From Candidatus Cloacimonadota bacterium (GTDB lineage Bacteria; Cloacimonadota; Cloacimonadia; Cloacimonadales; GCA-2742885): DNA of 47,986 nt. The notes under the pieces are model-generated. The model saw only the letters and a list, made by a program, of their open reading frames with translations. It was not told the DNA's origin and did not search any database. Position numbers and translations under genes: made by a program. Below are positions 1-47,986 of the stretch, piece after piece; the stretch's first letter is position 1, and every line of letters begins with the position of its first letter. The stretch covers positions 1 through 47,986 of the forward strand of contig PDOO01000002.1 of assembly GCA_002742885.1 (NCBI GenBank), given 5' to 3'.

Positions 1-1
1 G

Positions 2-1390
2 ATGAACTCAGGCGTAAGTTCAGAACTTACAGCTGACGGAAGATTCGGATGTTCTTACAGATTTACTCCGGCTGCAACAGCTCCGGATAATCCGATTGCA
101 ATTCCGCAAATCAATACGGCTCCGACAACTTTTGCCGACATGATCAGTATCAAAAATACTCAAACAGTAACGATAGAACCTCTTTATAATGATACAGATG
201 CAGAAGGTAATATTGATTTGGGAAGCCTTGTAATTTGCACACCTCCCTTACACGGAACGGCACAAGCCGTAAACGACGGTTCAATTGCTTTCACTCCCGA
301 TGAAAATTATGCAGGTATTGATTCTTTAATTTATACTGTTGCCGATGAAGGCGGACTTGTTTCCGACAGTACTGTTGTTATTATCAATATTTTTAATCCG
401 TTTACGGGACATGTCGGAACAGCCAACTGCGATGCAATACCGACAGAGTCGAATTTATTTGTTGAGTGGGCAAACAATATTGAGATTACAAGAGGTTACA
501 TAAATATATCTAATCCTGATTTAGGATTGGTTACTTACGGAGAACCGGAAGATGCAGTCGGACAAGCGGAAGGAAATTCAATGGATGTCGTAAGTTTAGG
601 AGACGGCGGCAGCATTATTGCTTCTTTTGAACATGCTATTCGCAATGGAGAAGGTCCTGACTTTGCCGTATTCGAAAATTCATTTAACAACACATTCCTC
701 GAATTAGCATTTGTCGAGGTAAGCTCGGACGGAGAAAATTACTTCCGTTTCCCGGCAATTTCTCTGACTCCGACTTACGAGCAGGTAGGACAAGTTGATG
801 CCGTTTGGGCAGAGGATCTTTATAATCTTGCCGGTAAATTTACCCAAGGTTACGGAACGCCCTTTGATTTGGAAGAATTAGCCGGTATTGACGGTTTGGA
901 TATTGAGAATGTAACTCATGTTAAAGTTATTGATGCAATAGGTTCCGTAAATCCTGAATACGCAACTTATGATTCATACGGAAATATAGTAAACGATCCT
1001 TGGCCGACAGAAGCTGCTTCGGCAGGATTCGACCTCGACGGAATAGGCGTTATACACAGCACCGGATTTACTGACAATGATAATGTCGATCAATACGTAA
1101 CTGCTTTAAATTCATCTTATCCCAATCCGTTTACCCCGGGAATGACTCGCGGCGGCGTAAATATTTCATTCTCCTTGGCAAAAGACGATAATGTAAATAT
1201 CAAAATTTACAACATCAAAGGTCAATTGGTGAAATCCGTCTGTAACGAAAAATTCACGGCAGGATCTCATTCCGTTCAATGGAACGCAAAAAATAATCAA
1301 GGCAAAACCGCATCATCCGGCGTTTACTTCTACAAAATGGAAACCGGCGGACATTATAAAGCGGTTAAACGCATGATGATAGTAAAATAA
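2..1390 (+). CDS. Secreted cell-surface protein with C-terminal type IX-style sorting domain (5'-partial)
   Basis: The reading frame runs in from the left edge, so the first ATG (base 2) is probably internal and the signal peptide lies outside the window. Residues about 50-130 look like a cadherin-like/tandem-95 domain (NDTDAEG followed by FTPDENYAGIDSLIYTV). Residues 131-365 are an unrecognised acidic domain rich in Gly and Asp. Residues 370-462 are a classic sorting/FlgD-Ig-like tail: YPNPFTP, then VNIKIYNIKGQLV, then SGVYFYKMETG, ending MMIVK. Such tails in FCB bacteria direct proteins through the type IX secretion system to the cell surface. No catalytic motif is visible, so a specific function cannot be given. 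A hairpin terminator follows. Confidence 0.85.
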   Translation: MNSGVSSELTADGRFGCSYRFTPAATAPDNPIAIPQINTAPTTFADMISIKNTQTVTIEPLYNDTDAEGNIDLGSLVICTPPLHGTAQAVNDGSIAFTPDENYAGIDSLIYTVADEGGLVSDSTVVIINIFNPFTGHVGTANCDAIPTESNLFVEWANNIEITRGYINISNPDLGLVTYGEPEDAVGQAEGNSMDVVSLGDGGSIIASFEHAIRNGEGPDFAVFENSFNNTFLELAFVEVSSDGENYFRFPAISLTPTYEQVGQVDAVWAEDLYNLAGKFTQGYGTPFDLEELAGIDGLDIENVTHVKVIDAIGSVNPEYATYDSYGNIVNDPWPTEAASAGFDLDGIGVIHSTGFTDNDNVDQYVTALNSSYPNPFTPGMTRGGVNISFSLAKDDNVNIKIYNIKGQLVKSVCNEKFTAGSHSVQWNAKNNQGKTASSGVYFYKMETGGHYKAVKRMMIVK

Positions 1391-1456
1391 AGTTATTCGT
1401 AAAAAAATGATCGATTAAACAATCATAATCGAATAACAAAAAATATATTAAAATTA

Positions 1457-1497
1457 AACTTGGAATCTTGACAATTAAACAAGGTTCCAAGTTTTTT
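1457..1497 (+). terminator. Rho-independent terminator of the secreted-protein gene
   Basis: A 14-base stem (1457-1470 with 1480-1493, one G-T wobble) has a 9-base AT-rich loop and is followed by a run of T. It lies about 65 bases after the stop codon of the upstream gene. Confidence 0.85.
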
Positions 1498-1566
1498 ATT
1501 TTATGAAAATTACTTTTTATGTTTTTAAATCATTCCGTAATACGGTTATAATTAAAAAGAGGGAAA

Positions 1567-1761
1567 ATGGATAAGTCAGAAATTAATTCCATAATTTACG
1601 CCTTAAAAATAGCAAAAGAGTATATAAATCGCAGTATAGCGGAGGAAAAATCAGAAACAGCAAAAATACTTACTGTCGCAGACCTTATGGATATTGAAAG
1701 TGCTTTGCTGACAGCGGAAACGCATAAAAAAGAAATACAAAAACAATTGAAAAAAAAGTAA
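1567..1761 (+). CDS. Small hypothetical protein, 64 residues
   Basis: A short lysine-rich and glutamate-rich helical protein that I do not recognise. It starts at ATG preceded by a purine-rich GAGGG-like ribosome site 4-8 bases upstream. It has no signal peptide, no membrane segment and no cysteines. The C-terminus ends in a cluster of lysines, which suggests binding to nucleic acid or an acidic partner, but nothing decides this. It stands alone between a terminator and a convergent mgtE. The frame is well formed and has its own ribosome site, so it is probably real. Confidence 0.5.
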   Translation: MDKSEINSIIYALKIAKEYINRSIAEEKSETAKILTVADLMDIESALLTAETHKKEIQKQLKKK

Positions 1762-1977
1762 GATTTTCACATAGCTTGAAACAAATAATTCAGCAAATTT
1801 AAATACAAATCGAACAGGATTATCACGGTTGTTTAACAGTATGCAGATATATCAAAGGCAAGAACAATTATTTTAAATATTACTGAAGAACATCAAAAGA
1901 GGAAGAAGTTTGCAAGAAGAAATAAAACACATTAATAAAGAAACAAATGTTTTATCGGAATCATAAAAAAATTTATT

Positions 1978-3309
1978 CTATAAAAGGATGGCAGCCAAAC
2001 CTAGAAATGAAGCAAATCCCCCCATATCCGTAAGCATGGTAATTATTACGCTGGAAGCTAAAGCAGGATCTATTTTCATTGATTTTAATATTACGGGAAC
2101 AAGACTTCCCACAAGTCCGGCAATCAACATATTGGCAATCATAGCCGCCGCCATTACAACTCCCAACATAAGATTTCCCTTAAAAATATAAGCTGCAAAC
2201 ATGGTAATGGTTCCTATTGAAAGACCGTTTATCAAACCGACGCTTACTTCTTTCAAAATAGCATGCAAAGTATTATGCACCGTTAATTCTCCCAAAGCAA
2301 TGCCTCGAGTTATGACTGTCAAAGTTTGAGTTCCAGAATTTCCGCCCAGACCGGCAACTATCGGCATCAATACCGCTAAAACAGGCATTTCATGAATTGT
2401 ATTTTCAAATAACCCGACAACAGATGACACCAGCATTGCCGTAAATAAATTCAAACTCAGCCAAGGCAGACGTTTTTTTACGGAATTTACAGGAGACGTA
2501 AAGACCTTGTCTTCCGATCCCATACCGGCTAACTTAAAAGCATCTTCAGAAGCTTCTTCGTCAATAACGTCGATAATATCATCAACCGTTATCCTCCCCA
2601 TAAGCCTAAATTTTTCATCAACAACCGGCAAAACCAATAAGTCATATTTACGGAAAATATGAGCTACCTTCTCCTGATCCATATCAACGGAAGCGGTAAT
2701 AATATCTTTTTCCATAAGCTCTTCCGCCGTTTTATTCGGTTTTGCCCAGAGTAAATCGGTAATTTCCAAAATACCGACCAAAACACCTGAATCATCCTTA
2801 ACAAAAACGTAGTGAAGGTTATCTACTTCTTCCGTTTGTTTTTTTATTGTTCTGATAAGAGAGTCGCGAGAATCATGAATATTTACGGAAACACACTCAG
2901 ACTGCATGAGACCGCCTGCGGTATCTTCATCAAAAGTCATAAGTTTTTTGATGTTGCGGCAATCATTGTCATCCAGTTGTTTAAAAACTTTTTCCGTTAC
3001 CTCATCGTCCAGATCTCCCATAATATCGGCTGCTTCGTCAGTATCGAGTTCATCAACAATATTTACAAGACGTTCCGCCGAAATATGATCAAGGATATTT
3101 TCTCGGACATTGTCATATAAATCCGGTAAAACTTCCGAGGCAAATTCTTCATCCAAAACAGAAAAAGCATATATTTCAAATTCGTGAGGCAAATCGTTTA
3201 TAAGTTGAGCAACATCGGCAGGATGCGATTCGGCAAAGATTTTACCGAGTTTATCTTTTTCTTTCTGCTCAATAAGTTCACAAATATTGTCATAATTCAG
3301 CTTTTTCAT
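1978..3309 (-). CDS. mgtE: Magnesium transporter MgtE
   Basis: Mg2+-gated magnesium channel of the inner membrane, 443 residues, full length for the family. Residues 1-125 form the acidic helical N domain, rich in Asp and Glu that bind regulatory Mg2+. Residues about 130-255 form two CBS domains (VFVKDDSGVLVGILEITDLL and LLVLPVVDEKFRLMGRITVDD). The C-terminal third has about five membrane helices with the pore signature GGNSGTQTLTVITRG. It starts at ATG with a GAGG ribosome site. It lies just after the ribosomal operon terminator on the same strand, so it needs its own promoter in the AT-rich 55 bases upstream or read-through. No Mg2+ riboswitch fits in that short gap. Confidence 0.95.
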   Translation of the reverse strand: MKKLNYDNICELIEQKEKDKLGKIFAESHPADVAQLINDLPHEFEIYAFSVLDEEFASEVLPDLYDNVRENILDHISAERLVNIVDELDTDEAADIMGDLDDEVTEKVFKQLDDNDCRNIKKLMTFDEDTAGGLMQSECVSVNIHDSRDSLIRTIKKQTEEVDNLHYVFVKDDSGVLVGILEITDLLWAKPNKTAEELMEKDIITASVDMDQEKVAHIFRKYDLLVLPVVDEKFRLMGRITVDDIIDVIDEEASEDAFKLAGMGSEDKVFTSPVNSVKKRLPWLSLNLFTAMLVSSVVGLFENTIHEMPVLAVLMPIVAGLGGNSGTQTLTVITRGIALGELTVHNTLHAILKEVSVGLINGLSIGTITMFAAYIFKGNLMLGVVMAAAMIANMLIAGLVGSLVPVILKSMKIDPALASSVIITMLTDMGGFASFLGLAAILL

Positions 3310-3363
3310 ATTATCCTCAAACCTGTTTATAAATTTAAAACCGCATATTTTTATAATATTTAC

Positions 3364-3390
3364 AATAAAAAAGGCTGCATAAAGCAGCCG
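3364..3390 (-). terminator. Terminator of the S10-spc-alpha ribosomal operon
   Basis: GGCTGC (3373-3378) pairs with GCAGCC (3384-3389). Read on the minus strand, the hairpin is followed by a run of six or more T (3367-3372). It lies 10 bases after the rplQ stop codon and marks the end of the long ribosomal transcription unit. Confidence 0.85.
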
Positions 3391-3399
3391 AATAATTAT

Positions 3400-3780
3400 T
3401 TATTTTTCGTCCTTAATTGCTTCTGGACGATCTACATATTCAATAAAAGCCATTGGCGCGCAGTCTCCTCGTCTGTAACCGCATTTCATGATTCTGGTAT
3501 ATCCGCCTTGACGATCTGCAAAGCAGGGACCGAGTTCATTGAAAAGCTTAGCTACAAGATCTCTGTCTTGAAGAAATCTGTAAGCCATGCGACGATTGTG
3601 AACATCATTCGCTTTAGCATATGTAATCAATCTTTCGGCAAGAGATCTCATCTCTTTGGCTTTGGCAACCGTGGTTTTGATTCTGTTGTGCAAAATCAAA
3701 CTTTTAACCAGGTTTTTCATCATCGCTTTACGATGACCGCTCTCTCTGCCGAATTTTCTTCCGTGGACTCTATGTCTCAT
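3400..3780 (-). CDS. rplQ: 50S ribosomal protein L17
   Basis: Large-subunit protein near the peptide exit tunnel, 126 residues. The N-terminus carries the family signature ([20 protein letters not shown]), followed by the conserved helix [21 protein letters not shown]. It is the last gene of the alpha operon, 4 bases after the rpoA stop codon region and directly before a hairpin terminator. Its usual place next to rpoA supports the call. Confidence 0.97.
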
Positions 3781-3784
3781 AGTT

Positions 3785-4804
3785 TTAACCCTTTTTTCTA
3801 GTCGTTACGCGAGTCTTAGCCTCAGCAATTTTTGCTTTGATGCCTTCAACATCCATGCCTAAATGCAAATCGTAAGTCTGAAGATTCTGAGATATTTCAT
3901 CAAGAGATTTCTTTCCGAAATTACGATATTTAAGCATTTCCGATTCATTCTTTCCGACAAGTTCGCCTATTGTTTCTATTTTTGCGGCAGCAAGACAATT
4001 ACTTGAGCGAACAGTAAGTTCCATCTCTTTCACGTCCATGCTGAACAATTTATCGAGACGTTCCAACTCGGGATCCATCTCAACTTCTTCCAAGTATTCC
4101 GGCTCAACATCAAAAAGAGCAATCTTAGCATACATATCTTTAAGTATTTTTGCGGAAAGGAAAAGAGCATCTTTGGGATCAATACTTCCGTCCGAATAAA
4201 TTTCCATAGTCAATTTATCGAAATCGATACGATCTCCCACACGCTGATTGCCCGCAATAAAGTTTACTTTGGGAATCGGGGTATAAATTGAGTCAACCGG
4301 AATAACTCCGACCGATTGTTCCTCGAGAGGATGCTGTTCGGCAGGAACATATCCGCGCCCTATTCCGACCCAAATTTCCATCCGGAAATCTATGTCATCT
4401 ACAATTTCAAGCAATTCCAAATCTTTATTGATAATGGTTACGTCAGCAGGCTCCTGAAAATCGGCAGCGGTAATAATGCCTTTGCCTTGATGTTCAAGAA
4501 CAAGTTTTTGTTCAGCAACGTTTTCCATTTTTATAACCAATTTTTTGAGACGTAGAATCACATCCATGTAATCTGCATTTGTCCCCTGAATCGGAGCAAA
4601 CTCATGATGCAAACCTTCAACCTTCACGTATCTTACGGCCGCTCCTTGAATAGATGAGAGAAGTATTCTGCGAAGATTGTTACCAATTGTGGTTGCGAAA
4701 CCGGGTTCCAGAGGACCGATTTCAAATTTCCCGTAGGTAGAGGTCAAGCTTTCCTCATCCGTTTTTACATTTTCAGGCATTTGCAAAGGTTCTAAAATCA
4801 TCAT
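3785..4804 (-). CDS. rpoA: DNA-directed RNA polymerase alpha subunit
   Basis: Scaffold subunit of RNA polymerase, 339 residues from the chosen start. The N-terminal domain (residues about 10-230) has the assembly motif [15 protein letters not shown] linker leads to the C-terminal domain (about 265-320), which binds promoter UP elements and activators and has the conserved [15 protein letters not shown] and LDEI segments. A TTG 12 bases further upstream is also in frame. I prefer the ATG at 4802-4804 because GGAG lies 6 bases before it, and the TTG start would place that GGAG inside the coding region. It follows rpsD by 14 bases. Confidence 0.97.
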
Positions 4805-4818
4805 AGATTTCTCCAATT

Positions 4819-5436
4819 TTATTTAGAATAGTATTCTACAATTAAACGGTCATCAACATCTATCGGTATTTCTTCACGCTTTGGTATTTCTAAAACTTCA
4901 CCTTTCATTTCATTCTTATCGAAAGAAAGCCAACCGTAAGCGCTTACTCCGGCAAGCACTTCAATATTTTCTTTTATGAAAAGTAAATTTTTGCTTTTTT
5001 CTTTAAGTTCAATCACGTCACCGGGGCGACAGGAATAAGAAGGAATATTAACCTTTCTGCCGTTAACTTTTATATGATTGTGGCGAACAAATTGTCTGGC
5101 TTGCATGCGAGTAACGCCGATTCCGAGCCGATAAACAATATTGTCCAATCTCATTTCCAACATTTGGAAAAGATTTTCAGAAGTGATTCCTTCTTTTCTG
5201 TCAGCTTTTTTGAAATAGTTTCTAAACTGCTTTTCCATTATGCCGTACATGTAACGCACTTTTTGTTTTTCCTGCAAATGGACACCGTAATCACTGAGTC
5301 TTTTGCGGAACCCTTTTCCATGTTGACCCGGTTTATAATTTTTCTTTTCCAGAATTCTGTCATATTTCGGAGTACCGAAAATATTTTCGCCAAAGCGTCT
5401 GCAAAGCTTAGCTTTTGGTCCGGTATATCTAGCCAT
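4819..5436 (-). CDS. rpsD: 30S ribosomal protein S4
   Basis: Primary 16S rRNA-binding protein that nucleates small-subunit assembly, 205 residues. It opens MARYTGPKAKLCRRFGENIFG. An S4 RNA-binding domain (about 95-155) contains RLDNIVYRLGIGVTRMQARQFVRHNHIKVNG. Only one of the four N-terminal zinc cysteines of some S4 proteins is seen, so this is the zinc-free form. In many bacteria S4 represses the alpha operon, but no operator structure could be picked out here. Confidence 0.97.
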   Translation of the reverse strand: MARYTGPKAKLCRRFGENIFGTPKYDRILEKKNYKPGQHGKGFRKRLSDYGVHLQEKQKVRYMYGIMEKQFRNYFKKADRKEGITSENLFQMLEMRLDNIVYRLGIGVTRMQARQFVRHNHIKVNGRKVNIPSYSCRPGDVIELKEKSKNLLFIKENIEVLAGVSAYGWLSFDKNEMKGEVLEIPKREEIPIDVDDRLIVEYYSK

Positions 5437-5448
5437 TCTCGTCTCCCG

Positions 5449-5847
5449 TTATATTCTTCTCTGTTTTGGTGGACGGCATCCGTTGTGCGGAATAGGCGTC
5501 ACGTCACGGATTAAAGTTACTTTCAATCCTGCGGCATTCAATGAACGAATAGAAGCTTCGCGTCCGCCGCCCGGTCCTTTGACAATAACTTGAACTTTTG
5601 AAATTCCCATATCAAGAGCAACTTTAGCCACTTCTTCAGCAGCCAACTGAGCAGCAAAAGGAGTACTTTTCTTTGATCCTTTATACCCGATCTTTCCTCC
5701 GCTTGACCATGAAAGAGAATTTCCTGATTTGTCCGAGAGAGTTACGATTGTATTATTAAAACTCGAATGAACGTGTACAACACCTTCATCATACCCTAAA
5801 CGAGTTCTTCTTTTTTTAGTCTTTTTTACTACTTTTTTCTTAGCCAC
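5449..5847 (-). CDS. rpsK: 30S ribosomal protein S11
   Basis: Platform protein of the small subunit near the E-site mRNA, 132 residues. A very basic N-terminus ([13 protein letters not shown]) precedes the conserved [16 protein letters not shown], and the C-terminus reads [20 protein letters not shown], which is almost invariant in the family. It lies between rpsM (gap 8) and rpsD (gap 12) in the standard alpha-operon order. Confidence 0.97.
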
Positions 5848-5855
5848 GGTTCCCC

Positions 5856-6224
5856 CTATCTTTTCTTCCCGATTTTACCCGGTTTAGGCCCTTTACGAGT
5901 CCTTGCGTTGGTATGAGTTCTTTGTCCGTGACAAGGAAGTCCCCTTTTATGGCGAGTGCCTCGGTAACAATTTATTTCCATAAGACGTTTAATGTTCATG
6001 GTTCTTTGGGTTCGTAAGTTACCTTCGACAATATAATCATCTTGAATAAGGTCTCGAAGAGCTTTTTCTTCTTCAACGCTTAAATCTTTTACTTTTTTAT
6101 TTTCATCAATATTTAACTGATTGAGAATCTTTTGAGCAGTAGATCTACCGATACCGTAGATATAGGTCAAACCTATGACAGCTCTTTTGTTCTTTGGTAT
6201 ATCAACGCCTGCTATATGTGCCAA
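5856..6224 (-). CDS. rpsM: 30S ribosomal protein S13
   Basis: Head protein of the small subunit that contacts the P-site tRNA and bridges to the large subunit, 122 residues. It opens [26 protein letters not shown]. The basic tail ([20 protein letters not shown]) is the conserved tRNA-contacting extension. It follows rpmJ by 15 bases. Confidence 0.97.
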
Positions 6225-6239
6225 TCCAAGCCTCCTTCA

Positions 6240-6356
6240 CTAACCCTGACGCTGCTTATGTCTCGGGTTAGACGAGCAGATTACACGGATCACTCCGCGT
6301 CTTTTTATTATTCTGCAATCTTTACACATTACTTTTACAGATGCACGTACTTTCAT
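6240..6356 (-). CDS. rpmJ: 50S ribosomal protein L36
   Basis: A 38-residue zinc-ribbon protein that I translated by hand from the gap between infA and rpsM. It opens [20 protein letters not shown] and ends RHKQRQG. The zinc ligands C11, C14, C27 and H33 are all present, so this is the zinc-binding form. The start ATG is preceded by GGAG, and the gap to infA is 9 bases. Confidence 0.96.
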
Positions 6357-6365
6357 TATCGTCTC

Positions 6366-6584
6366 CTATTTATAACGATAAATTATTCGTCCTCGATTTA
6401 AATCATACGGGGACAACTCTAATTTAACTTTATCCCCGGGCAAAATACGAATAAAGTGCATTCGCATCTTTCCCGATGTGTGCGCCAATATAACATGACC
6501 GTTTTCAAGCTCAACCTTGAAAGTCGTGTTTGGCAAGGCTTCTTTAACAAGCCCTTCTACTTCAATTACTCCGGTTTTTTCCAT
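6366..6584 (-). CDS. infA: Translation initiation factor IF-1
   Basis: S1-like OB-fold protein (72 residues) that occupies the ribosomal A site during initiation. It reads [20 protein letters not shown], then the conserved [23 protein letters not shown] and the tail [11 protein letters not shown] longer frame extends upstream, but this ATG gives the exact family length and N-terminus. The start therefore lies inside the 3' end of map (23-base overlap), which suggests translational coupling. Confidence 0.96.
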
Positions 6585-7350
6585 AATCCTGCCTGCTTCG
6601 AGTGAGAATTTCAGGTTTTCCGTCTGTGATAAGAATCGTATGTTCAAAGTGCGCCGAAAGAGATCCGTCGGCGACATAATATTCCCATCCGTCTTCGAAA
6701 ACTCTGTTCGTTCCGATGTTAACCATAGGTTCTATAGCAATAGTCATGCCTTCTTTCAAACGGTTGCCGCGGTGTTTTCTTCCAAAGTTTGGAACTACGG
6801 GTTCTTCATGGATTAATCTACCTATACCGTGTCCTGTTAAATTATCAGCAACATAGTATCCGTTTGAAATAACAAATGATCCTATTGCGTGCGAAATATC
6901 ACCGACCCTATTGCCCGGTAAAGCTTCGGCTATACCTTCTTCGAGAGCTTGCCTGGTAATATTCATAAGGTCTTTCGCCTTATCGGAAATATTCCCGACA
7001 GCATAGGTTCCGGCTCCGTCTCCGCAGTATCCGTCTTTTATGACTCCTACGTCAATTCCGACAATGTCTCCGTCTTTCAAGACAACATCGTCTGACGGGA
7101 TACCGTGAGCAATACAAGAATTTACAGATGTGCATAATGCAGCGGGAAAAGGCGGTAAACCCGGAACAGAATAGTTCTTAAATCCCGGAATTCCGCCTTC
7201 GCTTAAAATTATTTTTTCTGCAATTCTATCCAATTCTTTTGTCGAGAGATCAACTTTTATTAATGATCCGATCTCGTCAAGTACAACAGCAACAATTCTG
7301 TTGCTTTCTTTCATAAGCTGTACTTCTCGAGCCGATTTCACGGAAATCAT
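6562..7350 (-). CDS. map: Methionine aminopeptidase, type I
   Basis: Removes the initiator methionine from nascent proteins in the cytoplasm, 262 residues. The five metal ligands of the pita-bread fold can be seen in order: two Asp in [18 protein letters not shown], His in [12 protein letters not shown], Glu in AIEPMVN and Glu in AHFEHTI. The C-terminus is about ten residues longer than usual, running into the infA start. The ribosome site is weak (AGAGG, distant), so coupling to secY 9 bases upstream is likely. No adk gene separates secY from map, unlike many genomes. Confidence 0.95.
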
Positions 7351-7359
7351 CTGAAGTTT

Positions 7360-8673
7360 TTAACCTCTTCGTCCTCTGAGTTTGCCTTTTTTCATAAAAC
7401 CTTCGTAGTGTCTCATGGTAAGATGAGATTCTATTTGCTGCAAAGTATCAAGAGCAACGCCTACGATAATGATAAGTCCGGTTCCTCCGAAATAGAAAGG
7501 TAAATTCATCCATTTTGAGAAAAACTCCGGAATAACGGCAATCATGGCAAAGAAAACAGCTCCCGGCAAAGTAATACGGGTAATTACGTTATTTATATAC
7601 TCGGAAGTTTTTTTGCCGGGCTTGCGTCCCGGTATAAAACCGCCGTATCTTTTCATATTTTCTGCCATTTCAACCGGATTCATAACCAAAGCGGTGTAGA
7701 AATAAGCAAAGAAAATAATCATTCCGACATATAACAATGTGTATAAAAATGCTCCGGGAGACAACCAAGAAACTATAACGTTAGCTGCATCGCTGTCTTT
7801 CCAAAACAATCCTATTATTGTTCTTGGGAACATTAAAACCGATTGAGCAAAAATAATCGGAATAACGCCGGCAGAGTTTACTTTTAAAGGAATGTGAGTA
7901 CTCTGACCGCCGTAAACTTTTCTTCCGATAACGCGTTTGGCGTATTGTACCGGAATTTTTCTTGTGGCCTCAGTTACCATTATAACGCCAGCAGTAACGG
8001 CAACCATCATTATCAAAGCAGTTACGGCGACAAAAGGACTCATAGTCTTGCTTGCCACCATTTTACCCATAGCGATAAATCCTGCGGGATAACGAGCGAT
8101 AATACCGGCAAAGATAATCAAAGAGATTCCGTTGCCTATGCCTTTATCAGTTATTTGCTCACCGAGCCACATTATAATCATTGTACCTGTAACCATGGTT
8201 ACAATAGTAGTAAATACAAATCCGAAACCGGGATGAGGAACAGCCGGGATTCCGCCGGCTTGCATGCTTTGAAGCATAAAACTTATTCCTATGGCGTTAG
8301 CCCCGCCCACGACAAGAGTTCCGATTCTTGTATATTGCTGTAATTTTTTTTGTCCTTCGGCACCTTCCTTCTTCAGTTTTTCGAAGAAAGGAATAATGCT
8401 CCCCAATAATTGCAGAACAATCGATGATGTAATATACGGCATAATCCCCAGCGCAAAAACGGACGCGCGCTGAAAGTTACCCCCGACAAACATATCGAAA
8501 AGTCCAAACAGGGAATTTCCTTGAGCACTGAATGCTTCCTTAAGGACAGCGGTATTTACTCCCGGAGTGGGAATAAATCCGCCAAGTCGATAAATTATAA
8601 GAATAAAAGCCGTAAAAAGGACTTTTTTCTTAAGTTCGGGAATTTTGAATATATTGCCTATACTCTGTAACAT
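7360..8673 (-). CDS. secY: Preprotein translocase subunit SecY
   Basis: Channel-forming subunit of the Sec translocon in the inner membrane, 437 residues with ten predicted membrane helices. Family marks include the N-terminal FKIPELKKKVLFTAFILIIY, the plug region after TPGVN, the cytoplasmic loop with RKIPVQYAKRVIGRK that contacts SecA and the ribosome, and the ending MRHYEGFMKKGKLRGRRG. The start codon directly abuts the rplO stop codon. Confidence 0.97.
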   Translation of the reverse strand: MLQSIGNIFKIPELKKKVLFTAFILIIYRLGGFIPTPGVNTAVLKEAFSAQGNSLFGLFDMFVGGNFQRASVFALGIMPYITSSIVLQLLGSIIPFFEKLKKEGAEGQKKLQQYTRIGTLVVGGANAIGISFMLQSMQAGGIPAVPHPGFGFVFTTIVTMVTGTMIIMWLGEQITDKGIGNGISLIIFAGIIARYPAGFIAMGKMVASKTMSPFVAVTALIMMVAVTAGVIMVTEATRKIPVQYAKRVIGRKVYGGQSTHIPLKVNSAGVIPIIFAQSVLMFPRTIIGLFWKDSDAANVIVSWLSPGAFLYTLLYVGMIIFFAYFYTALVMNPVEMAENMKRYGGFIPGRKPGKKTSEYINNVITRITLPGAVFFAMIAVIPEFFSKWMNLPFYFGGTGLIIIVGVALDTLQQIESHLTMRHYEGFMKKGKLRGRRG

Positions 8674-9123
8674 TTACACTACCTCTGCTTTTCCACCGTT
8701 CTTTTCGATTAATTCTTTTGCACGTTTTGAAAAAGCATTGGCTTTGATATTAACTTTCTTGGTGAAGTTTTCCGCTTTAGCAAGAATTTTCACCGGGACA
8801 TTTTTATTTTTTCCGACTTTCTTAATTAATCCTTGTTCTTCCAAAGCGGCAACATCAAAATCAGTTCCATCCGCATCAGCTAACTTTTCAAGATTAAGAA
8901 TACGATATTCAACTCTGAAAAGGTTTTTAAATCCTTTTTTGGGCAAACGTCTGTGGATAGGCATTTGACCGCCTTCAAACCAAACCGGTATATTTCCGCC
9001 TGATCTTGATTTTTGACCTTTATGTCCCTTTCCGGCAGTTTTGCCTGTTCCGGAACCTTGTCCTTTACCGAGACGTTTTTTATGTTTACGAATATTCGGT
9101 CTTTTCATTTCATGCAGTAACAT
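8674..9123 (-). CDS. rplO: 50S ribosomal protein L15
   Basis: Late-assembly large-subunit protein, 149 residues. The Gly/Lys-rich N-terminal arm (KRLGKGQGSGTGKTAGKGHK then GQKSRSGG) is diagnostic. The rest is a compact domain with the conserved ending in which IKANAFSKRAKELIEKNGGK can be read. It starts at ATG with GGAG seven bases upstream. It lies between rpmD (gap 27) and secY (gap 0). Confidence 0.97.
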   Translation of the reverse strand: MLLHEMKRPNIRKHKKRLGKGQGSGTGKTAGKGHKGQKSRSGGNIPVWFEGGQMPIHRRLPKKGFKNLFRVEYRILNLEKLADADGTDFDVAALEEQGLIKKVGKNKNVPVKILAKAENFTKKVNIKANAFSKRAKELIEKNGGKAEVV

Positions 9124-9150
9124 TATTATCTCCTTTTAAGCAGGAATGAT

Positions 9151-9336
9151 CTATTGATCAATTTCCTCAACCTTAACTAAATAAGATACTCTGTTAATCA
9201 TTCCGCGAATAACCGGATTATCGTCATGAATTCTGACTCTTCCGATTTTTCCCAAACCTAAAGCTTTTACGGTATCCTTATGTTTCTGCTTTCTGCCGAT
9301 AGTACTGCGGATTTGAGTTACGCTAAGCTTCTTCAT
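9151..9336 (-). CDS. rpmD: 50S ribosomal protein L30
   Basis: Small large-subunit protein of 61 residues. It opens [20 protein letters not shown] and has the conserved [12 protein letters not shown] and [17 protein letters not shown] segments. Its start overlaps the end of rpsE by 14 bases, so the two are probably translationally coupled. Confidence 0.96.
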
Positions 9337-9850
9337 CTGTAACCTCCCGACCGGTCAGTTCAGCTTCGGTTTTACCTCTAAGTCGAGCAACCATGGAGAT
9401 TGTTCTGAGCTCTTTTAATCCGTTTACCGTTGCTTTCACAACATTGGCGGGAGTATTGGAGCCTAGAGACTTTGTCAAAATATTTTCAATTCCGGCAGCT
9501 TCAAGAATAGCGCGAGCGGGACCGCCGGCTATAACTCCCGTACCGGGAGCGGCAGGTTTAAGCAATACTTTGCCTGCACTGAATTTACCTATAATTTCAT
9601 GCGGTATGGTTCCATTGATAACAGGTACACGGAACATTGATTTACCCGCTTTTTCTTTAGCTTTGCGAATCGCATCAACTATTTCATTTGCCTTGCCGGT
9701 TCCGACTCCGACCAATCCGTTTTTGTCTCCGACCACAACCGTTGCATTAAAACTGAAATTTCTTCCGCCTTTTACAACTTTTGCAACGCGATTGGTAGCA
9801 ACAATTTTTTCTACTGCGAATTCAGCACTCTGCTGTTTACGACGAAACAC
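9323..9850 (-). CDS. rpsE: 30S ribosomal protein S5 (GTG start)
   Basis: Small-subunit protein involved in decoding accuracy and mRNA unwinding at the entry tunnel, 175 residues. The double-stranded-RNA-binding fold is at about 10-80 ([20 protein letters not shown]), followed by the conserved [17 protein letters not shown] and [21 protein letters not shown]. The start is GTG, four bases after GGAGG; no ATG fits the family N-terminus. Confidence 0.97.
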
Positions 9851-9861
9851 GTTTCCTCCTT

Positions 9862-10233
9862 CTAGAATGAAAGTCCCGCTTTTCGGGCACCGTCAGCCAA
9901 TGCTTTAACACGTCCGTGATATTTATATCCGTTACGGTCAAAACAAATCTTTGTGATACCTGCAGCAAGAGCTTTTTCGCCAAGTTTAAGTCCGACTTTA
10001 AAAGATTTTTCGGTCTTTTTCAATTTGGAATCAAGTTCTATTTCTTTTGAGATTGTTGACATAGACACTAATGTATGTCCTGCTTCGTCATTAATGATCT
10101 GAGCATAGATGTGGTTAGCGCTTCTGAAGACAACCAAACGAGGACGCTCAGGCGATCCGCTCAAATGTTTACGGATAGCTTTACGTCTTCTCATACGAGC
10201 TTGATATCTTTTATATGTAGTAGATTTTTCCAT
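9862..10233 (-). CDS. rplR: 50S ribosomal protein L18
   Basis: 5S rRNA-binding protein of the central protuberance, 123 residues. A basic arm ([18 protein letters not shown]) is followed by the conserved [20 protein letters not shown] and the C-terminal [20 protein letters not shown]. It starts at ATG with GGAG upstream and lies 11 bases after the rplF stop. Confidence 0.97.
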
Positions 10234-10244
10234 TATTATATCTC

Positions 10245-10817
10245 CTACTTGGCTCCGGATTTACCCGGCAAGATACGAACAAACTCGTCTGAGTATCGAA
10301 TACCCTTGCCCTTATAGTTTTCCGGAGGACGACATTTTCTTATTTCTGCGGCAATTTTACCGACATCTTCTTTATTTATACCTTTAACTCTGATTTTTGC
10401 GTTAACGGTTTGTTTCGCTCCGCGAGTTCTGGGAACCGCTTCGGTTTCCACCGTAATACCTTTGGGAATTTCCATAAGTATATCATGTGAATAGCCGAGA
10501 GAAAGTTTCAACCAAGGTCCGACATTTTCGGCATTGTAACCGGTTCCGATTACATGCAATTCCTTCATGTAACCTTCACTTACGCCGACAACCATGTTTG
10601 CGAGCAAAGCTCGAGTTAAACCGTGTCTTGCTTTGATGATGCGGGTATCGTTTTCGCGTAAAACTTTTACCTTATCATCATTTATATCCAATGAAATACC
10701 CTCAAGCATCGTATATGAAAGCTCACCCAGTTTACCTTTAACGGTTATATCGTTACCGTTAACTTTAAACTCGACTCCTTGAGGTATTCGGATTACTTTG
10801 TTTCCTATTCTTGACAC
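10245..10817 (-). CDS. rplF: 50S ribosomal protein L6 (GTG start)
   Basis: Large-subunit protein near the factor-binding centre, 190 residues from the chosen start. The family N-terminus [16 protein letters not shown] follows directly after a GTG that has GGAGG five bases upstream. A longer in-frame extension into rpsH exists but has no support. Two alpha-beta repeats are present, and the conserved C-terminal [20 protein letters not shown] ends the protein. It runs about ten residues longer than E. coli L6. Confidence 0.96.
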
Positions 10818-10830
10818 ATCAACCTCCGGG

Positions 10831-11244
10831 TTACCATATCTTGCAAATGTATTCACCGCCAACGTTTTCTTTACGGGCTGCGCGATCAACCAAAACGCCT
10901 TTGTTCGTTGAAATTACAGCACAACCTGTGTTATTGAAAACAGACGGCATGTGATTTGTATCTACATATACGCGACGTCCGGGCTTACTCACTCTTTCGA
11001 TACCTTTAACAACGGGTATTCCCGTGTTGGTATAGCGTAATTTAATGCTTATCTGTTTACGGCAGATACCTTTTTTAGGGTCTCTGTCAATGATTTCGTA
11101 ACTGTTGATAAAGTTTTCTTCATCCATAAGCTTTACGATATTCTCTACAATGTTGCAGTGATTGACAAAGACGGTTTTATGATTTGCTCTGTACGCATTG
11201 CGAACTTTTGTTAAAGCATCAGCAATCGGATCGGTAATACTCAT
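10831..11244 (-). CDS. rpsH: 30S ribosomal protein S8
   Basis: Primary 16S rRNA-binding protein of the central domain, 137 residues. It opens MSITDPIADALTKVRNAYRA. The C-terminal domain has the conserved STNKGVLVDRAARKENVGGE and the ending YICKIW. In E. coli S8 represses the spc operon by binding the rplE leader; no matching structure was recognised here. Confidence 0.97.
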   Translation of the reverse strand: MSITDPIADALTKVRNAYRANHKTVFVNHCNIVENIVKLMDEENFINSYEIIDRDPKKGICRKQISIKLRYTNTGIPVVKGIERVSKPGRRVYVDTNHMPSVFNNTGCAVISTNKGVLVDRAARKENVGGEYICKIW

Positions 11245-11256
11245 TAATCCTCCAAT

Positions 11257-11442
11257 TTACCAACTGGCTCTTTTAACGCCGGGGATCATGCCTTCGGCAG
11301 CCAATTTGCGGAAACAAAGACGGCAAATTCCAAAATCACGCATGAATGCGCGTGAACGTCCGCAAAGTCTGCAACGATTATATTCTCTGACTTGGAATTT
11401 CGCTTTATTTTGTTGTTTTACGATAAGTGATTTTTTAGCCAT
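11257..11442 (-). CDS. rpsZ: 30S ribosomal protein S14, zinc-binding type Z
   Basis: Head protein of the small subunit, short zinc form of 61 residues. Two CxxC pairs (CRLCGRSR and CRLCF) form the zinc ribbon, and the protein ends [11 protein letters not shown] as in other type-Z S14. It takes the usual place between rplE and rpsH, with gaps of 10 and 12 bases. The N-terminal [16 protein letters not shown] is also family-typical. Confidence 0.97.
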
Positions 11443-11452
11443 GATTTCTCCA

Positions 11453-11995
11453 TTAATCTTTACGGAAAGGCAATCCTAAAAGCTTAAGCAATTCTCTGCC
11501 TTCTTCATCTGTTTTTGCATTGGATACAATTGCGATGTTCATTCCGCGCACCTTATCGATTTTATCGAATTCGATTTCAGTGAAAACAGTCTGTTCCTTG
11601 AGTCCCATGGAATAGTTTCCTCTTCCGTCAAAAGAATTTTTCGGAACACCTTTAAAGTCGCGGATTCTCGGTATAACCACGGTAATCATGCGATCAAGGA
11701 ATTCGTACATAATTTCATTGCGAAGAGTAACTTTGCAACCGATGGGCATTCCTTCTCTGAGCTTGAAATTGGAGATAGATTTAGATGCTTTCGTAATAAC
11801 GGCTTTGCGTCCGGTAACAGCTTCAAGATCTTTCACGGCAAAATCAAGTACAGCTTTATTTTGAGTGGCTTCTCCGACACCCATGCTGACAACTATTTTT
11901 TCCAACTTCGGAATTTGATTAACATTTTTATATTCAAAGTGTTTTTTCAAAGCCGGAACAACTTCTTCAATATATTTTTTCTTTAATCTGTTCAT
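11453..11995 (-). CDS. rplE: 50S ribosomal protein L5
   Basis: 5S rRNA-binding protein that contacts the P-site tRNA, 180 residues. I chose the ATG giving [20 protein letters not shown] because AAGGAG lies six bases before it and the length matches E. coli L5 (179). A start eight codons further upstream would overlap rplX. Conserved segments are [15 protein letters not shown], the basic [20 protein letters not shown] loop and the C-terminal [20 protein letters not shown]. Confidence 0.96.
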
Positions 11996-12005
11996 TTCCG
12001 GCTCC

Positions 12006-12332
12006 TTATATTTCGTCACCTGTTTTTTTGCACACGCGTATGCGTTTATCGCCCGAAACCTTAAACACGGCTTTGGTTACCTGACCGATTTTTTCATTCC
12101 AAAGCATAACATTTGAAACATTTATCGGGGCTTCCCTTTCTATGATGCCGCCCTGTTGGTTTTGCTGACCGGCTTTAACATGTTTCTTGATAAAGTTGAC
12201 TTTTTCGACGATTACCCGTCTCTCTTTCGGAAAAGATTTCAGCACTTTACCTTTAACGCCTTTGTATTTACCGGCGATAACAACTACAGTGTCACCTTTT
12301 TTTATTCTCATTTTAGTGTTCTGTGTTTTCAT
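12006..12332 (-). CDS. rplX: 50S ribosomal protein L24
   Basis: Assembly initiator of the large subunit near the exit tunnel, 108 residues. A KOW motif lies near residues 10-35 ([20 protein letters not shown]), followed by [13 protein letters not shown] and the conserved [17 protein letters not shown]. It starts at ATG with GGAG five bases upstream, 8 bases after rplN. Confidence 0.97.
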
Positions 12333-12340
12333 TATTACTC

Positions 12341-12709
12341 CTAAATAACTTCAGGCGCCAAAGAAACGATTTTCATGAAGTGCTTTTCACGGAGTTCGCG
12401 AGCCACAGGACCGAAAATACGTGTTGCTCTGGGTTCGTTACGATCGTCAATAAGCACGGCGGCATTATCTTGGAAACGAATATAAGAGCCGTCGGATCTG
12501 CGTACTTCTTTGGCAGTTCTTACGATAACCGCTTTTTGAACAGACCCTTTTTTAATCTTTCCGTTGGGTTGAGCGGCTTTAACCGCAATAACAATAATAT
12601 CGCCCACGGTAGCAAAACGTCTTTTTGAACCACCCAAAACTTTTATACACATTGCTTTTTTTGCACCTGAGTTATCAGCTACAGTCAACATAGTTTGTGC
12701 TTGAATCAT
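12341..12709 (-). CDS. rplN: 50S ribosomal protein L14
   Basis: Intersubunit bridge protein, 122 residues, among the most conserved ribosomal proteins. It opens [20 protein letters not shown] and continues with [20 protein letters not shown]. The C-terminal segment has [20 protein letters not shown] and the ending LAPEVI. It is 11 bases after rpsQ. Confidence 0.97.
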
Positions 12710-12720
12710 TTGGGAACTCC

Positions 12721-12978
12721 TTATTTACTTCTCGTGATAATTTCATCAAGCATCCAGTTCTTCTCTTTGGAGAGAGGTCTGTGTTCCTTGATTTTTACGA
12801 CATCACCGATACGGCACTCGTTATTTTCATCATGAGCCTTAAATTTCTTATGTGTACGAACAACTTTTTTATAAAGAGGATGTTTATACTGGCGCTCAAC
12901 TTTTACGACAATGGTTTTATCCATCTTGTCGCTTACAACAACACCAGTTTTAGTTACTTTTCTTCCGCCGGTCATCAT
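12721..12978 (-). CDS. rpsQ: 30S ribosomal protein S17
   Basis: OB-fold primary 16S rRNA-binding protein, 85 residues. The family pattern [18 protein letters not shown] is followed by [19 protein letters not shown] and the [18 protein letters not shown] box. Two adjacent ATG codons are possible. The first overlaps the rpmC stop by one base (TAATG), which suggests coupled translation. Confidence 0.96.
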
Positions 12979-13172
12979 TACCTCTTTGCGTTTCTTTCCG
13001 TAATCAAAGTGTGAATGCGAGCAATATCTTTTTTCACGACTTTGATGCGACCGGGATTTTCCAGTCTATTCATTGCTTTATTGAAACGTAAGTTAAAAGC
13101 TTCTTCGCGAAGTTCTTCCAACTTAATGTTTATTTCTTCATTACTGAGTTCTCGGAGTTCACTCATTTTCAT
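12978..13172 (-). CDS. rpmC: 50S ribosomal protein L29
   Basis: Small helical protein at the tunnel exit that helps dock the signal recognition particle, 64 residues. The conserved [20 protein letters not shown] and [19 protein letters not shown] are followed by the RIHTLITER helix. It overlaps rplP by four bases (ATGA type) and rpsQ by one base. Confidence 0.96.
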
Positions 13173-13588
13173 AATTCAACTCCTTCTCGAGCTACGAGCT
13201 TGGTTTTTACGGGTAATTTCATTCCTGCCAAACGAGCCGCTTCTTTAACAACTGCCAAATCGTTATGCTCAAATTCAAACATAACTCTTCCGGGTTTTAC
13301 TACGGCTACCCAATATTCGGGGGATCCCTTACCTTTACCCATACGGGTTTCGGCAGGTTTTTCGGTTATTGGTTTGTCCGGGAATATACGGATCCAGACC
13401 TTTCCGGAACGTTTCATTTTACGAGTCAAAGCTACACGAGCAGCCTCGATTTGCTTACTTGTAATCCATCCGTCCTGAACAGCTATCATTCCGTAATCGC
13501 CGAAATTTACATGACAACCTCTGTTGGCGAGACCTTTACGGTTTCCGCGATGATGTCTTCTGAATTTTATTTTCTTAGGTGCTAACAT
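13169..13588 (-). CDS. rplP: 50S ribosomal protein L16
   Basis: Large-subunit protein beside the A-site tRNA, 139 residues. It opens [20 protein letters not shown]. The conserved [20 protein letters not shown] and the [19 protein letters not shown] loop, which reaches toward the tRNA elbow, are both present. It starts at ATG with an AGGAG-type site, 10 bases after rpsC. Confidence 0.97.
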
Positions 13589-13598
13589 TTAGTTCTCC

Positions 13599-14246
13599 TT
13601 AATTCAGGATATCGCCTTTGTATATCCAGACCTTGATACCTATAATACCGTAGGTGGTAGGACATTCGACGAGCGCATAATCAATGTCGGCGCGGAGAGT
13701 GTGCAACGGAGTACGACCTTCCTGATAACGTTCGGTTCTTGCCATCTCGGCTCCGCCCAAACGACCTGAACATTGAATTTTGATTCCTTTAGCGCCGTCT
13801 CTCATTGAATTACGGATAGCTTGCTTCATGGCGCGACGGAATGAAACGCGATCACGCAATTGACGAGAAACTTCTTCTCCGACCAATTCCGCATCAATCC
13901 AAGCTTTCTTTATTTCAAGAATATTAATAAACACGTTCAATTTATTCTTTCTGTGTTTATTCAAAAGAACTGATATTTCATTCCTTAAACTGTCTATTTC
14001 AGCGCCTTTGCGACCGATAACCTGACCGGGTCTGGCTGTTTTAATATCTATATTTATAGAAGTGGCTCTTCTGGCGATAACGACATCCGAAACCATTGAT
14101 TTGCTTAATCTTTTCTTTATATACTTACGTATTTTGAGGTCTTCAATAAAATTATCGACATAAGTCTTACCGGCAGCATACCAAACAGACTTGTAATCTT
14201 TATTTACTCCGACTCTGTACGCAATAGGGTTTATCTTTTGTCCCAA
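13599..14246 (-). CDS. rpsC: 30S ribosomal protein S3 (TTG start)
   Basis: mRNA-entry protein with helicase activity, 215 residues. The KH domain contains PGQVIGRKGAEIDSLRNEIS, with its GxxG as GRKG, and the C-terminal domain has GRLGGAEMARTERYQEGRTP. The family N-terminus GQKINPIAYRVGVNKDYKS follows a TTG codon with GGAGG five bases upstream. No ATG or GTG gives the right N-terminus, so TTG is very probably the true start. Confidence 0.97.
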   Translation of the reverse strand: MGQKINPIAYRVGVNKDYKSVWYAAGKTYVDNFIEDLKIRKYIKKRLSKSMVSDVVIARRATSINIDIKTARPGQVIGRKGAEIDSLRNEISVLLNKHRKNKLNVFINILEIKKAWIDAELVGEEVSRQLRDRVSFRRAMKQAIRNSMRDGAKGIKIQCSGRLGGAEMARTERYQEGRTPLHTLRADIDYALVECPTTYGIIGIKVWIYKGDILN

Positions 14247-14258
14247 AGTATCCTCCCG

Positions 14259-14597
14259 CTATGCTTTATCGGCGATGCCGACAGTAATATGACAAGTTCG
14301 TCTTCTGATAACATTGGGACGACCTTGAGCTCTCATGCGATAGCGTTTCATAATTGGACCGTCATCCGAAAAAGCATTATCGACAATCATATTGTCAATA
14401 TCGACTTTACCTTCGGCAACAGTTGCATTTGCTATTGCGGAATTTAATAATTTTGCAATATTCCCGGCCATGCGTTTTTTGGAAAAGGCAAGTATGCGTT
14501 GTGCTTCGGGAACACTTTTTCCGCGAATCAAGTCCAACACCAATCTGGCCTTACGGGCCGAGCCCCTAAGATTTCTAATTTTAGCGATAGCTTCCAT
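14259..14597 (-). CDS. rplV: 50S ribosomal protein L22
   Basis: Large-subunit protein whose hairpin lines the exit tunnel, the site of some macrolide-resistance changes; 112 residues. It has the conserved RNLRGSARKARLVLDLIRGK and, at the tunnel hairpin, MKRYRMRAQGRPNVIRRRTC. It ends HITVGIADKA and lies 17 bases after rpsS. Confidence 0.97.
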   Translation of the reverse strand: MEAIAKIRNLRGSARKARLVLDLIRGKSVPEAQRILAFSKKRMAGNIAKLLNSAIANATVAEGKVDIDNMIVDNAFSDDGPIMKRYRMRAQGRPNVIRRRTCHITVGIADKA

Positions 14598-14614
14598 CAG
14601 CTTGACTCCTTGAT

Positions 14615-14881
14615 TTATTTGCCTTTTTTCTTGTGACCGCGATAGGTTCTTGTCGGCGAGAATTCGCCTAATTTATGCCCTACCATATTTTCGGTTACAT
14701 ATACCGGAAAAAATTTTTTACCGTTATGAACAGCAAATGTATGTCCTATAAACTCGGGAATTACTACTGATCTTCTCGACCAAGTTTTAATTACCGATTT
14801 CTTTTTGTCTTTATCTAACTTCTCGACTTTCTTAGCCAGATGTTCATCTACGAAAGGGCCTTTTTTAATTGAGCGAGCCAT
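14615..14881 (-). CDS. rpsS: 30S ribosomal protein S19
   Basis: Head protein that pairs with S13, 88 residues. It opens [20 protein letters not shown]. The conserved [19 protein letters not shown] and [20 protein letters not shown] follow, and it ends GHKKKGK. Gaps to the neighbours are 17 bases on each side. Confidence 0.97.
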
Positions 14882-14898
14882 AACATCTTACTCCTTCA

Positions 14899-15729
14899 TT
14901 ATTTCTTTTTCTTAGACTTAATGATATACTTATCAGAATACTTATGACGTTTTCTGGTCTTGCCGCCTTTCGCAGGAACACCCCAAGGCGAAACAGGATG
15001 TCCGCCGCCGGAGGTTTTGGCTTCACCGCCGCCCATCGGGTGATCAACCGGATTCATGACAACACCGCGAACCGTCGGACGGATTCCCATCCAACGTTTG
15101 CGTCCGGCCTTGCCTATAACAATCAAGTTATGTTCGGAGTTACCGACCTGACCGATAGTGGCAGAGCATTCTTTACGAAGCAAGTGAACATCATTAGACG
15201 GCATTCTTACGTGAACATAACCGCCGTCTTTTGCGACAACTTGTCCGTAAGTGCCGGCACTGCGCGCAATTTGCCCCCCGCGTCCGGGTTTAAATTCAAT
15301 ATTGTGAACAACAGTACCCAAAGGGATACGCTCCAGAGGAAGAGTATTTCCTACGGCAACGGGTGCATCTGTTCCCGAAAGAACCGTTGAACCTACTTCC
15401 AATCCTTGAGGAGCAAGAATGTATCTCTTTTCTCCGTCAACATAGTGCAAGAGAGCGATGCGAGCACTACGATTGGGATCGTATTCTATAGTTGCAACTT
15501 TAGCGGGAATACCGTGTTTGTTGCGTTTAAAATCTATGATTCGGTAATGTCTTTTGTGACCGCCGCCGCGATGACGACAAGTAATGCGACCGTTTGCATT
15601 ACGTCCTGCTCTTTTAGGCAAAGGAGCAAGCAAAGACTTTTCCGGTTTTGTTGAGGTTATTTCTTCAAAAGTGTAACCTGTTTTATATCTTAAAGTCGGA
15701 GTTATCGGTCTATATTTTTTAATACCCAT
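14899..15729 (-). CDS. rplB: 50S ribosomal protein L2
   Basis: Large-subunit protein needed for subunit association and peptidyl-transferase assembly, 276 residues. It opens [20 protein letters not shown]. An OB-fold RNA-binding domain contains [20 protein letters not shown]. The C-terminal domain has [20 protein letters not shown], with the functionally critical histidine in DHPMGGG, and then [10 protein letters not shown]. Confidence 0.97.
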
Positions 15730-15739
15730 TCATAGCTCC

Positions 15740-16027
15740 TTAAATATCGAAATCGGGAATCGTCTGACCGCTTTTCAGTCTGACGACAGCCTTTTTAAAG
15801 TCAGGGCGTTTACCGGAGTATCTTCCCATTCTTTTAATTTTACCGCGTTGACGGATAGTATTTACATTAGTTACGTCAACAGAGAAAATTTTTTCGATAG
15901 CATATTTTATTTCTATTTTATTTGCGTTTAAGCTTACTCTAAAAACATAGTCGTTGGTTTTGTTTTTAAGAACAGCTGATTTTTCGGTAATTACCGGAGC
16001 AATCACTATTTCTCTTGCGTTTCTCAT
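15740..16027 (-). CDS. rplW: 50S ribosomal protein L23
   Basis: Tunnel-exit protein that docks trigger factor and SRP, 95 residues. It has the conserved VIAPVITEKSAVLKNKTNDY and FRVSLNANKIEIKYAIEKIF, followed by VNTIRQRGKIKRMGRYSGKR. Its start overlaps the end of rplD by four bases. Confidence 0.97.
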   Translation of the reverse strand: MRNAREIVIAPVITEKSAVLKNKTNDYVFRVSLNANKIEIKYAIEKIFSVDVTNVNTIRQRGKIKRMGRYSGKRPDFKKAVVRLKSGQTIPDFDI

Positions 16028-16659
16028 TTAACAAATACCTCCTCGATTTTATTCAGAGCAGACTCAGTAAGGACAAGACATTTACACTTCAAGATTTCGT
16101 AAGCAAATGTCGAGTCGGCGCGATTCATTTCAACTTTTTCAATATTCGCAAAAGACTTAACTACAGCCTTATCGGATCCGTCTATCAAAACCAGAGATCT
16201 GACTTTGTCAGGATTAATTTTATTCATTAAATCAACAGCGGACTTTGTACTCGGAGCATCGTATTTAATATCTTCGATCACGACCACTTGACCGTTTTTG
16301 GCTCTTTCCGTGAGGGCAAGACGCAAAGCAAGTCTTTTCTTTTTAAGCGGAATGCGTTTATGCCAATTTTTAGGCAAAGGACCGAAAGCTACGCCTCCGC
16401 CTACGCGAACGTTAGTTCTGCGATTACCCATACGGGCATGTCCGGTTCCCTTTTGGCGATAAATTTTGGCTCCGCTGCCTTTAACGTCAGATCTGCCTTT
16501 TGCCTTGGAAGTTCCCTGGCGTTGGTTTGCCAAATACATATTTATAACTTCATACATTACCGCATCAGGATTTTTAGTTTCCGCATTAAACAATGAAGCG
16601 GGAAGTTCAACGGTTCCGAGCTTATCGCCTTTTGCGGAATATTTAATTGCTTCCAACAT
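16024..16659 (-). CDS. rplD: 50S ribosomal protein L4
   Basis: Tunnel-constriction protein, 211 residues. The long tunnel loop shows the family pattern RQGTSKAKGRSDVKGSGAKI, then YRQKGTGHARMGNRRTNVRV and GGGVAFGP. In E. coli L4 also represses its own operon, but no leader element was recognised upstream of rpsJ or tuf here. It follows rplC by 15 bases. Confidence 0.97.
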   Translation of the reverse strand: MLEAIKYSAKGDKLGTVELPASLFNAETKNPDAVMYEVINMYLANQRQGTSKAKGRSDVKGSGAKIYRQKGTGHARMGNRRTNVRVGGGVAFGPLPKNWHKRIPLKKKRLALRLALTERAKNGQVVVIEDIKYDAPSTKSAVDLMNKINPDKVRSLVLIDGSDKAVVKSFANIEKVEMNRADSTFAYEILKCKCLVLTESALNKIEEVFVK

Positions 16660-16674
16660 TTATATTCTCCCGAT

Positions 16675-17298
16675 TTATAACTCTTTTCTCAGATAAACGA
16701 TACTGTTTCTGTGACCGGGAACAGCACCTTTAATCATTACGAGGTTTCTTTCTTTATCAACTTTTACAACTTCCAGATTCTTAACGGTAACTCTGTCTAC
16801 ACCCATATGACCTGCCATTTTTTTACCTTTATGAACACGACTCGGGGTAGCGCATTGACCGATTGATCCCGGACCTCTGTAAGATTCATGAACACCGTGC
16901 GACTGCTCGAATCCGCCGAAACCGTGTCTCTTCATAACACCGGCAAATCCGCGTCCTTTTGATGTACCGGTAACGGTAACGAGTTCATGTTCAACAAACA
17001 TTTCCGCATCAAAAACTTCATCTTCTTCTATATCCATATAAACGGAAAGACGAAATTCTTTCAAGTATCTGAAACCGGGACTCTTATGCTTTTTAAAGTG
17101 ATTTATTTGAGGCTTTTTCAATCTCTTTTCCGGAACTTCCTCAAATCCCAGCTGAACGGCATTATAACCGTCGCTTTCTTCAGTTTTTCTCTGAACAACG
17201 CGACAAGGACCGGCCTGAATAACCGTAACCGGGGTTACCTTTCCGTTTTGATCAAAAATCTGAGTCATTCCGATTTTTTTTCCGATTAATCCTATCAT
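16675..17298 (-). CDS. rplC: 50S ribosomal protein L3
   Basis: Early-assembly large-subunit protein reaching the peptidyl-transferase centre, 207 residues. It opens MIGLIGKKIGMTQIFDQNGK. The conserved TGTSKGRGFAGVMKRHGFGG and the GPGSIGQCATPSRVHKGKKM segment, which holds the central-extension glutamine, are both present. It starts at ATG 11 bases after rpsJ. Confidence 0.97.
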   Translation of the reverse strand: MIGLIGKKIGMTQIFDQNGKVTPVTVIQAGPCRVVQRKTEESDGYNAVQLGFEEVPEKRLKKPQINHFKKHKSPGFRYLKEFRLSVYMDIEEDEVFDAEMFVEHELVTVTGTSKGRGFAGVMKRHGFGGFEQSHGVHESYRGPGSIGQCATPSRVHKGKKMAGHMGVDRVTVKNLEVVKVDKERNLVMIKGAVPGHRNSIVYLRKEL

Positions 17299-17309
17299 TT
17301 TACGTCTCC

Positions 17310-17627
17310 TTACGCTTTAATTTCCACATGTACGCCGGCAGGCAAACTTAATTTCTTAAGAGCTCCGGTTGTTTGAGGAGTCGGATTAACAATATCGACA
17401 ACTCTTTTGTGAACCAACATTTGGAACTGATCTTGAGATTTTTTGTTTACGTGAGGAGAACGAAGGATAGTGTAGAGAGATCTTTCTGTCGGAAGCGGAA
17501 TCGGACCGACAATTTTAGCGCCTGTATTACGGGTGCTTTTAACAATTTCAGCTACAGATTTATCCAGCAATCTGTAATCGTATGCCTTAAGGCGAATACG
17601 AATTTTATTTGCTGCTTTTTTACTCAC
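17310..17627 (-). CDS. rpsJ: 30S ribosomal protein S10 (GTG start)
   Basis: Small-subunit head protein that also acts as NusE in antitermination, 105 residues. It has the conserved [40 protein letters not shown] and the tail [13 protein letters not shown]. The start is GTG with GGAGG five bases upstream. It begins 14 bases after the stop codon of the damaged tuf gene. Confidence 0.97.
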
Positions 17628-17641
17628 AACGCCCTCCGCTT

Positions 17642-18722
17642 TTAGTCTTCAACACCGGCAACAACACCGGCTCCGATAGTTCTTCCGCCTTCGCGGATAG
17701 CAAAACGGAGACCTTGTTCCATAGCGATAGGAGTGATTAATTCAACATTAACGGTAGCCGGGCATAACCATTTCAACGCCTTCGGGCAATGTCAAAGAAC
17801 CGGTAACGTCAGTGGTTCTGAAATAAAACTGAGGTCTGTATCCGCTGAAGAAAGGCTTATGACGACCGCCTTCGTCTTTGGTCAAAACATAAGTTTCGCC
17901 TTTGAATTTAGTGTGAGGAGTTATTGTCTTAGGCTTAGCCAAAACCATTCCTCTTTCAACGTCGGACTTAGCCATTCCGCGAAGAAGAACGCCTACGTTA
18001 TCGCCGGCTTCGCCCTGATCAAGGATTTTGCGGAACATTTCAACTCCGGTACAAACTGTTTCAACTGTTTCTCTTACTCCGACGCGTTCTACTTTTTCGC
18101 CCATTTTCAAAACACCGCGTTCAATACGACCGGTGGCAACGGTTCCTCTTCCCTGGATAGAGAATACGTCTTCCACGGGCATAAGGAAAGGAAGGTTGGT
18201 TGCGCGTTCGGGCTGAGGAATATAGGAATCGACGGCATCCATAAGTTTCTGAAGAGCGGCTTCGCCGTCAGCATCGCCGTTAAGACCTTTAAGAGCCGAA
18301 CCTTGAATTACGGGAATGTCGTCGCCCGGGAATTCGTATTCGGAAAGAAGATCGCGAACTTCAAGTTCAACCAATTCCAAAAGTTCTTCGTCATCAACGA
18401 GGTCGCATTTATTCAAGAAGACAACCATAGCGGGAACGCCTACCTGACGAGCAAGAAGAATATGCTCGCGAGTTTGAGGCATAGGACCGTCGGCTGCGCT
18501 TACAACGAGAATAGCTCCGTCCATCTGAGCAGCTCCGGTGATCATGTTTTTAACGTAATCGGCGTGTCCGGGGCAGTCAACGTGAGCGTAATGACGTTTA
18601 TCTGTTTCATATTCAACGTGAGCAGTAGCGATAGTAATACCTCTCTCACGTTCTTCGGGAGCATTATCAATACTGTCAAAAGAGCAATGCGGTTTGGTAC
18701 GAACAAATTTTTCCTTAGCCAT
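17642..18722 (-). pseudogene. tuf: Elongation factor Tu gene with two lesions (P-loop deletion and C-terminal frameshift)
   Basis: EF-Tu delivers aminoacyl-tRNA to the ribosome and is normally about 395 residues. As written the open frame is only 324 residues (17748-18722). After [12 protein letters not shown] the sequence jumps to [20 protein letters not shown], so about 35 codons are missing, including the G1 P-loop GHVDHGKT needed for GTP binding. DCPGHADY and NKCD are intact. At the other end the frame reads MVMPGYR and stops. Shifting frame at about 17756 restores a normal EF-Tu tail ([20 protein letters not shown] to the end VVAGVED, stop at 17642). The bases fit an 8-nucleotide loss. 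The rest is perfectly conserved, so the lesions are very recent or are an assembly error between near-identical tuf copies. It sits after four tRNA genes and before rpsJ, and has a good GGAGG site. Confidence 0.9.
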
Positions 18723-18783
18723 TGTTCCTCCGGTAAGTTTTTATTTTAAAATGTTTACACCCTTTACCTCAAGTATCTAAGAA

Positions 18784-18859
18784 TGGAGCTCATGACCGGA
18801 CTTGAACCGGTGACCTCATCCTTACCAAGGATGTGCTCTACCGACTGAGCTACATGAGC
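18784..18859 (-). tRNA. tRNA-Thr (anticodon GGT)
   Basis: A complete 76-base cloverleaf. The acceptor stem GCTCATG pairs with CATGAGC, the discriminator is T and CCA is encoded. The anticodon loop reads TTGGTAA, giving GGT. A TTCAAGT T-loop is present. It is the last tRNA before tuf and is probably co-transcribed with it. Confidence 0.95.
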
Positions 18860-18874
18860 TAGTCCATATAAAAA

Positions 18875-18951
18875 TGGAGCGGGAAACGGGATTCGAACCC
18901 GCGACATTCAGCTTGGAAGGCTGATGCTCTAGCCAGCTGAGCTATTCCCGC
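18875..18951 (-). tRNA. tRNA-Gly (anticodon TCC)
   Basis: A complete 77-base cloverleaf with acceptor GCGGGAA/TTCCCGC, discriminator T and encoded CCA. The anticodon loop CTTCCAA gives TCC. The T-loop TTCGAAT is canonical. It lies 15 bases upstream of tRNA-Thr(GGT). Confidence 0.95.
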
Positions 18952-18974
18952 TCGTCTAAACAGTTTTAATGTAA

Positions 18975-19060
18975 TGGTGGAGAGGGGCGGATTCGAACCA
19001 CCGAAGGCGTACGCCGACAGATTTACAGTCTGTTCCCTTTGGCCGCTCGGGAACCTCTCC
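18975..19060 (-). tRNA. tRNA-Tyr (anticodon GTA)
   Basis: An 86-base class II tRNA with a long variable arm. The acceptor GGAGAGG pairs with CCTCTCC, the discriminator is A and CCA is encoded. The anticodon loop CTGTAAA gives GTA. This order (Thr-Tyr-Gly-Thr before tuf) is the classic bacterial tRNA-tuf arrangement. Confidence 0.95.
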
Positions 19061-19076
19061 GGTAAAAAAAATCTTA

Positions 19077-19152
19077 TGGAGCCGATGAAGGGACTCGAAC
19101 CCCCGACAGACTGATTACAAATCAGTGGCTCTACCAGCTGAGCTACATCGGC
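19077..19152 (-). tRNA. tRNA-Thr (anticodon TGT)
   Basis: A complete 76-base cloverleaf with acceptor GCCGATG/CATCGGC, discriminator T and encoded CCA. The anticodon loop TTTGTAA gives TGT. It is the first gene of the tRNA-tuf-ribosomal protein run. Confidence 0.95.
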
Positions 19153-19181
19153 ATCCGTCTTTAATTCAAAATCACAAAGAA

Positions 19182-19210
19182 TTATTATGAAATGAATCAA
19201 TAACAATCAA
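19182..19210 (-). promoter_or_regulatory. Candidate promoter for the tRNA-tuf-S10 transcription unit
   Basis: On the minus strand TTGATT (19205-19210) is followed after 17 bases by TAATAA (19182-19187), about 30 bases before the first tRNA. A perfect TTGACA lies further upstream but has no good partner at the right spacing. The 97-base gap between cysS and the tRNA genes must hold a promoter; which boxes are used is uncertain. Confidence 0.3.
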
Positions 19211-19249
19211 GACGTGAGTCAAACTCTTAACATCACAAAACCATGTCAA

Positions 19250-20641
19250 TTATTTTATTATTCTCCATTCAGTTCCCGAAGGAGAATCACGCAGTTCAAT
19301 ACCTGCTAAATATAAGTCATTACGTATTTTATCTGCAAGTATATAATCTTTGTTTTTTTTTGCATTTTTTCTGTATTCAATAAAAAGTTCTATTAATTCT
19401 TTTTCTTTAGAATTAAAATCAGGTTGCAGTTTTTCCTTTATTTGCGCAAAAAATCCCAAAGAACGCCCGATTTTCAATAAAAACAAAGAAGAATTTTTTC
19501 TGTCTTCATGAGGAATATTTTTATTTTTAACTTCTTTCAAGAGATCAAACATAACCGCTAAAGCTTTTGCCGTATTAAAATCATCCTGCATAGCTAGATG
19601 AAATTCTTTTTCAAATTTTTTCGTTCTTTCATTCATATCAATATTTTCATCAATAAAATCAAGCAAAGAAATATCTTCAAAAGCATTGTAAAAATTCTTA
19701 ACGGCAGATTCAGCTTCTTTCATCAACGATTCATTAAAATCAATAGGACTTCTGTAGTGTTTGCTCAAAAAGAAAAATCTGACGGCTTCGGAAGAATATT
19801 TTTTTAAAATATCTCGGGCAGTAAAAAAATTATTAAAACTTTTGGACATTTTTTCTCCGCCGATATTTAAAAATCCGTTATGCATCCAAATATTCGCCAA
19901 ATGTTTTCCGGTAATAACTTCCGCTTGAGCATTTTCGTTTTCGTGATGAGGAAAAATCAAATCGGTTCCTCCGCCGTGAATATCAAAAACTTCTCCCAAT
20001 AAATCTTGCGACATAACCACGCATTCCGTGTGCCAGCCGGGTCTCCCCTCTCCCCAAGGACTTCCCCATGACGGTTCATTTTCTTTGGCTTTTTTCCAAA
20101 GCGTAAAATCAAAAGGATTGCGTTTCTGTTTATTTTCTTCTATTCTGGCTCCGGCTTTTAAATCTTTTAGTTTTCTTCCGGAAAGAACTCCGTAATTTTT
20201 AAATGATTCCACAGAGAAATAAACATCTCCGTTGCTTTCGTAAGCAAAGTTTCTGTCAACCAACACTTTAATATACTTTATCATCTTACCGATATAGTCG
20301 GTTGCTTTCGGTTGAAAATCAGGTTTGTCTATGCCGAGAGCAGCCGTATCTTCATAAAAAGCGTCTATATATTTTGATGCTGTTTTCTTGACGGAAAGTC
20401 CTTCCTCTATTGACTTCTGAATAAGTTTATCATCAATATCCGTAAGGTTTTGCACATAAGTAACCTCATATCCGGCATAAGTTAAATATTTTCTTACCGC
20501 ATCAAAAAACAAAAAAGCTCGGGCATTGCCTATATGGAAATAATTATAAACCGTAGGACCGCAGGAATACATCTTTACCTTGCCGGGCATTACAGGTTTA
20601 AATTCTTCTTTTTTGCCGGTCATACTGTTATATATTTTCAT
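19250..20641 (-). CDS. cysS: Cysteinyl-tRNA synthetase
   Basis: Charges tRNA-Cys with cysteine in the cytoplasm, class I synthetase of 463 residues. The HIGH-type motif is FHIGNARAF near residue 31, the signature MYSCGPTVYNY supplies the first zinc cysteine, and GWHTECVVMS and FPHHENENAQ supply the other zinc ligands. KMSKSFNNFF is the second ATP motif. I chose the ATG at 20639-20641 because GGAG lies six bases before it and the protein then begins MKIYNSMTGKKEEF. The longer frame adds eleven unsupported residues. Confidence 0.96.
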   Translation of the reverse strand: MKIYNSMTGKKEEFKPVMPGKVKMYSCGPTVYNYFHIGNARAFLFFDAVRKYLTYAGYEVTYVQNLTDIDDKLIQKSIEEGLSVKKTASKYIDAFYEDTAALGIDKPDFQPKATDYIGKMIKYIKVLVDRNFAYESNGDVYFSVESFKNYGVLSGRKLKDLKAGARIEENKQKRNPFDFTLWKKAKENEPSWGSPWGEGRPGWHTECVVMSQDLLGEVFDIHGGGTDLIFPHHENENAQAEVITGKHLANIWMHNGFLNIGGEKMSKSFNNFFTARDILKKYSSEAVRFFFLSKHYRSPIDFNESLMKEAESAVKNFYNAFEDISLLDFIDENIDMNERTKKFEKEFHLAMQDDFNTAKALAVMFDLLKEVKNKNIPHEDRKNSSLFLLKIGRSLGFFAQIKEKLQPDFNSKEKELIELFIEYRKNAKKNKDYILADKIRNDLYLAGIELRDSPSGTEWRIIK

Positions 20642-20853
20642 AAAAATCTCCTTAATCCGGCATATAACCGGCACTTTCTTTTTAGATTTCGCAAATGTAA
20701 AACATTATATAAGGTGTCAATATAAATAAAAAATATCAAACAAAATCTCCGGTCGGATAAAAGTTCGAAAACTTTTTTATTTCTTGAATAAAAGAATAAA
20801 ATTGTCTGATCAGAAATTAAATTTCCGATATTATAAAAAACAGATAAGAAAAT

Positions 20854-20876
20854 AAAAAAACCCGGCAAAAGCCGGG
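20854..20876 (-). terminator. Rho-independent terminator downstream of the flagellin cluster
   Basis: CCCGGC (20861-20866) pairs with GCCGGG (20871-20876) around an AAAA loop. On the minus strand it is followed by seven T. The nearest upstream minus-strand gene is the last flagellin, whose stop is about 780 bases away, so either the flagellin transcript has a long 3' end or a separate RNA ends here. Confidence 0.8.
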
Positions 20877-21657
20877 TAAAATGAAATATTAAGTTTTTTG
20901 AGCGATTACAATGACTAGTGAGAATCATCATTATGACAAATGGGCGAGCCGTCGCCCGCCCATCCGGTTCGGTTAGCCTTGTTCTCTAAATGTCGGACAA
21001 CGGGAATTTACCCGCGTCGGCATTTCACAGCAGATTTAGCCAAGATCATTCATCTATTTTTTGTTTACTTAGTGGTTGTATAACGTTACGATAACTCCCC
21101 GGAATTATTTTAGGTTGATTACGAGAAAAATTCCGGGCAAGAATCTCACTTTCTTACTGCAGCCTGCAACGTTTTGGATGAGATCCGGCCTCATGCCGAC
21201 ACATTCAGAGACATCATGTGTCTTTACCGGACTTAGAATCATCCGTAAATCGGCTTCAGAAACGGGCATTCTAAACCATAACAAGATAGCAATTATTTTC
21301 GCTATCCGATAAGTCTTCATGCCAATTGCGGAAGATAATTTTTCGAATCGATTGCTCAGATAACTTAATATCAAAACATAATTTCGAAAAATCTGTTCTT
21401 CTGTCGCAACTTTCCAATAAGATGAAGTTACAATCAATTTCGGATTAATCCGAAAAATTGCTTAAGCGACAATCAGAACAATACAGACTCTTCCTGTATT
21501 CATTGCCATCAGATCATGGTTTATTGCGCAGATTATCTTAATTGATCGGTTCGGTTTATACTTCCAACCCGCATAATCGGAACCTTTCGACTAACGAGCA
21601 GGACTAACCTGCTGTGTACAAGTCAACTAACCGACCGAGCACCAAGGTTACGCAATA
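20877..21657 (-). other. 780-base non-coding stretch between flagellin and terminator, with hairpins
   Basis: No convincing gene is seen. A 110-codon open frame inside it has no family resemblance or ribosome site. Three inverted repeats stand out. 20941-20962 is a nine-pair GC-rich stem, fully paired on the minus-strand RNA if one G-U is allowed. 20988-21025 is a long imperfect stem around CGGG/CCCG. 21597-21613 is AGCAGG/CCTGCT. The stretch also holds a decayed flagellin start (see separate entry). It may be a long 3' untranslated region, a small RNA gene or the remains of a fourth flagellin. Confidence 0.4.
21494..21565 (-). pseudogene. Remnant of a flagellin 5' end and leader
   Basis: Bases 21494-21529 match the start of the neighbouring flagellin gene (22599-22634) at about 33 of 36 positions, covering codons for INHNMMAMNT, here read as INHDLMAMNT. 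The part in front (21541-21565) resembles that flagellin's leader. The ATG and the AGGAGG ribosome site have been lost. Similarity fades quickly downstream, so only the 5' end is recognisable. I infer a decayed fourth copy of the tandem flagellin array. Confidence 0.65.
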
Positions 21658-22647
21658 TTAACCTATTAATCTCAGAGCCATCTGCGGTAATGAATTTGCC
21701 TGAGACAACATTCCGACGGAAGATTGAGTTAATATCTGATTCCTCGTGAATTGTGTCATTTCGCTTGCTACATCTATATCAGATATACGAGATTCCGCTG
21801 CTTGCAGATTTTCTGCCTGGATCGACAAATTGGTAATCGTATTTTCCAAACGATTTTGAACTGCTCCCAAAGAAGCGCGAAGATTATCTTTTCTGGTAAT
21901 AGCCGTATTGATTTGTTCAAGAGCTTTTTGAGCTGCTGCCTGCGAAGACACCGCAACTATATCCGAAGCTTTAGTTGCATCGGGTTTCGCTGTATTGGTA
22001 CCTTGGAAAAGAGAAGATGTTCTGGCATCTCCCATTTTAATGAAGTAATAGTCTTCAGCTCGGTTGTTTCCGATACCAAAGTGAACTTTTACTCCTCCGA
22101 TAACATCTCCGTCTTTTTCTGATCCGTTTACTTCTTGCCAGCCGGAACTGTTTTCATAGAGACCTTCATCGGATGTCCAAGTATTACCTGACGTCCATTT
22201 TCCGTTGGTTCCGGAAACAGAAACATTACCGTCAAGCATTTTGACTCCGTTGAAGTCGGTTGCATTGGCGATACGATCGATTTCTGATGCCATAGCGGAA
22301 AATTCAGAATGAATGATCATACGCTGATCATTGGTATAAGTACCGGTAGCGGCCTGTTCAGCCAACTCTTTCATTCTTATCAATTTTTCATCTATTACGC
22401 TAAGCGCGCCTTCGGCTGTTTGAATCATGGATATACCGTCATGAGCATTACGAATACCCTGATTCATTGAAGCAATGTCAGAACGCATTTGTTCTCTAAT
22501 TGCCAATCCGGCTGCATCGTCTGCAGCTGAATTAATGCGAAGACCGGTTGATAATCTTTTTACCGAATTTCCAAGACTGCCGTAAGCTGAGCTAAGATTC
22601 CTTGCTGTATTCATTGCCATCATATTATGGTTTATTACGAGTGACAT
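21658..22647 (-). CDS. Flagellin, copy 1 (most promoter-distal)
   Basis: Filament subunit exported through the flagellar type III apparatus, 329 residues, no signal peptide. The N-terminal D0/D1 region opens MSLVINHNMMAMNTARN and has KRLSTGLRINSAADDAAGLA and IREQM. A short middle domain (about 145-235) carries VHFGIGNNRAEDYYF. The C-terminal D1/D0 region (QNRLENTITNLSIQAENLQA) ends ANSLPQMALRLIG. It is very similar by eye to the next copy, differing mainly in the middle. It starts at ATG with AAGGAGG, preceded by a 5' leader containing a hairpin. A duplicated gene of the same filament. Confidence 0.96.
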   Translation of the reverse strand: MSLVINHNMMAMNTARNLSSAYGSLGNSVKRLSTGLRINSAADDAAGLAIREQMRSDIASMNQGIRNAHDGISMIQTAEGALSVIDEKLIRMKELAEQAATGTYTNDQRMIIHSEFSAMASEIDRIANATDFNGVKMLDGNVSVSGTNGKWTSGNTWTSDEGLYENSSGWQEVNGSEKDGDVIGGVKVHFGIGNNRAEDYYFIKMGDARTSSLFQGTNTAKPDATKASDIVAVSSQAAAQKALEQINTAITRKDNLRASLGAVQNRLENTITNLSIQAENLQAAESRISDIDVASEMTQFTRNQILTQSSVGMLSQANSLPQMALRLIG

Positions 22648-22652
22648 TTTTT

Positions 22653-22713
22653 CCTCCTTGATTGGTTATGATTGGGCTTCCTTGCACGTACCTGTGTTAT
22701 CATGTACGTGTGC
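22653..22713 (-). promoter_or_regulatory. Structured 5' leader of flagellin copy 1 (candidate CsrA-type site)
   Basis: On the minus strand the leader holds CAAGGAAG (22677-22684) and, 24 bases later, the ribosome site AAGGAGG (22653-22659). Both contain the GGA core that CsrA/RsmA proteins bind. A stem of GCACGTAC with GTACGTGTGC (22684-22713) directly precedes the first GGA site. A paired-site arrangement is known for the hag leader of Bacillus; here it is an inference. Confidence 0.4.
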
Positions 22714-22780
22714 ATGTTTGGCTAACTCTGCTGAAGCAGGAAGCTGACCGATCCAACCTTTAAGGAATTACTCACCGTAA

Positions 22781-23773
22781 TTAACCGATTAATCTAAGCG
22801 CCATCTGAGGTAATGAATTTGCTTGCGACAACATGCCTACGCCTGATTGCGTTAATATTTGATTTCTGGTAAATTGAGTCATCTCACTTGCCACATCAAT
22901 ATCAGATATGCGCGATTCCGCAGCTTGAAGGTTTTCAGCCTGAATAGACAAGTTTGTAATCGTATTTTCAAGACGATTTTGAACCGCTCCCAGAGAAGCT
23001 CTGATATTATCTTTTCTGGCAATTGCGGTGCTTATCTGTTCAAGAGCTTCCTGAGCCGCTGCCTGAGAAGACACGGCTATCACGTTTGCTGCATTGGCAT
23101 TAGCGTCTGTTACATTGGGATTTGTACCGTTAAATAACGAAGATGTTCTCATATCTCCGATTCTCATGAAGTAATAGTCTTCAGCGCGATTATTTCCGGT
23201 TCCGAAGTGAATTTTGATACCTCCTGTGATATCGCCGTTATTATCGGATCCGTTAATTTCTTGCCAGCCTGAGCTGTTTTCGTAAAGACCTTCATCGGCT
23301 ACCCAAGTATTGTTCTCGCTCCATTTTCCGTTTGTACCGGAAAGCGATACATTACCATTAAGCATTTTGACTCCGTTGAAGTCGGTTGCATTGGCTATAC
23401 GGTCTATTTCCGCAGCCATGGCGGAAAACTCGGAATGAATAATTAAGCGTTGGTCGTTGGTATAAGTACCGGTAGCGGCCTGTTCGGCTAATTCTTTCAT
23501 TCGAATGAGTTTTTCGTCTATAACACCGAGAGCTCCTTCCGCAGTTTGAATCATGGAAATAGCATCTTGAGCATTACGAACGCCTTGATTCATGGTTGCA
23601 ATTTCTGCGCGCATTTGTTCGCGAATTGCCAATCCGGCTGCGTCGTCCGCAGCTGAATTGATTCTAAGTCCCGTTGATAATCTCTGAACGGAATTTCCCA
23701 AACGACCATAGGCGACGGAAAGATTCCTGGCGGTATTTTGAGCCATTAGGTTATGGTTAATTACGAGTGACAT
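22781..23773 (-). CDS. Flagellin, copy 2
   Basis: Filament subunit of 330 residues with the same layout as copy 1. N-terminal D0/D1 is MSLVINHNLMAQNTARN to GVKMLNGNVSLSG, the middle contains SSGWQEINGSDNNGD and GTGNNRAEDYYF, and the C-terminal D1/D0 ends ANSLPQMALRLIG. The terminal domains are nearly identical to copy 1, and most differences lie at residues about 195-230. It starts at ATG with CAAGGAGG, 133 bases upstream of copy 1. The tandem order suggests local duplication kept similar by gene conversion. Confidence 0.96.
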   Translation of the reverse strand: MSLVINHNLMAQNTARNLSVAYGRLGNSVQRLSTGLRINSAADDAAGLAIREQMRAEIATMNQGVRNAQDAISMIQTAEGALGVIDEKLIRMKELAEQAATGTYTNDQRLIIHSEFSAMAAEIDRIANATDFNGVKMLNGNVSLSGTNGKWSENNTWVADEGLYENSSGWQEINGSDNNGDITGGIKIHFGTGNNRAEDYYFMRIGDMRTSSLFNGTNPNVTDANANAANVIAVSSQAAAQEALEQISTAIARKDNIRASLGAVQNRLENTITNLSIQAENLQAAESRISDIDVASEMTQFTRNQILTQSGVGMLSQANSLPQMALRLIG

Positions 23774-23778
23774 AATTT

Positions 23779-23820
23779 CCTCCTTGAAATAAGTTCATCC
23801 ATGTAAGAGCAATTGCTCTT
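23779..23820 (-). promoter_or_regulatory. Structured 5' leader of flagellin copy 2
   Basis: A perfect 16-base palindrome (23805-23820, AAGAGC/GCTCTT around AATT) forms a hairpin. It is followed on the minus strand by TACATGGATG (23796-23805), close to the CsrA consensus, and then by the ribosome site CAAGGAGG (23779-23786). The spacing of the two GGA cores is about 18 bases. Confidence 0.45.
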
Positions 23821-23935
23821 TTATGTAAAATAACCTCGGCCGTCTTACCGTGTCAGAGAGTTTAAGGACTAATCGGTAATCACTTTCTATAAACTTTTTA
23901 AAGATCCGTTTTCGGTTTGTTAAGATTTTATTTTA

Positions 23936-23950
23936 ACCGGCAAAACCGGT
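23936..23950 (-). terminator. Weak hairpin after flagellin copy 3
   Basis: ACCGG/CCGGT with a five-base loop lies 23 bases after the copy 3 stop codon. On the minus strand it is followed by an AT-rich but not T-only stretch, so it may be a partial terminator or an mRNA 3'-end stabiliser. Confidence 0.35.
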
Positions 23951-23972
23951 ATCAAATCTGTATTTTAAGATT

Positions 23973-24941
23973 TTACCCCAATAATCTGAGAGCCATTTGC
24001 GGCAATGAGTTAGCCTGAGCAAGCATGGCGATTGCAGATTGAGTTAAAACTTGATTTTTGGTAAATTCGGTCATTTCGCTTGCCAAATCAACATCTGATA
24101 TCTGAGATTCGGCTGCTTGCAAATTTTCTTTTTGAGATTGAAGAGACAATATCGTATTATCCAATCTGTTCATCATTGAACCGATATAAGCTCTGTTCTT
24201 TTCTTTCGCCATAATGGCTGTATCTATTTGTTCAAGAGCTACCTGAGCCAAGTGCTGAGTCGAAATGGAGATAGTTCTTGAAGCAAGCGTATTTGCCCCG
24301 TTTGTTACATCGGCAAACAAACCGTTAGTAGTCATATCGCCTATATTGATAAAATAGTAGTCCTCTGCTCTGTTGTTTCCGGTTCCGAAGTGAATTTTAA
24401 CACCGACGTTTCCGCCGTATTCTCCGTTTGCTTTAAGATTGTTTATGGGAGTATTGTCAGCATATCCTGATTGAACCCAACCGCCGGCGGTAACATTATC
24501 GTAAGCCGATGTTGACAAATCTCCGTTTATAAGTTTAATTCCTCCGAATTCGGTTGAAGCGGCGATACGGTCGATTTCAGCTGCCATGGCAGCAAATTCA
24601 GAGTGAATAATTTGACGTTGTTCATGAGTATAAGTACCGGTAGCAGCCTGTTCAGCCAATTGTTTCATGCGAACAAGTTTTTCGTCTATGACAGCCATTG
24701 CTCCTTCGGCTGTATGCAACATGTTAATTGCCATACGAGCATTTCTTACACCCTGGTCCAATACGCCTATGTCTGCTCTCATTTCTTCGCGAACAGCCAA
24801 TCCTGCTGCGTCGTCTTGCGCCGAATTTACTCTTAAACCTGTAGTCAATCTTTGGATTGATCTCCCCATGTTTGCATAATGGGTCTGTAAATTTGTTGCC
24901 GAATTATTGGCATACAAATTGTGATTGATATACAATGACAT
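23973..24941 (-). CDS. Flagellin, copy 3 (first of the array)
   Basis: Filament subunit of 322 residues, more divergent than copies 1 and 2. It opens MSLYINHNLYANNSATNLQT. It keeps the D1 signature RLTTGLRVNSAQDDAAGLAV, the EQAATGTYTHEQRQIIHSEF helix, GTGNNRAEDYYF in the short middle domain, and the end ANSLPQMALRLLG. The middle domain is shorter and has a different composition (ANGEYGGNVG). Such a minor flagellin may occupy one part of the filament, for example next to the hook. It starts at ATG with AAGGAGG, about 100 bases after the FlgN-like gene. Confidence 0.96.
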   Translation of the reverse strand: MSLYINHNLYANNSATNLQTHYANMGRSIQRLTTGLRVNSAQDDAAGLAVREEMRADIGVLDQGVRNARMAINMLHTAEGAMAVIDEKLVRMKQLAEQAATGTYTHEQRQIIHSEFAAMAAEIDRIAASTEFGGIKLINGDLSTSAYDNVTAGGWVQSGYADNTPINNLKANGEYGGNVGVKIHFGTGNNRAEDYYFINIGDMTTNGLFADVTNGANTLASRTISISTQHLAQVALEQIDTAIMAKEKNRAYIGSMMNRLDNTILSLQSQKENLQAAESQISDVDLASEMTEFTKNQVLTQSAIAMLAQANSLPQMALRLLG

Positions 24942-24946
24942 AATAT

Positions 24947-24973
24947 CCTCCTTGATTTATGATGGCTTCCTTG
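24947..24973 (-). promoter_or_regulatory. 5' leader of flagellin copy 3 sharing GGA motifs with copy 1
   Basis: CAAGGAAG (24966-24973) and CAAGGAGG (24947-24954) are repeated in the same order and nearly the same spacing as in copy 1, with conserved ATCATAA between them. Conservation of the leader beyond the ribosome site suggests a regulatory role. Confidence 0.4.
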
Positions 24974-25041
24974 CCACTTATGTCTTTGTCTTTTTTTTAT
25001 TTAAACTTCTTTTTCGACTTTTCCCCGAGAGAGCATTCGGG

Positions 25042-25872
25042 TCAGGAAGTCGTATCCACGAAATAAGGTTTGAATTTTGAAACGGTATATTTCGAGACCG
25101 CTCTTGCCCCGGCATTCCTTTTGCCGAGTTCATCAAAAACTTCCTTTTTCCTTACTTGAAGTTCCACGCTGTTTTGATTTTCTTTTTCAATGATCTTGTT
25201 CATCTTGTTATGTATTTCGGACAAAATCAAATTTGCCTTAGTTTTTTTTTCAGATTTTTCCGGAAGATCTCTCAACATATTGAAATTTATAGAGTTCTGT
25301 TTATCGATTATTTTATTTAACATTATTTCTTTTTGATTCATGCTCTGTTCAAGACCGTCAAAATCCCGGCATTGAATGCTTTCTGATTCTTTCTCGGTAA
25401 GCTTAAAATATTCAGAATACAGCAAAGATAAATCAGATAACTTATTAAAATCATTCTCGGCATTCATTTCTTTTTCCTCCAACATTTTTTTAAACTCCTC
25501 CGGTTTCAATTGCAAGAGTTTTTGTTCCGTATTCAATATTTTCGCTTTTACGATTTTCAACTTCTTTTCATATTCTTCAGACGGCAGAGATGAGTCTTTC
25601 GGAGATTTTCGGTCATAAACAGTAAAAAGAATCAGTTCCAGATTACGCTTTTCAAGAATCAAATTACCCAGTTCAATATTATATTTGCTCCAATCATAAT
25701 CATCCGTATCGTATCCTTCCGTATTAAGGAAATGGACAAAATTCTCATGCTTGCGTTTTTTATTTTTTTCTTTCGGCTCGTCCTGTTTTTCTTTAAATTC
25801 GCCTTTTCTTTCCGCAATACGAATTTCGCTTGTTCGCCTGATACTTTTCAACAAGTCATTATCCGGTGTCAT
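25042..25872 (-). CDS. FlgN-like flagellar chaperone candidate with N-terminal extension
   Basis: A 276-residue, highly charged, almost wholly helical protein with no membrane segment. I do not recognise residues 1-150, which contain a Lys/Glu-rich stretch and DTDDYDWSKYN. Residues about 155-276 resemble FlgN-type chaperones: long helices with repeated E-K-x-x-L spacing (FDGLEQSMNQKEIMLNKII) and a C-terminal SKYTVSKFKPYF tail. FlgN escorts hook-filament junction proteins and is usually about 150 residues. The position just upstream of three flagellins supports a flagellar role. I chose the ATG at 25870-25872 because AAGGAG lies six bases upstream; the longer frame has no ribosome site. A coiled-coil protein of another function is possible. 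Confidence 0.6.
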   Translation of the reverse strand: MTPDNDLLKSIRRTSEIRIAERKGEFKEKQDEPKEKNKKRKHENFVHFLNTEGYDTDDYDWSKYNIELGNLILEKRNLELILFTVYDRKSPKDSSLPSEEYEKKLKIVKAKILNTEQKLLQLKPEEFKKMLEEKEMNAENDFNKLSDLSLLYSEYFKLTEKESESIQCRDFDGLEQSMNQKEIMLNKIIDKQNSINFNMLRDLPEKSEKKTKANLILSEIHNKMNKIIEKENQNSVELQVRKKEVFDELGKRNAGARAVSKYTVSKFKPYFVDTTS

Positions 25873-25920
25873 AATAATCTCCTTACTTATCATATCGAAT
25901 TACTGAACAATAAGTTAAGC

Positions 25921-25949
25921 TTTTTATTTTTTATGCTGAAAAAGGTCAA
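25921..25949 (-). promoter_or_regulatory. Candidate sigma-70-type promoter of the FlgN-like gene
   Basis: TTGACC (25944-25949 on the minus strand) is followed after 17 bases by TAAAAA (25921-25926), about 50 bases before the start codon. The -10 box is weak and the region is very AT-rich, so the match could be chance. Confidence 0.3.
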
Positions 25950-26036
25950 TCCGCAAGTTTAATATTACCGTAAAAAATGATTGTTTTGAAAATACATAAA
26001 ATTAATGTTTTATAAGTAAATTCCGTTATGCCGTAA

Positions 26037-26067
26037 AATAAAAATTCCCGATCTGAAAAATCGGGAA
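26037..26067 (-). terminator. Terminator of the MscS-type channel gene
   Basis: TTCCCGAT (26045-26052) pairs with ATCGGGAA (26060-26067) with a seven-base loop. On the minus strand it is followed by TTTTTATTTT. It lies about 80 bases after the stop codon. Confidence 0.8.
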
Positions 26068-26145
26068 TAAAAAAGCCGGGTTAAGATTTATTTTAACGAT
26101 ATAAGAATTCTTAAAATCCGAAATAAATTGCTGCGTTTTTTATTG

Positions 26146-27417
26146 TTAATCCCTTTTTTTATATATATCCGGTATGGTCTGACCGTCAATAACCCGTTTA
26201 ACATGATAATGAGGCGAAAGTATTTCAATACCGCTTTCGTTAAAGCAATCTTGCAGATTTTGATGCAAAAGAGAGTAAACATGTCCCATTTTCGAGGGAT
26301 TTTTACAATAAGCGTTTAGCTCGTAAGCCACACTGAAATCATTCAATTCGGTTTGCAAAACAAAAGGCTTGGGAGCTTTCATAATATCTTTTGTTCTGGA
26401 AGCAGCCTCAATCATAAGTTTATGAACTTTACGCCACTCGACATCATAACCGATAGTAACGGTGGTGTGCATGTAAAATCCGCCGTCCGTGCCTTCCGAA
26501 CTGTAATTTACAATTTGATTTTGAGTAACAAGTTTATTAGGTAAGCTTATCTCTTCGTTTTTCGGAGTCTTTAATCTGGTAACCAGCATTCCTTTATGTA
26601 CAACCGTTCCCATGGTTCCGCCTATCTTAACCACATCGCCGACGATAAAAGGTCTCATATAAATCATCATCAAACCTCCTACGGCATTGGCAATAAAATC
26701 AGTAGAACCGAGAGAAAGCAATACTCCCATAAAAATAGACACTCCCTGAAATGCGGGAGAGTTTGATCCGGGAAGATAAGGAAAAATAATTACCAGAGCA
26801 AAAACATATATAATAATTTTAATAATCAGATAAGTCGGTTTTGCCCATTCTTTGTAAAAACCGTCTATCTTCAGGCGTTCTTTAGAAATATCATCGGCAA
26901 AAAAGACCAATCCTTTGTTTATATAACGAACAATAATAAGAACGATAAAAATGAAGAAAAGACCGGGTAAAAAATTAATAAAAGAATCAAGAACGGATTT
27001 TAAAGGGTCGGTAACATATCCGATTAAAATATTCGAAATATTTTTTGTAGCCGGGAAGATACCGAATAAGAAGGACATCCAAAAATAAATAATCACCGAC
27101 AACAACAATACCCGAAGTATCTTAAATACGGTTATAAATATTTTATAAGTATATTTTGCCGGCAGAATATCGTAATCTTTTATCTTTACCGTTTTTATTT
27201 TCGTTTTGGAAATATCTTTCAATTTTTTATACACAGCTTTGAATAAACGATTTATTCCGTATATGACAGCTGTAATTATCAGTACGGAGGCAACAGCAGA
27301 AACAATCTCAATTTTATTGGGTATTTTCCCGAGAAATTTTTCTATATATCCGGTTATTTCTTCCCCGGCAACTTCTTTTGCTTTTAAAAGCGAATCGGAG
27401 ACAACTTCTTTTCCCAT
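26146..27417 (-). CDS. MscS-family mechanosensitive channel
   Basis: Tension-gated inner-membrane channel that releases solutes on osmotic downshift, 423 residues. Four or five membrane helices lie in the first 210 residues. The pore-lining helix follows at about 230-260 with the Gly/Ala-rich pattern SLGSTDFIANAVGGLMMIYM and the conserved RPFIVGDVVKIG. The beta domain has GTVVHKGMLVTRLKTPKNEE, and a C-terminal alpha-beta domain ends the protein. The extra N-terminal helices and length place it in the larger YnaI/YbdG-like branch rather than small MscS. It is monocistronic, with GAGG before the ATG and its own terminator. Confidence 0.92.
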   Translation of the reverse strand: MGKEVVSDSLLKAKEVAGEEITGYIEKFLGKIPNKIEIVSAVASVLIITAVIYGINRLFKAVYKKLKDISKTKIKTVKIKDYDILPAKYTYKIFITVFKILRVLLLSVIIYFWMSFLFGIFPATKNISNILIGYVTDPLKSVLDSFINFLPGLFFIFIVLIIVRYINKGLVFFADDISKERLKIDGFYKEWAKPTYLIIKIIIYVFALVIIFPYLPGSNSPAFQGVSIFMGVLLSLGSTDFIANAVGGLMMIYMRPFIVGDVVKIGGTMGTVVHKGMLVTRLKTPKNEEISLPNKLVTQNQIVNYSSEGTDGGFYMHTTVTIGYDVEWRKVHKLMIEAASRTKDIMKAPKPFVLQTELNDFSVAYELNAYCKNPSKMGHVYSLLHQNLQDCFNESGIEILSPHYHVKRVIDGQTIPDIYKKRD

Positions 27418-27689
27418 ATTTTATATCCTCATATTTTTTTAATTAACACCGGCAAACCGGATACAGACGGTAAAATGAAAATTATCCTTTACGTCAATAT
27501 CTTTGTCGGTCAGAGGCATTAATTAACGCTGATCGTAAAGTTATTTTTTAAATTAAATATTTTTTTATCTTTCCGCCTTTTATTTTAATTTACTGAAAAT
27601 TCCGACCCGTTGCCGATTATTACAAAAATCTTTACATTTTTACTTTAAATTTTGTTTTAACATTGATTATTTGATTTCAGGAGAATAAA

Positions 27690-28508
27690 ATGCAATACTT
27701 ATTGTTAGGCGTATTATCTTCAGTGCTTACCGGAGTATTATTAAAAATCTTTTCAACTCGAAAAGATTCTTCAATTTATGTAGTTTTTGCGGGAAATTAC
27801 GCCGCAGCTTCAGCGATAAGTTTTTTCAGCAGCGACATACCTCTCAGCCGAACTTTGCCTCTTGATTTGTTTATGGGAGTCATTCTGGGATTCTTCTTGC
27901 TGGGAAACTTCTTAATTTATCAAAAAAATATCAAATTAAACGGATTGTCCCTAAGCGTCGGAGTAATGAGAGCGTCAATGGTAATTCCCGTTTTGCTGTC
28001 CCTTTTTTTATTCGGAGAAAAAATAAAAATAATTAATTTTTCGGGAATTCTTCTTATTTTGATGTCATTTGCAATTCAGGGAAACATGAAAAATTTCAGA
28101 GAATCGGGATGGCTTATATTTTTATTTTTATGCTCGGGAATTACTGATTCTTTTTCAAAGGTTTATAATGTTTTCGGACAAAATACGGAAGCATTGTTCC
28201 TTTTTTATGCTTTCGGTTCGTCATTTTTAATAAATATCGCCTTAATTGTCATAAAAAAAGAAAAAGCGGCAATTCAAGATATTCTTTACGGATTCTTATT
28301 GGGCATACCGAATCAATTAACTTTCATGCTTTTTATAAAATCATTAAAAACTGTTCCGGCGGTTTTTGCTTATCCGGTTTTCTCGTCTCTTGTCGTAACA
28401 GGAAGTTTTGCGGTTGATTTGATTGTTTGGCGAGACAGTTTATCAAAGAAAAAAACAGCTGTTATCGGACTAATTATCGCCGGCGTTATTTTATTGAATA
28501 TAAGATAA
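27690..28508 (+). CDS. DMT-superfamily (EamA-like) transporter
   Basis: Predicted inner-membrane permease of 272 residues with ten hydrophobic helices in two five-helix halves. The second-half pattern AYPVFSSLVVTGSFAVDLIV followed by a final VIGLIIAGVILLNIR helix is typical of EamA/DMT drug-metabolite exporters. The substrate cannot be read from the sequence. It starts at ATG with CAGGAG seven bases upstream. It is the only plus-strand gene between 1762 and the right edge and converges on the response-regulator gene, with one base between the stop codons. Confidence 0.8.
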   Translation: MQYLLLGVLSSVLTGVLLKIFSTRKDSSIYVVFAGNYAAASAISFFSSDIPLSRTLPLDLFMGVILGFFLLGNFLIYQKNIKLNGLSLSVGVMRASMVIPVLLSLFLFGEKIKIINFSGILLILMSFAIQGNMKNFRESGWLIFLFLCSGITDSFSKVYNVFGQNTEALFLFYAFGSSFLINIALIVIKKEKAAIQDILYGFLLGIPNQLTFMLFIKSLKTVPAVFAYPVFSSLVVTGSFAVDLIVWRDSLSKKKTAVIGLIIAGVILLNIR

Positions 28509-28509
28509 A

Positions 28510-29865
28510 TTAATTATGTTCTATCCCGAGTTTTTTAATTTTAACGTGAATATTTTGTCTGGAAAATCCCGACACGGCAGCAGCTTCCGTAACGGAATTG
28601 CATTTTTTAAGCAGTCTTTTAAAGTAAATCAGCTCGAATTGATGTTTCGCCTGTTCGTAATTATCAGAAAATTCTATCGTGTTCATAACCTGACCGGTTT
28701 CAGACATATATTCCGGCAAATCTTCCGGATTAATTGTTTTATCGGAGCATAAAACGGCAGCATGTTCAATAACGTTTTGCAATTCCCGGACATTCCCTTC
28801 CCAAGTATGTTTTATCAGAACTTTCATGGCGGCGCGAGAAATTTTAAATTCGCTTAAAGAATTTTCTTTTTGAAATTCATTCAAAAAATGATAAGCCAGC
28901 AGAGGAATGTCTTCCGTTCTTTGTCTGAGAGGAGGAACCGTTATCTTGATAACGTTAAGTCGATAAAAAAGATCTTTTCTGAAATTACCTTTTTTAACCT
29001 CTTCTTCCAAATTTCTGTTAGTGGCAGCGATGATCCTGACATCAACGGGAATAAGTTTTTCGCTTCCTACTCTTCTTATTTTCTTTTCTTGTAAAACTCT
29101 CAGAAGTTTAACCTGAAAAGACGGCGCGGTTTCTCCTATTTCATCCAAAAACAAAGTACTTTTGTGAGCAGTTTCAAAATATCCCCGAGAATCTTTAACG
29201 GCTCCCGTAAATGAACCTTTTTCATGCCCGAAAAGCAAACTTTCCAATAAATTTTCAGCTACCGCTCCGCAATTAACGGCAATAAATTCCCTGTTTGATC
29301 TCGAACTTTCTTCATGGATAAGCCGAGCAATCATTTCTTTTCCGGTTCCGGTTTCTCCGTTTACCAAAACCGTTGTATTGAGAGGAGCAACTTTAGAAAT
29401 AACATTCAAAACCTTATTTACGGATCGGCAATTTCCGATGAACTCTTTTTTGCTTTTTTGTTTTAAAAGCTGTTGTTTTAATTCTTTATTTTCTTTTTTG
29501 AGATATTGAGACGCCAAAGCTTTTTCGGTCATGACGGTTAAAATATCAAGATTCACTATGGGTTTCTCAATAAAATCAAAAGCTCCGGCATGCATAGCCT
29601 GAACAGCCATTTTCACGGTTGCCTTGCCGCTCATTACCAAGATTGGACAATCCTCCGCAATTTTCTGCAAATCTTTGATAAATTTCAGATCTTCGGCTCC
29701 CGGCATTACCAAATCGCTTATAATGCAACTTATTTCATTTTTTCGGAGAATATCGAAAGCATCCCCAAGTCTGTCGGCGGTAAAGACATTATAAGTTTTA
29801 CATAATTTTCTTTTACATATTTCAAGTGTTTGAATTTCGTCATCTATCAATAAAATATTTTTCAT
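28510..29865 (-). CDS. Sigma-54-dependent response regulator, NtrC family
   Basis: A transcription activator of 451 residues. The receiver domain (1-120) has the acidic pair DD at 8-9 and the phospho-acceptor D51 in IISDLVMPG. The AAA+ domain (about 140-375) has Walker A GETGTGKE, the sigma-54 contact loop GSFTGA, Walker B LFLDEIGE and the arginine-rich RIIAATNRNLEEEV segment. A Fis-type helix-turn-helix ends the protein (VTEAAAVSGFSRQNIHVKIK). It is the last gene of the ten-gene run, 8 bases after the barrel gene. The histidine kinase domain of the 1865-residue protein four genes upstream is its most likely partner. Confidence 0.95.
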   Translation of the reverse strand: MKNILLIDDEIQTLEICKRKLCKTYNVFTADRLGDAFDILRKNEISCIISDLVMPGAEDLKFIKDLQKIAEDCPILVMSGKATVKMAVQAMHAGAFDFIEKPIVNLDILTVMTEKALASQYLKKENKELKQQLLKQKSKKEFIGNCRSVNKVLNVISKVAPLNTTVLVNGETGTGKEMIARLIHEESSRSNREFIAVNCGAVAENLLESLLFGHEKGSFTGAVKDSRGYFETAHKSTLFLDEIGETAPSFQVKLLRVLQEKKIRRVGSEKLIPVDVRIIAATNRNLEEEVKKGNFRKDLFYRLNVIKITVPPLRQRTEDIPLLAYHFLNEFQKENSLSEFKISRAAMKVLIKHTWEGNVRELQNVIEHAAVLCSDKTINPEDLPEYMSETGQVMNTIEFSDNYEQAKHQFELIYFKRLLKKCNSVTEAAAVSGFSRQNIHVKIKKLGIEHN

Positions 29866-29873
29866 AACATCCT

Positions 29874-31355
29874 TTAAAAATAATATTTAACGCCTAATGA
29901 AAGCTCAAGTTCAGATTCGGGAGCATATAAATAATCCTTATAATCATCGTTTAAAATATTATCGGCTTTCAAATAAAATCCCAAATCGGGGCGATACTGC
30001 AAATTAATCAGAGCATTTGAACGAAATATCGAATCCGCATTGTTTCCGAGATGATCTTTGCGTCCGTCTTCAAAAACAAATTCAAGAGATGAAGTTATTG
30101 AAGAATAAGACCATTTTAATGCTGTTTTTGCCGTAATTTCAGAATAATAAGAAAGTTCTTTTCCGTCTTTGTCTCGCAAATAAGAGTAAATAAATTCTCC
30201 GTAAATTCCTGTATTTTTATAAGCAAAATTGCAGTTCAAAGAAATACGATGTTCCCAAGAATCACGGGTTTTAACAGAAAAAAGAGGACTTGCCGAATCA
30301 GAATAAGATGCCTCAGAATAATATACAGGCAAATGGTAACGGAATCTGAAAGCGTATTCAAATCTTAAAGGCAAAAAAGTAAAAATGTTAACGGCTGTTC
30401 CGAGGTTAAGAGGCGTTTTTTCTCCGTTAAAATCTTCTCCCGGTTTAAGATAAGGATTTGTTTCGTAATAATAAATCGCTCTCCTGACGGTTCCGTAAGG
30501 TTTATTAAAAATTTCCAATTGAATTTTTTTGTTTATTTCTTTTAAAAAAGAGAAAGGAAGCGAGGCATATAAATGACTGTCGTCTCCCGCCAGCCAAATT
30601 CCGTAATTTTTGAAAAATATTTCGGATTCCCGATTAATTCGCAGAGCGGTAACCTCACCGGAGGCTTTTCCGGTTAAATAATTTGTTTTTATTTCAGCTT
30701 CCGAAGAAAAATCCTCCAAACATATTTTGGAAACAGATGAAAATTCCAGACGGAAAAACGAATCTTTATTTATAAAATCCTCTTCTTCGATATCGACTCC
30801 CAAACGAAAATCCTGTTTGCAAAAAGTAAAATAATCTCCTTTGAAAATATCTGAAAAAGATAAATCTGCGTAAGCTCCGAAGGCATTTGATTTAAGCAAG
30901 ACATCTTTATTCTCAAATTTATAAAACCAAGCTCCGAGACCAGAGACATAATTGTCTGATCCCGGATGCCAGCGAAAATATCCGTTACTGAATTTTCCTG
31001 AAGAATCAAGTTTTCTGCTTTTCAAACCGGCTGAAAAAGCCAAAAGTTTTTCGGAGGCGTAATAAGAAGCAATTTTCAGGGAAGCTCCGGGCAAATAACT
31101 GAAATCGCCCCAAACAGCCCAATTAAGCTGAGAGTAATGTTCAACGACATCTTCAATCGTTACTGAAGGAAGATATAAGTATCTGAATTTTTTATCGAAC
31201 TCCGTGTTCCAATAATCTTTCATAACTGTTTCAAATTTGACGGAATCCGCAACATCGACGCTTTCTCCCGTAATGACAACTTCCGGAATTTCTATGGCTG
31301 ATTCTGCAAAAATCAAACCGGGAATAAGAGCCAAAACAATAATTAAATATTTCAT
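29874..31355 (-). CDS. Outer-membrane beta-barrel protein with TonB-box-like N-terminus
   Basis: An exported 493-residue protein. A Sec signal peptide (MKYLIIVLALIPGLIFAES) is followed by EIPEVVITGE, a motif seen at the N-terminus of TonB-dependent proteins in FCB bacteria. No plug domain follows. From residue about 95 the sequence is alternating aromatic/hydrophobic beta-strands, and it ends GVKYYF with the C-terminal Phe of outer-membrane barrels. Its size is like that of the alginate exporter AlgE, but no direct similarity can be claimed. The start ATG is one base after the TPR gene stop codon, with GGAG inside that gene. Likely role: outer-membrane pore or sensor, paired with the TPR protein. 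Confidence 0.75.
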   Translation of the reverse strand: MKYLIIVLALIPGLIFAESAIEIPEVVITGESVDVADSVKFETVMKDYWNTEFDKKFRYLYLPSVTIEDVVEHYSQLNWAVWGDFSYLPGASLKIASYYASEKLLAFSAGLKSRKLDSSGKFSNGYFRWHPGSDNYVSGLGAWFYKFENKDVLLKSNAFGAYADLSFSDIFKGDYFTFCKQDFRLGVDIEEEDFINKDSFFRLEFSSVSKICLEDFSSEAEIKTNYLTGKASGEVTALRINRESEIFFKNYGIWLAGDDSHLYASLPFSFLKEINKKIQLEIFNKPYGTVRRAIYYYETNPYLKPGEDFNGEKTPLNLGTAVNIFTFLPLRFEYAFRFRYHLPVYYSEASYSDSASPLFSVKTRDSWEHRISLNCNFAYKNTGIYGEFIYSYLRDKDGKELSYYSEITAKTALKWSYSSITSSLEFVFEDGRKDHLGNNADSIFRSNALINLQYRPDLGFYLKADNILNDDYKDYLYAPESELELSLGVKYYF

Positions 31356-31356
31356 T

Positions 31357-34260
31357 TTATTCTCCGTCTTCCGAATTTCCGTTTAACTCGTCTTCGGTAA
31401 AATATTTTTTTAACTCAGTTTTTTGTTTTTCGTTTAAATCGCGTTTTATCATATCGTAAATAAGCAAAGCTTTGTCTTTTTTTTCTGTTTTAAGATAGCA
31501 AAGAACAGCAGTAAATTCGCTTTCGGTTTTAATCTCGTTCAAATCGGGATAAACGTAACGCACCCTGAGAAGCTCCGGAACGGCAAGAGAATATTTGCCG
31601 GAAAGATATAAATTCAAACCCTTGTAATACTGAGCTTCGGCTTTTATTTCTCTTTGTTCCGACCTGAGAAGTTCTCCGATAATTTTTTCGGCTTCCGTAT
31701 TTTTGCCGTTTTTTAAAAGGTATTTTATTTTACTGAGTTCGGCGACTTCTCGGTATTCGGAGGAAAGTAATTTAAATTTTGCATCGAATATTTTTTCGAA
31801 TCCCGGAGACCCTGATTCCGCCGTAAACTTCAAAGCCGTTAAAATCAAATCCTGATCTTCCGAAACTTCAACATTTTTCATCAAAAGATTTATTGCTTTG
31901 ACGGTATCTTTTTGAGCAGTGTAAATTTTTATTAATTTTACCAAAATTTTTGGATCAGGATTTTGTTTATACCAACTTTTTAAAATTTTTTCGGCATCCT
32001 CAAAACGGTTTAAGTTATAATATGCCGAGGAAATAAAATCTTTAACAGAAATCATCTGTTCGTTTGTTAAAGAATAATTTTCGATTTCTTTTCCGACTTT
32101 TAAAATATCCGTCCAGAAGCCGTTTTTGTAATCAAAATCAAGAATTTTAAACAAAACAGCCTTTCTGTAATCGTCATCTTCGGAATTATCTCTCAAAACT
32201 CTTAAAGTATCGGAAAGATTAATTCCGGAAATCATGCCGGATGACCATTCAAGACCGTTTAAGGCATTGTTGAGAACATTAAGATCAACTCCGGGACGAG
32301 CAGGTTTACGATAATATTTGAATGCTTTACGGTAATCTCCGAGATTATAATAACAGTCTGCAATACTGAGGTTTACGGCATCATATTCTTTTTCTGCTTC
32401 CGGAGTTTCGGCGTATTCGGAATATAAATCCGCCGCAGCAAGATAATCTTCGGCGCTGAAAGACGCTTGAGCTGCAAGTTTCAAATAAGAACTTTCGTTA
32501 TTTCCTGATTTTGCCAACTCAATGTAAATTTCGGAAGCTCTTTCAAATTTTCCGGATTTGTAACAAGTCCATGCCAAACGATTTTTTACTTCGTTAAGCT
32601 GAGCTTCCGTTTCGGCTTCTTTGAGCGCGTCTTCATAACGTAAAACGGCTTTTTCATAATTTTTCTTATTATAAAAAATATTTCCGGCAATCATCAATTT
32701 ATCGAAAACAAATTCCGGAGTTTCGGGCAAAAGTTTCAAAGCTTCCGAAGCTGCCTCGTAATTTCCCAGAGCAGAGTTTAAAGAAGCAATTCTTTTTCTG
32801 ATCAACCCTTTATCCGATTTTCCTTTTACGGCTTTTTCATAGCACCTCAAAGCCTTTTCAGGCAAGTTTCTCATTCTGTAAACTTCTCCGAGATAAAAAT
32901 AAGCCAAAGCGTTTTTTTCGGAATCCGGACAAGTTTCGACATAATCGTTAAGTTTCGCTCCGGCAACAACAAAATCTTTTTTCAGATAGTAAAATAACGC
33001 AATTTTAAATTTTGCTTCATCAGAAAATTCTCCGTCGGGAAACAGAGATAGATAAAGATCAAACTGTTTTTTCGCCTCATCGTAAGATTCTTTTCCGAAA
33101 AGAATTTCTCCCGAAAGATAAGTCGCTTTTTCTTTGTACTCTTTTTTCAAATCGTAATTTAACGCTTCTTTGACATAAAATGCCGCCGAGTCAGGTTTTC
33201 CGATCTCAAAATAATTAAATCCCAATAAACAAAAAGCGGTTCCTTTATAATTATCATTTTCGTTAATCTCGATAAATTCGGATAATCTCTTGTTTGCTTC
33301 TTCTTTTTCGGTAAGAGAAATAATGTTAATCAGATGAAAAAAACTTTCCGCGCTTATGTCTTCATCTTTGCTTTCATGCTCCAATCGAGAAAAAACTTCT
33401 GCCGCTTTTTCTGTTTCGTCTTTTTCCAAATACGACAAAGCGGCTATATAAGAAACTTCGTCCGACGGATTCTTTGATTTTTCAAATAAATCTATACACA
33501 TGTCGATTCGATTCAGTTTAAAGTTTGCTTTTGAAATTAAAGTCAAATATTGATTGTAATATTGAGAAGAAGGGGTAACCGTTACCGGCAGATTTTCCGT
33601 CATTTTTTCATACATTTTGTTTTTATGCATATAATTGAGGTAAAGAACAATCGCTTTTGCCTGAAATTCATAATAAAAATTTTTCAATTTCATATATTCG
33701 ATTAAATTTTTTGCCTCTTCTTCATTTCCCGAATTAAGATTAACGGATATTAAACCCAAATTTATTTCCGCATTATCTTTCTTTGATTTAGCCAAAGTAA
33801 AATCATCATAGGCAGTGTTGTATTTTTTCTTGTAAAGATTGATTTTTCCGGAAAAATATACTGCTTTCCAAAATTCCGGGTGAAGAGGATAACGAGATCG
33901 GAATTTTCTCGCATCTTCCAAAGCAGCATCATAATTTTCAAGCTGATAAGCAGTTTCAATCTTACAAAGAAGATACTCGGGAGCAAAAGAAGATTCCGAC
34001 ATGTTTTTTTCATCGCTTTCCAATATTTTAGAAGCTTTCTTAAATTTATTTTCTTTCAAATAAACGGCAGCAAGCATAAATTTCATGGAGACCGACTGTT
34101 CGCTTTCAGGATAATTTTTAATAAAATCTTCCAATTCGCGTTCGACAATATCATACATGCCGTCTTTGTATAATCCGTTTATAAATTGAATATCCTCTCT
34201 TTCTCCCGCCTGCAATAACATCGCCAAAACGGTTAACGCCGTCAAAATTATTTTTTTCAT
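31357..34260 (-). CDS. Exported TPR-repeat protein
   Basis: A 967-residue protein with a Sec signal peptide (MKKIILTALTVLAMLLQAG); no lipobox cysteine follows, so it is probably a soluble periplasmic protein. The remainder is a solenoid of many tetratricopeptide repeats, with unit patterns such as ALAYFYLGEVYRMRNLPEKA and AAEVFSRLEH. TPR scaffolds of this size accompany outer-membrane barrels in polysaccharide exporters (AlgK, PgaA, BcsC) and in several FCB envelope systems. Its start is one base after the upstream stop and its end one base before the barrel gene, so strong translational coupling is likely. The cargo is unknown. Confidence 0.85.
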   Translation of the reverse strand: MKKIILTALTVLAMLLQAGEREDIQFINGLYKDGMYDIVERELEDFIKNYPESEQSVSMKFMLAAVYLKENKFKKASKILESDEKNMSESSFAPEYLLCKIETAYQLENYDAALEDARKFRSRYPLHPEFWKAVYFSGKINLYKKKYNTAYDDFTLAKSKKDNAEINLGLISVNLNSGNEEEAKNLIEYMKLKNFYYEFQAKAIVLYLNYMHKNKMYEKMTENLPVTVTPSSQYYNQYLTLISKANFKLNRIDMCIDLFEKSKNPSDEVSYIAALSYLEKDETEKAAEVFSRLEHESKDEDISAESFFHLINIISLTEKEEANKRLSEFIEINENDNYKGTAFCLLGFNYFEIGKPDSAAFYVKEALNYDLKKEYKEKATYLSGEILFGKESYDEAKKQFDLYLSLFPDGEFSDEAKFKIALFYYLKKDFVVAGAKLNDYVETCPDSEKNALAYFYLGEVYRMRNLPEKALRCYEKAVKGKSDKGLIRKRIASLNSALGNYEAASEALKLLPETPEFVFDKLMIAGNIFYNKKNYEKAVLRYEDALKEAETEAQLNEVKNRLAWTCYKSGKFERASEIYIELAKSGNNESSYLKLAAQASFSAEDYLAAADLYSEYAETPEAEKEYDAVNLSIADCYYNLGDYRKAFKYYRKPARPGVDLNVLNNALNGLEWSSGMISGINLSDTLRVLRDNSEDDDYRKAVLFKILDFDYKNGFWTDILKVGKEIENYSLTNEQMISVKDFISSAYYNLNRFEDAEKILKSWYKQNPDPKILVKLIKIYTAQKDTVKAINLLMKNVEVSEDQDLILTALKFTAESGSPGFEKIFDAKFKLLSSEYREVAELSKIKYLLKNGKNTEAEKIIGELLRSEQREIKAEAQYYKGLNLYLSGKYSLAVPELLRVRYVYPDLNEIKTESEFTAVLCYLKTEKKDKALLIYDMIKRDLNEKQKTELKKYFTEDELNGNSEDGE

Positions 34261-34261
34261 T

Positions 34262-35059
34262 TTACCTCAATTTCGTTAAAATTTCATTTAAACATTTTTC
34301 GTTGTTTTCTTTAAATTTTTTATAAATATCCGTTAAATAAATCGTTTTAATTCTAAAATATTTCAGAATTTTTTCAAATTCAGGATCATCCGTAAAACAT
34401 AAATCGCACATACTCGCAAAAATTATTTTATCAGTTAAAGATTTTGCTTTTATTTTACGAGAAGAACCGGTATTTCCGGCATCGGCGCAATTCATAAAAT
34501 AAAGATTGGCGTAAAATTTTTCAGTCAAAGCGCCAAAAAACTTTCTTTTGCTCGGCGTAAGCCAAAAGTTTCCGTGCGACACAGTCAAATGAGGATGCGA
34601 ATTTGCAAACATTCCGGAAACATATTGATTTTTTTTTATTTCAAACTCCGTCTCTGATTTTTTATAATTAACTTTCCAAAAACGATAAAAACTTTCAATC
34701 GGTTTATCGGGAATTGAATCATTAATGTAAAAGTTAGTATTTTTCCCGTTTCCGAAAACAATATTGCCGGGATTTTCGCTTATAAATTTTTTTGCCGATT
34801 TATCCTGATCTAAAGCAAAAATAATCTCATTTTCGTACTTTGCAATATGTTTTCCGTACGGTTTTATTTCCAATCCGTCATGACCTTTAAAAAAACCGAA
34901 TAATTCCGTTTGTTCATAAGGTATAAAGAAAATAACTTGTTTGAAAATTTCGGTTAATCCGATTATATCTTCTATCAGTTCAATATTTTTTAAAACTTTT
35001 TTCCCGCCTGTAACCAGCAAAAATCCGGGATTATTCAGAATTTTTCCGAAATTAATCAT
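34262..35059 (-). CDS. Hypothetical protein of the envelope/signalling run
   Basis: A 265-residue protein I do not recognise. There is no signal peptide or membrane helix. The alternation of short hydrophobic strands (GFLLVTGG, VIFFIPY, NEIIFALD) with helices suggests a Rossmann-like fold, and a weak likeness to GT-B glycosyltransferases (heptosyltransferase type) is possible but unproven. Two motifs stand out: HPHLTVSHGNFWLTPSKRKF and MCDLCF. I chose the ATG at 35057-35059, which overlaps the kinase stop by eight bases and has GGAG four bases upstream. The longer frame would overlap the kinase by 53 bases. Confidence 0.7.
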   Translation of the reverse strand: MINFGKILNNPGFLLVTGGKKVLKNIELIEDIIGLTEIFKQVIFFIPYEQTELFGFFKGHDGLEIKPYGKHIAKYENEIIFALDQDKSAKKFISENPGNIVFGNGKNTNFYINDSIPDKPIESFYRFWKVNYKKSETEFEIKKNQYVSGMFANSHPHLTVSHGNFWLTPSKRKFFGALTEKFYANLYFMNCADAGNTGSSRKIKAKSLTDKIIFASMCDLCFTDDPEFEKILKYFRIKTIYLTDIYKKFKENNEKCLNEILTKLR

Positions 35060-38000
35060 ACTGCTCCGAAGAATCCTTGTTCTCTCTGACCGGAATTGCC
35101 GCAAAAACAGATGTTCCTTCTCCTTTTTCGGAGCGTATCCACATTTTTCCGTAATGCAATTCCGCTATTCTTTTAGAAACCGAAAGTCCTATCCCCAAAC
35201 CGTTTGACTTGTATTCAACAATACCTGATTTATGAGAATAAATATCCGTTACTTCAAAATATTCATCCCAAACATTATCCAAGTAACATTTTTCAATTCC
35301 CGTTCCGTTGTCTTGAACATATATAACGACACTGTCCGAGTCATTTACTTTTTCGGCAGGAAAAGCTGATTTTCTCACGCCTACCGTTATAATTCCGTAA
35401 TCTCTGGAAAAACGAATAGCGTTTAAAACCAGATTATAAATCATCAAATAAAAAGCTTCCCAATTGATATTCAATTCCGGAATATCATTTTCCGATTCAA
35501 GTTTAATTTTCATCTTGCGCTTAGCGGAAATAATCATTCCTTCATCAACAATACTTTCCATAATATCTCTGATATCCATTGGGGCTAAATGCAAAGAATC
35601 AATTAACTTATATTTATTCATATTCATAATGTCCCGGGTTGAAGAAATAAGACGTTTAACTCCAGAAGTTATTTCATTAAATATTTTGTTTCGTTCGTTT
35701 TCGTCTGAAAAACGTTTTTTGTAAGCTCGGCTTATATTTCCCTGAAGATTTACAAGCGGAGTATTAAGTTCATGAGCGACAATTTTTGCAAAATCCGTCT
35801 TAATTTTATCAAAAGAGCGAAGTTGTTTGTTTCCTTTAGAGAGGGAATCATACTGCAAAGCGTTTTTTATGGCAATAGAGGTTTGTTCCAAAAGCATATC
35901 CATAAATGTCTGATTAATTTCGACTTTTCTTATTACAGGAGATTTATCCGATAACATTCCCATAAAATTTTTAGATTCTTTTACTTCTGCAAGAAGATTA
36001 TCAAGGTAAAGAATGCCGTAAATATCATCGTACACTTTAAGAGGAGCGCAATAGACCGTCTCAGAAGAGTCTGAGCCGTTAAAATCAGAGGATCTTCTTT
36101 CCTCAACATCATTTTCCGAGTGATAAGTTTTGCCGTATTCTTGAACTTCTCCGATAATATCTTTATCCAAATCGGTGTAACCGGTTATATTATTTCCTTT
36201 GTAATCAACCGATACTTTTATATCGTTATCGTATCTTCCGGTTCTTATGAAAAAACCTCGTTTCAAACGGGTAAATTCCAAAGCATAAGACACAAGCTGA
36301 TTTTCAAGAACATCAATATCAACGGTTGAAAATAAATTTCTGCTTACTTTCATCAATTGATCCATGAGAGAAACACTTTTTTGCAAGGAAGAAAATTTAT
36401 TGATTCTGATAAAAAGAGCGCTCAAGTGCAATCTCATATTTTCAATAATCATAAGCTCGGTTTCGCTGTAATCCAATTCGAGAGAATCTGCAAGCACAAG
36501 ACAACCGAAGTAATTTTTCTTTATTCTCAAAGGGATAAACAGTTTATTTATTTTTCCGGATTTTCGATTAATAACGACATTATTTTCCAGAGATTTCTTT
36601 GCATTGGCATAAAAATCATCGTCTCTTATCTTGAAATCAGTGTCATTGCTGCATAAGAAAGAATTGTGTCTTTTATCGAAATCATCTTCCTGAACAACCG
36701 TAAAAGATTCGGGAGCCAAATATTTATGCACGGTTCTTTTTAAGAAAAATTTAATCCTTTCGGCATCGATTAATTTAAGAAGATCGTACATTTCCTCCTG
36801 CCATGACTCACGGTCGAATATTTTGCGGTCGGCTATAAATACAGAATTAAGCTCGCTTGCCGAAGTAATATTGTTAATTTTCATTTTGATATATTTCTTT
36901 TTGAATTTTTGCGGAATTCCTTCGCAGGCATTATGAACGGATTCGACATACTTATTAAAATATTTTTCAGCCGATTTTTTATTTCCGGCAAAGTAATAAA
37001 TTTGAGTAATAATCTCGTAATATTTCACCTCGAGAATAAATAATTTATTTTCCTTTATCTTATCTTCGAGAGAAATTATTTCACGCAAAATTTGACGAAC
37101 GGGAATTTCCGGCAATTGAAGTCTGTATTCTGTTTCCAATAAAGACAAAACTATGCTCCAATAAGAGAAATTGCCGTATTCGGCAATACTTACGGCTTTT
37201 GCAAGCATATTTTTAATTTCGTCTAATTCACCGAGATTAAGATAACATCTGATTATCTGTATCATCAAAATACATTGAGCGTACCGACTTTGTATTTGCT
37301 CAGCTGATTTTAAAGCCCTGTAAAAAAAGTTCAGAGCTTCCCGGTGATCTCCTTCCAGGCAACATTCCAGACCTCTCATTTGATAACCAAAATCTTCTTC
37401 GTGAAGCTTAATGAAGTCTATATCGGGATTAGCGTATAAAATATCTTTTATTTCATCCGTATTTCCGGTATTGACCAATAAATAAAAATAAGCTTTTATC
37501 GCCGGATCAAATTTTTTTATTTCTCTTTTCATGAGTTCCGGATACTCTTTTTCCAAATAAGAATACAGGTTGCCCCAGTTTTTTATTTTGCTTTTTGCCA
37601 AAGCAAAATTGCTGTATATACCGTCCATAAATTCTTTCGAACCTATTGACGACAAAATATTCTGAGACTCGGAAAGAAATTCTTCCGCTTTAAAAAACTT
37701 ACCCTGTTTAATGTAAGCTTCCGCAAAATTAAGCAACGCCAAAGCCTGTCCCGGTTTCTGTCCCAATTCTCGATTTAAATCGCAAGCTCTTTGAAAATAT
37801 TCTAATGAAGAATCGGTATTTCCCTCACGCAAAGCCATGTCTCCCAAGTTATTATAGATAACTCCGAGACTTTTCTTAAAATTAATTTTTTCCCATAAAA
37901 TTCTGGTTTGTTTATAATATTTTCTGGCATCTTCATAGTTTTTCAATTCGCCGTGAACGAAAGCCAAGTTATTGTAAAGACTTCCCATGCGTTGACTGAA

Positions 38001-40649
38001 AGAAGTTTCTTCCATAACGAAAGAAAGCGAATTAATAAATTCTTCGTTATTGATAAAATCTTCGGCGTAAGAAAGGGCTTCCGAAGATTTTTTAACGGCA
38101 TTCAGCCAAATTGTTTTTCTGTCGGCAAACAATATTTCCAGTTCCGGAGTTTTATTTTCATGTTCTATTTCTGCCAGAATTTTTCCCATTTCATTAATTT
38201 TTCCGGTTCGCAAATAATTCCAGGATATTTTTATATAAAGCATAACTTTTTGTTTGCCGGTAATAATATATTTTTTTGCTTTTTCAAAATTTTCGTTTGC
38301 CGAATTAAAATCTTCCGCGTTCAAATAAAAAGAACCTAAAATATAATACTTCAGAAAACCGCCGGACAATTTATTAAATCCTGAAATTATTTTTCGAGCC
38401 GGCTCGATTGAGCCCGCGAGTTCTGTTTTTTCCTGAAAAATCGTAAGGTCTCTCATCAGAGAAACTTGATTAATATCTTTTATTAATTCAAAATCTATTT
38501 CAATAACTTTGCAAATCTCTTCAAAAGCTTTTTCCTGCTCAAATTTATTTCCGTAAATTTCGACCAGTTTTAACCGATAAGAACGTTCTTTAATCTTATT
38601 TTCGGCAAGTTTGCAATTCTCGATAATTCCTTTGACAACATCAGCTTTTTCGATTGATTTTCCGTTAAAATATTCCAAAATTTTGCATGATATTTCTTTT
38701 TTGGTTTCTTCGGAACATTCCGACAGCAAACGATCCTTGGCTTCCCTGTAAGCAAAACGGTAAGATTCTTCTTCTTCAAATAAAATTTCGTTGTTTCGAC
38801 AATCGTTTATCAAGTCAAAAAGCTCTTTTTTGGAAAAAGACAAAATATATTGAATCAATTCGTTGCTCAATTCCGTTTGGCAGACAGCCAATTTTTGCAG
38901 TTTTTCATAACTTTCGACAGAGAAACGACTCAGTCTCCGATAAATCGAGTCCAACAAATCGCCGGGAAGCTTATAATTGTCGGAGTCAAAATCAAAATTA
39001 AAATTACCGTCATTCCAAATGATTTTTTCGGCAGTCAAATCAAGCAAAATATCACGAATAAAAGCAGGATTTCCGGCAGATCTGTTAAATATTTTTCTCG
39101 CAAAATTATCTGGAATGCGAACATGAAGAATCTTTTCCATATAATCTTTCGCTTCATTGAAATCAAAGGGTTCGATCTTTATTTTAATATTGTTTCGCAG
39201 TTTTTCTATGCGTCCGGGATCGCTTACGCTTATAATGATCAAAATCGGGAGATTTTTTATTTCTTTTGACCAATTATTCAAGAAACACACGGTTTCTTCA
39301 GTTAAATATTCGCCGCCCTGAATAATAAAGATCAAAGGCTTTATATCAGATAAATCCTTAATAAATTCCTCGGCGGATTTCATATCCAGATCAATGTCTT
39401 TTTTATCTTCTTCGCAATCGCTTAACTCTTTGTCATCAAATAAATATTTCCTGAATTTTTCGGAAATTTGACTCAAATCCTTTTCCAGCTTTTCGCTTTG
39501 ACTGACATAATTATAAAATTCTTTTATCAATCCGAAAAAAGGATCTCTGCGACCCGGACCGCATCTGTAATCAAAAACCAAATACTTATCGCTTAAAAGA
39601 TGATAACGGAAAAGAGTAAGCATGTCGGATTTTCCGAGTCCGTCGCCTCCGATAAGGCATACCAGTTTGCCGTTATTTCCCTCAACCATGGGTATATAAT
39701 CCAAAAACTTTTTGGCGTAATAATCTCGAACAAAATATTCGGAGAATTTTATTGATGTTTCCAAAGTTTTACGTTGAGAAAAAGGTCCTTTTTTCTTCAT
39801 TTCTTCACCGATTCCGGGCGTTAAGCTGCGCACAGACGGTTTTACGGTAAAGGAAGGTTTCAGGCTTTCGATATCCGGTTTGCGTTTATAAGGATTCTGC
39901 TCCAAAAGCTTCAAAATGAATTTTTCAAGGACAACCGGAACTTTTTTGTTCAGTTGATGAGGATCCTTTGCCAAGAATTTGTGTTTTTTTCCGGATCCCA
40001 TCTTTTGAATCTGATCTATGGAAAAAGGATAGATATTGGTTGTTAATTTATATAAAATAACTCCGAGAGAATAATAATCGCTTTCGCCGGTAAGCGGTTT
40101 TCCCATAAAAAATTCGGGAGCAATATAAGGCAAAATATCGCTTATTTTTCTTTTGCTTTTTATGTAATCCATATTAATAAAACCGAAATCAAGAATTTTC
40201 ACATCCAATTTTGAATCGGCGTATTTGAACATTATATTATCGGATTTAAGATTTTTATGAATAATTCCCTGAGCGTGAAGAGCCTGCAAAGCATAAAAAA
40301 CTTTAACGGTAAGTTCATATAATATTTTTATGTTGGAAGGCTTTAATTTGAATTTTGAAAGAGGTTGACCGTCATAAAATTCGCTGAGACAGTAAATATT
40401 GTTTCCCATATTTCCGAATTTCAAAACATTTATAAGATTAGGATGATAAATACTCGTAATATGGTGCATGTCTTTGGGAGAAAAATGCTCCAGAAGATTT
40501 TCGGCATTGATTCTGTCGAACAGCTTGAGAGCATATATCTTATTGTTTCGCAGATTCTTAACTTTATAAATCGTTGCCCATGTTCCTTTGCCGATTTTTC
40601 TGATTACTTCATATCTTGAATCTATTATGTTACCGGAGACGAAAGCCAT
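35052..40649 (-). CDS. Giant hybrid signalling protein: Ser/Thr-kinase-like, ATPase, TPR, GAF, histidine kinase
   Basis: A cytoplasmic protein of 1865 residues. Residues 13-270 form a eukaryote-like kinase fold with GKGTWATIYKV, K42, DFG at 154 and APEF, but the catalytic loop reads HKNLKSDN, so the usual Asp is N133. Residues about 310-560 are an AAA/STAND-type ATPase with Walker A GGDGLGKS (K340); the Walker B strand ends QGGEY without the usual Asp pair. Residues about 600-1250 are TPR-like helices. Two GAF-like regions follow. The histidine kinase has the H box AHELNTPL (H1626), N box NLVLNAIRFS, VQDNGTGIE and SNGLGIGLS. The order is like the multi-sensor kinases of cyanobacteria. The kinase half may only bind a ligand. 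GGAGG precedes the ATG. Confidence 0.92.
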   Translation of the reverse strand: MAFVSGNIIDSRYEVIRKIGKGTWATIYKVKNLRNNKIYALKLFDRINAENLLEHFSPKDMHHITSIYHPNLINVLKFGNMGNNIYCLSEFYDGQPLSKFKLKPSNIKILYELTVKVFYALQALHAQGIIHKNLKSDNIMFKYADSKLDVKILDFGFINMDYIKSKRKISDILPYIAPEFFMGKPLTGESDYYSLGVILYKLTTNIYPFSIDQIQKMGSGKKHKFLAKDPHQLNKKVPVVLEKFILKLLEQNPYKRKPDIESLKPSFTVKPSVRSLTPGIGEEMKKKGPFSQRKTLETSIKFSEYFVRDYYAKKFLDYIPMVEGNNGKLVCLIGGDGLGKSDMLTLFRYHLLSDKYLVFDYRCGPGRRDPFFGLIKEFYNYVSQSEKLEKDLSQISEKFRKYLFDDKELSDCEEDKKDIDLDMKSAEEFIKDLSDIKPLIFIIQGGEYLTEETVCFLNNWSKEIKNLPILIIISVSDPGRIEKLRNNIKIKIEPFDFNEAKDYMEKILHVRIPDNFARKIFNRSAGNPAFIRDILLDLTAEKIIWNDGNFNFDFDSDNYKLPGDLLDSIYRRLSRFSVESYEKLQKLAVCQTELSNELIQYILSFSKKELFDLINDCRNNEILFEEEESYRFAYREAKDRLLSECSEETKKEISCKILEYFNGKSIEKADVVKGIIENCKLAENKIKERSYRLKLVEIYGNKFEQEKAFEEICKVIEIDFELIKDINQVSLMRDLTIFQEKTELAGSIEPARKIISGFNKLSGGFLKYYILGSFYLNAEDFNSANENFEKAKKYIITGKQKVMLYIKISWNYLRTGKINEMGKILAEIEHENKTPELEILFADRKTIWLNAVKKSSEALSYAEDFINNEEFINSLSFVMEETSFSQRMGSLYNNLAFVHGELKNYEDARKYYKQTRILWEKINFKKSLGVIYNNLGDMALREGNTDSSLEYFQRACDLNRELGQKPGQALALLNFAEAYIKQGKFFKAEEFLSESQNILSSIGSKEFMDGIYSNFALAKSKIKNWGNLYSYLEKEYPELMKREIKKFDPAIKAYFYLLVNTGNTDEIKDILYANPDIDFIKLHEEDFGYQMRGLECCLEGDHREALNFFYRALKSAEQIQSRYAQCILMIQIIRCYLNLGELDEIKNMLAKAVSIAEYGNFSYWSIVLSLLETEYRLQLPEIPVRQILREIISLEDKIKENKLFILEVKYYEIITQIYYFAGNKKSAEKYFNKYVESVHNACEGIPQKFKKKYIKMKINNITSASELNSVFIADRKIFDRESWQEEMYDLLKLIDAERIKFFLKRTVHKYLAPESFTVVQEDDFDKRHNSFLCSNDTDFKIRDDDFYANAKKSLENNVVINRKSGKINKLFIPLRIKKNYFGCLVLADSLELDYSETELMIIENMRLHLSALFIRINKFSSLQKSVSLMDQLMKVSRNLFSTVDIDVLENQLVSYALEFTRLKRGFFIRTGRYDNDIKVSVDYKGNNITGYTDLDKDIIGEVQEYGKTYHSENDVEERRSSDFNGSDSSETVYCAPLKVYDDIYGILYLDNLLAEVKESKNFMGMLSDKSPVIRKVEINQTFMDMLLEQTSIAIKNALQYDSLSKGNKQLRSFDKIKTDFAKIVAHELNTPLVNLQGNISRAYKKRFSDENERNKIFNEITSGVKRLISSTRDIMNMNKYKLIDSLHLAPMDIRDIMESIVDEGMIISAKRKMKIKLESENDIPELNINWEAFYLMIYNLVLNAIRFSRDYGIITVGVRKSAFPAEKVNDSDSVVIYVQDNGTGIEKCYLDNVWDEYFEVTDIYSHKSGIVEYKSNGLGIGLSVSKRIAELHYGKMWIRSEKGEGTSVFAAIPVRENKDSSEQYD

Positions 40650-40694
40650 TTTTCCTCCAAATTAATTTATATTTTATTTCTTTGTCTTTTGATT

Positions 40695-43211
40695 TTATGC
40701 CGACAAAATATCTTTGCCGTTTTTCTTTTTCTTCAACTCAAAAAATATTCCGATAAGCAACAATGCAACAGCGGTAACCGTTGCCGATTCGCCGATTAAG
40801 TGAGTGGAAATCAATGTTTTCGGAACCATTTTAAACTTAACCGTATGTTCGCCGGCAGGAACGATTACAGATCTCAAAACATGATCCGTTTTGTAAAACG
40901 GAGTTTCTTTTCCGTCCGTAAAAGCTTTCCAGCCTTTGGGATAATAAATCTCCGAAACAACCAGTAAAGATTGATTTTCGTTTTCCGTTTTAAATTCAAC
41001 TTCGTTGGGATTCAACTTTGTAAGGATTACCTTTGCGTTTTGCGGAGATTTAATTTCTTGCGGCAATTCAGTTTCCAAAATCGCCTTTTTATGAACGTCG
41101 AATTTATCGCTTTTCAAAAGGTCGAAACGCTCTTTTCTCGTCTTTTTTATCTCATAATCACCGACAAACCAGGCTCGTCCGCAAGCTTTTTTATTTTGAT
41201 AGACGATTTTATCGTTTCCCCGAAAAACTTCTTCCAGATTATCGAAAGGATAAGATCCGGGCAAAGGTCTGTCGGCAAGATAATATTCGGCATTCAGCAT
41301 ATCAAGGATGTTGCGAGCAAAAATTCCCGTCTTTTCCATTCTTCCGAAATCCATTAAATCCTGAACAATTCTAAGTTTGGCGGGACTGTATCCGCCTATT
41401 GACTGATGGAAATAAGAATAATCGTTGGAATTCCAGATATTCGGCATGAGAGGATAAATTCTGAAAGATTCAAATTCAAGATTCTTTTCTTTGCGGGAAT
41501 CCAAAAATTCATCGTATTTTTTCTTTTTAAAGTAATTTTTAACCATATTTCCCTGATACGATAAATTAGTGTATTTTCCGTTTACCTTCTCTATCAAATA
41601 ACGTCCCTGAATTTGATAAAAATCAATAAACATCAAAACGCATAAAACAAGCGCGATCGAAAAAGGATGCTTAAAAAATATTTTTTTCGCAAATAAAAAC
41701 GCCAATACCGAGACCAAAAGAGAGAACATTAAAAGGCGTTGCGCATCGTGAACCAAAAATTCCCGTCTCACAGCCTTTATCATCTCCAATACGTTTCCTT
41801 TATACTGAGCTAAATCACGACCTCTCGAATAATCCAATCCGGAAGAAAGGGCAAAAGCCAAAAGAGAAACCGCAATCAAAAAACCGCCCGCAATTAAGAT
41901 GTATTTACTCAAGTTTTTCTTTTCTTCGTCAGTTTCGGAAGCAAAAAAAGCTTGAATCCCGTAACCGGCAAAAACCGTCGCAATAAAATAATTTACAACC
42001 AAAGCCATAGCGGGAACTCTGAATTTATTGAAAAACGGAACCGCCGAGAAAAAAACGTTGTAAAGCGGAAGAAAATGTCGTCCGAAAGAAAGAACGTAAG
42101 TCAAACATCCCAGAGCAAACATCGCTTGAACAAAGCTGTTTTTCCTGTTTGCAATCAATCCGATGAGAGCAAAAAAGATAATAATTATGCCCGTATATTC
42201 GGTCGTTTCCGTAAAAGGCATATGTCCCCAATAACCCGGCATTTTTTTGCCGGCAAGATGCGGAAATTGAGGATTATTTATATTGTAAGTTTCACCGCTT
42301 GTTCCTCCGAAGAAACGGGGAATTAAAAAGTTGAAAGATTCCATCGGATGAAAAGACCAGCCCGTGGCATAATTTATATCCAAACCTTTGGAATTTTCTT
42401 CCCCCGTACCGCCTCGAATGGAAAAAGGCGTAAACTCTTTGGCAAGCAGGAAAGGCTGAAGAACCAAAGCAAACACGAGAACAGCCGAAAATAAAAGAAA
42501 AATTAATGATTTTCCGACAGGTTTCTTATTTTTTAAAGCTCCGGCAAAGTACCGAATTCCGATAAAAAGAAGAATTAACAAAGCGTAAAAAGTAATCTGA
42601 TAGTGTTTCATCCTGATTAAAAAAGCAAAGGAAAGAGAGAATAAAGCCAAATTCAAAATACCTGGTTTCTTCAAAATTCGCAAAGCCGTTACGGTCAAAA
42701 GAGGAAAAAGCATAATCGGTCTGAACTTCATAAAGTGTCCGATCTGAATAAGAGAAGCCCAATGGGGAATCAAAACAAAGCCCAGAGCAACCGTAAAAGA
42801 AGCGAAAGGCGGAAACTTTAAGTGTCGCCCCAAAAACATCATTCCCGCAAAACCGAGCAAATAAAAAACAAAGCACTGACCGCCTCTTCCCCCGAAAATT
42901 CTTCCGATAAAATAAAAAAAACTGTCTATTGATTTTACCGTATCGGTCTTCCAGTAAACGGGCATCCCGGAAAATAAAACAGGATTCCAATAAGCTGTTT
43001 CCCCGGTCTTTTCCGACCAATCGGAAACTTGATTCATTTTACCTCTGCCGGCAATAATGTCGGTTCCTCCCGGCTGCAGATTTTGAAAAACCATGGGATA
43101 AAAAACCGAGGCAATAATTATTATCCCCAATATACTTAAAATTGTTGTCCGATAACGTGAAATTTTATCAAAAAAAGATAAAGCGGTATTTTTTTCGTTC
43201 CTGTTTTTCAT
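40695..43211 (-). CDS. YfhO-like polytopic membrane protein (possible GT-C glycosyltransferase)
   Basis: An 838-residue inner-membrane protein. About twelve membrane helices fill residues 20-540, a periplasmic domain (about 545-790) follows, and a last helix (LIGESATVTAVALLLIGIFF) sits before a Lys-rich end. The loop FWNP-like motif (ETAYWNPVLFSGMPVYW) and the periplasmic VSEIYYPKGWKAFTDGKE followed by VPAGEHTVKFKMVP are characteristic of the YfhO family, whose members act in wall-polymer or lipid glycosylation. The likely job here is to transfer a lipid-linked sugar outside the membrane. It starts one base after the upstream epimerase gene, and no terminator separates it from the kinase gene 45 bases on. 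Confidence 0.85.
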   Translation of the reverse strand: MKNRNEKNTALSFFDKISRYRTTILSILGIIIIASVFYPMVFQNLQPGGTDIIAGRGKMNQVSDWSEKTGETAYWNPVLFSGMPVYWKTDTVKSIDSFFYFIGRIFGGRGGQCFVFYLLGFAGMMFLGRHLKFPPFASFTVALGFVLIPHWASLIQIGHFMKFRPIMLFPLLTVTALRILKKPGILNLALFSLSFAFLIRMKHYQITFYALLILLFIGIRYFAGALKNKKPVGKSLIFLLFSAVLVFALVLQPFLLAKEFTPFSIRGGTGEENSKGLDINYATGWSFHPMESFNFLIPRFFGGTSGETYNINNPQFPHLAGKKMPGYWGHMPFTETTEYTGIIIIFFALIGLIANRKNSFVQAMFALGCLTYVLSFGRHFLPLYNVFFSAVPFFNKFRVPAMALVVNYFIATVFAGYGIQAFFASETDEEKKNLSKYILIAGGFLIAVSLLAFALSSGLDYSRGRDLAQYKGNVLEMIKAVRREFLVHDAQRLLMFSLLVSVLAFLFAKKIFFKHPFSIALVLCVLMFIDFYQIQGRYLIEKVNGKYTNLSYQGNMVKNYFKKKKYDEFLDSRKEKNLEFESFRIYPLMPNIWNSNDYSYFHQSIGGYSPAKLRIVQDLMDFGRMEKTGIFARNILDMLNAEYYLADRPLPGSYPFDNLEEVFRGNDKIVYQNKKACGRAWFVGDYEIKKTRKERFDLLKSDKFDVHKKAILETELPQEIKSPQNAKVILTKLNPNEVEFKTENENQSLLVVSEIYYPKGWKAFTDGKETPFYKTDHVLRSVIVPAGEHTVKFKMVPKTLISTHLIGESATVTAVALLLIGIFFELKKKKNGKDILSA

Positions 43212-43212
43212 T

Positions 43213-44274
43213 CTATCCTCTCGTAAATATTGATTTATATTTTAATCTTCTGGAAAAAGCATCAAGCAGCATTTTAATTTTCGCCAAAGAAAAATAAGGC
43301 TCGTTGTTATAATTTTCCCATTTCAAATAATATGTTTTAAAAATTTCTTTTCCGGTAATTTGATAAAGTATCTTCAATTGCGGAACGTGAACTCCGTTAT
43401 GATATTTATAATCGCATATATAACTGTATTTTCCGTCATAAAAACTCCAATATCCGGCATCGTATTCATCTAAACTTTCGGCAACGGTTTTTACGCCCGC
43501 TTCAAAAAGTTTTTTCGCTTCGGGATCGGAACTTACCCGCCAAAAATCATACAAACCCAAACAGGCGTTTATATGTCCGTTCAAAACCGAATTGGCGGGA
43601 ACTGAGGGATATTCTTCAAACCGAATGTTACCGTTTTCGTCAAAAGAAGCCGTTCCCCCGTTTTTAACTTCGACTTTAAGGTTATTAATTAATTTTTCAG
43701 TCAAAATCTTTATTTCTTCACTCGGTTCCAATTGATACAATCTCGCCAAAGCCGATAATTGGTTGCCGATTGCCCATGCTCCCGTCCAACCTGTTTCCAG
43801 ACCGTATTTATTAAATCCTGCCGGTTGTCTCCAAAATGCCAGACTGTCTTTAAAGACAACATTCTCAAGCAGCCATTTCTTCATAATTTCAATATCGGCA
43901 AGATATGCCGGGTCAGATGAAATTTTAAATTGATTAAAATCAAGAATAATTTGCGCGCTCATGTCAGTCGGCATGTAAAGAGTGTCTTTATCCGAATCAA
44001 AAACATATTTTTTTGGATCAAAATTTTTCTTCAAGCGATAAAAAATACCGTTCTTATCTCTTTCAATATTCAATGTTTTCGAGTTTTTGTCAAAAATAAA
44101 ATAATACTCTATATTTCCGATATCGCCGTCGGCATTCCATAAATTCAAATCCAAATTTCTTTTTTCAAATTTTTTTACGGAAGGTTCTATATAAGAAAAT
44201 CCGAGCAAATAAAATAAAAGCAAAAGCAAAAAAACAATAATTATCGCCCCGAAAATATTTTTTATTTTATTCAT
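43213..44274 (-). CDS. Membrane-anchored D-glucuronyl C5-epimerase-like protein
   Basis: A 353-residue protein with one N-terminal membrane helix (IIIVFLLLLLFYLLGF); the rest is predicted outside the membrane. The C-terminal half matches the glucuronyl C5-epimerase catalytic domain: NSVLNGHINACLGLYDFW, EYDAGYWSFYDGKY, YHNGVHVPQLKILYQITG. Two tyrosines (Y279 in FYDG and Y291 in KYHNG) line up with catalytic tyrosines of animal heparan-sulfate epimerase. Such enzymes flip glucuronic to iduronic acid within a polymer. I chose the ATG that overlaps the GT2 stop codon by eight bases, since the 27 extra residues upstream have no support. An (alpha/alpha)6 lyase-like function is the main alternative. 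Confidence 0.75.
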   Translation of the reverse strand: MNKIKNIFGAIIIVFLLLLLFYLLGFSYIEPSVKKFEKRNLDLNLWNADGDIGNIEYYFIFDKNSKTLNIERDKNGIFYRLKKNFDPKKYVFDSDKDTLYMPTDMSAQIILDFNQFKISSDPAYLADIEIMKKWLLENVVFKDSLAFWRQPAGFNKYGLETGWTGAWAIGNQLSALARLYQLEPSEEIKILTEKLINNLKVEVKNGGTASFDENGNIRFEEYPSVPANSVLNGHINACLGLYDFWRVSSDPEAKKLFEAGVKTVAESLDEYDAGYWSFYDGKYSYICDYKYHNGVHVPQLKILYQITGKEIFKTYYLKWENYNNEPYFSLAKIKMLLDAFSRRLKYKSIFTRG

Positions 44275-45289
44275 AATATTTTTTGGTGAAACCTTCGGCG
44301 ATTTTTCCCTTTCTGCTTTTAAAAAGTCCCCAAAACAATCCGAAACCGTAAGCAAAAACCTGAATAAACAAAGTTAAAACGGATAAAAACGAAACTTTCG
44401 GAGATTTGTATTTTTTTAAAGATTCCAACCAGGCAAAACAGGCGACTCCGACTCCCGCCGATAAAGTCAACTTAAATAATTTTCCAAAAATTTTGCCGAA
44501 AGGCGCAAGCAGAACACTGAGAAACGTCCACAAAACAACAACAGCCGGAGCAAAATGAACCGGTTTAAGCATTTCTTTGTCGTCTTTTCCCAAATTGATT
44601 CTGGCAACTCCCCAATTGAAAATCTGTTTAAAAAATTTCTTCAAGGAAGTCCTTCTTTTGTGGTAAACAAAAGCATCGGGAATCAAGTCAACCTTAAACC
44701 CCGCCCGATAAATTCTTCCGGAAAATTCCATATCCTGACCGTGTCTCAAATTTCCCATTCCGCCCGCGGTTTCGTAAACCCGGCGACTTATTCCCATGTT
44801 AAAGCTTCTCGGATAAAATTTGGTTACCGATTTTTTCGATCCCCGTGTTCCCCCCGTTCCGATAAAAGATGTCATGGAATAATTTATGGCTTTAAGAAGA
44901 GGCGGAAAATCGGGATGACAGGTATCGGGACCTCCGAAAGCGTCCGGTTTATGTTCTTCAACGTGATTATCGATTTTTTCCAACCAATCGGGCGGAAAAA
45001 GACAATCGGAATCGACATAAATAAAATATTCTCCGTCCGCATTCTCCATGCCGTGATTTCGAGCCGCTCCGGGACCTTTGTTTTCCTGATAAATCGAACT
45101 AATATTCAGTCCGGATAACGATTTGTAATTTTCGATATATTCTCGGAATCCGTCCGTTGAACCGTCGTCCGAAAAAAGAATTTCAAATTTATTGCGAGGA
45201 AATTGCAGCTTCTCGGCGGACTCAAGCAATTCCCCGACTTCATTCAATCTGTTGTAAACAGCAATTATAACAGAATATTTAAAACCCAT
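44267..45289 (-). CDS. Family 2 glycosyltransferase with C-terminal membrane segments
   Basis: An inverting sugar transferase of 340 residues. The GT-A domain opens YSVIIAVYNRLNEVGELLES and has the nucleotide-binding SDDGSTDG and the metal-binding DSD in FIYVDSDCLFPPDWL. The acceptor side has GGPDTCHPDFPP and NMGISRRVYETAGG. Two or three hydrophobic helices follow residue 235, so it is anchored at the inner membrane. It lacks the QxxRW motif of processive synthases, so it probably adds single sugars to a lipid carrier. The start directly follows the stop codon of the upstream epimerase-like gene. Confidence 0.92.
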   Translation of the reverse strand: MGFKYSVIIAVYNRLNEVGELLESAEKLQFPRNKFEILFSDDGSTDGFREYIENYKSLSGLNISSIYQENKGPGAARNHGMENADGEYFIYVDSDCLFPPDWLEKIDNHVEEHKPDAFGGPDTCHPDFPPLLKAINYSMTSFIGTGGTRGSKKSVTKFYPRSFNMGISRRVYETAGGMGNLRHGQDMEFSGRIYRAGFKVDLIPDAFVYHKRRTSLKKFFKQIFNWGVARINLGKDDKEMLKPVHFAPAVVVLWTFLSVLLAPFGKIFGKLFKLTLSAGVGVACFAWLESLKKYKSPKVSFLSVLTLFIQVFAYGFGLFWGLFKSRKGKIAEGFTKKYYE

Positions 45290-46285
45290 TTAGATCCGTC
45301 CTGTCTTTTTTAAGGCTTTATATTTATAAAAATACATTTTAATTACATTAAAAAAGGAAATCTGTTTTTTGAATATGCCGGCATACTTTTTAAAAACACT
45401 CTCGCCTGTCAATTTATACAAAAAATTCATTTGAGTAATGTGCAAATGCTGATAAGCAATCGTTGCCGGATCAAACTCAGGGTAAAAGTCCGCTTCGCAT
45501 AAATTGTATTTTGTCCAAAATTTCAGATCATATTCGGGAATAATTTTTCGCAAAGTGCAAATTCCGGCATCATAAAGTTTTTGAGCCAATCTGTTTTCCG
45601 GGCAAACCCTGATAAAATCATGCAAACCGCACATCGCAAAAATCATCCCGTTTAAAACCAAAACAGGAAATTCCGCCGTATATTCTTCGTAAAACGGTCC
45701 GAAGGGCGTAAAAGAAGTTACTCCCCCGTCTTTGACTCCGACAGTATAAGGCAGCAAAGCTTGTTCGGCAAGTTCAAGCCATTTTTTATTCCCGGTAAGC
45801 TGATAACCGCGCAACAAAACGGAAATCGCTCTGGATTGTACGAAAGCGGATTGCCAAGATCCCGGATTTTTATACTGCGGCAAAGAAACATCCGTCCGCC
45901 ATATTGCTCCGAGTTCTTCGGAAATCTCGGCATTATCGGCAAACCACCGGGGAAACTTCAAAAAACGTTCTTTGTCTTCCTCCGATTTTGTTTGCAGATA
46001 AGTATGAAAAACCGCCAATCCCACTTGCCCTATCGTAATCGGGAAATAAACGTAATCCTTGTCTTTAACGTCTATATAAGTAGGATTCATCGGAATACCG
46101 TTTTCGTCCGAAACTATGCTTTTCTGTCCGCCTTTTTGATTGACTACCGTGTCTTCCCGAAAAAGAAAATAATACTCTTTAAGTTCCGAATCCGTCATAT
46201 CCTCGGCAAGATCCCAAACGGTGGGGTTAAAAATATCTTTTCGGATTCGTAAAAGAAAGAACAAATATTTATTTTTTATTTTCAT
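45290..46285 (-). CDS. D-glucuronyl C5-epimerase-like protein (soluble)
   Basis: A 331-residue protein without signal peptide or membrane helix. Motifs of the C5-epimerase C-terminal family are present in order: FPVLVLNGMIFAMCGLHDFI, then EYDLKFWTKYNLCEA, then AYQHLHITQMNFLYKLTG. The aligned tyrosines are Y260 (KYN) and Y278 (AYQHLH), 18 residues apart as in the vertebrate enzyme. It is only distantly similar to the second epimerase-like gene in the locus, which argues for different roles rather than recent duplication. It overlaps the GT4 gene by 17 bases. How a cytoplasmic form would meet a polymer substrate is unclear; it might bind or act on lipid-linked oligosaccharide. Confidence 0.75.
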   Translation of the reverse strand: MKIKNKYLFFLLRIRKDIFNPTVWDLAEDMTDSELKEYYFLFREDTVVNQKGGQKSIVSDENGIPMNPTYIDVKDKDYVYFPITIGQVGLAVFHTYLQTKSEEDKERFLKFPRWFADNAEISEELGAIWRTDVSLPQYKNPGSWQSAFVQSRAISVLLRGYQLTGNKKWLELAEQALLPYTVGVKDGGVTSFTPFGPFYEEYTAEFPVLVLNGMIFAMCGLHDFIRVCPENRLAQKLYDAGICTLRKIIPEYDLKFWTKYNLCEADFYPEFDPATIAYQHLHITQMNFLYKLTGESVFKKYAGIFKKQISFFNVIKMYFYKYKALKKTGRI

Positions 46286-47576
46286 TAATCGCTTCCTCTA
46301 AAATTACCGCTAATCTCTCGGTCAAAAACCGTCTGTGATAAGCAGAAATTTTTTCATGATTAAATTTCATCGGAGATTTTCCCTCTTCCAGAGCTTTCAT
46401 TATCCCGGTCAATAATCTTTCGGTTTCTTCTTTGTTTTCAACAGGTATTCTTACGCCCGATCCGGTTTCCGCAATGATTTTTTCCGTTTCCGAATTTTCC
46501 GGCAAACACGCCAAAATCGGTTTCATGTATCCGAGATATTCACAGGTTTTCCCGGCGACAATGTCTTTCGCCTCAGGCAAATCGTCCATAACAATCCAAA
46601 GAGCGGAAGCGGATTTCAATTTTTCGGTTAAAATATTGTGAGGAACGTAAGATTCAAAAGAAAGCATGTCGCAAGGAAAATTTTTGCGGAAAGAAGCTTT
46701 CGATTCTTCATCTATTCGCCCGATAAAACAAAGACGCAAATTGTCTCTTATGAAAGAATTTTCTTTTATTATTTCTTTCAAAATTTCCGTAAAGCGAGCC
46801 GGATAACGTCTGGTATAAAAAGAACCTGCGTAAACAAGATCAAATTTGTTCGATTCGGGTTTGACGTAAGCCCGGGGCAAGTCAAAATCAAAACCGTTCG
46901 GAATCCAAACATCTTTATCTCCCGAGCAGGGGAAAGATTTTTTTATTCCTTTCCAGGCAAGAGTTTGTTTGAAGCAAACAGAAGAACAGAAGTTCTTTAA
47001 AAAATCATCAAATTTATCGGCAAACCGGATTCTCATTTTCTTGTTTTGATAAGATCCCCAAGGATCGCGACAATCAAAAATCCAAGGGATTCCCGTAAAA
47101 AAACTTACTCCGGAAGCTATCACGCCGGCGGAATAAGGAGGAGACGTGGAAATAACGGCTGAACATTTTTCTTTTTTAACGATTCTTATCCCTTTTAAAA
47201 TTCCTCCCGGAATCCAAAAACTTTTGGCATCCGGAACAAAAATATTCGCTCTGATAAAATCAACAATTTTATGTTTAAAACTCTTTTTGCGTCCGCCGAA
47301 AACCGTACCCTTATCAAACCCTGATTTTTGATCTATTCCCATAAATTTTTTGTACAAGGAATAAGGTTCGGGAATAAACATTTTGTAAATTTTCAATACG
47401 GACGGTATTTCCGAAAACAATTCGCCGTCTTTTACCGGATAATCTCCGTTTTTGACGGTAAGAATAACCGGTTCAAATCCGAAATCACGCAAATATTTCA
47501 CAAATTTCAAAATACGCTGTATTCCGGGACCGCCCGCCGGCGGCCAATAATAAGTTACCACAAGGACTTTTTTCAC
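46269..47576 (-). CDS. Family 4 glycosyltransferase (GTG start)
   Basis: A retaining GT-B sugar transferase of 435 residues, cytoplasmic face of the inner membrane. The N-terminal domain opens KKVLVVTYYWPPAGGPGIQR and has STSPPYSAGVIASG and PWIFDCRDPWG. The C-terminal domain has LVYAGSFYTRRYP and the nucleotide-sugar region AKDIVAGKTCEYLGYMKPIL. The exact sugar cannot be read. The start is GTG with AGGA seven bases upstream; a nearby ATG is out of frame. It is the first gene of the ten-gene minus-strand run and has a candidate promoter just upstream. Confidence 0.92.
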   Translation of the reverse strand: MKKVLVVTYYWPPAGGPGIQRILKFVKYLRDFGFEPVILTVKNGDYPVKDGELFSEIPSVLKIYKMFIPEPYSLYKKFMGIDQKSGFDKGTVFGGRKKSFKHKIVDFIRANIFVPDAKSFWIPGGILKGIRIVKKEKCSAVISTSPPYSAGVIASGVSFFTGIPWIFDCRDPWGSYQNKKMRIRFADKFDDFLKNFCSSVCFKQTLAWKGIKKSFPCSGDKDVWIPNGFDFDLPRAYVKPESNKFDLVYAGSFYTRRYPARFTEILKEIIKENSFIRDNLRLCFIGRIDEESKASFRKNFPCDMLSFESYVPHNILTEKLKSASALWIVMDDLPEAKDIVAGKTCEYLGYMKPILACLPENSETEKIIAETGSGVRIPVENKEETERLLTGIMKALEEGKSPMKFNHEKISAYHRRFLTERLAVILEEAINENKK

Positions 47577-47607
47577 ATTATTTCCTGCTTATTTTGTTTT
47601 ATACTTT

Positions 47608-47639
47608 ATAATAAAATGATGATGCGCGCCAAATGTCAA
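47608..47639 (-). promoter_or_regulatory. Promoter candidate of the polysaccharide/signalling run
   Basis: A perfect TTGACA (47634-47639, minus strand) is followed by TTTTAT after 17 bases (47611-47616) or by TATTAT after 20 (47608-47613). It lies about 35 bases before the GTG start of the GT4 gene. Confidence 0.5.
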
Positions 47640-47843
47640 GACGTATTTTATTATCTTTCTCACACCATGATTAAATTATCTTCTGACCCGGATGTTTCAC
47701 ATATTATTTATATTTTATATGTTGCCGTAATTAAAACAGGTTAAAATTCCCGTCCTCCGAAGATCTGCAAGCAAATCTTACAATAAACTCCCTTCATTGC
47801 TCCGGCAACACCTGCAGGGACTGCTTCCTGTCTGCCTTTTATC

Positions 47844-47877
47844 TCCCTCGCCCTCCGGGAGAGGGTTGGGGTGAGGG
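47844..47877. repeat. GC-rich intergenic hairpin repeat (CCCTC / GAGGG type)
   Basis: CTCCCTCGCCCTCC, then GGGAGAGGG, then GGGGTGAGGG form overlapping inverted repeats. The pattern is well known as a dispersed intergenic element in many bacterial genomes. Only one full copy is in this window, so repetition here is inferred from that knowledge. Confidence 0.5.
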
Positions 47878-47949
47878 TTTTAAATCACCTCAAAAACAGC
47901 GAAGTCTCGGAAGTATTTACGACCGCCCCGTCAATACTGCGTATTGCCG

Positions 47950-47965
47950 CCCCTCCGCTGAGGGG
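47950..47965. repeat. Short perfect GC-rich hairpin
   Basis: CCCCTC pairs with GAGGGG around CGCT. It resembles the element at 47844-47877 in composition and may be part of the same repeat family. Confidence 0.4.
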
Positions 47966-47986
47966 AATGTAAAAATGAAGAAGGTT

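Follow-up and report, generated by a model that had tools for sequence, protein, structure and literature searches.

The question raised by this locus is whether ten tightly packed genes encode one system or two. The genes lie on the minus strand, between positions 28510 and 47576 of the window (the whole stretch of 47,986 nucleotides that was analyzed), in a genome that falls within Cloacimonadota, and they bring together a set of sugar-polymer genes, a giant kinase, an exported TPR protein, a barrel and a sigma-54 regulator (Table 1). The original prediction was that all ten form a single surface polysaccharide system mirroring alginate biosynthesis. Little seems to be published on envelope signaling in Cloacimonadota: our literature search found no paper pairing the phylum with TonB-dependent proteins, and the text consulted in two papers on the phylum mentions no such envelope module.

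Table 1. The ten genes of the array, in the order of their reading on the minus strand
Gene product	Coordinates	Strand	Assignment and features
Glycosyltransferase-like protein	46269..47576	-	GT4 label assigned by us
EPI1, D-glucuronyl C5-epimerase family	45290..46285	-	PF06662, 3.4e-41
GT2 family glycosyltransferase	44267..45289	-	PF00535, 3.1e-31
EPI2, second PF06662 protein	43213..44274	-	PF06662, 1.4e-36
YfhO-family membrane protein	40695..43211	-	PF09586, 8.4e-11
1865-aa soluble kinase	35052..40649	-	STK, P-loop ATPase (Walker A motif), TPR, HisKA, HATPase
265-aa protein, family F4	34262..35059	-	adjoins kinase; no TM-like window
967-aa exported TPR protein	31357..34260	-	signal-peptide-like N-terminus
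493-aa barrel	29874..31355	-	related to C-terminal part of TonB-dependent receptors
NtrC-type sigma-54 response regulator	28510..29865	-	Sigma54_activat; receiver Asp and GSFTGA loop by eye

Gene array and junctions

Recomputing the open reading frames from the window reproduced exactly the predicted run of ten genes on one strand and all nine of its junctions, which in order (positive values are overlaps) measure 17, 0, 8, -1, -45, 8, -1, -1 and -8 bases. Two starts were taken at ATG codons inside longer mechanical frames, which begin at TTG 44355 for the gene at 43213-44274 and at TTG 35104 for that at 34262-35059. The predicted list of domains was likewise recovered in full by domain search (PF06662 twice, GT2, YfhO, Pkinase/TPR/HisKA/HATPase, TPR and an NtrC-type regulator). 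By eye, a purine-rich stretch lies within 22 bases upstream of nine of the ten starts, the exception being that of EPI2.

The 45-base gap at 40650-40694 separates yfhO from the kinase gene. No terminator-like hairpin was found inside it in our scan, and none of the 60 sites listed, out of 75 sigma-70-like sites, falls there. The top-ranked terminator candidate, a minus-strand hairpin at 40784-40765 with eight pairs and a weak T tail, sits just upstream of the gap, within the end of yfhO. Given the numbers of both types of site in the region (25 terminator-like sites with 19.4, s.d. 4.4, expected, about 1.3 s.d. above shuffles; 75 promoter-like sites with 57.3, s.d. 8.7, expected, about 2 s.d. 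above), these scans decide nothing; sigma-54 promoter sites number 11, with 13 expected. The polysaccharide and signaling halves could be co-transcribed in this genome. The window is an entire contig, so that the 5' gene of the array lies only 410 bases from the contig end.

Distribution and gene order among Cloacimonadota

The kinase was found in 110 of 124 Cloacimonadota genomes and the TPR protein in 85 of the 124, every one of these within the taxonomic order of the window genome. Outside that order the kinase is present in 14 of 18 genomes and the TPR protein in none of the 18; judged from this distribution, the kinase is older than the TPR-barrel pair. With 88 bits set by us as the minimum for a strong match, the barrel is matched strongly in 79 of the 85 genomes with the TPR protein, and in no genome without it. 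In the remaining six, among them G068 and G103 with contig ends not covered, the TPR match is partial or stands beside a contig start. A weak barrel match of 20.6 bits over the N-terminal 61 columns was seen in G105, which has no TPR protein. Scanning GTDB as a whole with two short peptide patterns, derived from eight rows of TPR proteins, gave 28 loci, 25 in Cloacimonadota and three weak ones in Omnitrophota.

At 25 of the 39 kinase loci of relatives the TPR gene comes directly after the kinase or after the kinase and a member of the 265-aa family, which is itself present at 15 of the 39. The TPR-barrel pair adjoins the kinase at 22 loci, and the TPR-to-barrel spacing is between -8 and +6 bases in all 22 adjacent pairs. 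The 14 loci without an adjacent TPR gene include one whose kinase ends at the contig start (L099) and one where the stretch read stops soon after the kinase (L122). The pair also occurs apart from the kinase, in G003, G009, G020, G034 and others.

No epimerase or YfhO homologue was found in the stretches read around the 39 kinase loci, near which the GT2 gene has a single 18-bit match, about 7 kb off at L126. Neither epimerase nor YfhO appears among the best 25 of 103 and of 98 families of module neighbors, and PF00535 occurs in 2 of 100 upstream genes scanned; these scans left out genes shorter than 150 aa and omitted one of 101 upstream genes (L039:11462-14725). Of 58 genomes searched, 15 gave an epimerase match, and in five of these, the window's own genome counted, the match is close; the kinase was found in 55 of 58, and YfhO matches occur in 55 of 58, including the window's own genome. 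Elsewhere, a homologue of the first gene stands directly before an epimerase gene in G052, G019, G031 and G043 and, more distantly, in G025. The GT2 gene adjoins YfhO in G043, G031, G048, G052 and G019; in G012 and G002, where the stretches are short, the two are not adjacent. These two pairs, GT4-EPI1 and YfhO-GT2, lie on different contigs from the kinase wherever both were seen. The gene order expected in related genomes was therefore upheld for the kinase, the 265-aa protein, the TPR protein and the barrel, which occur together, and not for the polysaccharide genes, which were not found with them in the stretches read. Signaling and envelope genes occurring without the polysaccharide genes had been named in advance as evidence against a single system; four of the five do so, and the fifth, the NtrC-type regulator, is found elsewhere in relatives. 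Glycosyltransferases lie near the module in L104, L117 and L112, and there may thus be a looser link to glycans.

Properties of the encoded proteins

By domain search, one chain carries both the N-terminal Ser/Thr kinase (STK) and the C-terminal HisKA/HATPase. The catalytic Asp of the STK is replaced by Asn133 in the window kinase, in which the histidine is retained. Over the family the Asp is present in 32 of 38 kinases and lost in six (the window's counted), through five loss events on the tree, and the histidine is retained in 39 of 39; the alignment excludes two kinase pieces (308 and 374 aa), and L093_7 shows no catalytic loop in it. A family in which the Ser/Thr active site has been lost again and again, and the histidine never, offers a natural experiment on which half of a dual kinase does the work. 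Co-linear matches to the kinase, in two pieces each, were obtained by tblastn on Nostoc and Calothrix plasmids; their identity is 22-23%, their coverage of the query is 44% and 35%, and they are annotated as 'serine/threonine protein kinase with two-component sensor domain'. No inner-membrane link joining the soluble kinase to the envelope proteins was found.

The 265-aa protein matched no known family in domain and profile searches. Its comparison with GT9, run with a control against two other glycosyltransferases, gave a plausible register at an hhalign probability of 1% and an E value of 0.054, which is not significant. The anticipated exported TPR protein alongside a barrel is seen in the adjacent genes and in the signal-peptide-like N-terminus; no lipobox was found by eye. 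The TPR alignment excludes the partial proteins L039 and L123, and that of the barrel excludes the truncated L038 barrel.

Pfam matched none of the 25 members of the barrel family. At E values up to 1 the barrel profile listed 33 PDB sequences, every one of them a TonB-dependent receptor (best E value 1.5e-4), and hhalign gave 97% over the last 115 columns against 15 TonB-dependent receptors of the same phylum. No plug domain was detected, either by Pfam in the 25 members or by alignment to the receptors of the phylum. A TonB-box matrix, built from hand-picked segments of 14 receptors and giving a modest likeness, gave the expected site top rank in 7 of 25 barrels and one of the two top ranks in 12, that of the window barrel being second; three more barrels, with a best site other than the expected one, are left out of the 7. 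As a control, the best site fell within the first 50 residues in 1 of 26 TPR proteins and in none of 16 265-aa proteins. A TonB gene is present in 55 of 58 genomes. The barrel looks like a nutrient receptor that lacks its plug but has kept a TonB-box-like N-terminus, its size and the missing plug being read from sequence alone. If this is true, a plug-less receptor-type barrel with a TonB-box-like motif would test the role of TonB where there is no plug to pull.

The regulator, with its Sigma54_activat domain and receiver Asp, bears out the two-component output that had been proposed, and a sigma-54 gene is present in the window genome and in 56 of 58 genomes. As to a possible orthology with AlgB, the regulator is of NtrC type and scores under the cut-off of every NCBIfam model among the best 25 of 90. 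Among the loci read it adjoins the module in the window genome only; its relatives lie elsewhere, the nearest seen being about 7 kb away in G021 and G044. Because the two are adjacent in one genome only, its pairing with the giant kinase is a guess. Receiver proteins adjoin the TPR-barrel pair in other lineages, in L128 as supported by Pfam and in L112 by histidine kinase and NtrC assignments, and putative ones do so in L109 and L111.

The first gene of the array has no Pfam or NCBIfam match. The two PF06662 proteins agree with the uronic-acid-modifying gene set that was predicted. EPI1 has no TM-like window and aligns to human GLCE (a PDB match) with all three tyrosines kept at the positions that we take to be catalytic in GLCE. 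EPI2 has a TM-like window at residue 1, an N-terminal membrane anchor, and two of the three tyrosine positions align with those of EPI1 by machine and the third by eye. The YfhO protein has eight TM-like windows. With its two C5-epimerase family proteins, the cluster offers candidates for iduronate synthesis in bacteria.

Interpretation and comparison with known systems

The reading that we prefer, and to which we give an even chance, is that two units lie side by side: a lineage-wide envelope-signaling module (28510-40649) and species-specific glycan genes (40695-47576). The kinase of the module would comprise a head resembling Ser/Thr kinases, which in some members, the window's among them, is catalytically dead, an ATPase/TPR sensor stem and a conserved histidine kinase end. 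Its partners would be the small 265-aa protein, the long exported TPR protein and a barrel of TonB-dependent receptor descent. The stem may sense a cytoplasmic cue, the histidine kinase would phosphorylate a response regulator, and the output would adjust a TPR-barrel channel that TonB may gate or drive. In the window genome, the sigma-54 regulator at the 3' end probably takes over as output. The glycan genes would make an iduronate-containing surface glycan by means of the GT4-EPI1 and GT2-YfhO pairs together with EPI2. A fuller picture, which we consider rather unlikely, is that a plug-less, TonB-coupled barrel on a long periplasmic TPR arm is an outer-membrane gate set by an order-wide dual kinase. 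The Ser/Thr head of this kinase would have turned more than once into a pseudokinase sensor, and in this species the module would have captured both a sigma-54 regulator of foreign origin and an operon for a glucuronate/iduronate glycan.

That all ten genes form a single polysaccharide system, in which the TPR-barrel pair exports the glycan and the kinase and NtrC-type regulator control its production, we judge improbable. Tight packing on one strand and a kinase/yfhO junction free of terminator-like sites are consistent with it, as are G020, where the TPR-barrel pair is followed by a histidine kinase, an NtrC protein and then WecA-like and glycosyltransferase genes, G030, with two glycosyltransferase-like genes directly before the kinase, and G028, with a homologous one two genes upstream; the diverse neighbors of the kinase loci, the lack of epimerase and YfhO homologues in the stretches read around them, and the restricted occurrence of the epimerase relative to the kinase argue against it, as does the absence of AlgE, BcsC and PgaA from the 33 PDB matches of the barrel. 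It is also unlikely, in our estimate, that the TPR and barrel proteins work like SusC/SusD in TonB-driven uptake or secretion, with no part in signaling and no tie to the kinase beyond a common operon. Adjacency to the kinase (22 of 39 loci for the pair, 25 for the TPR gene) speaks against such a device, and so do the undetected plug and a TPR protein far longer than SusD-like proteins in which no lipobox was recognized. Kinship of the barrel to TonB-dependent receptors and the genomes in which the pair is away from the kinase fit it, as does the combination of a TPR protein and a receptor-type barrel in RagAB, of which RagB is described as a 4-TPR lid (PMC11817032).

A further alternative concerns the regulator, which might still be driven by an ancestral histidine kinase elsewhere in the genome, its present position being accidental; we regard this as possible, if doubtful. 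At six of eight loci of regulator relatives a protein of 656-699 aa is encoded directly upstream, with an HN(L/I)N(S/T)PL box in all six and HisKA and HATPase in the three that were scanned with Pfam. The box is absent from the five histidine kinase genes examined in the window genome, and the two closest full-length regulators differ, that of G007 having an adjacent kinase and that of G003 none.

Among known systems, alginate biosynthesis (AlgE/AlgK/AlgG/AlgB) is alike in outline, with a TPR protein, a barrel, an epimerase and an NtrC-type regulator. The likenesses to AlgG and AlgE failed on testing, and with them the proposed mirror: both window epimerases match PF06662 only, the heparosan/GLCE family, and the barrel is of TonB-dependent-receptor type. 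The TPR and NtrC-type proteins match the NCBIfam models of PrsT and PrsR from XrtA/PEP-CTERM exopolysaccharide systems, but both score under the curated cut-offs, and on these scores the exosortase reading was rejected. With TonB-dependent receptors (BtuB, OprC and those of the phylum itself) the barrel shares the C-terminal barrel part and a TonB-box-like N-terminal motif, but it has about 490 residues, no detected plug and no carboxypeptidase-regulatory domain. SusC/SusD and RagA/RagB likewise encode a receptor-type barrel with a TPR protein; SusD-like proteins are much shorter than 967 aa and bear a lipobox, whereas the TPR protein here has that length and an N-terminus that is not lipoprotein-like, and a plug was not found. 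GLCE and the Bermanella epimerase share the PF06662 domain and, in EPI1, the retained tyrosine positions; here there are two copies in a bacterial cluster. The Bermanella enzyme is named as the sole identified bacterial D-glucuronyl C5-epimerase (PMC13308652). The cyanobacterial cbSTKIII dual kinases (HstK, Pkn40/41) are described as having an N-terminal STK, a C-terminal histidine kinase and a GAF domain between them (PMC2176072). The window kinase shares the two ends and gave no Pfam match to GAF, and its family differs from cbSTKIII in being linked to an envelope TPR-barrel pair and in having lost the catalytic Asp in some members.

Conservation and spread of the signalling/envelope module

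The ten minus-strand genes were originally predicted to form one surface-polysaccharide system with its own sensing module, mirroring alginate biosynthesis. Re-reading the sequence reproduced every one of the ten ORFs and the length of each of the nine junctions. The tight packing stands, but a single system is not supported. The favoured reading is a local join between an old signalling/envelope module (the giant kinase, a 265-aa protein, an exported TPR protein and a barrel) and a glycan gene set, and the interest lies in the module. The window is one complete contig (47,986 bases); the assembly comprises 53 contigs and totals 2.17 Mb.

Gene order was compared at 39 kinase loci, one each from 39 relatives. 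The TPR gene follows the kinase at 25 of these loci, either directly or with a gene of the 265-aa family in between, and the barrel is next in line at 22; a member of that family was seen at 15. Spacing from TPR to barrel is -8 to +6 in 22 of 22 pairs, and from kinase to TPR -14 to +27 in 14 of 14. The kinase and the TPR-barrel pair are on different contigs in G003, G009 and G020, among other genomes.

The kinase was found in 55 of 58 genomes (E up to 1e-40). Across the phylum, at E up to 1e-60, 110 of 124 genomes carry it; 18 of the 124 fall outside the order Cloacimonadales, and 14 of these have the kinase. The TPR protein occurs in 85 of the 124 (1e-40), all among the order's 106 genomes, and 25 of 28 loci recovered by its profile from named records were Cloacimonadota. 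Strong barrel matches, by our own cut of 88 bits or more, were obtained in 79 genomes, all carrying the TPR protein; the six TPR genomes lacking one have partial TPR matches or matches beside a contig start. A weaker barrel match (20.6 bits) was seen in G105, which has no TPR protein.

The fold assignments, barrel included, are sequence-based predictions. A 25-barrel profile searched against the PDB matched 33 sequences at E up to 1, every one a TonB-dependent receptor (best 1.5e-4). By hhalign, the barrel profile matched 15 same-phylum receptors at 97% over the final 115 columns; no plug was aligned in that comparison. A matrix built from hand-picked TonB-box-like segments of 14 of those 15 receptors puts a conserved barrel site (LPDIIITGES and the like) at rank one in 7 of the 25 barrels and at rank one or two in 12; in the window's own barrel it comes second. 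Of 58 genomes, 55 encode TonB C-terminal domains.

Positions of additional features in the window and at other loci
Location	Position	Observation
Window	47800-47986	Contig end upstream of first gene; GC-rich, palindrome-like repeat sequence (by eye)
Window	21658-24941	Three flagellin genes in tandem on one strand, Cloacimonadota genome
L109	16262-17185	Protein immediately 3' of barrel, homologous to that in L128; genome's kinase without Ser/Thr catalytic Asp
L128	17351-18259	Protein immediately 3' of barrel, receiver + HATPase_c_2; genome's kinase without Ser/Thr catalytic Asp
G025:C118	50497-51840	One open frame, 505 aa, four TonB C-terminal domain matches
L043	5439-10523	C25 (gingipain-type) peptidase adjoining GT4-EPI1 pair
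L206 (G000:C17)	45000-55000	Second NtrC regulator 3' of histidine kinase gene; GT4-like first-gene homologue downstream

The glycan genes

Two proteins, EPI1 and EPI2, match PF06662 (D-glucuronyl C5-epimerase). Pfam also matched GT2, YfhO, the TPR protein, the NtrC-type regulator and, in the giant kinase, Pkinase, TPR, HisKA and HATPase domains; the first gene (GT4-like is our own label), the 265-aa protein and the barrel had no Pfam match. Among PDB sequences, EPI1 matches human and zebrafish GLCE. At the three catalytic-tyrosine positions of GLCE, EPI1 has Tyr throughout, and another human chain in that comparison carries Phe at one of them; EPI2 has Tyr at two by machine alignment, and at the remaining one when aligned by eye.

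The glycan half of the stretch is separate from the module. The epimerase query matched in 15 of 58 genomes, exceeding 400 bits in five (own included); GT4 and EPI1 are side by side in the other four and also in G025. YfhO adjoins GT2 in G043, G031, G048, G052 and G019, and no GT2 homologue was seen beside YfhO in the short stretches read in G012 and G002. In these relatives both pairs are on contigs other than the kinase's, and G031 has no kinase match. A Pfam scan around the 39 kinase loci, which took in all 97 downstream genes of 150 aa or more and 100 of the 101 upstream ones, gave a mixed set, among the best 25 of 103 upstream and 25 of 98 downstream families, led upstream by an Mrp/NUBPL ATPase, a lipid A acyltransferase and a radical SAM protein, and downstream by amidohydrolases and a polysaccharide deacetylase; PF00535 appears in two upstream genes among these families. 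Counter to separation, glycosyltransferase-like genes lie upstream of the kinase in G030 and G028, and G020 has the TPR-barrel pair, a histidine kinase and NtrC, then WecA-like and glycosyltransferase genes.

A Wzx-like flippase adjoins the YfhO-GT2 pair in G043. Three Por_Secre_tail proteins were noted near kinase loci and, with the C25 peptidase, hint at type IX secretion.

The regulator and the giant kinase

At E up to 1e-100, relatives of the regulator were found in 36 of the 58 genomes, counting the window's own; none of these relatives directly adjoins the module, the nearest observed lying about 7 kb from the kinase (G021 and G044). At six of eight loci inspected a 656-699 aa protein immediately precedes the regulator (not in G003 and G021); all six carry the same H-box, and the three scanned have HisKA and HATPase. 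This H-box was absent from five histidine kinases examined in the source genome, which has sigma-54. That the giant kinase drives the window's regulator is offered as a hypothesis, because the regulator's relatives are not module neighbours and often follow another histidine kinase-like protein.

The kinase has no TM-like window. Its Ser/Thr catalytic Asp is replaced by Asn, and it is one of six sequences among 38 that have lost this residue; parsimony on a FastTree tree counts five loss events. The histidine is retained in 39 of 39. Distant dual kinases are encoded on Nostoc and Calothrix plasmids; the matches, two co-linear pieces each, cover 44% and 35% of the query. This class of Ser/Thr and histidine dual kinases is described as cbSTKIII in PMC2176072.
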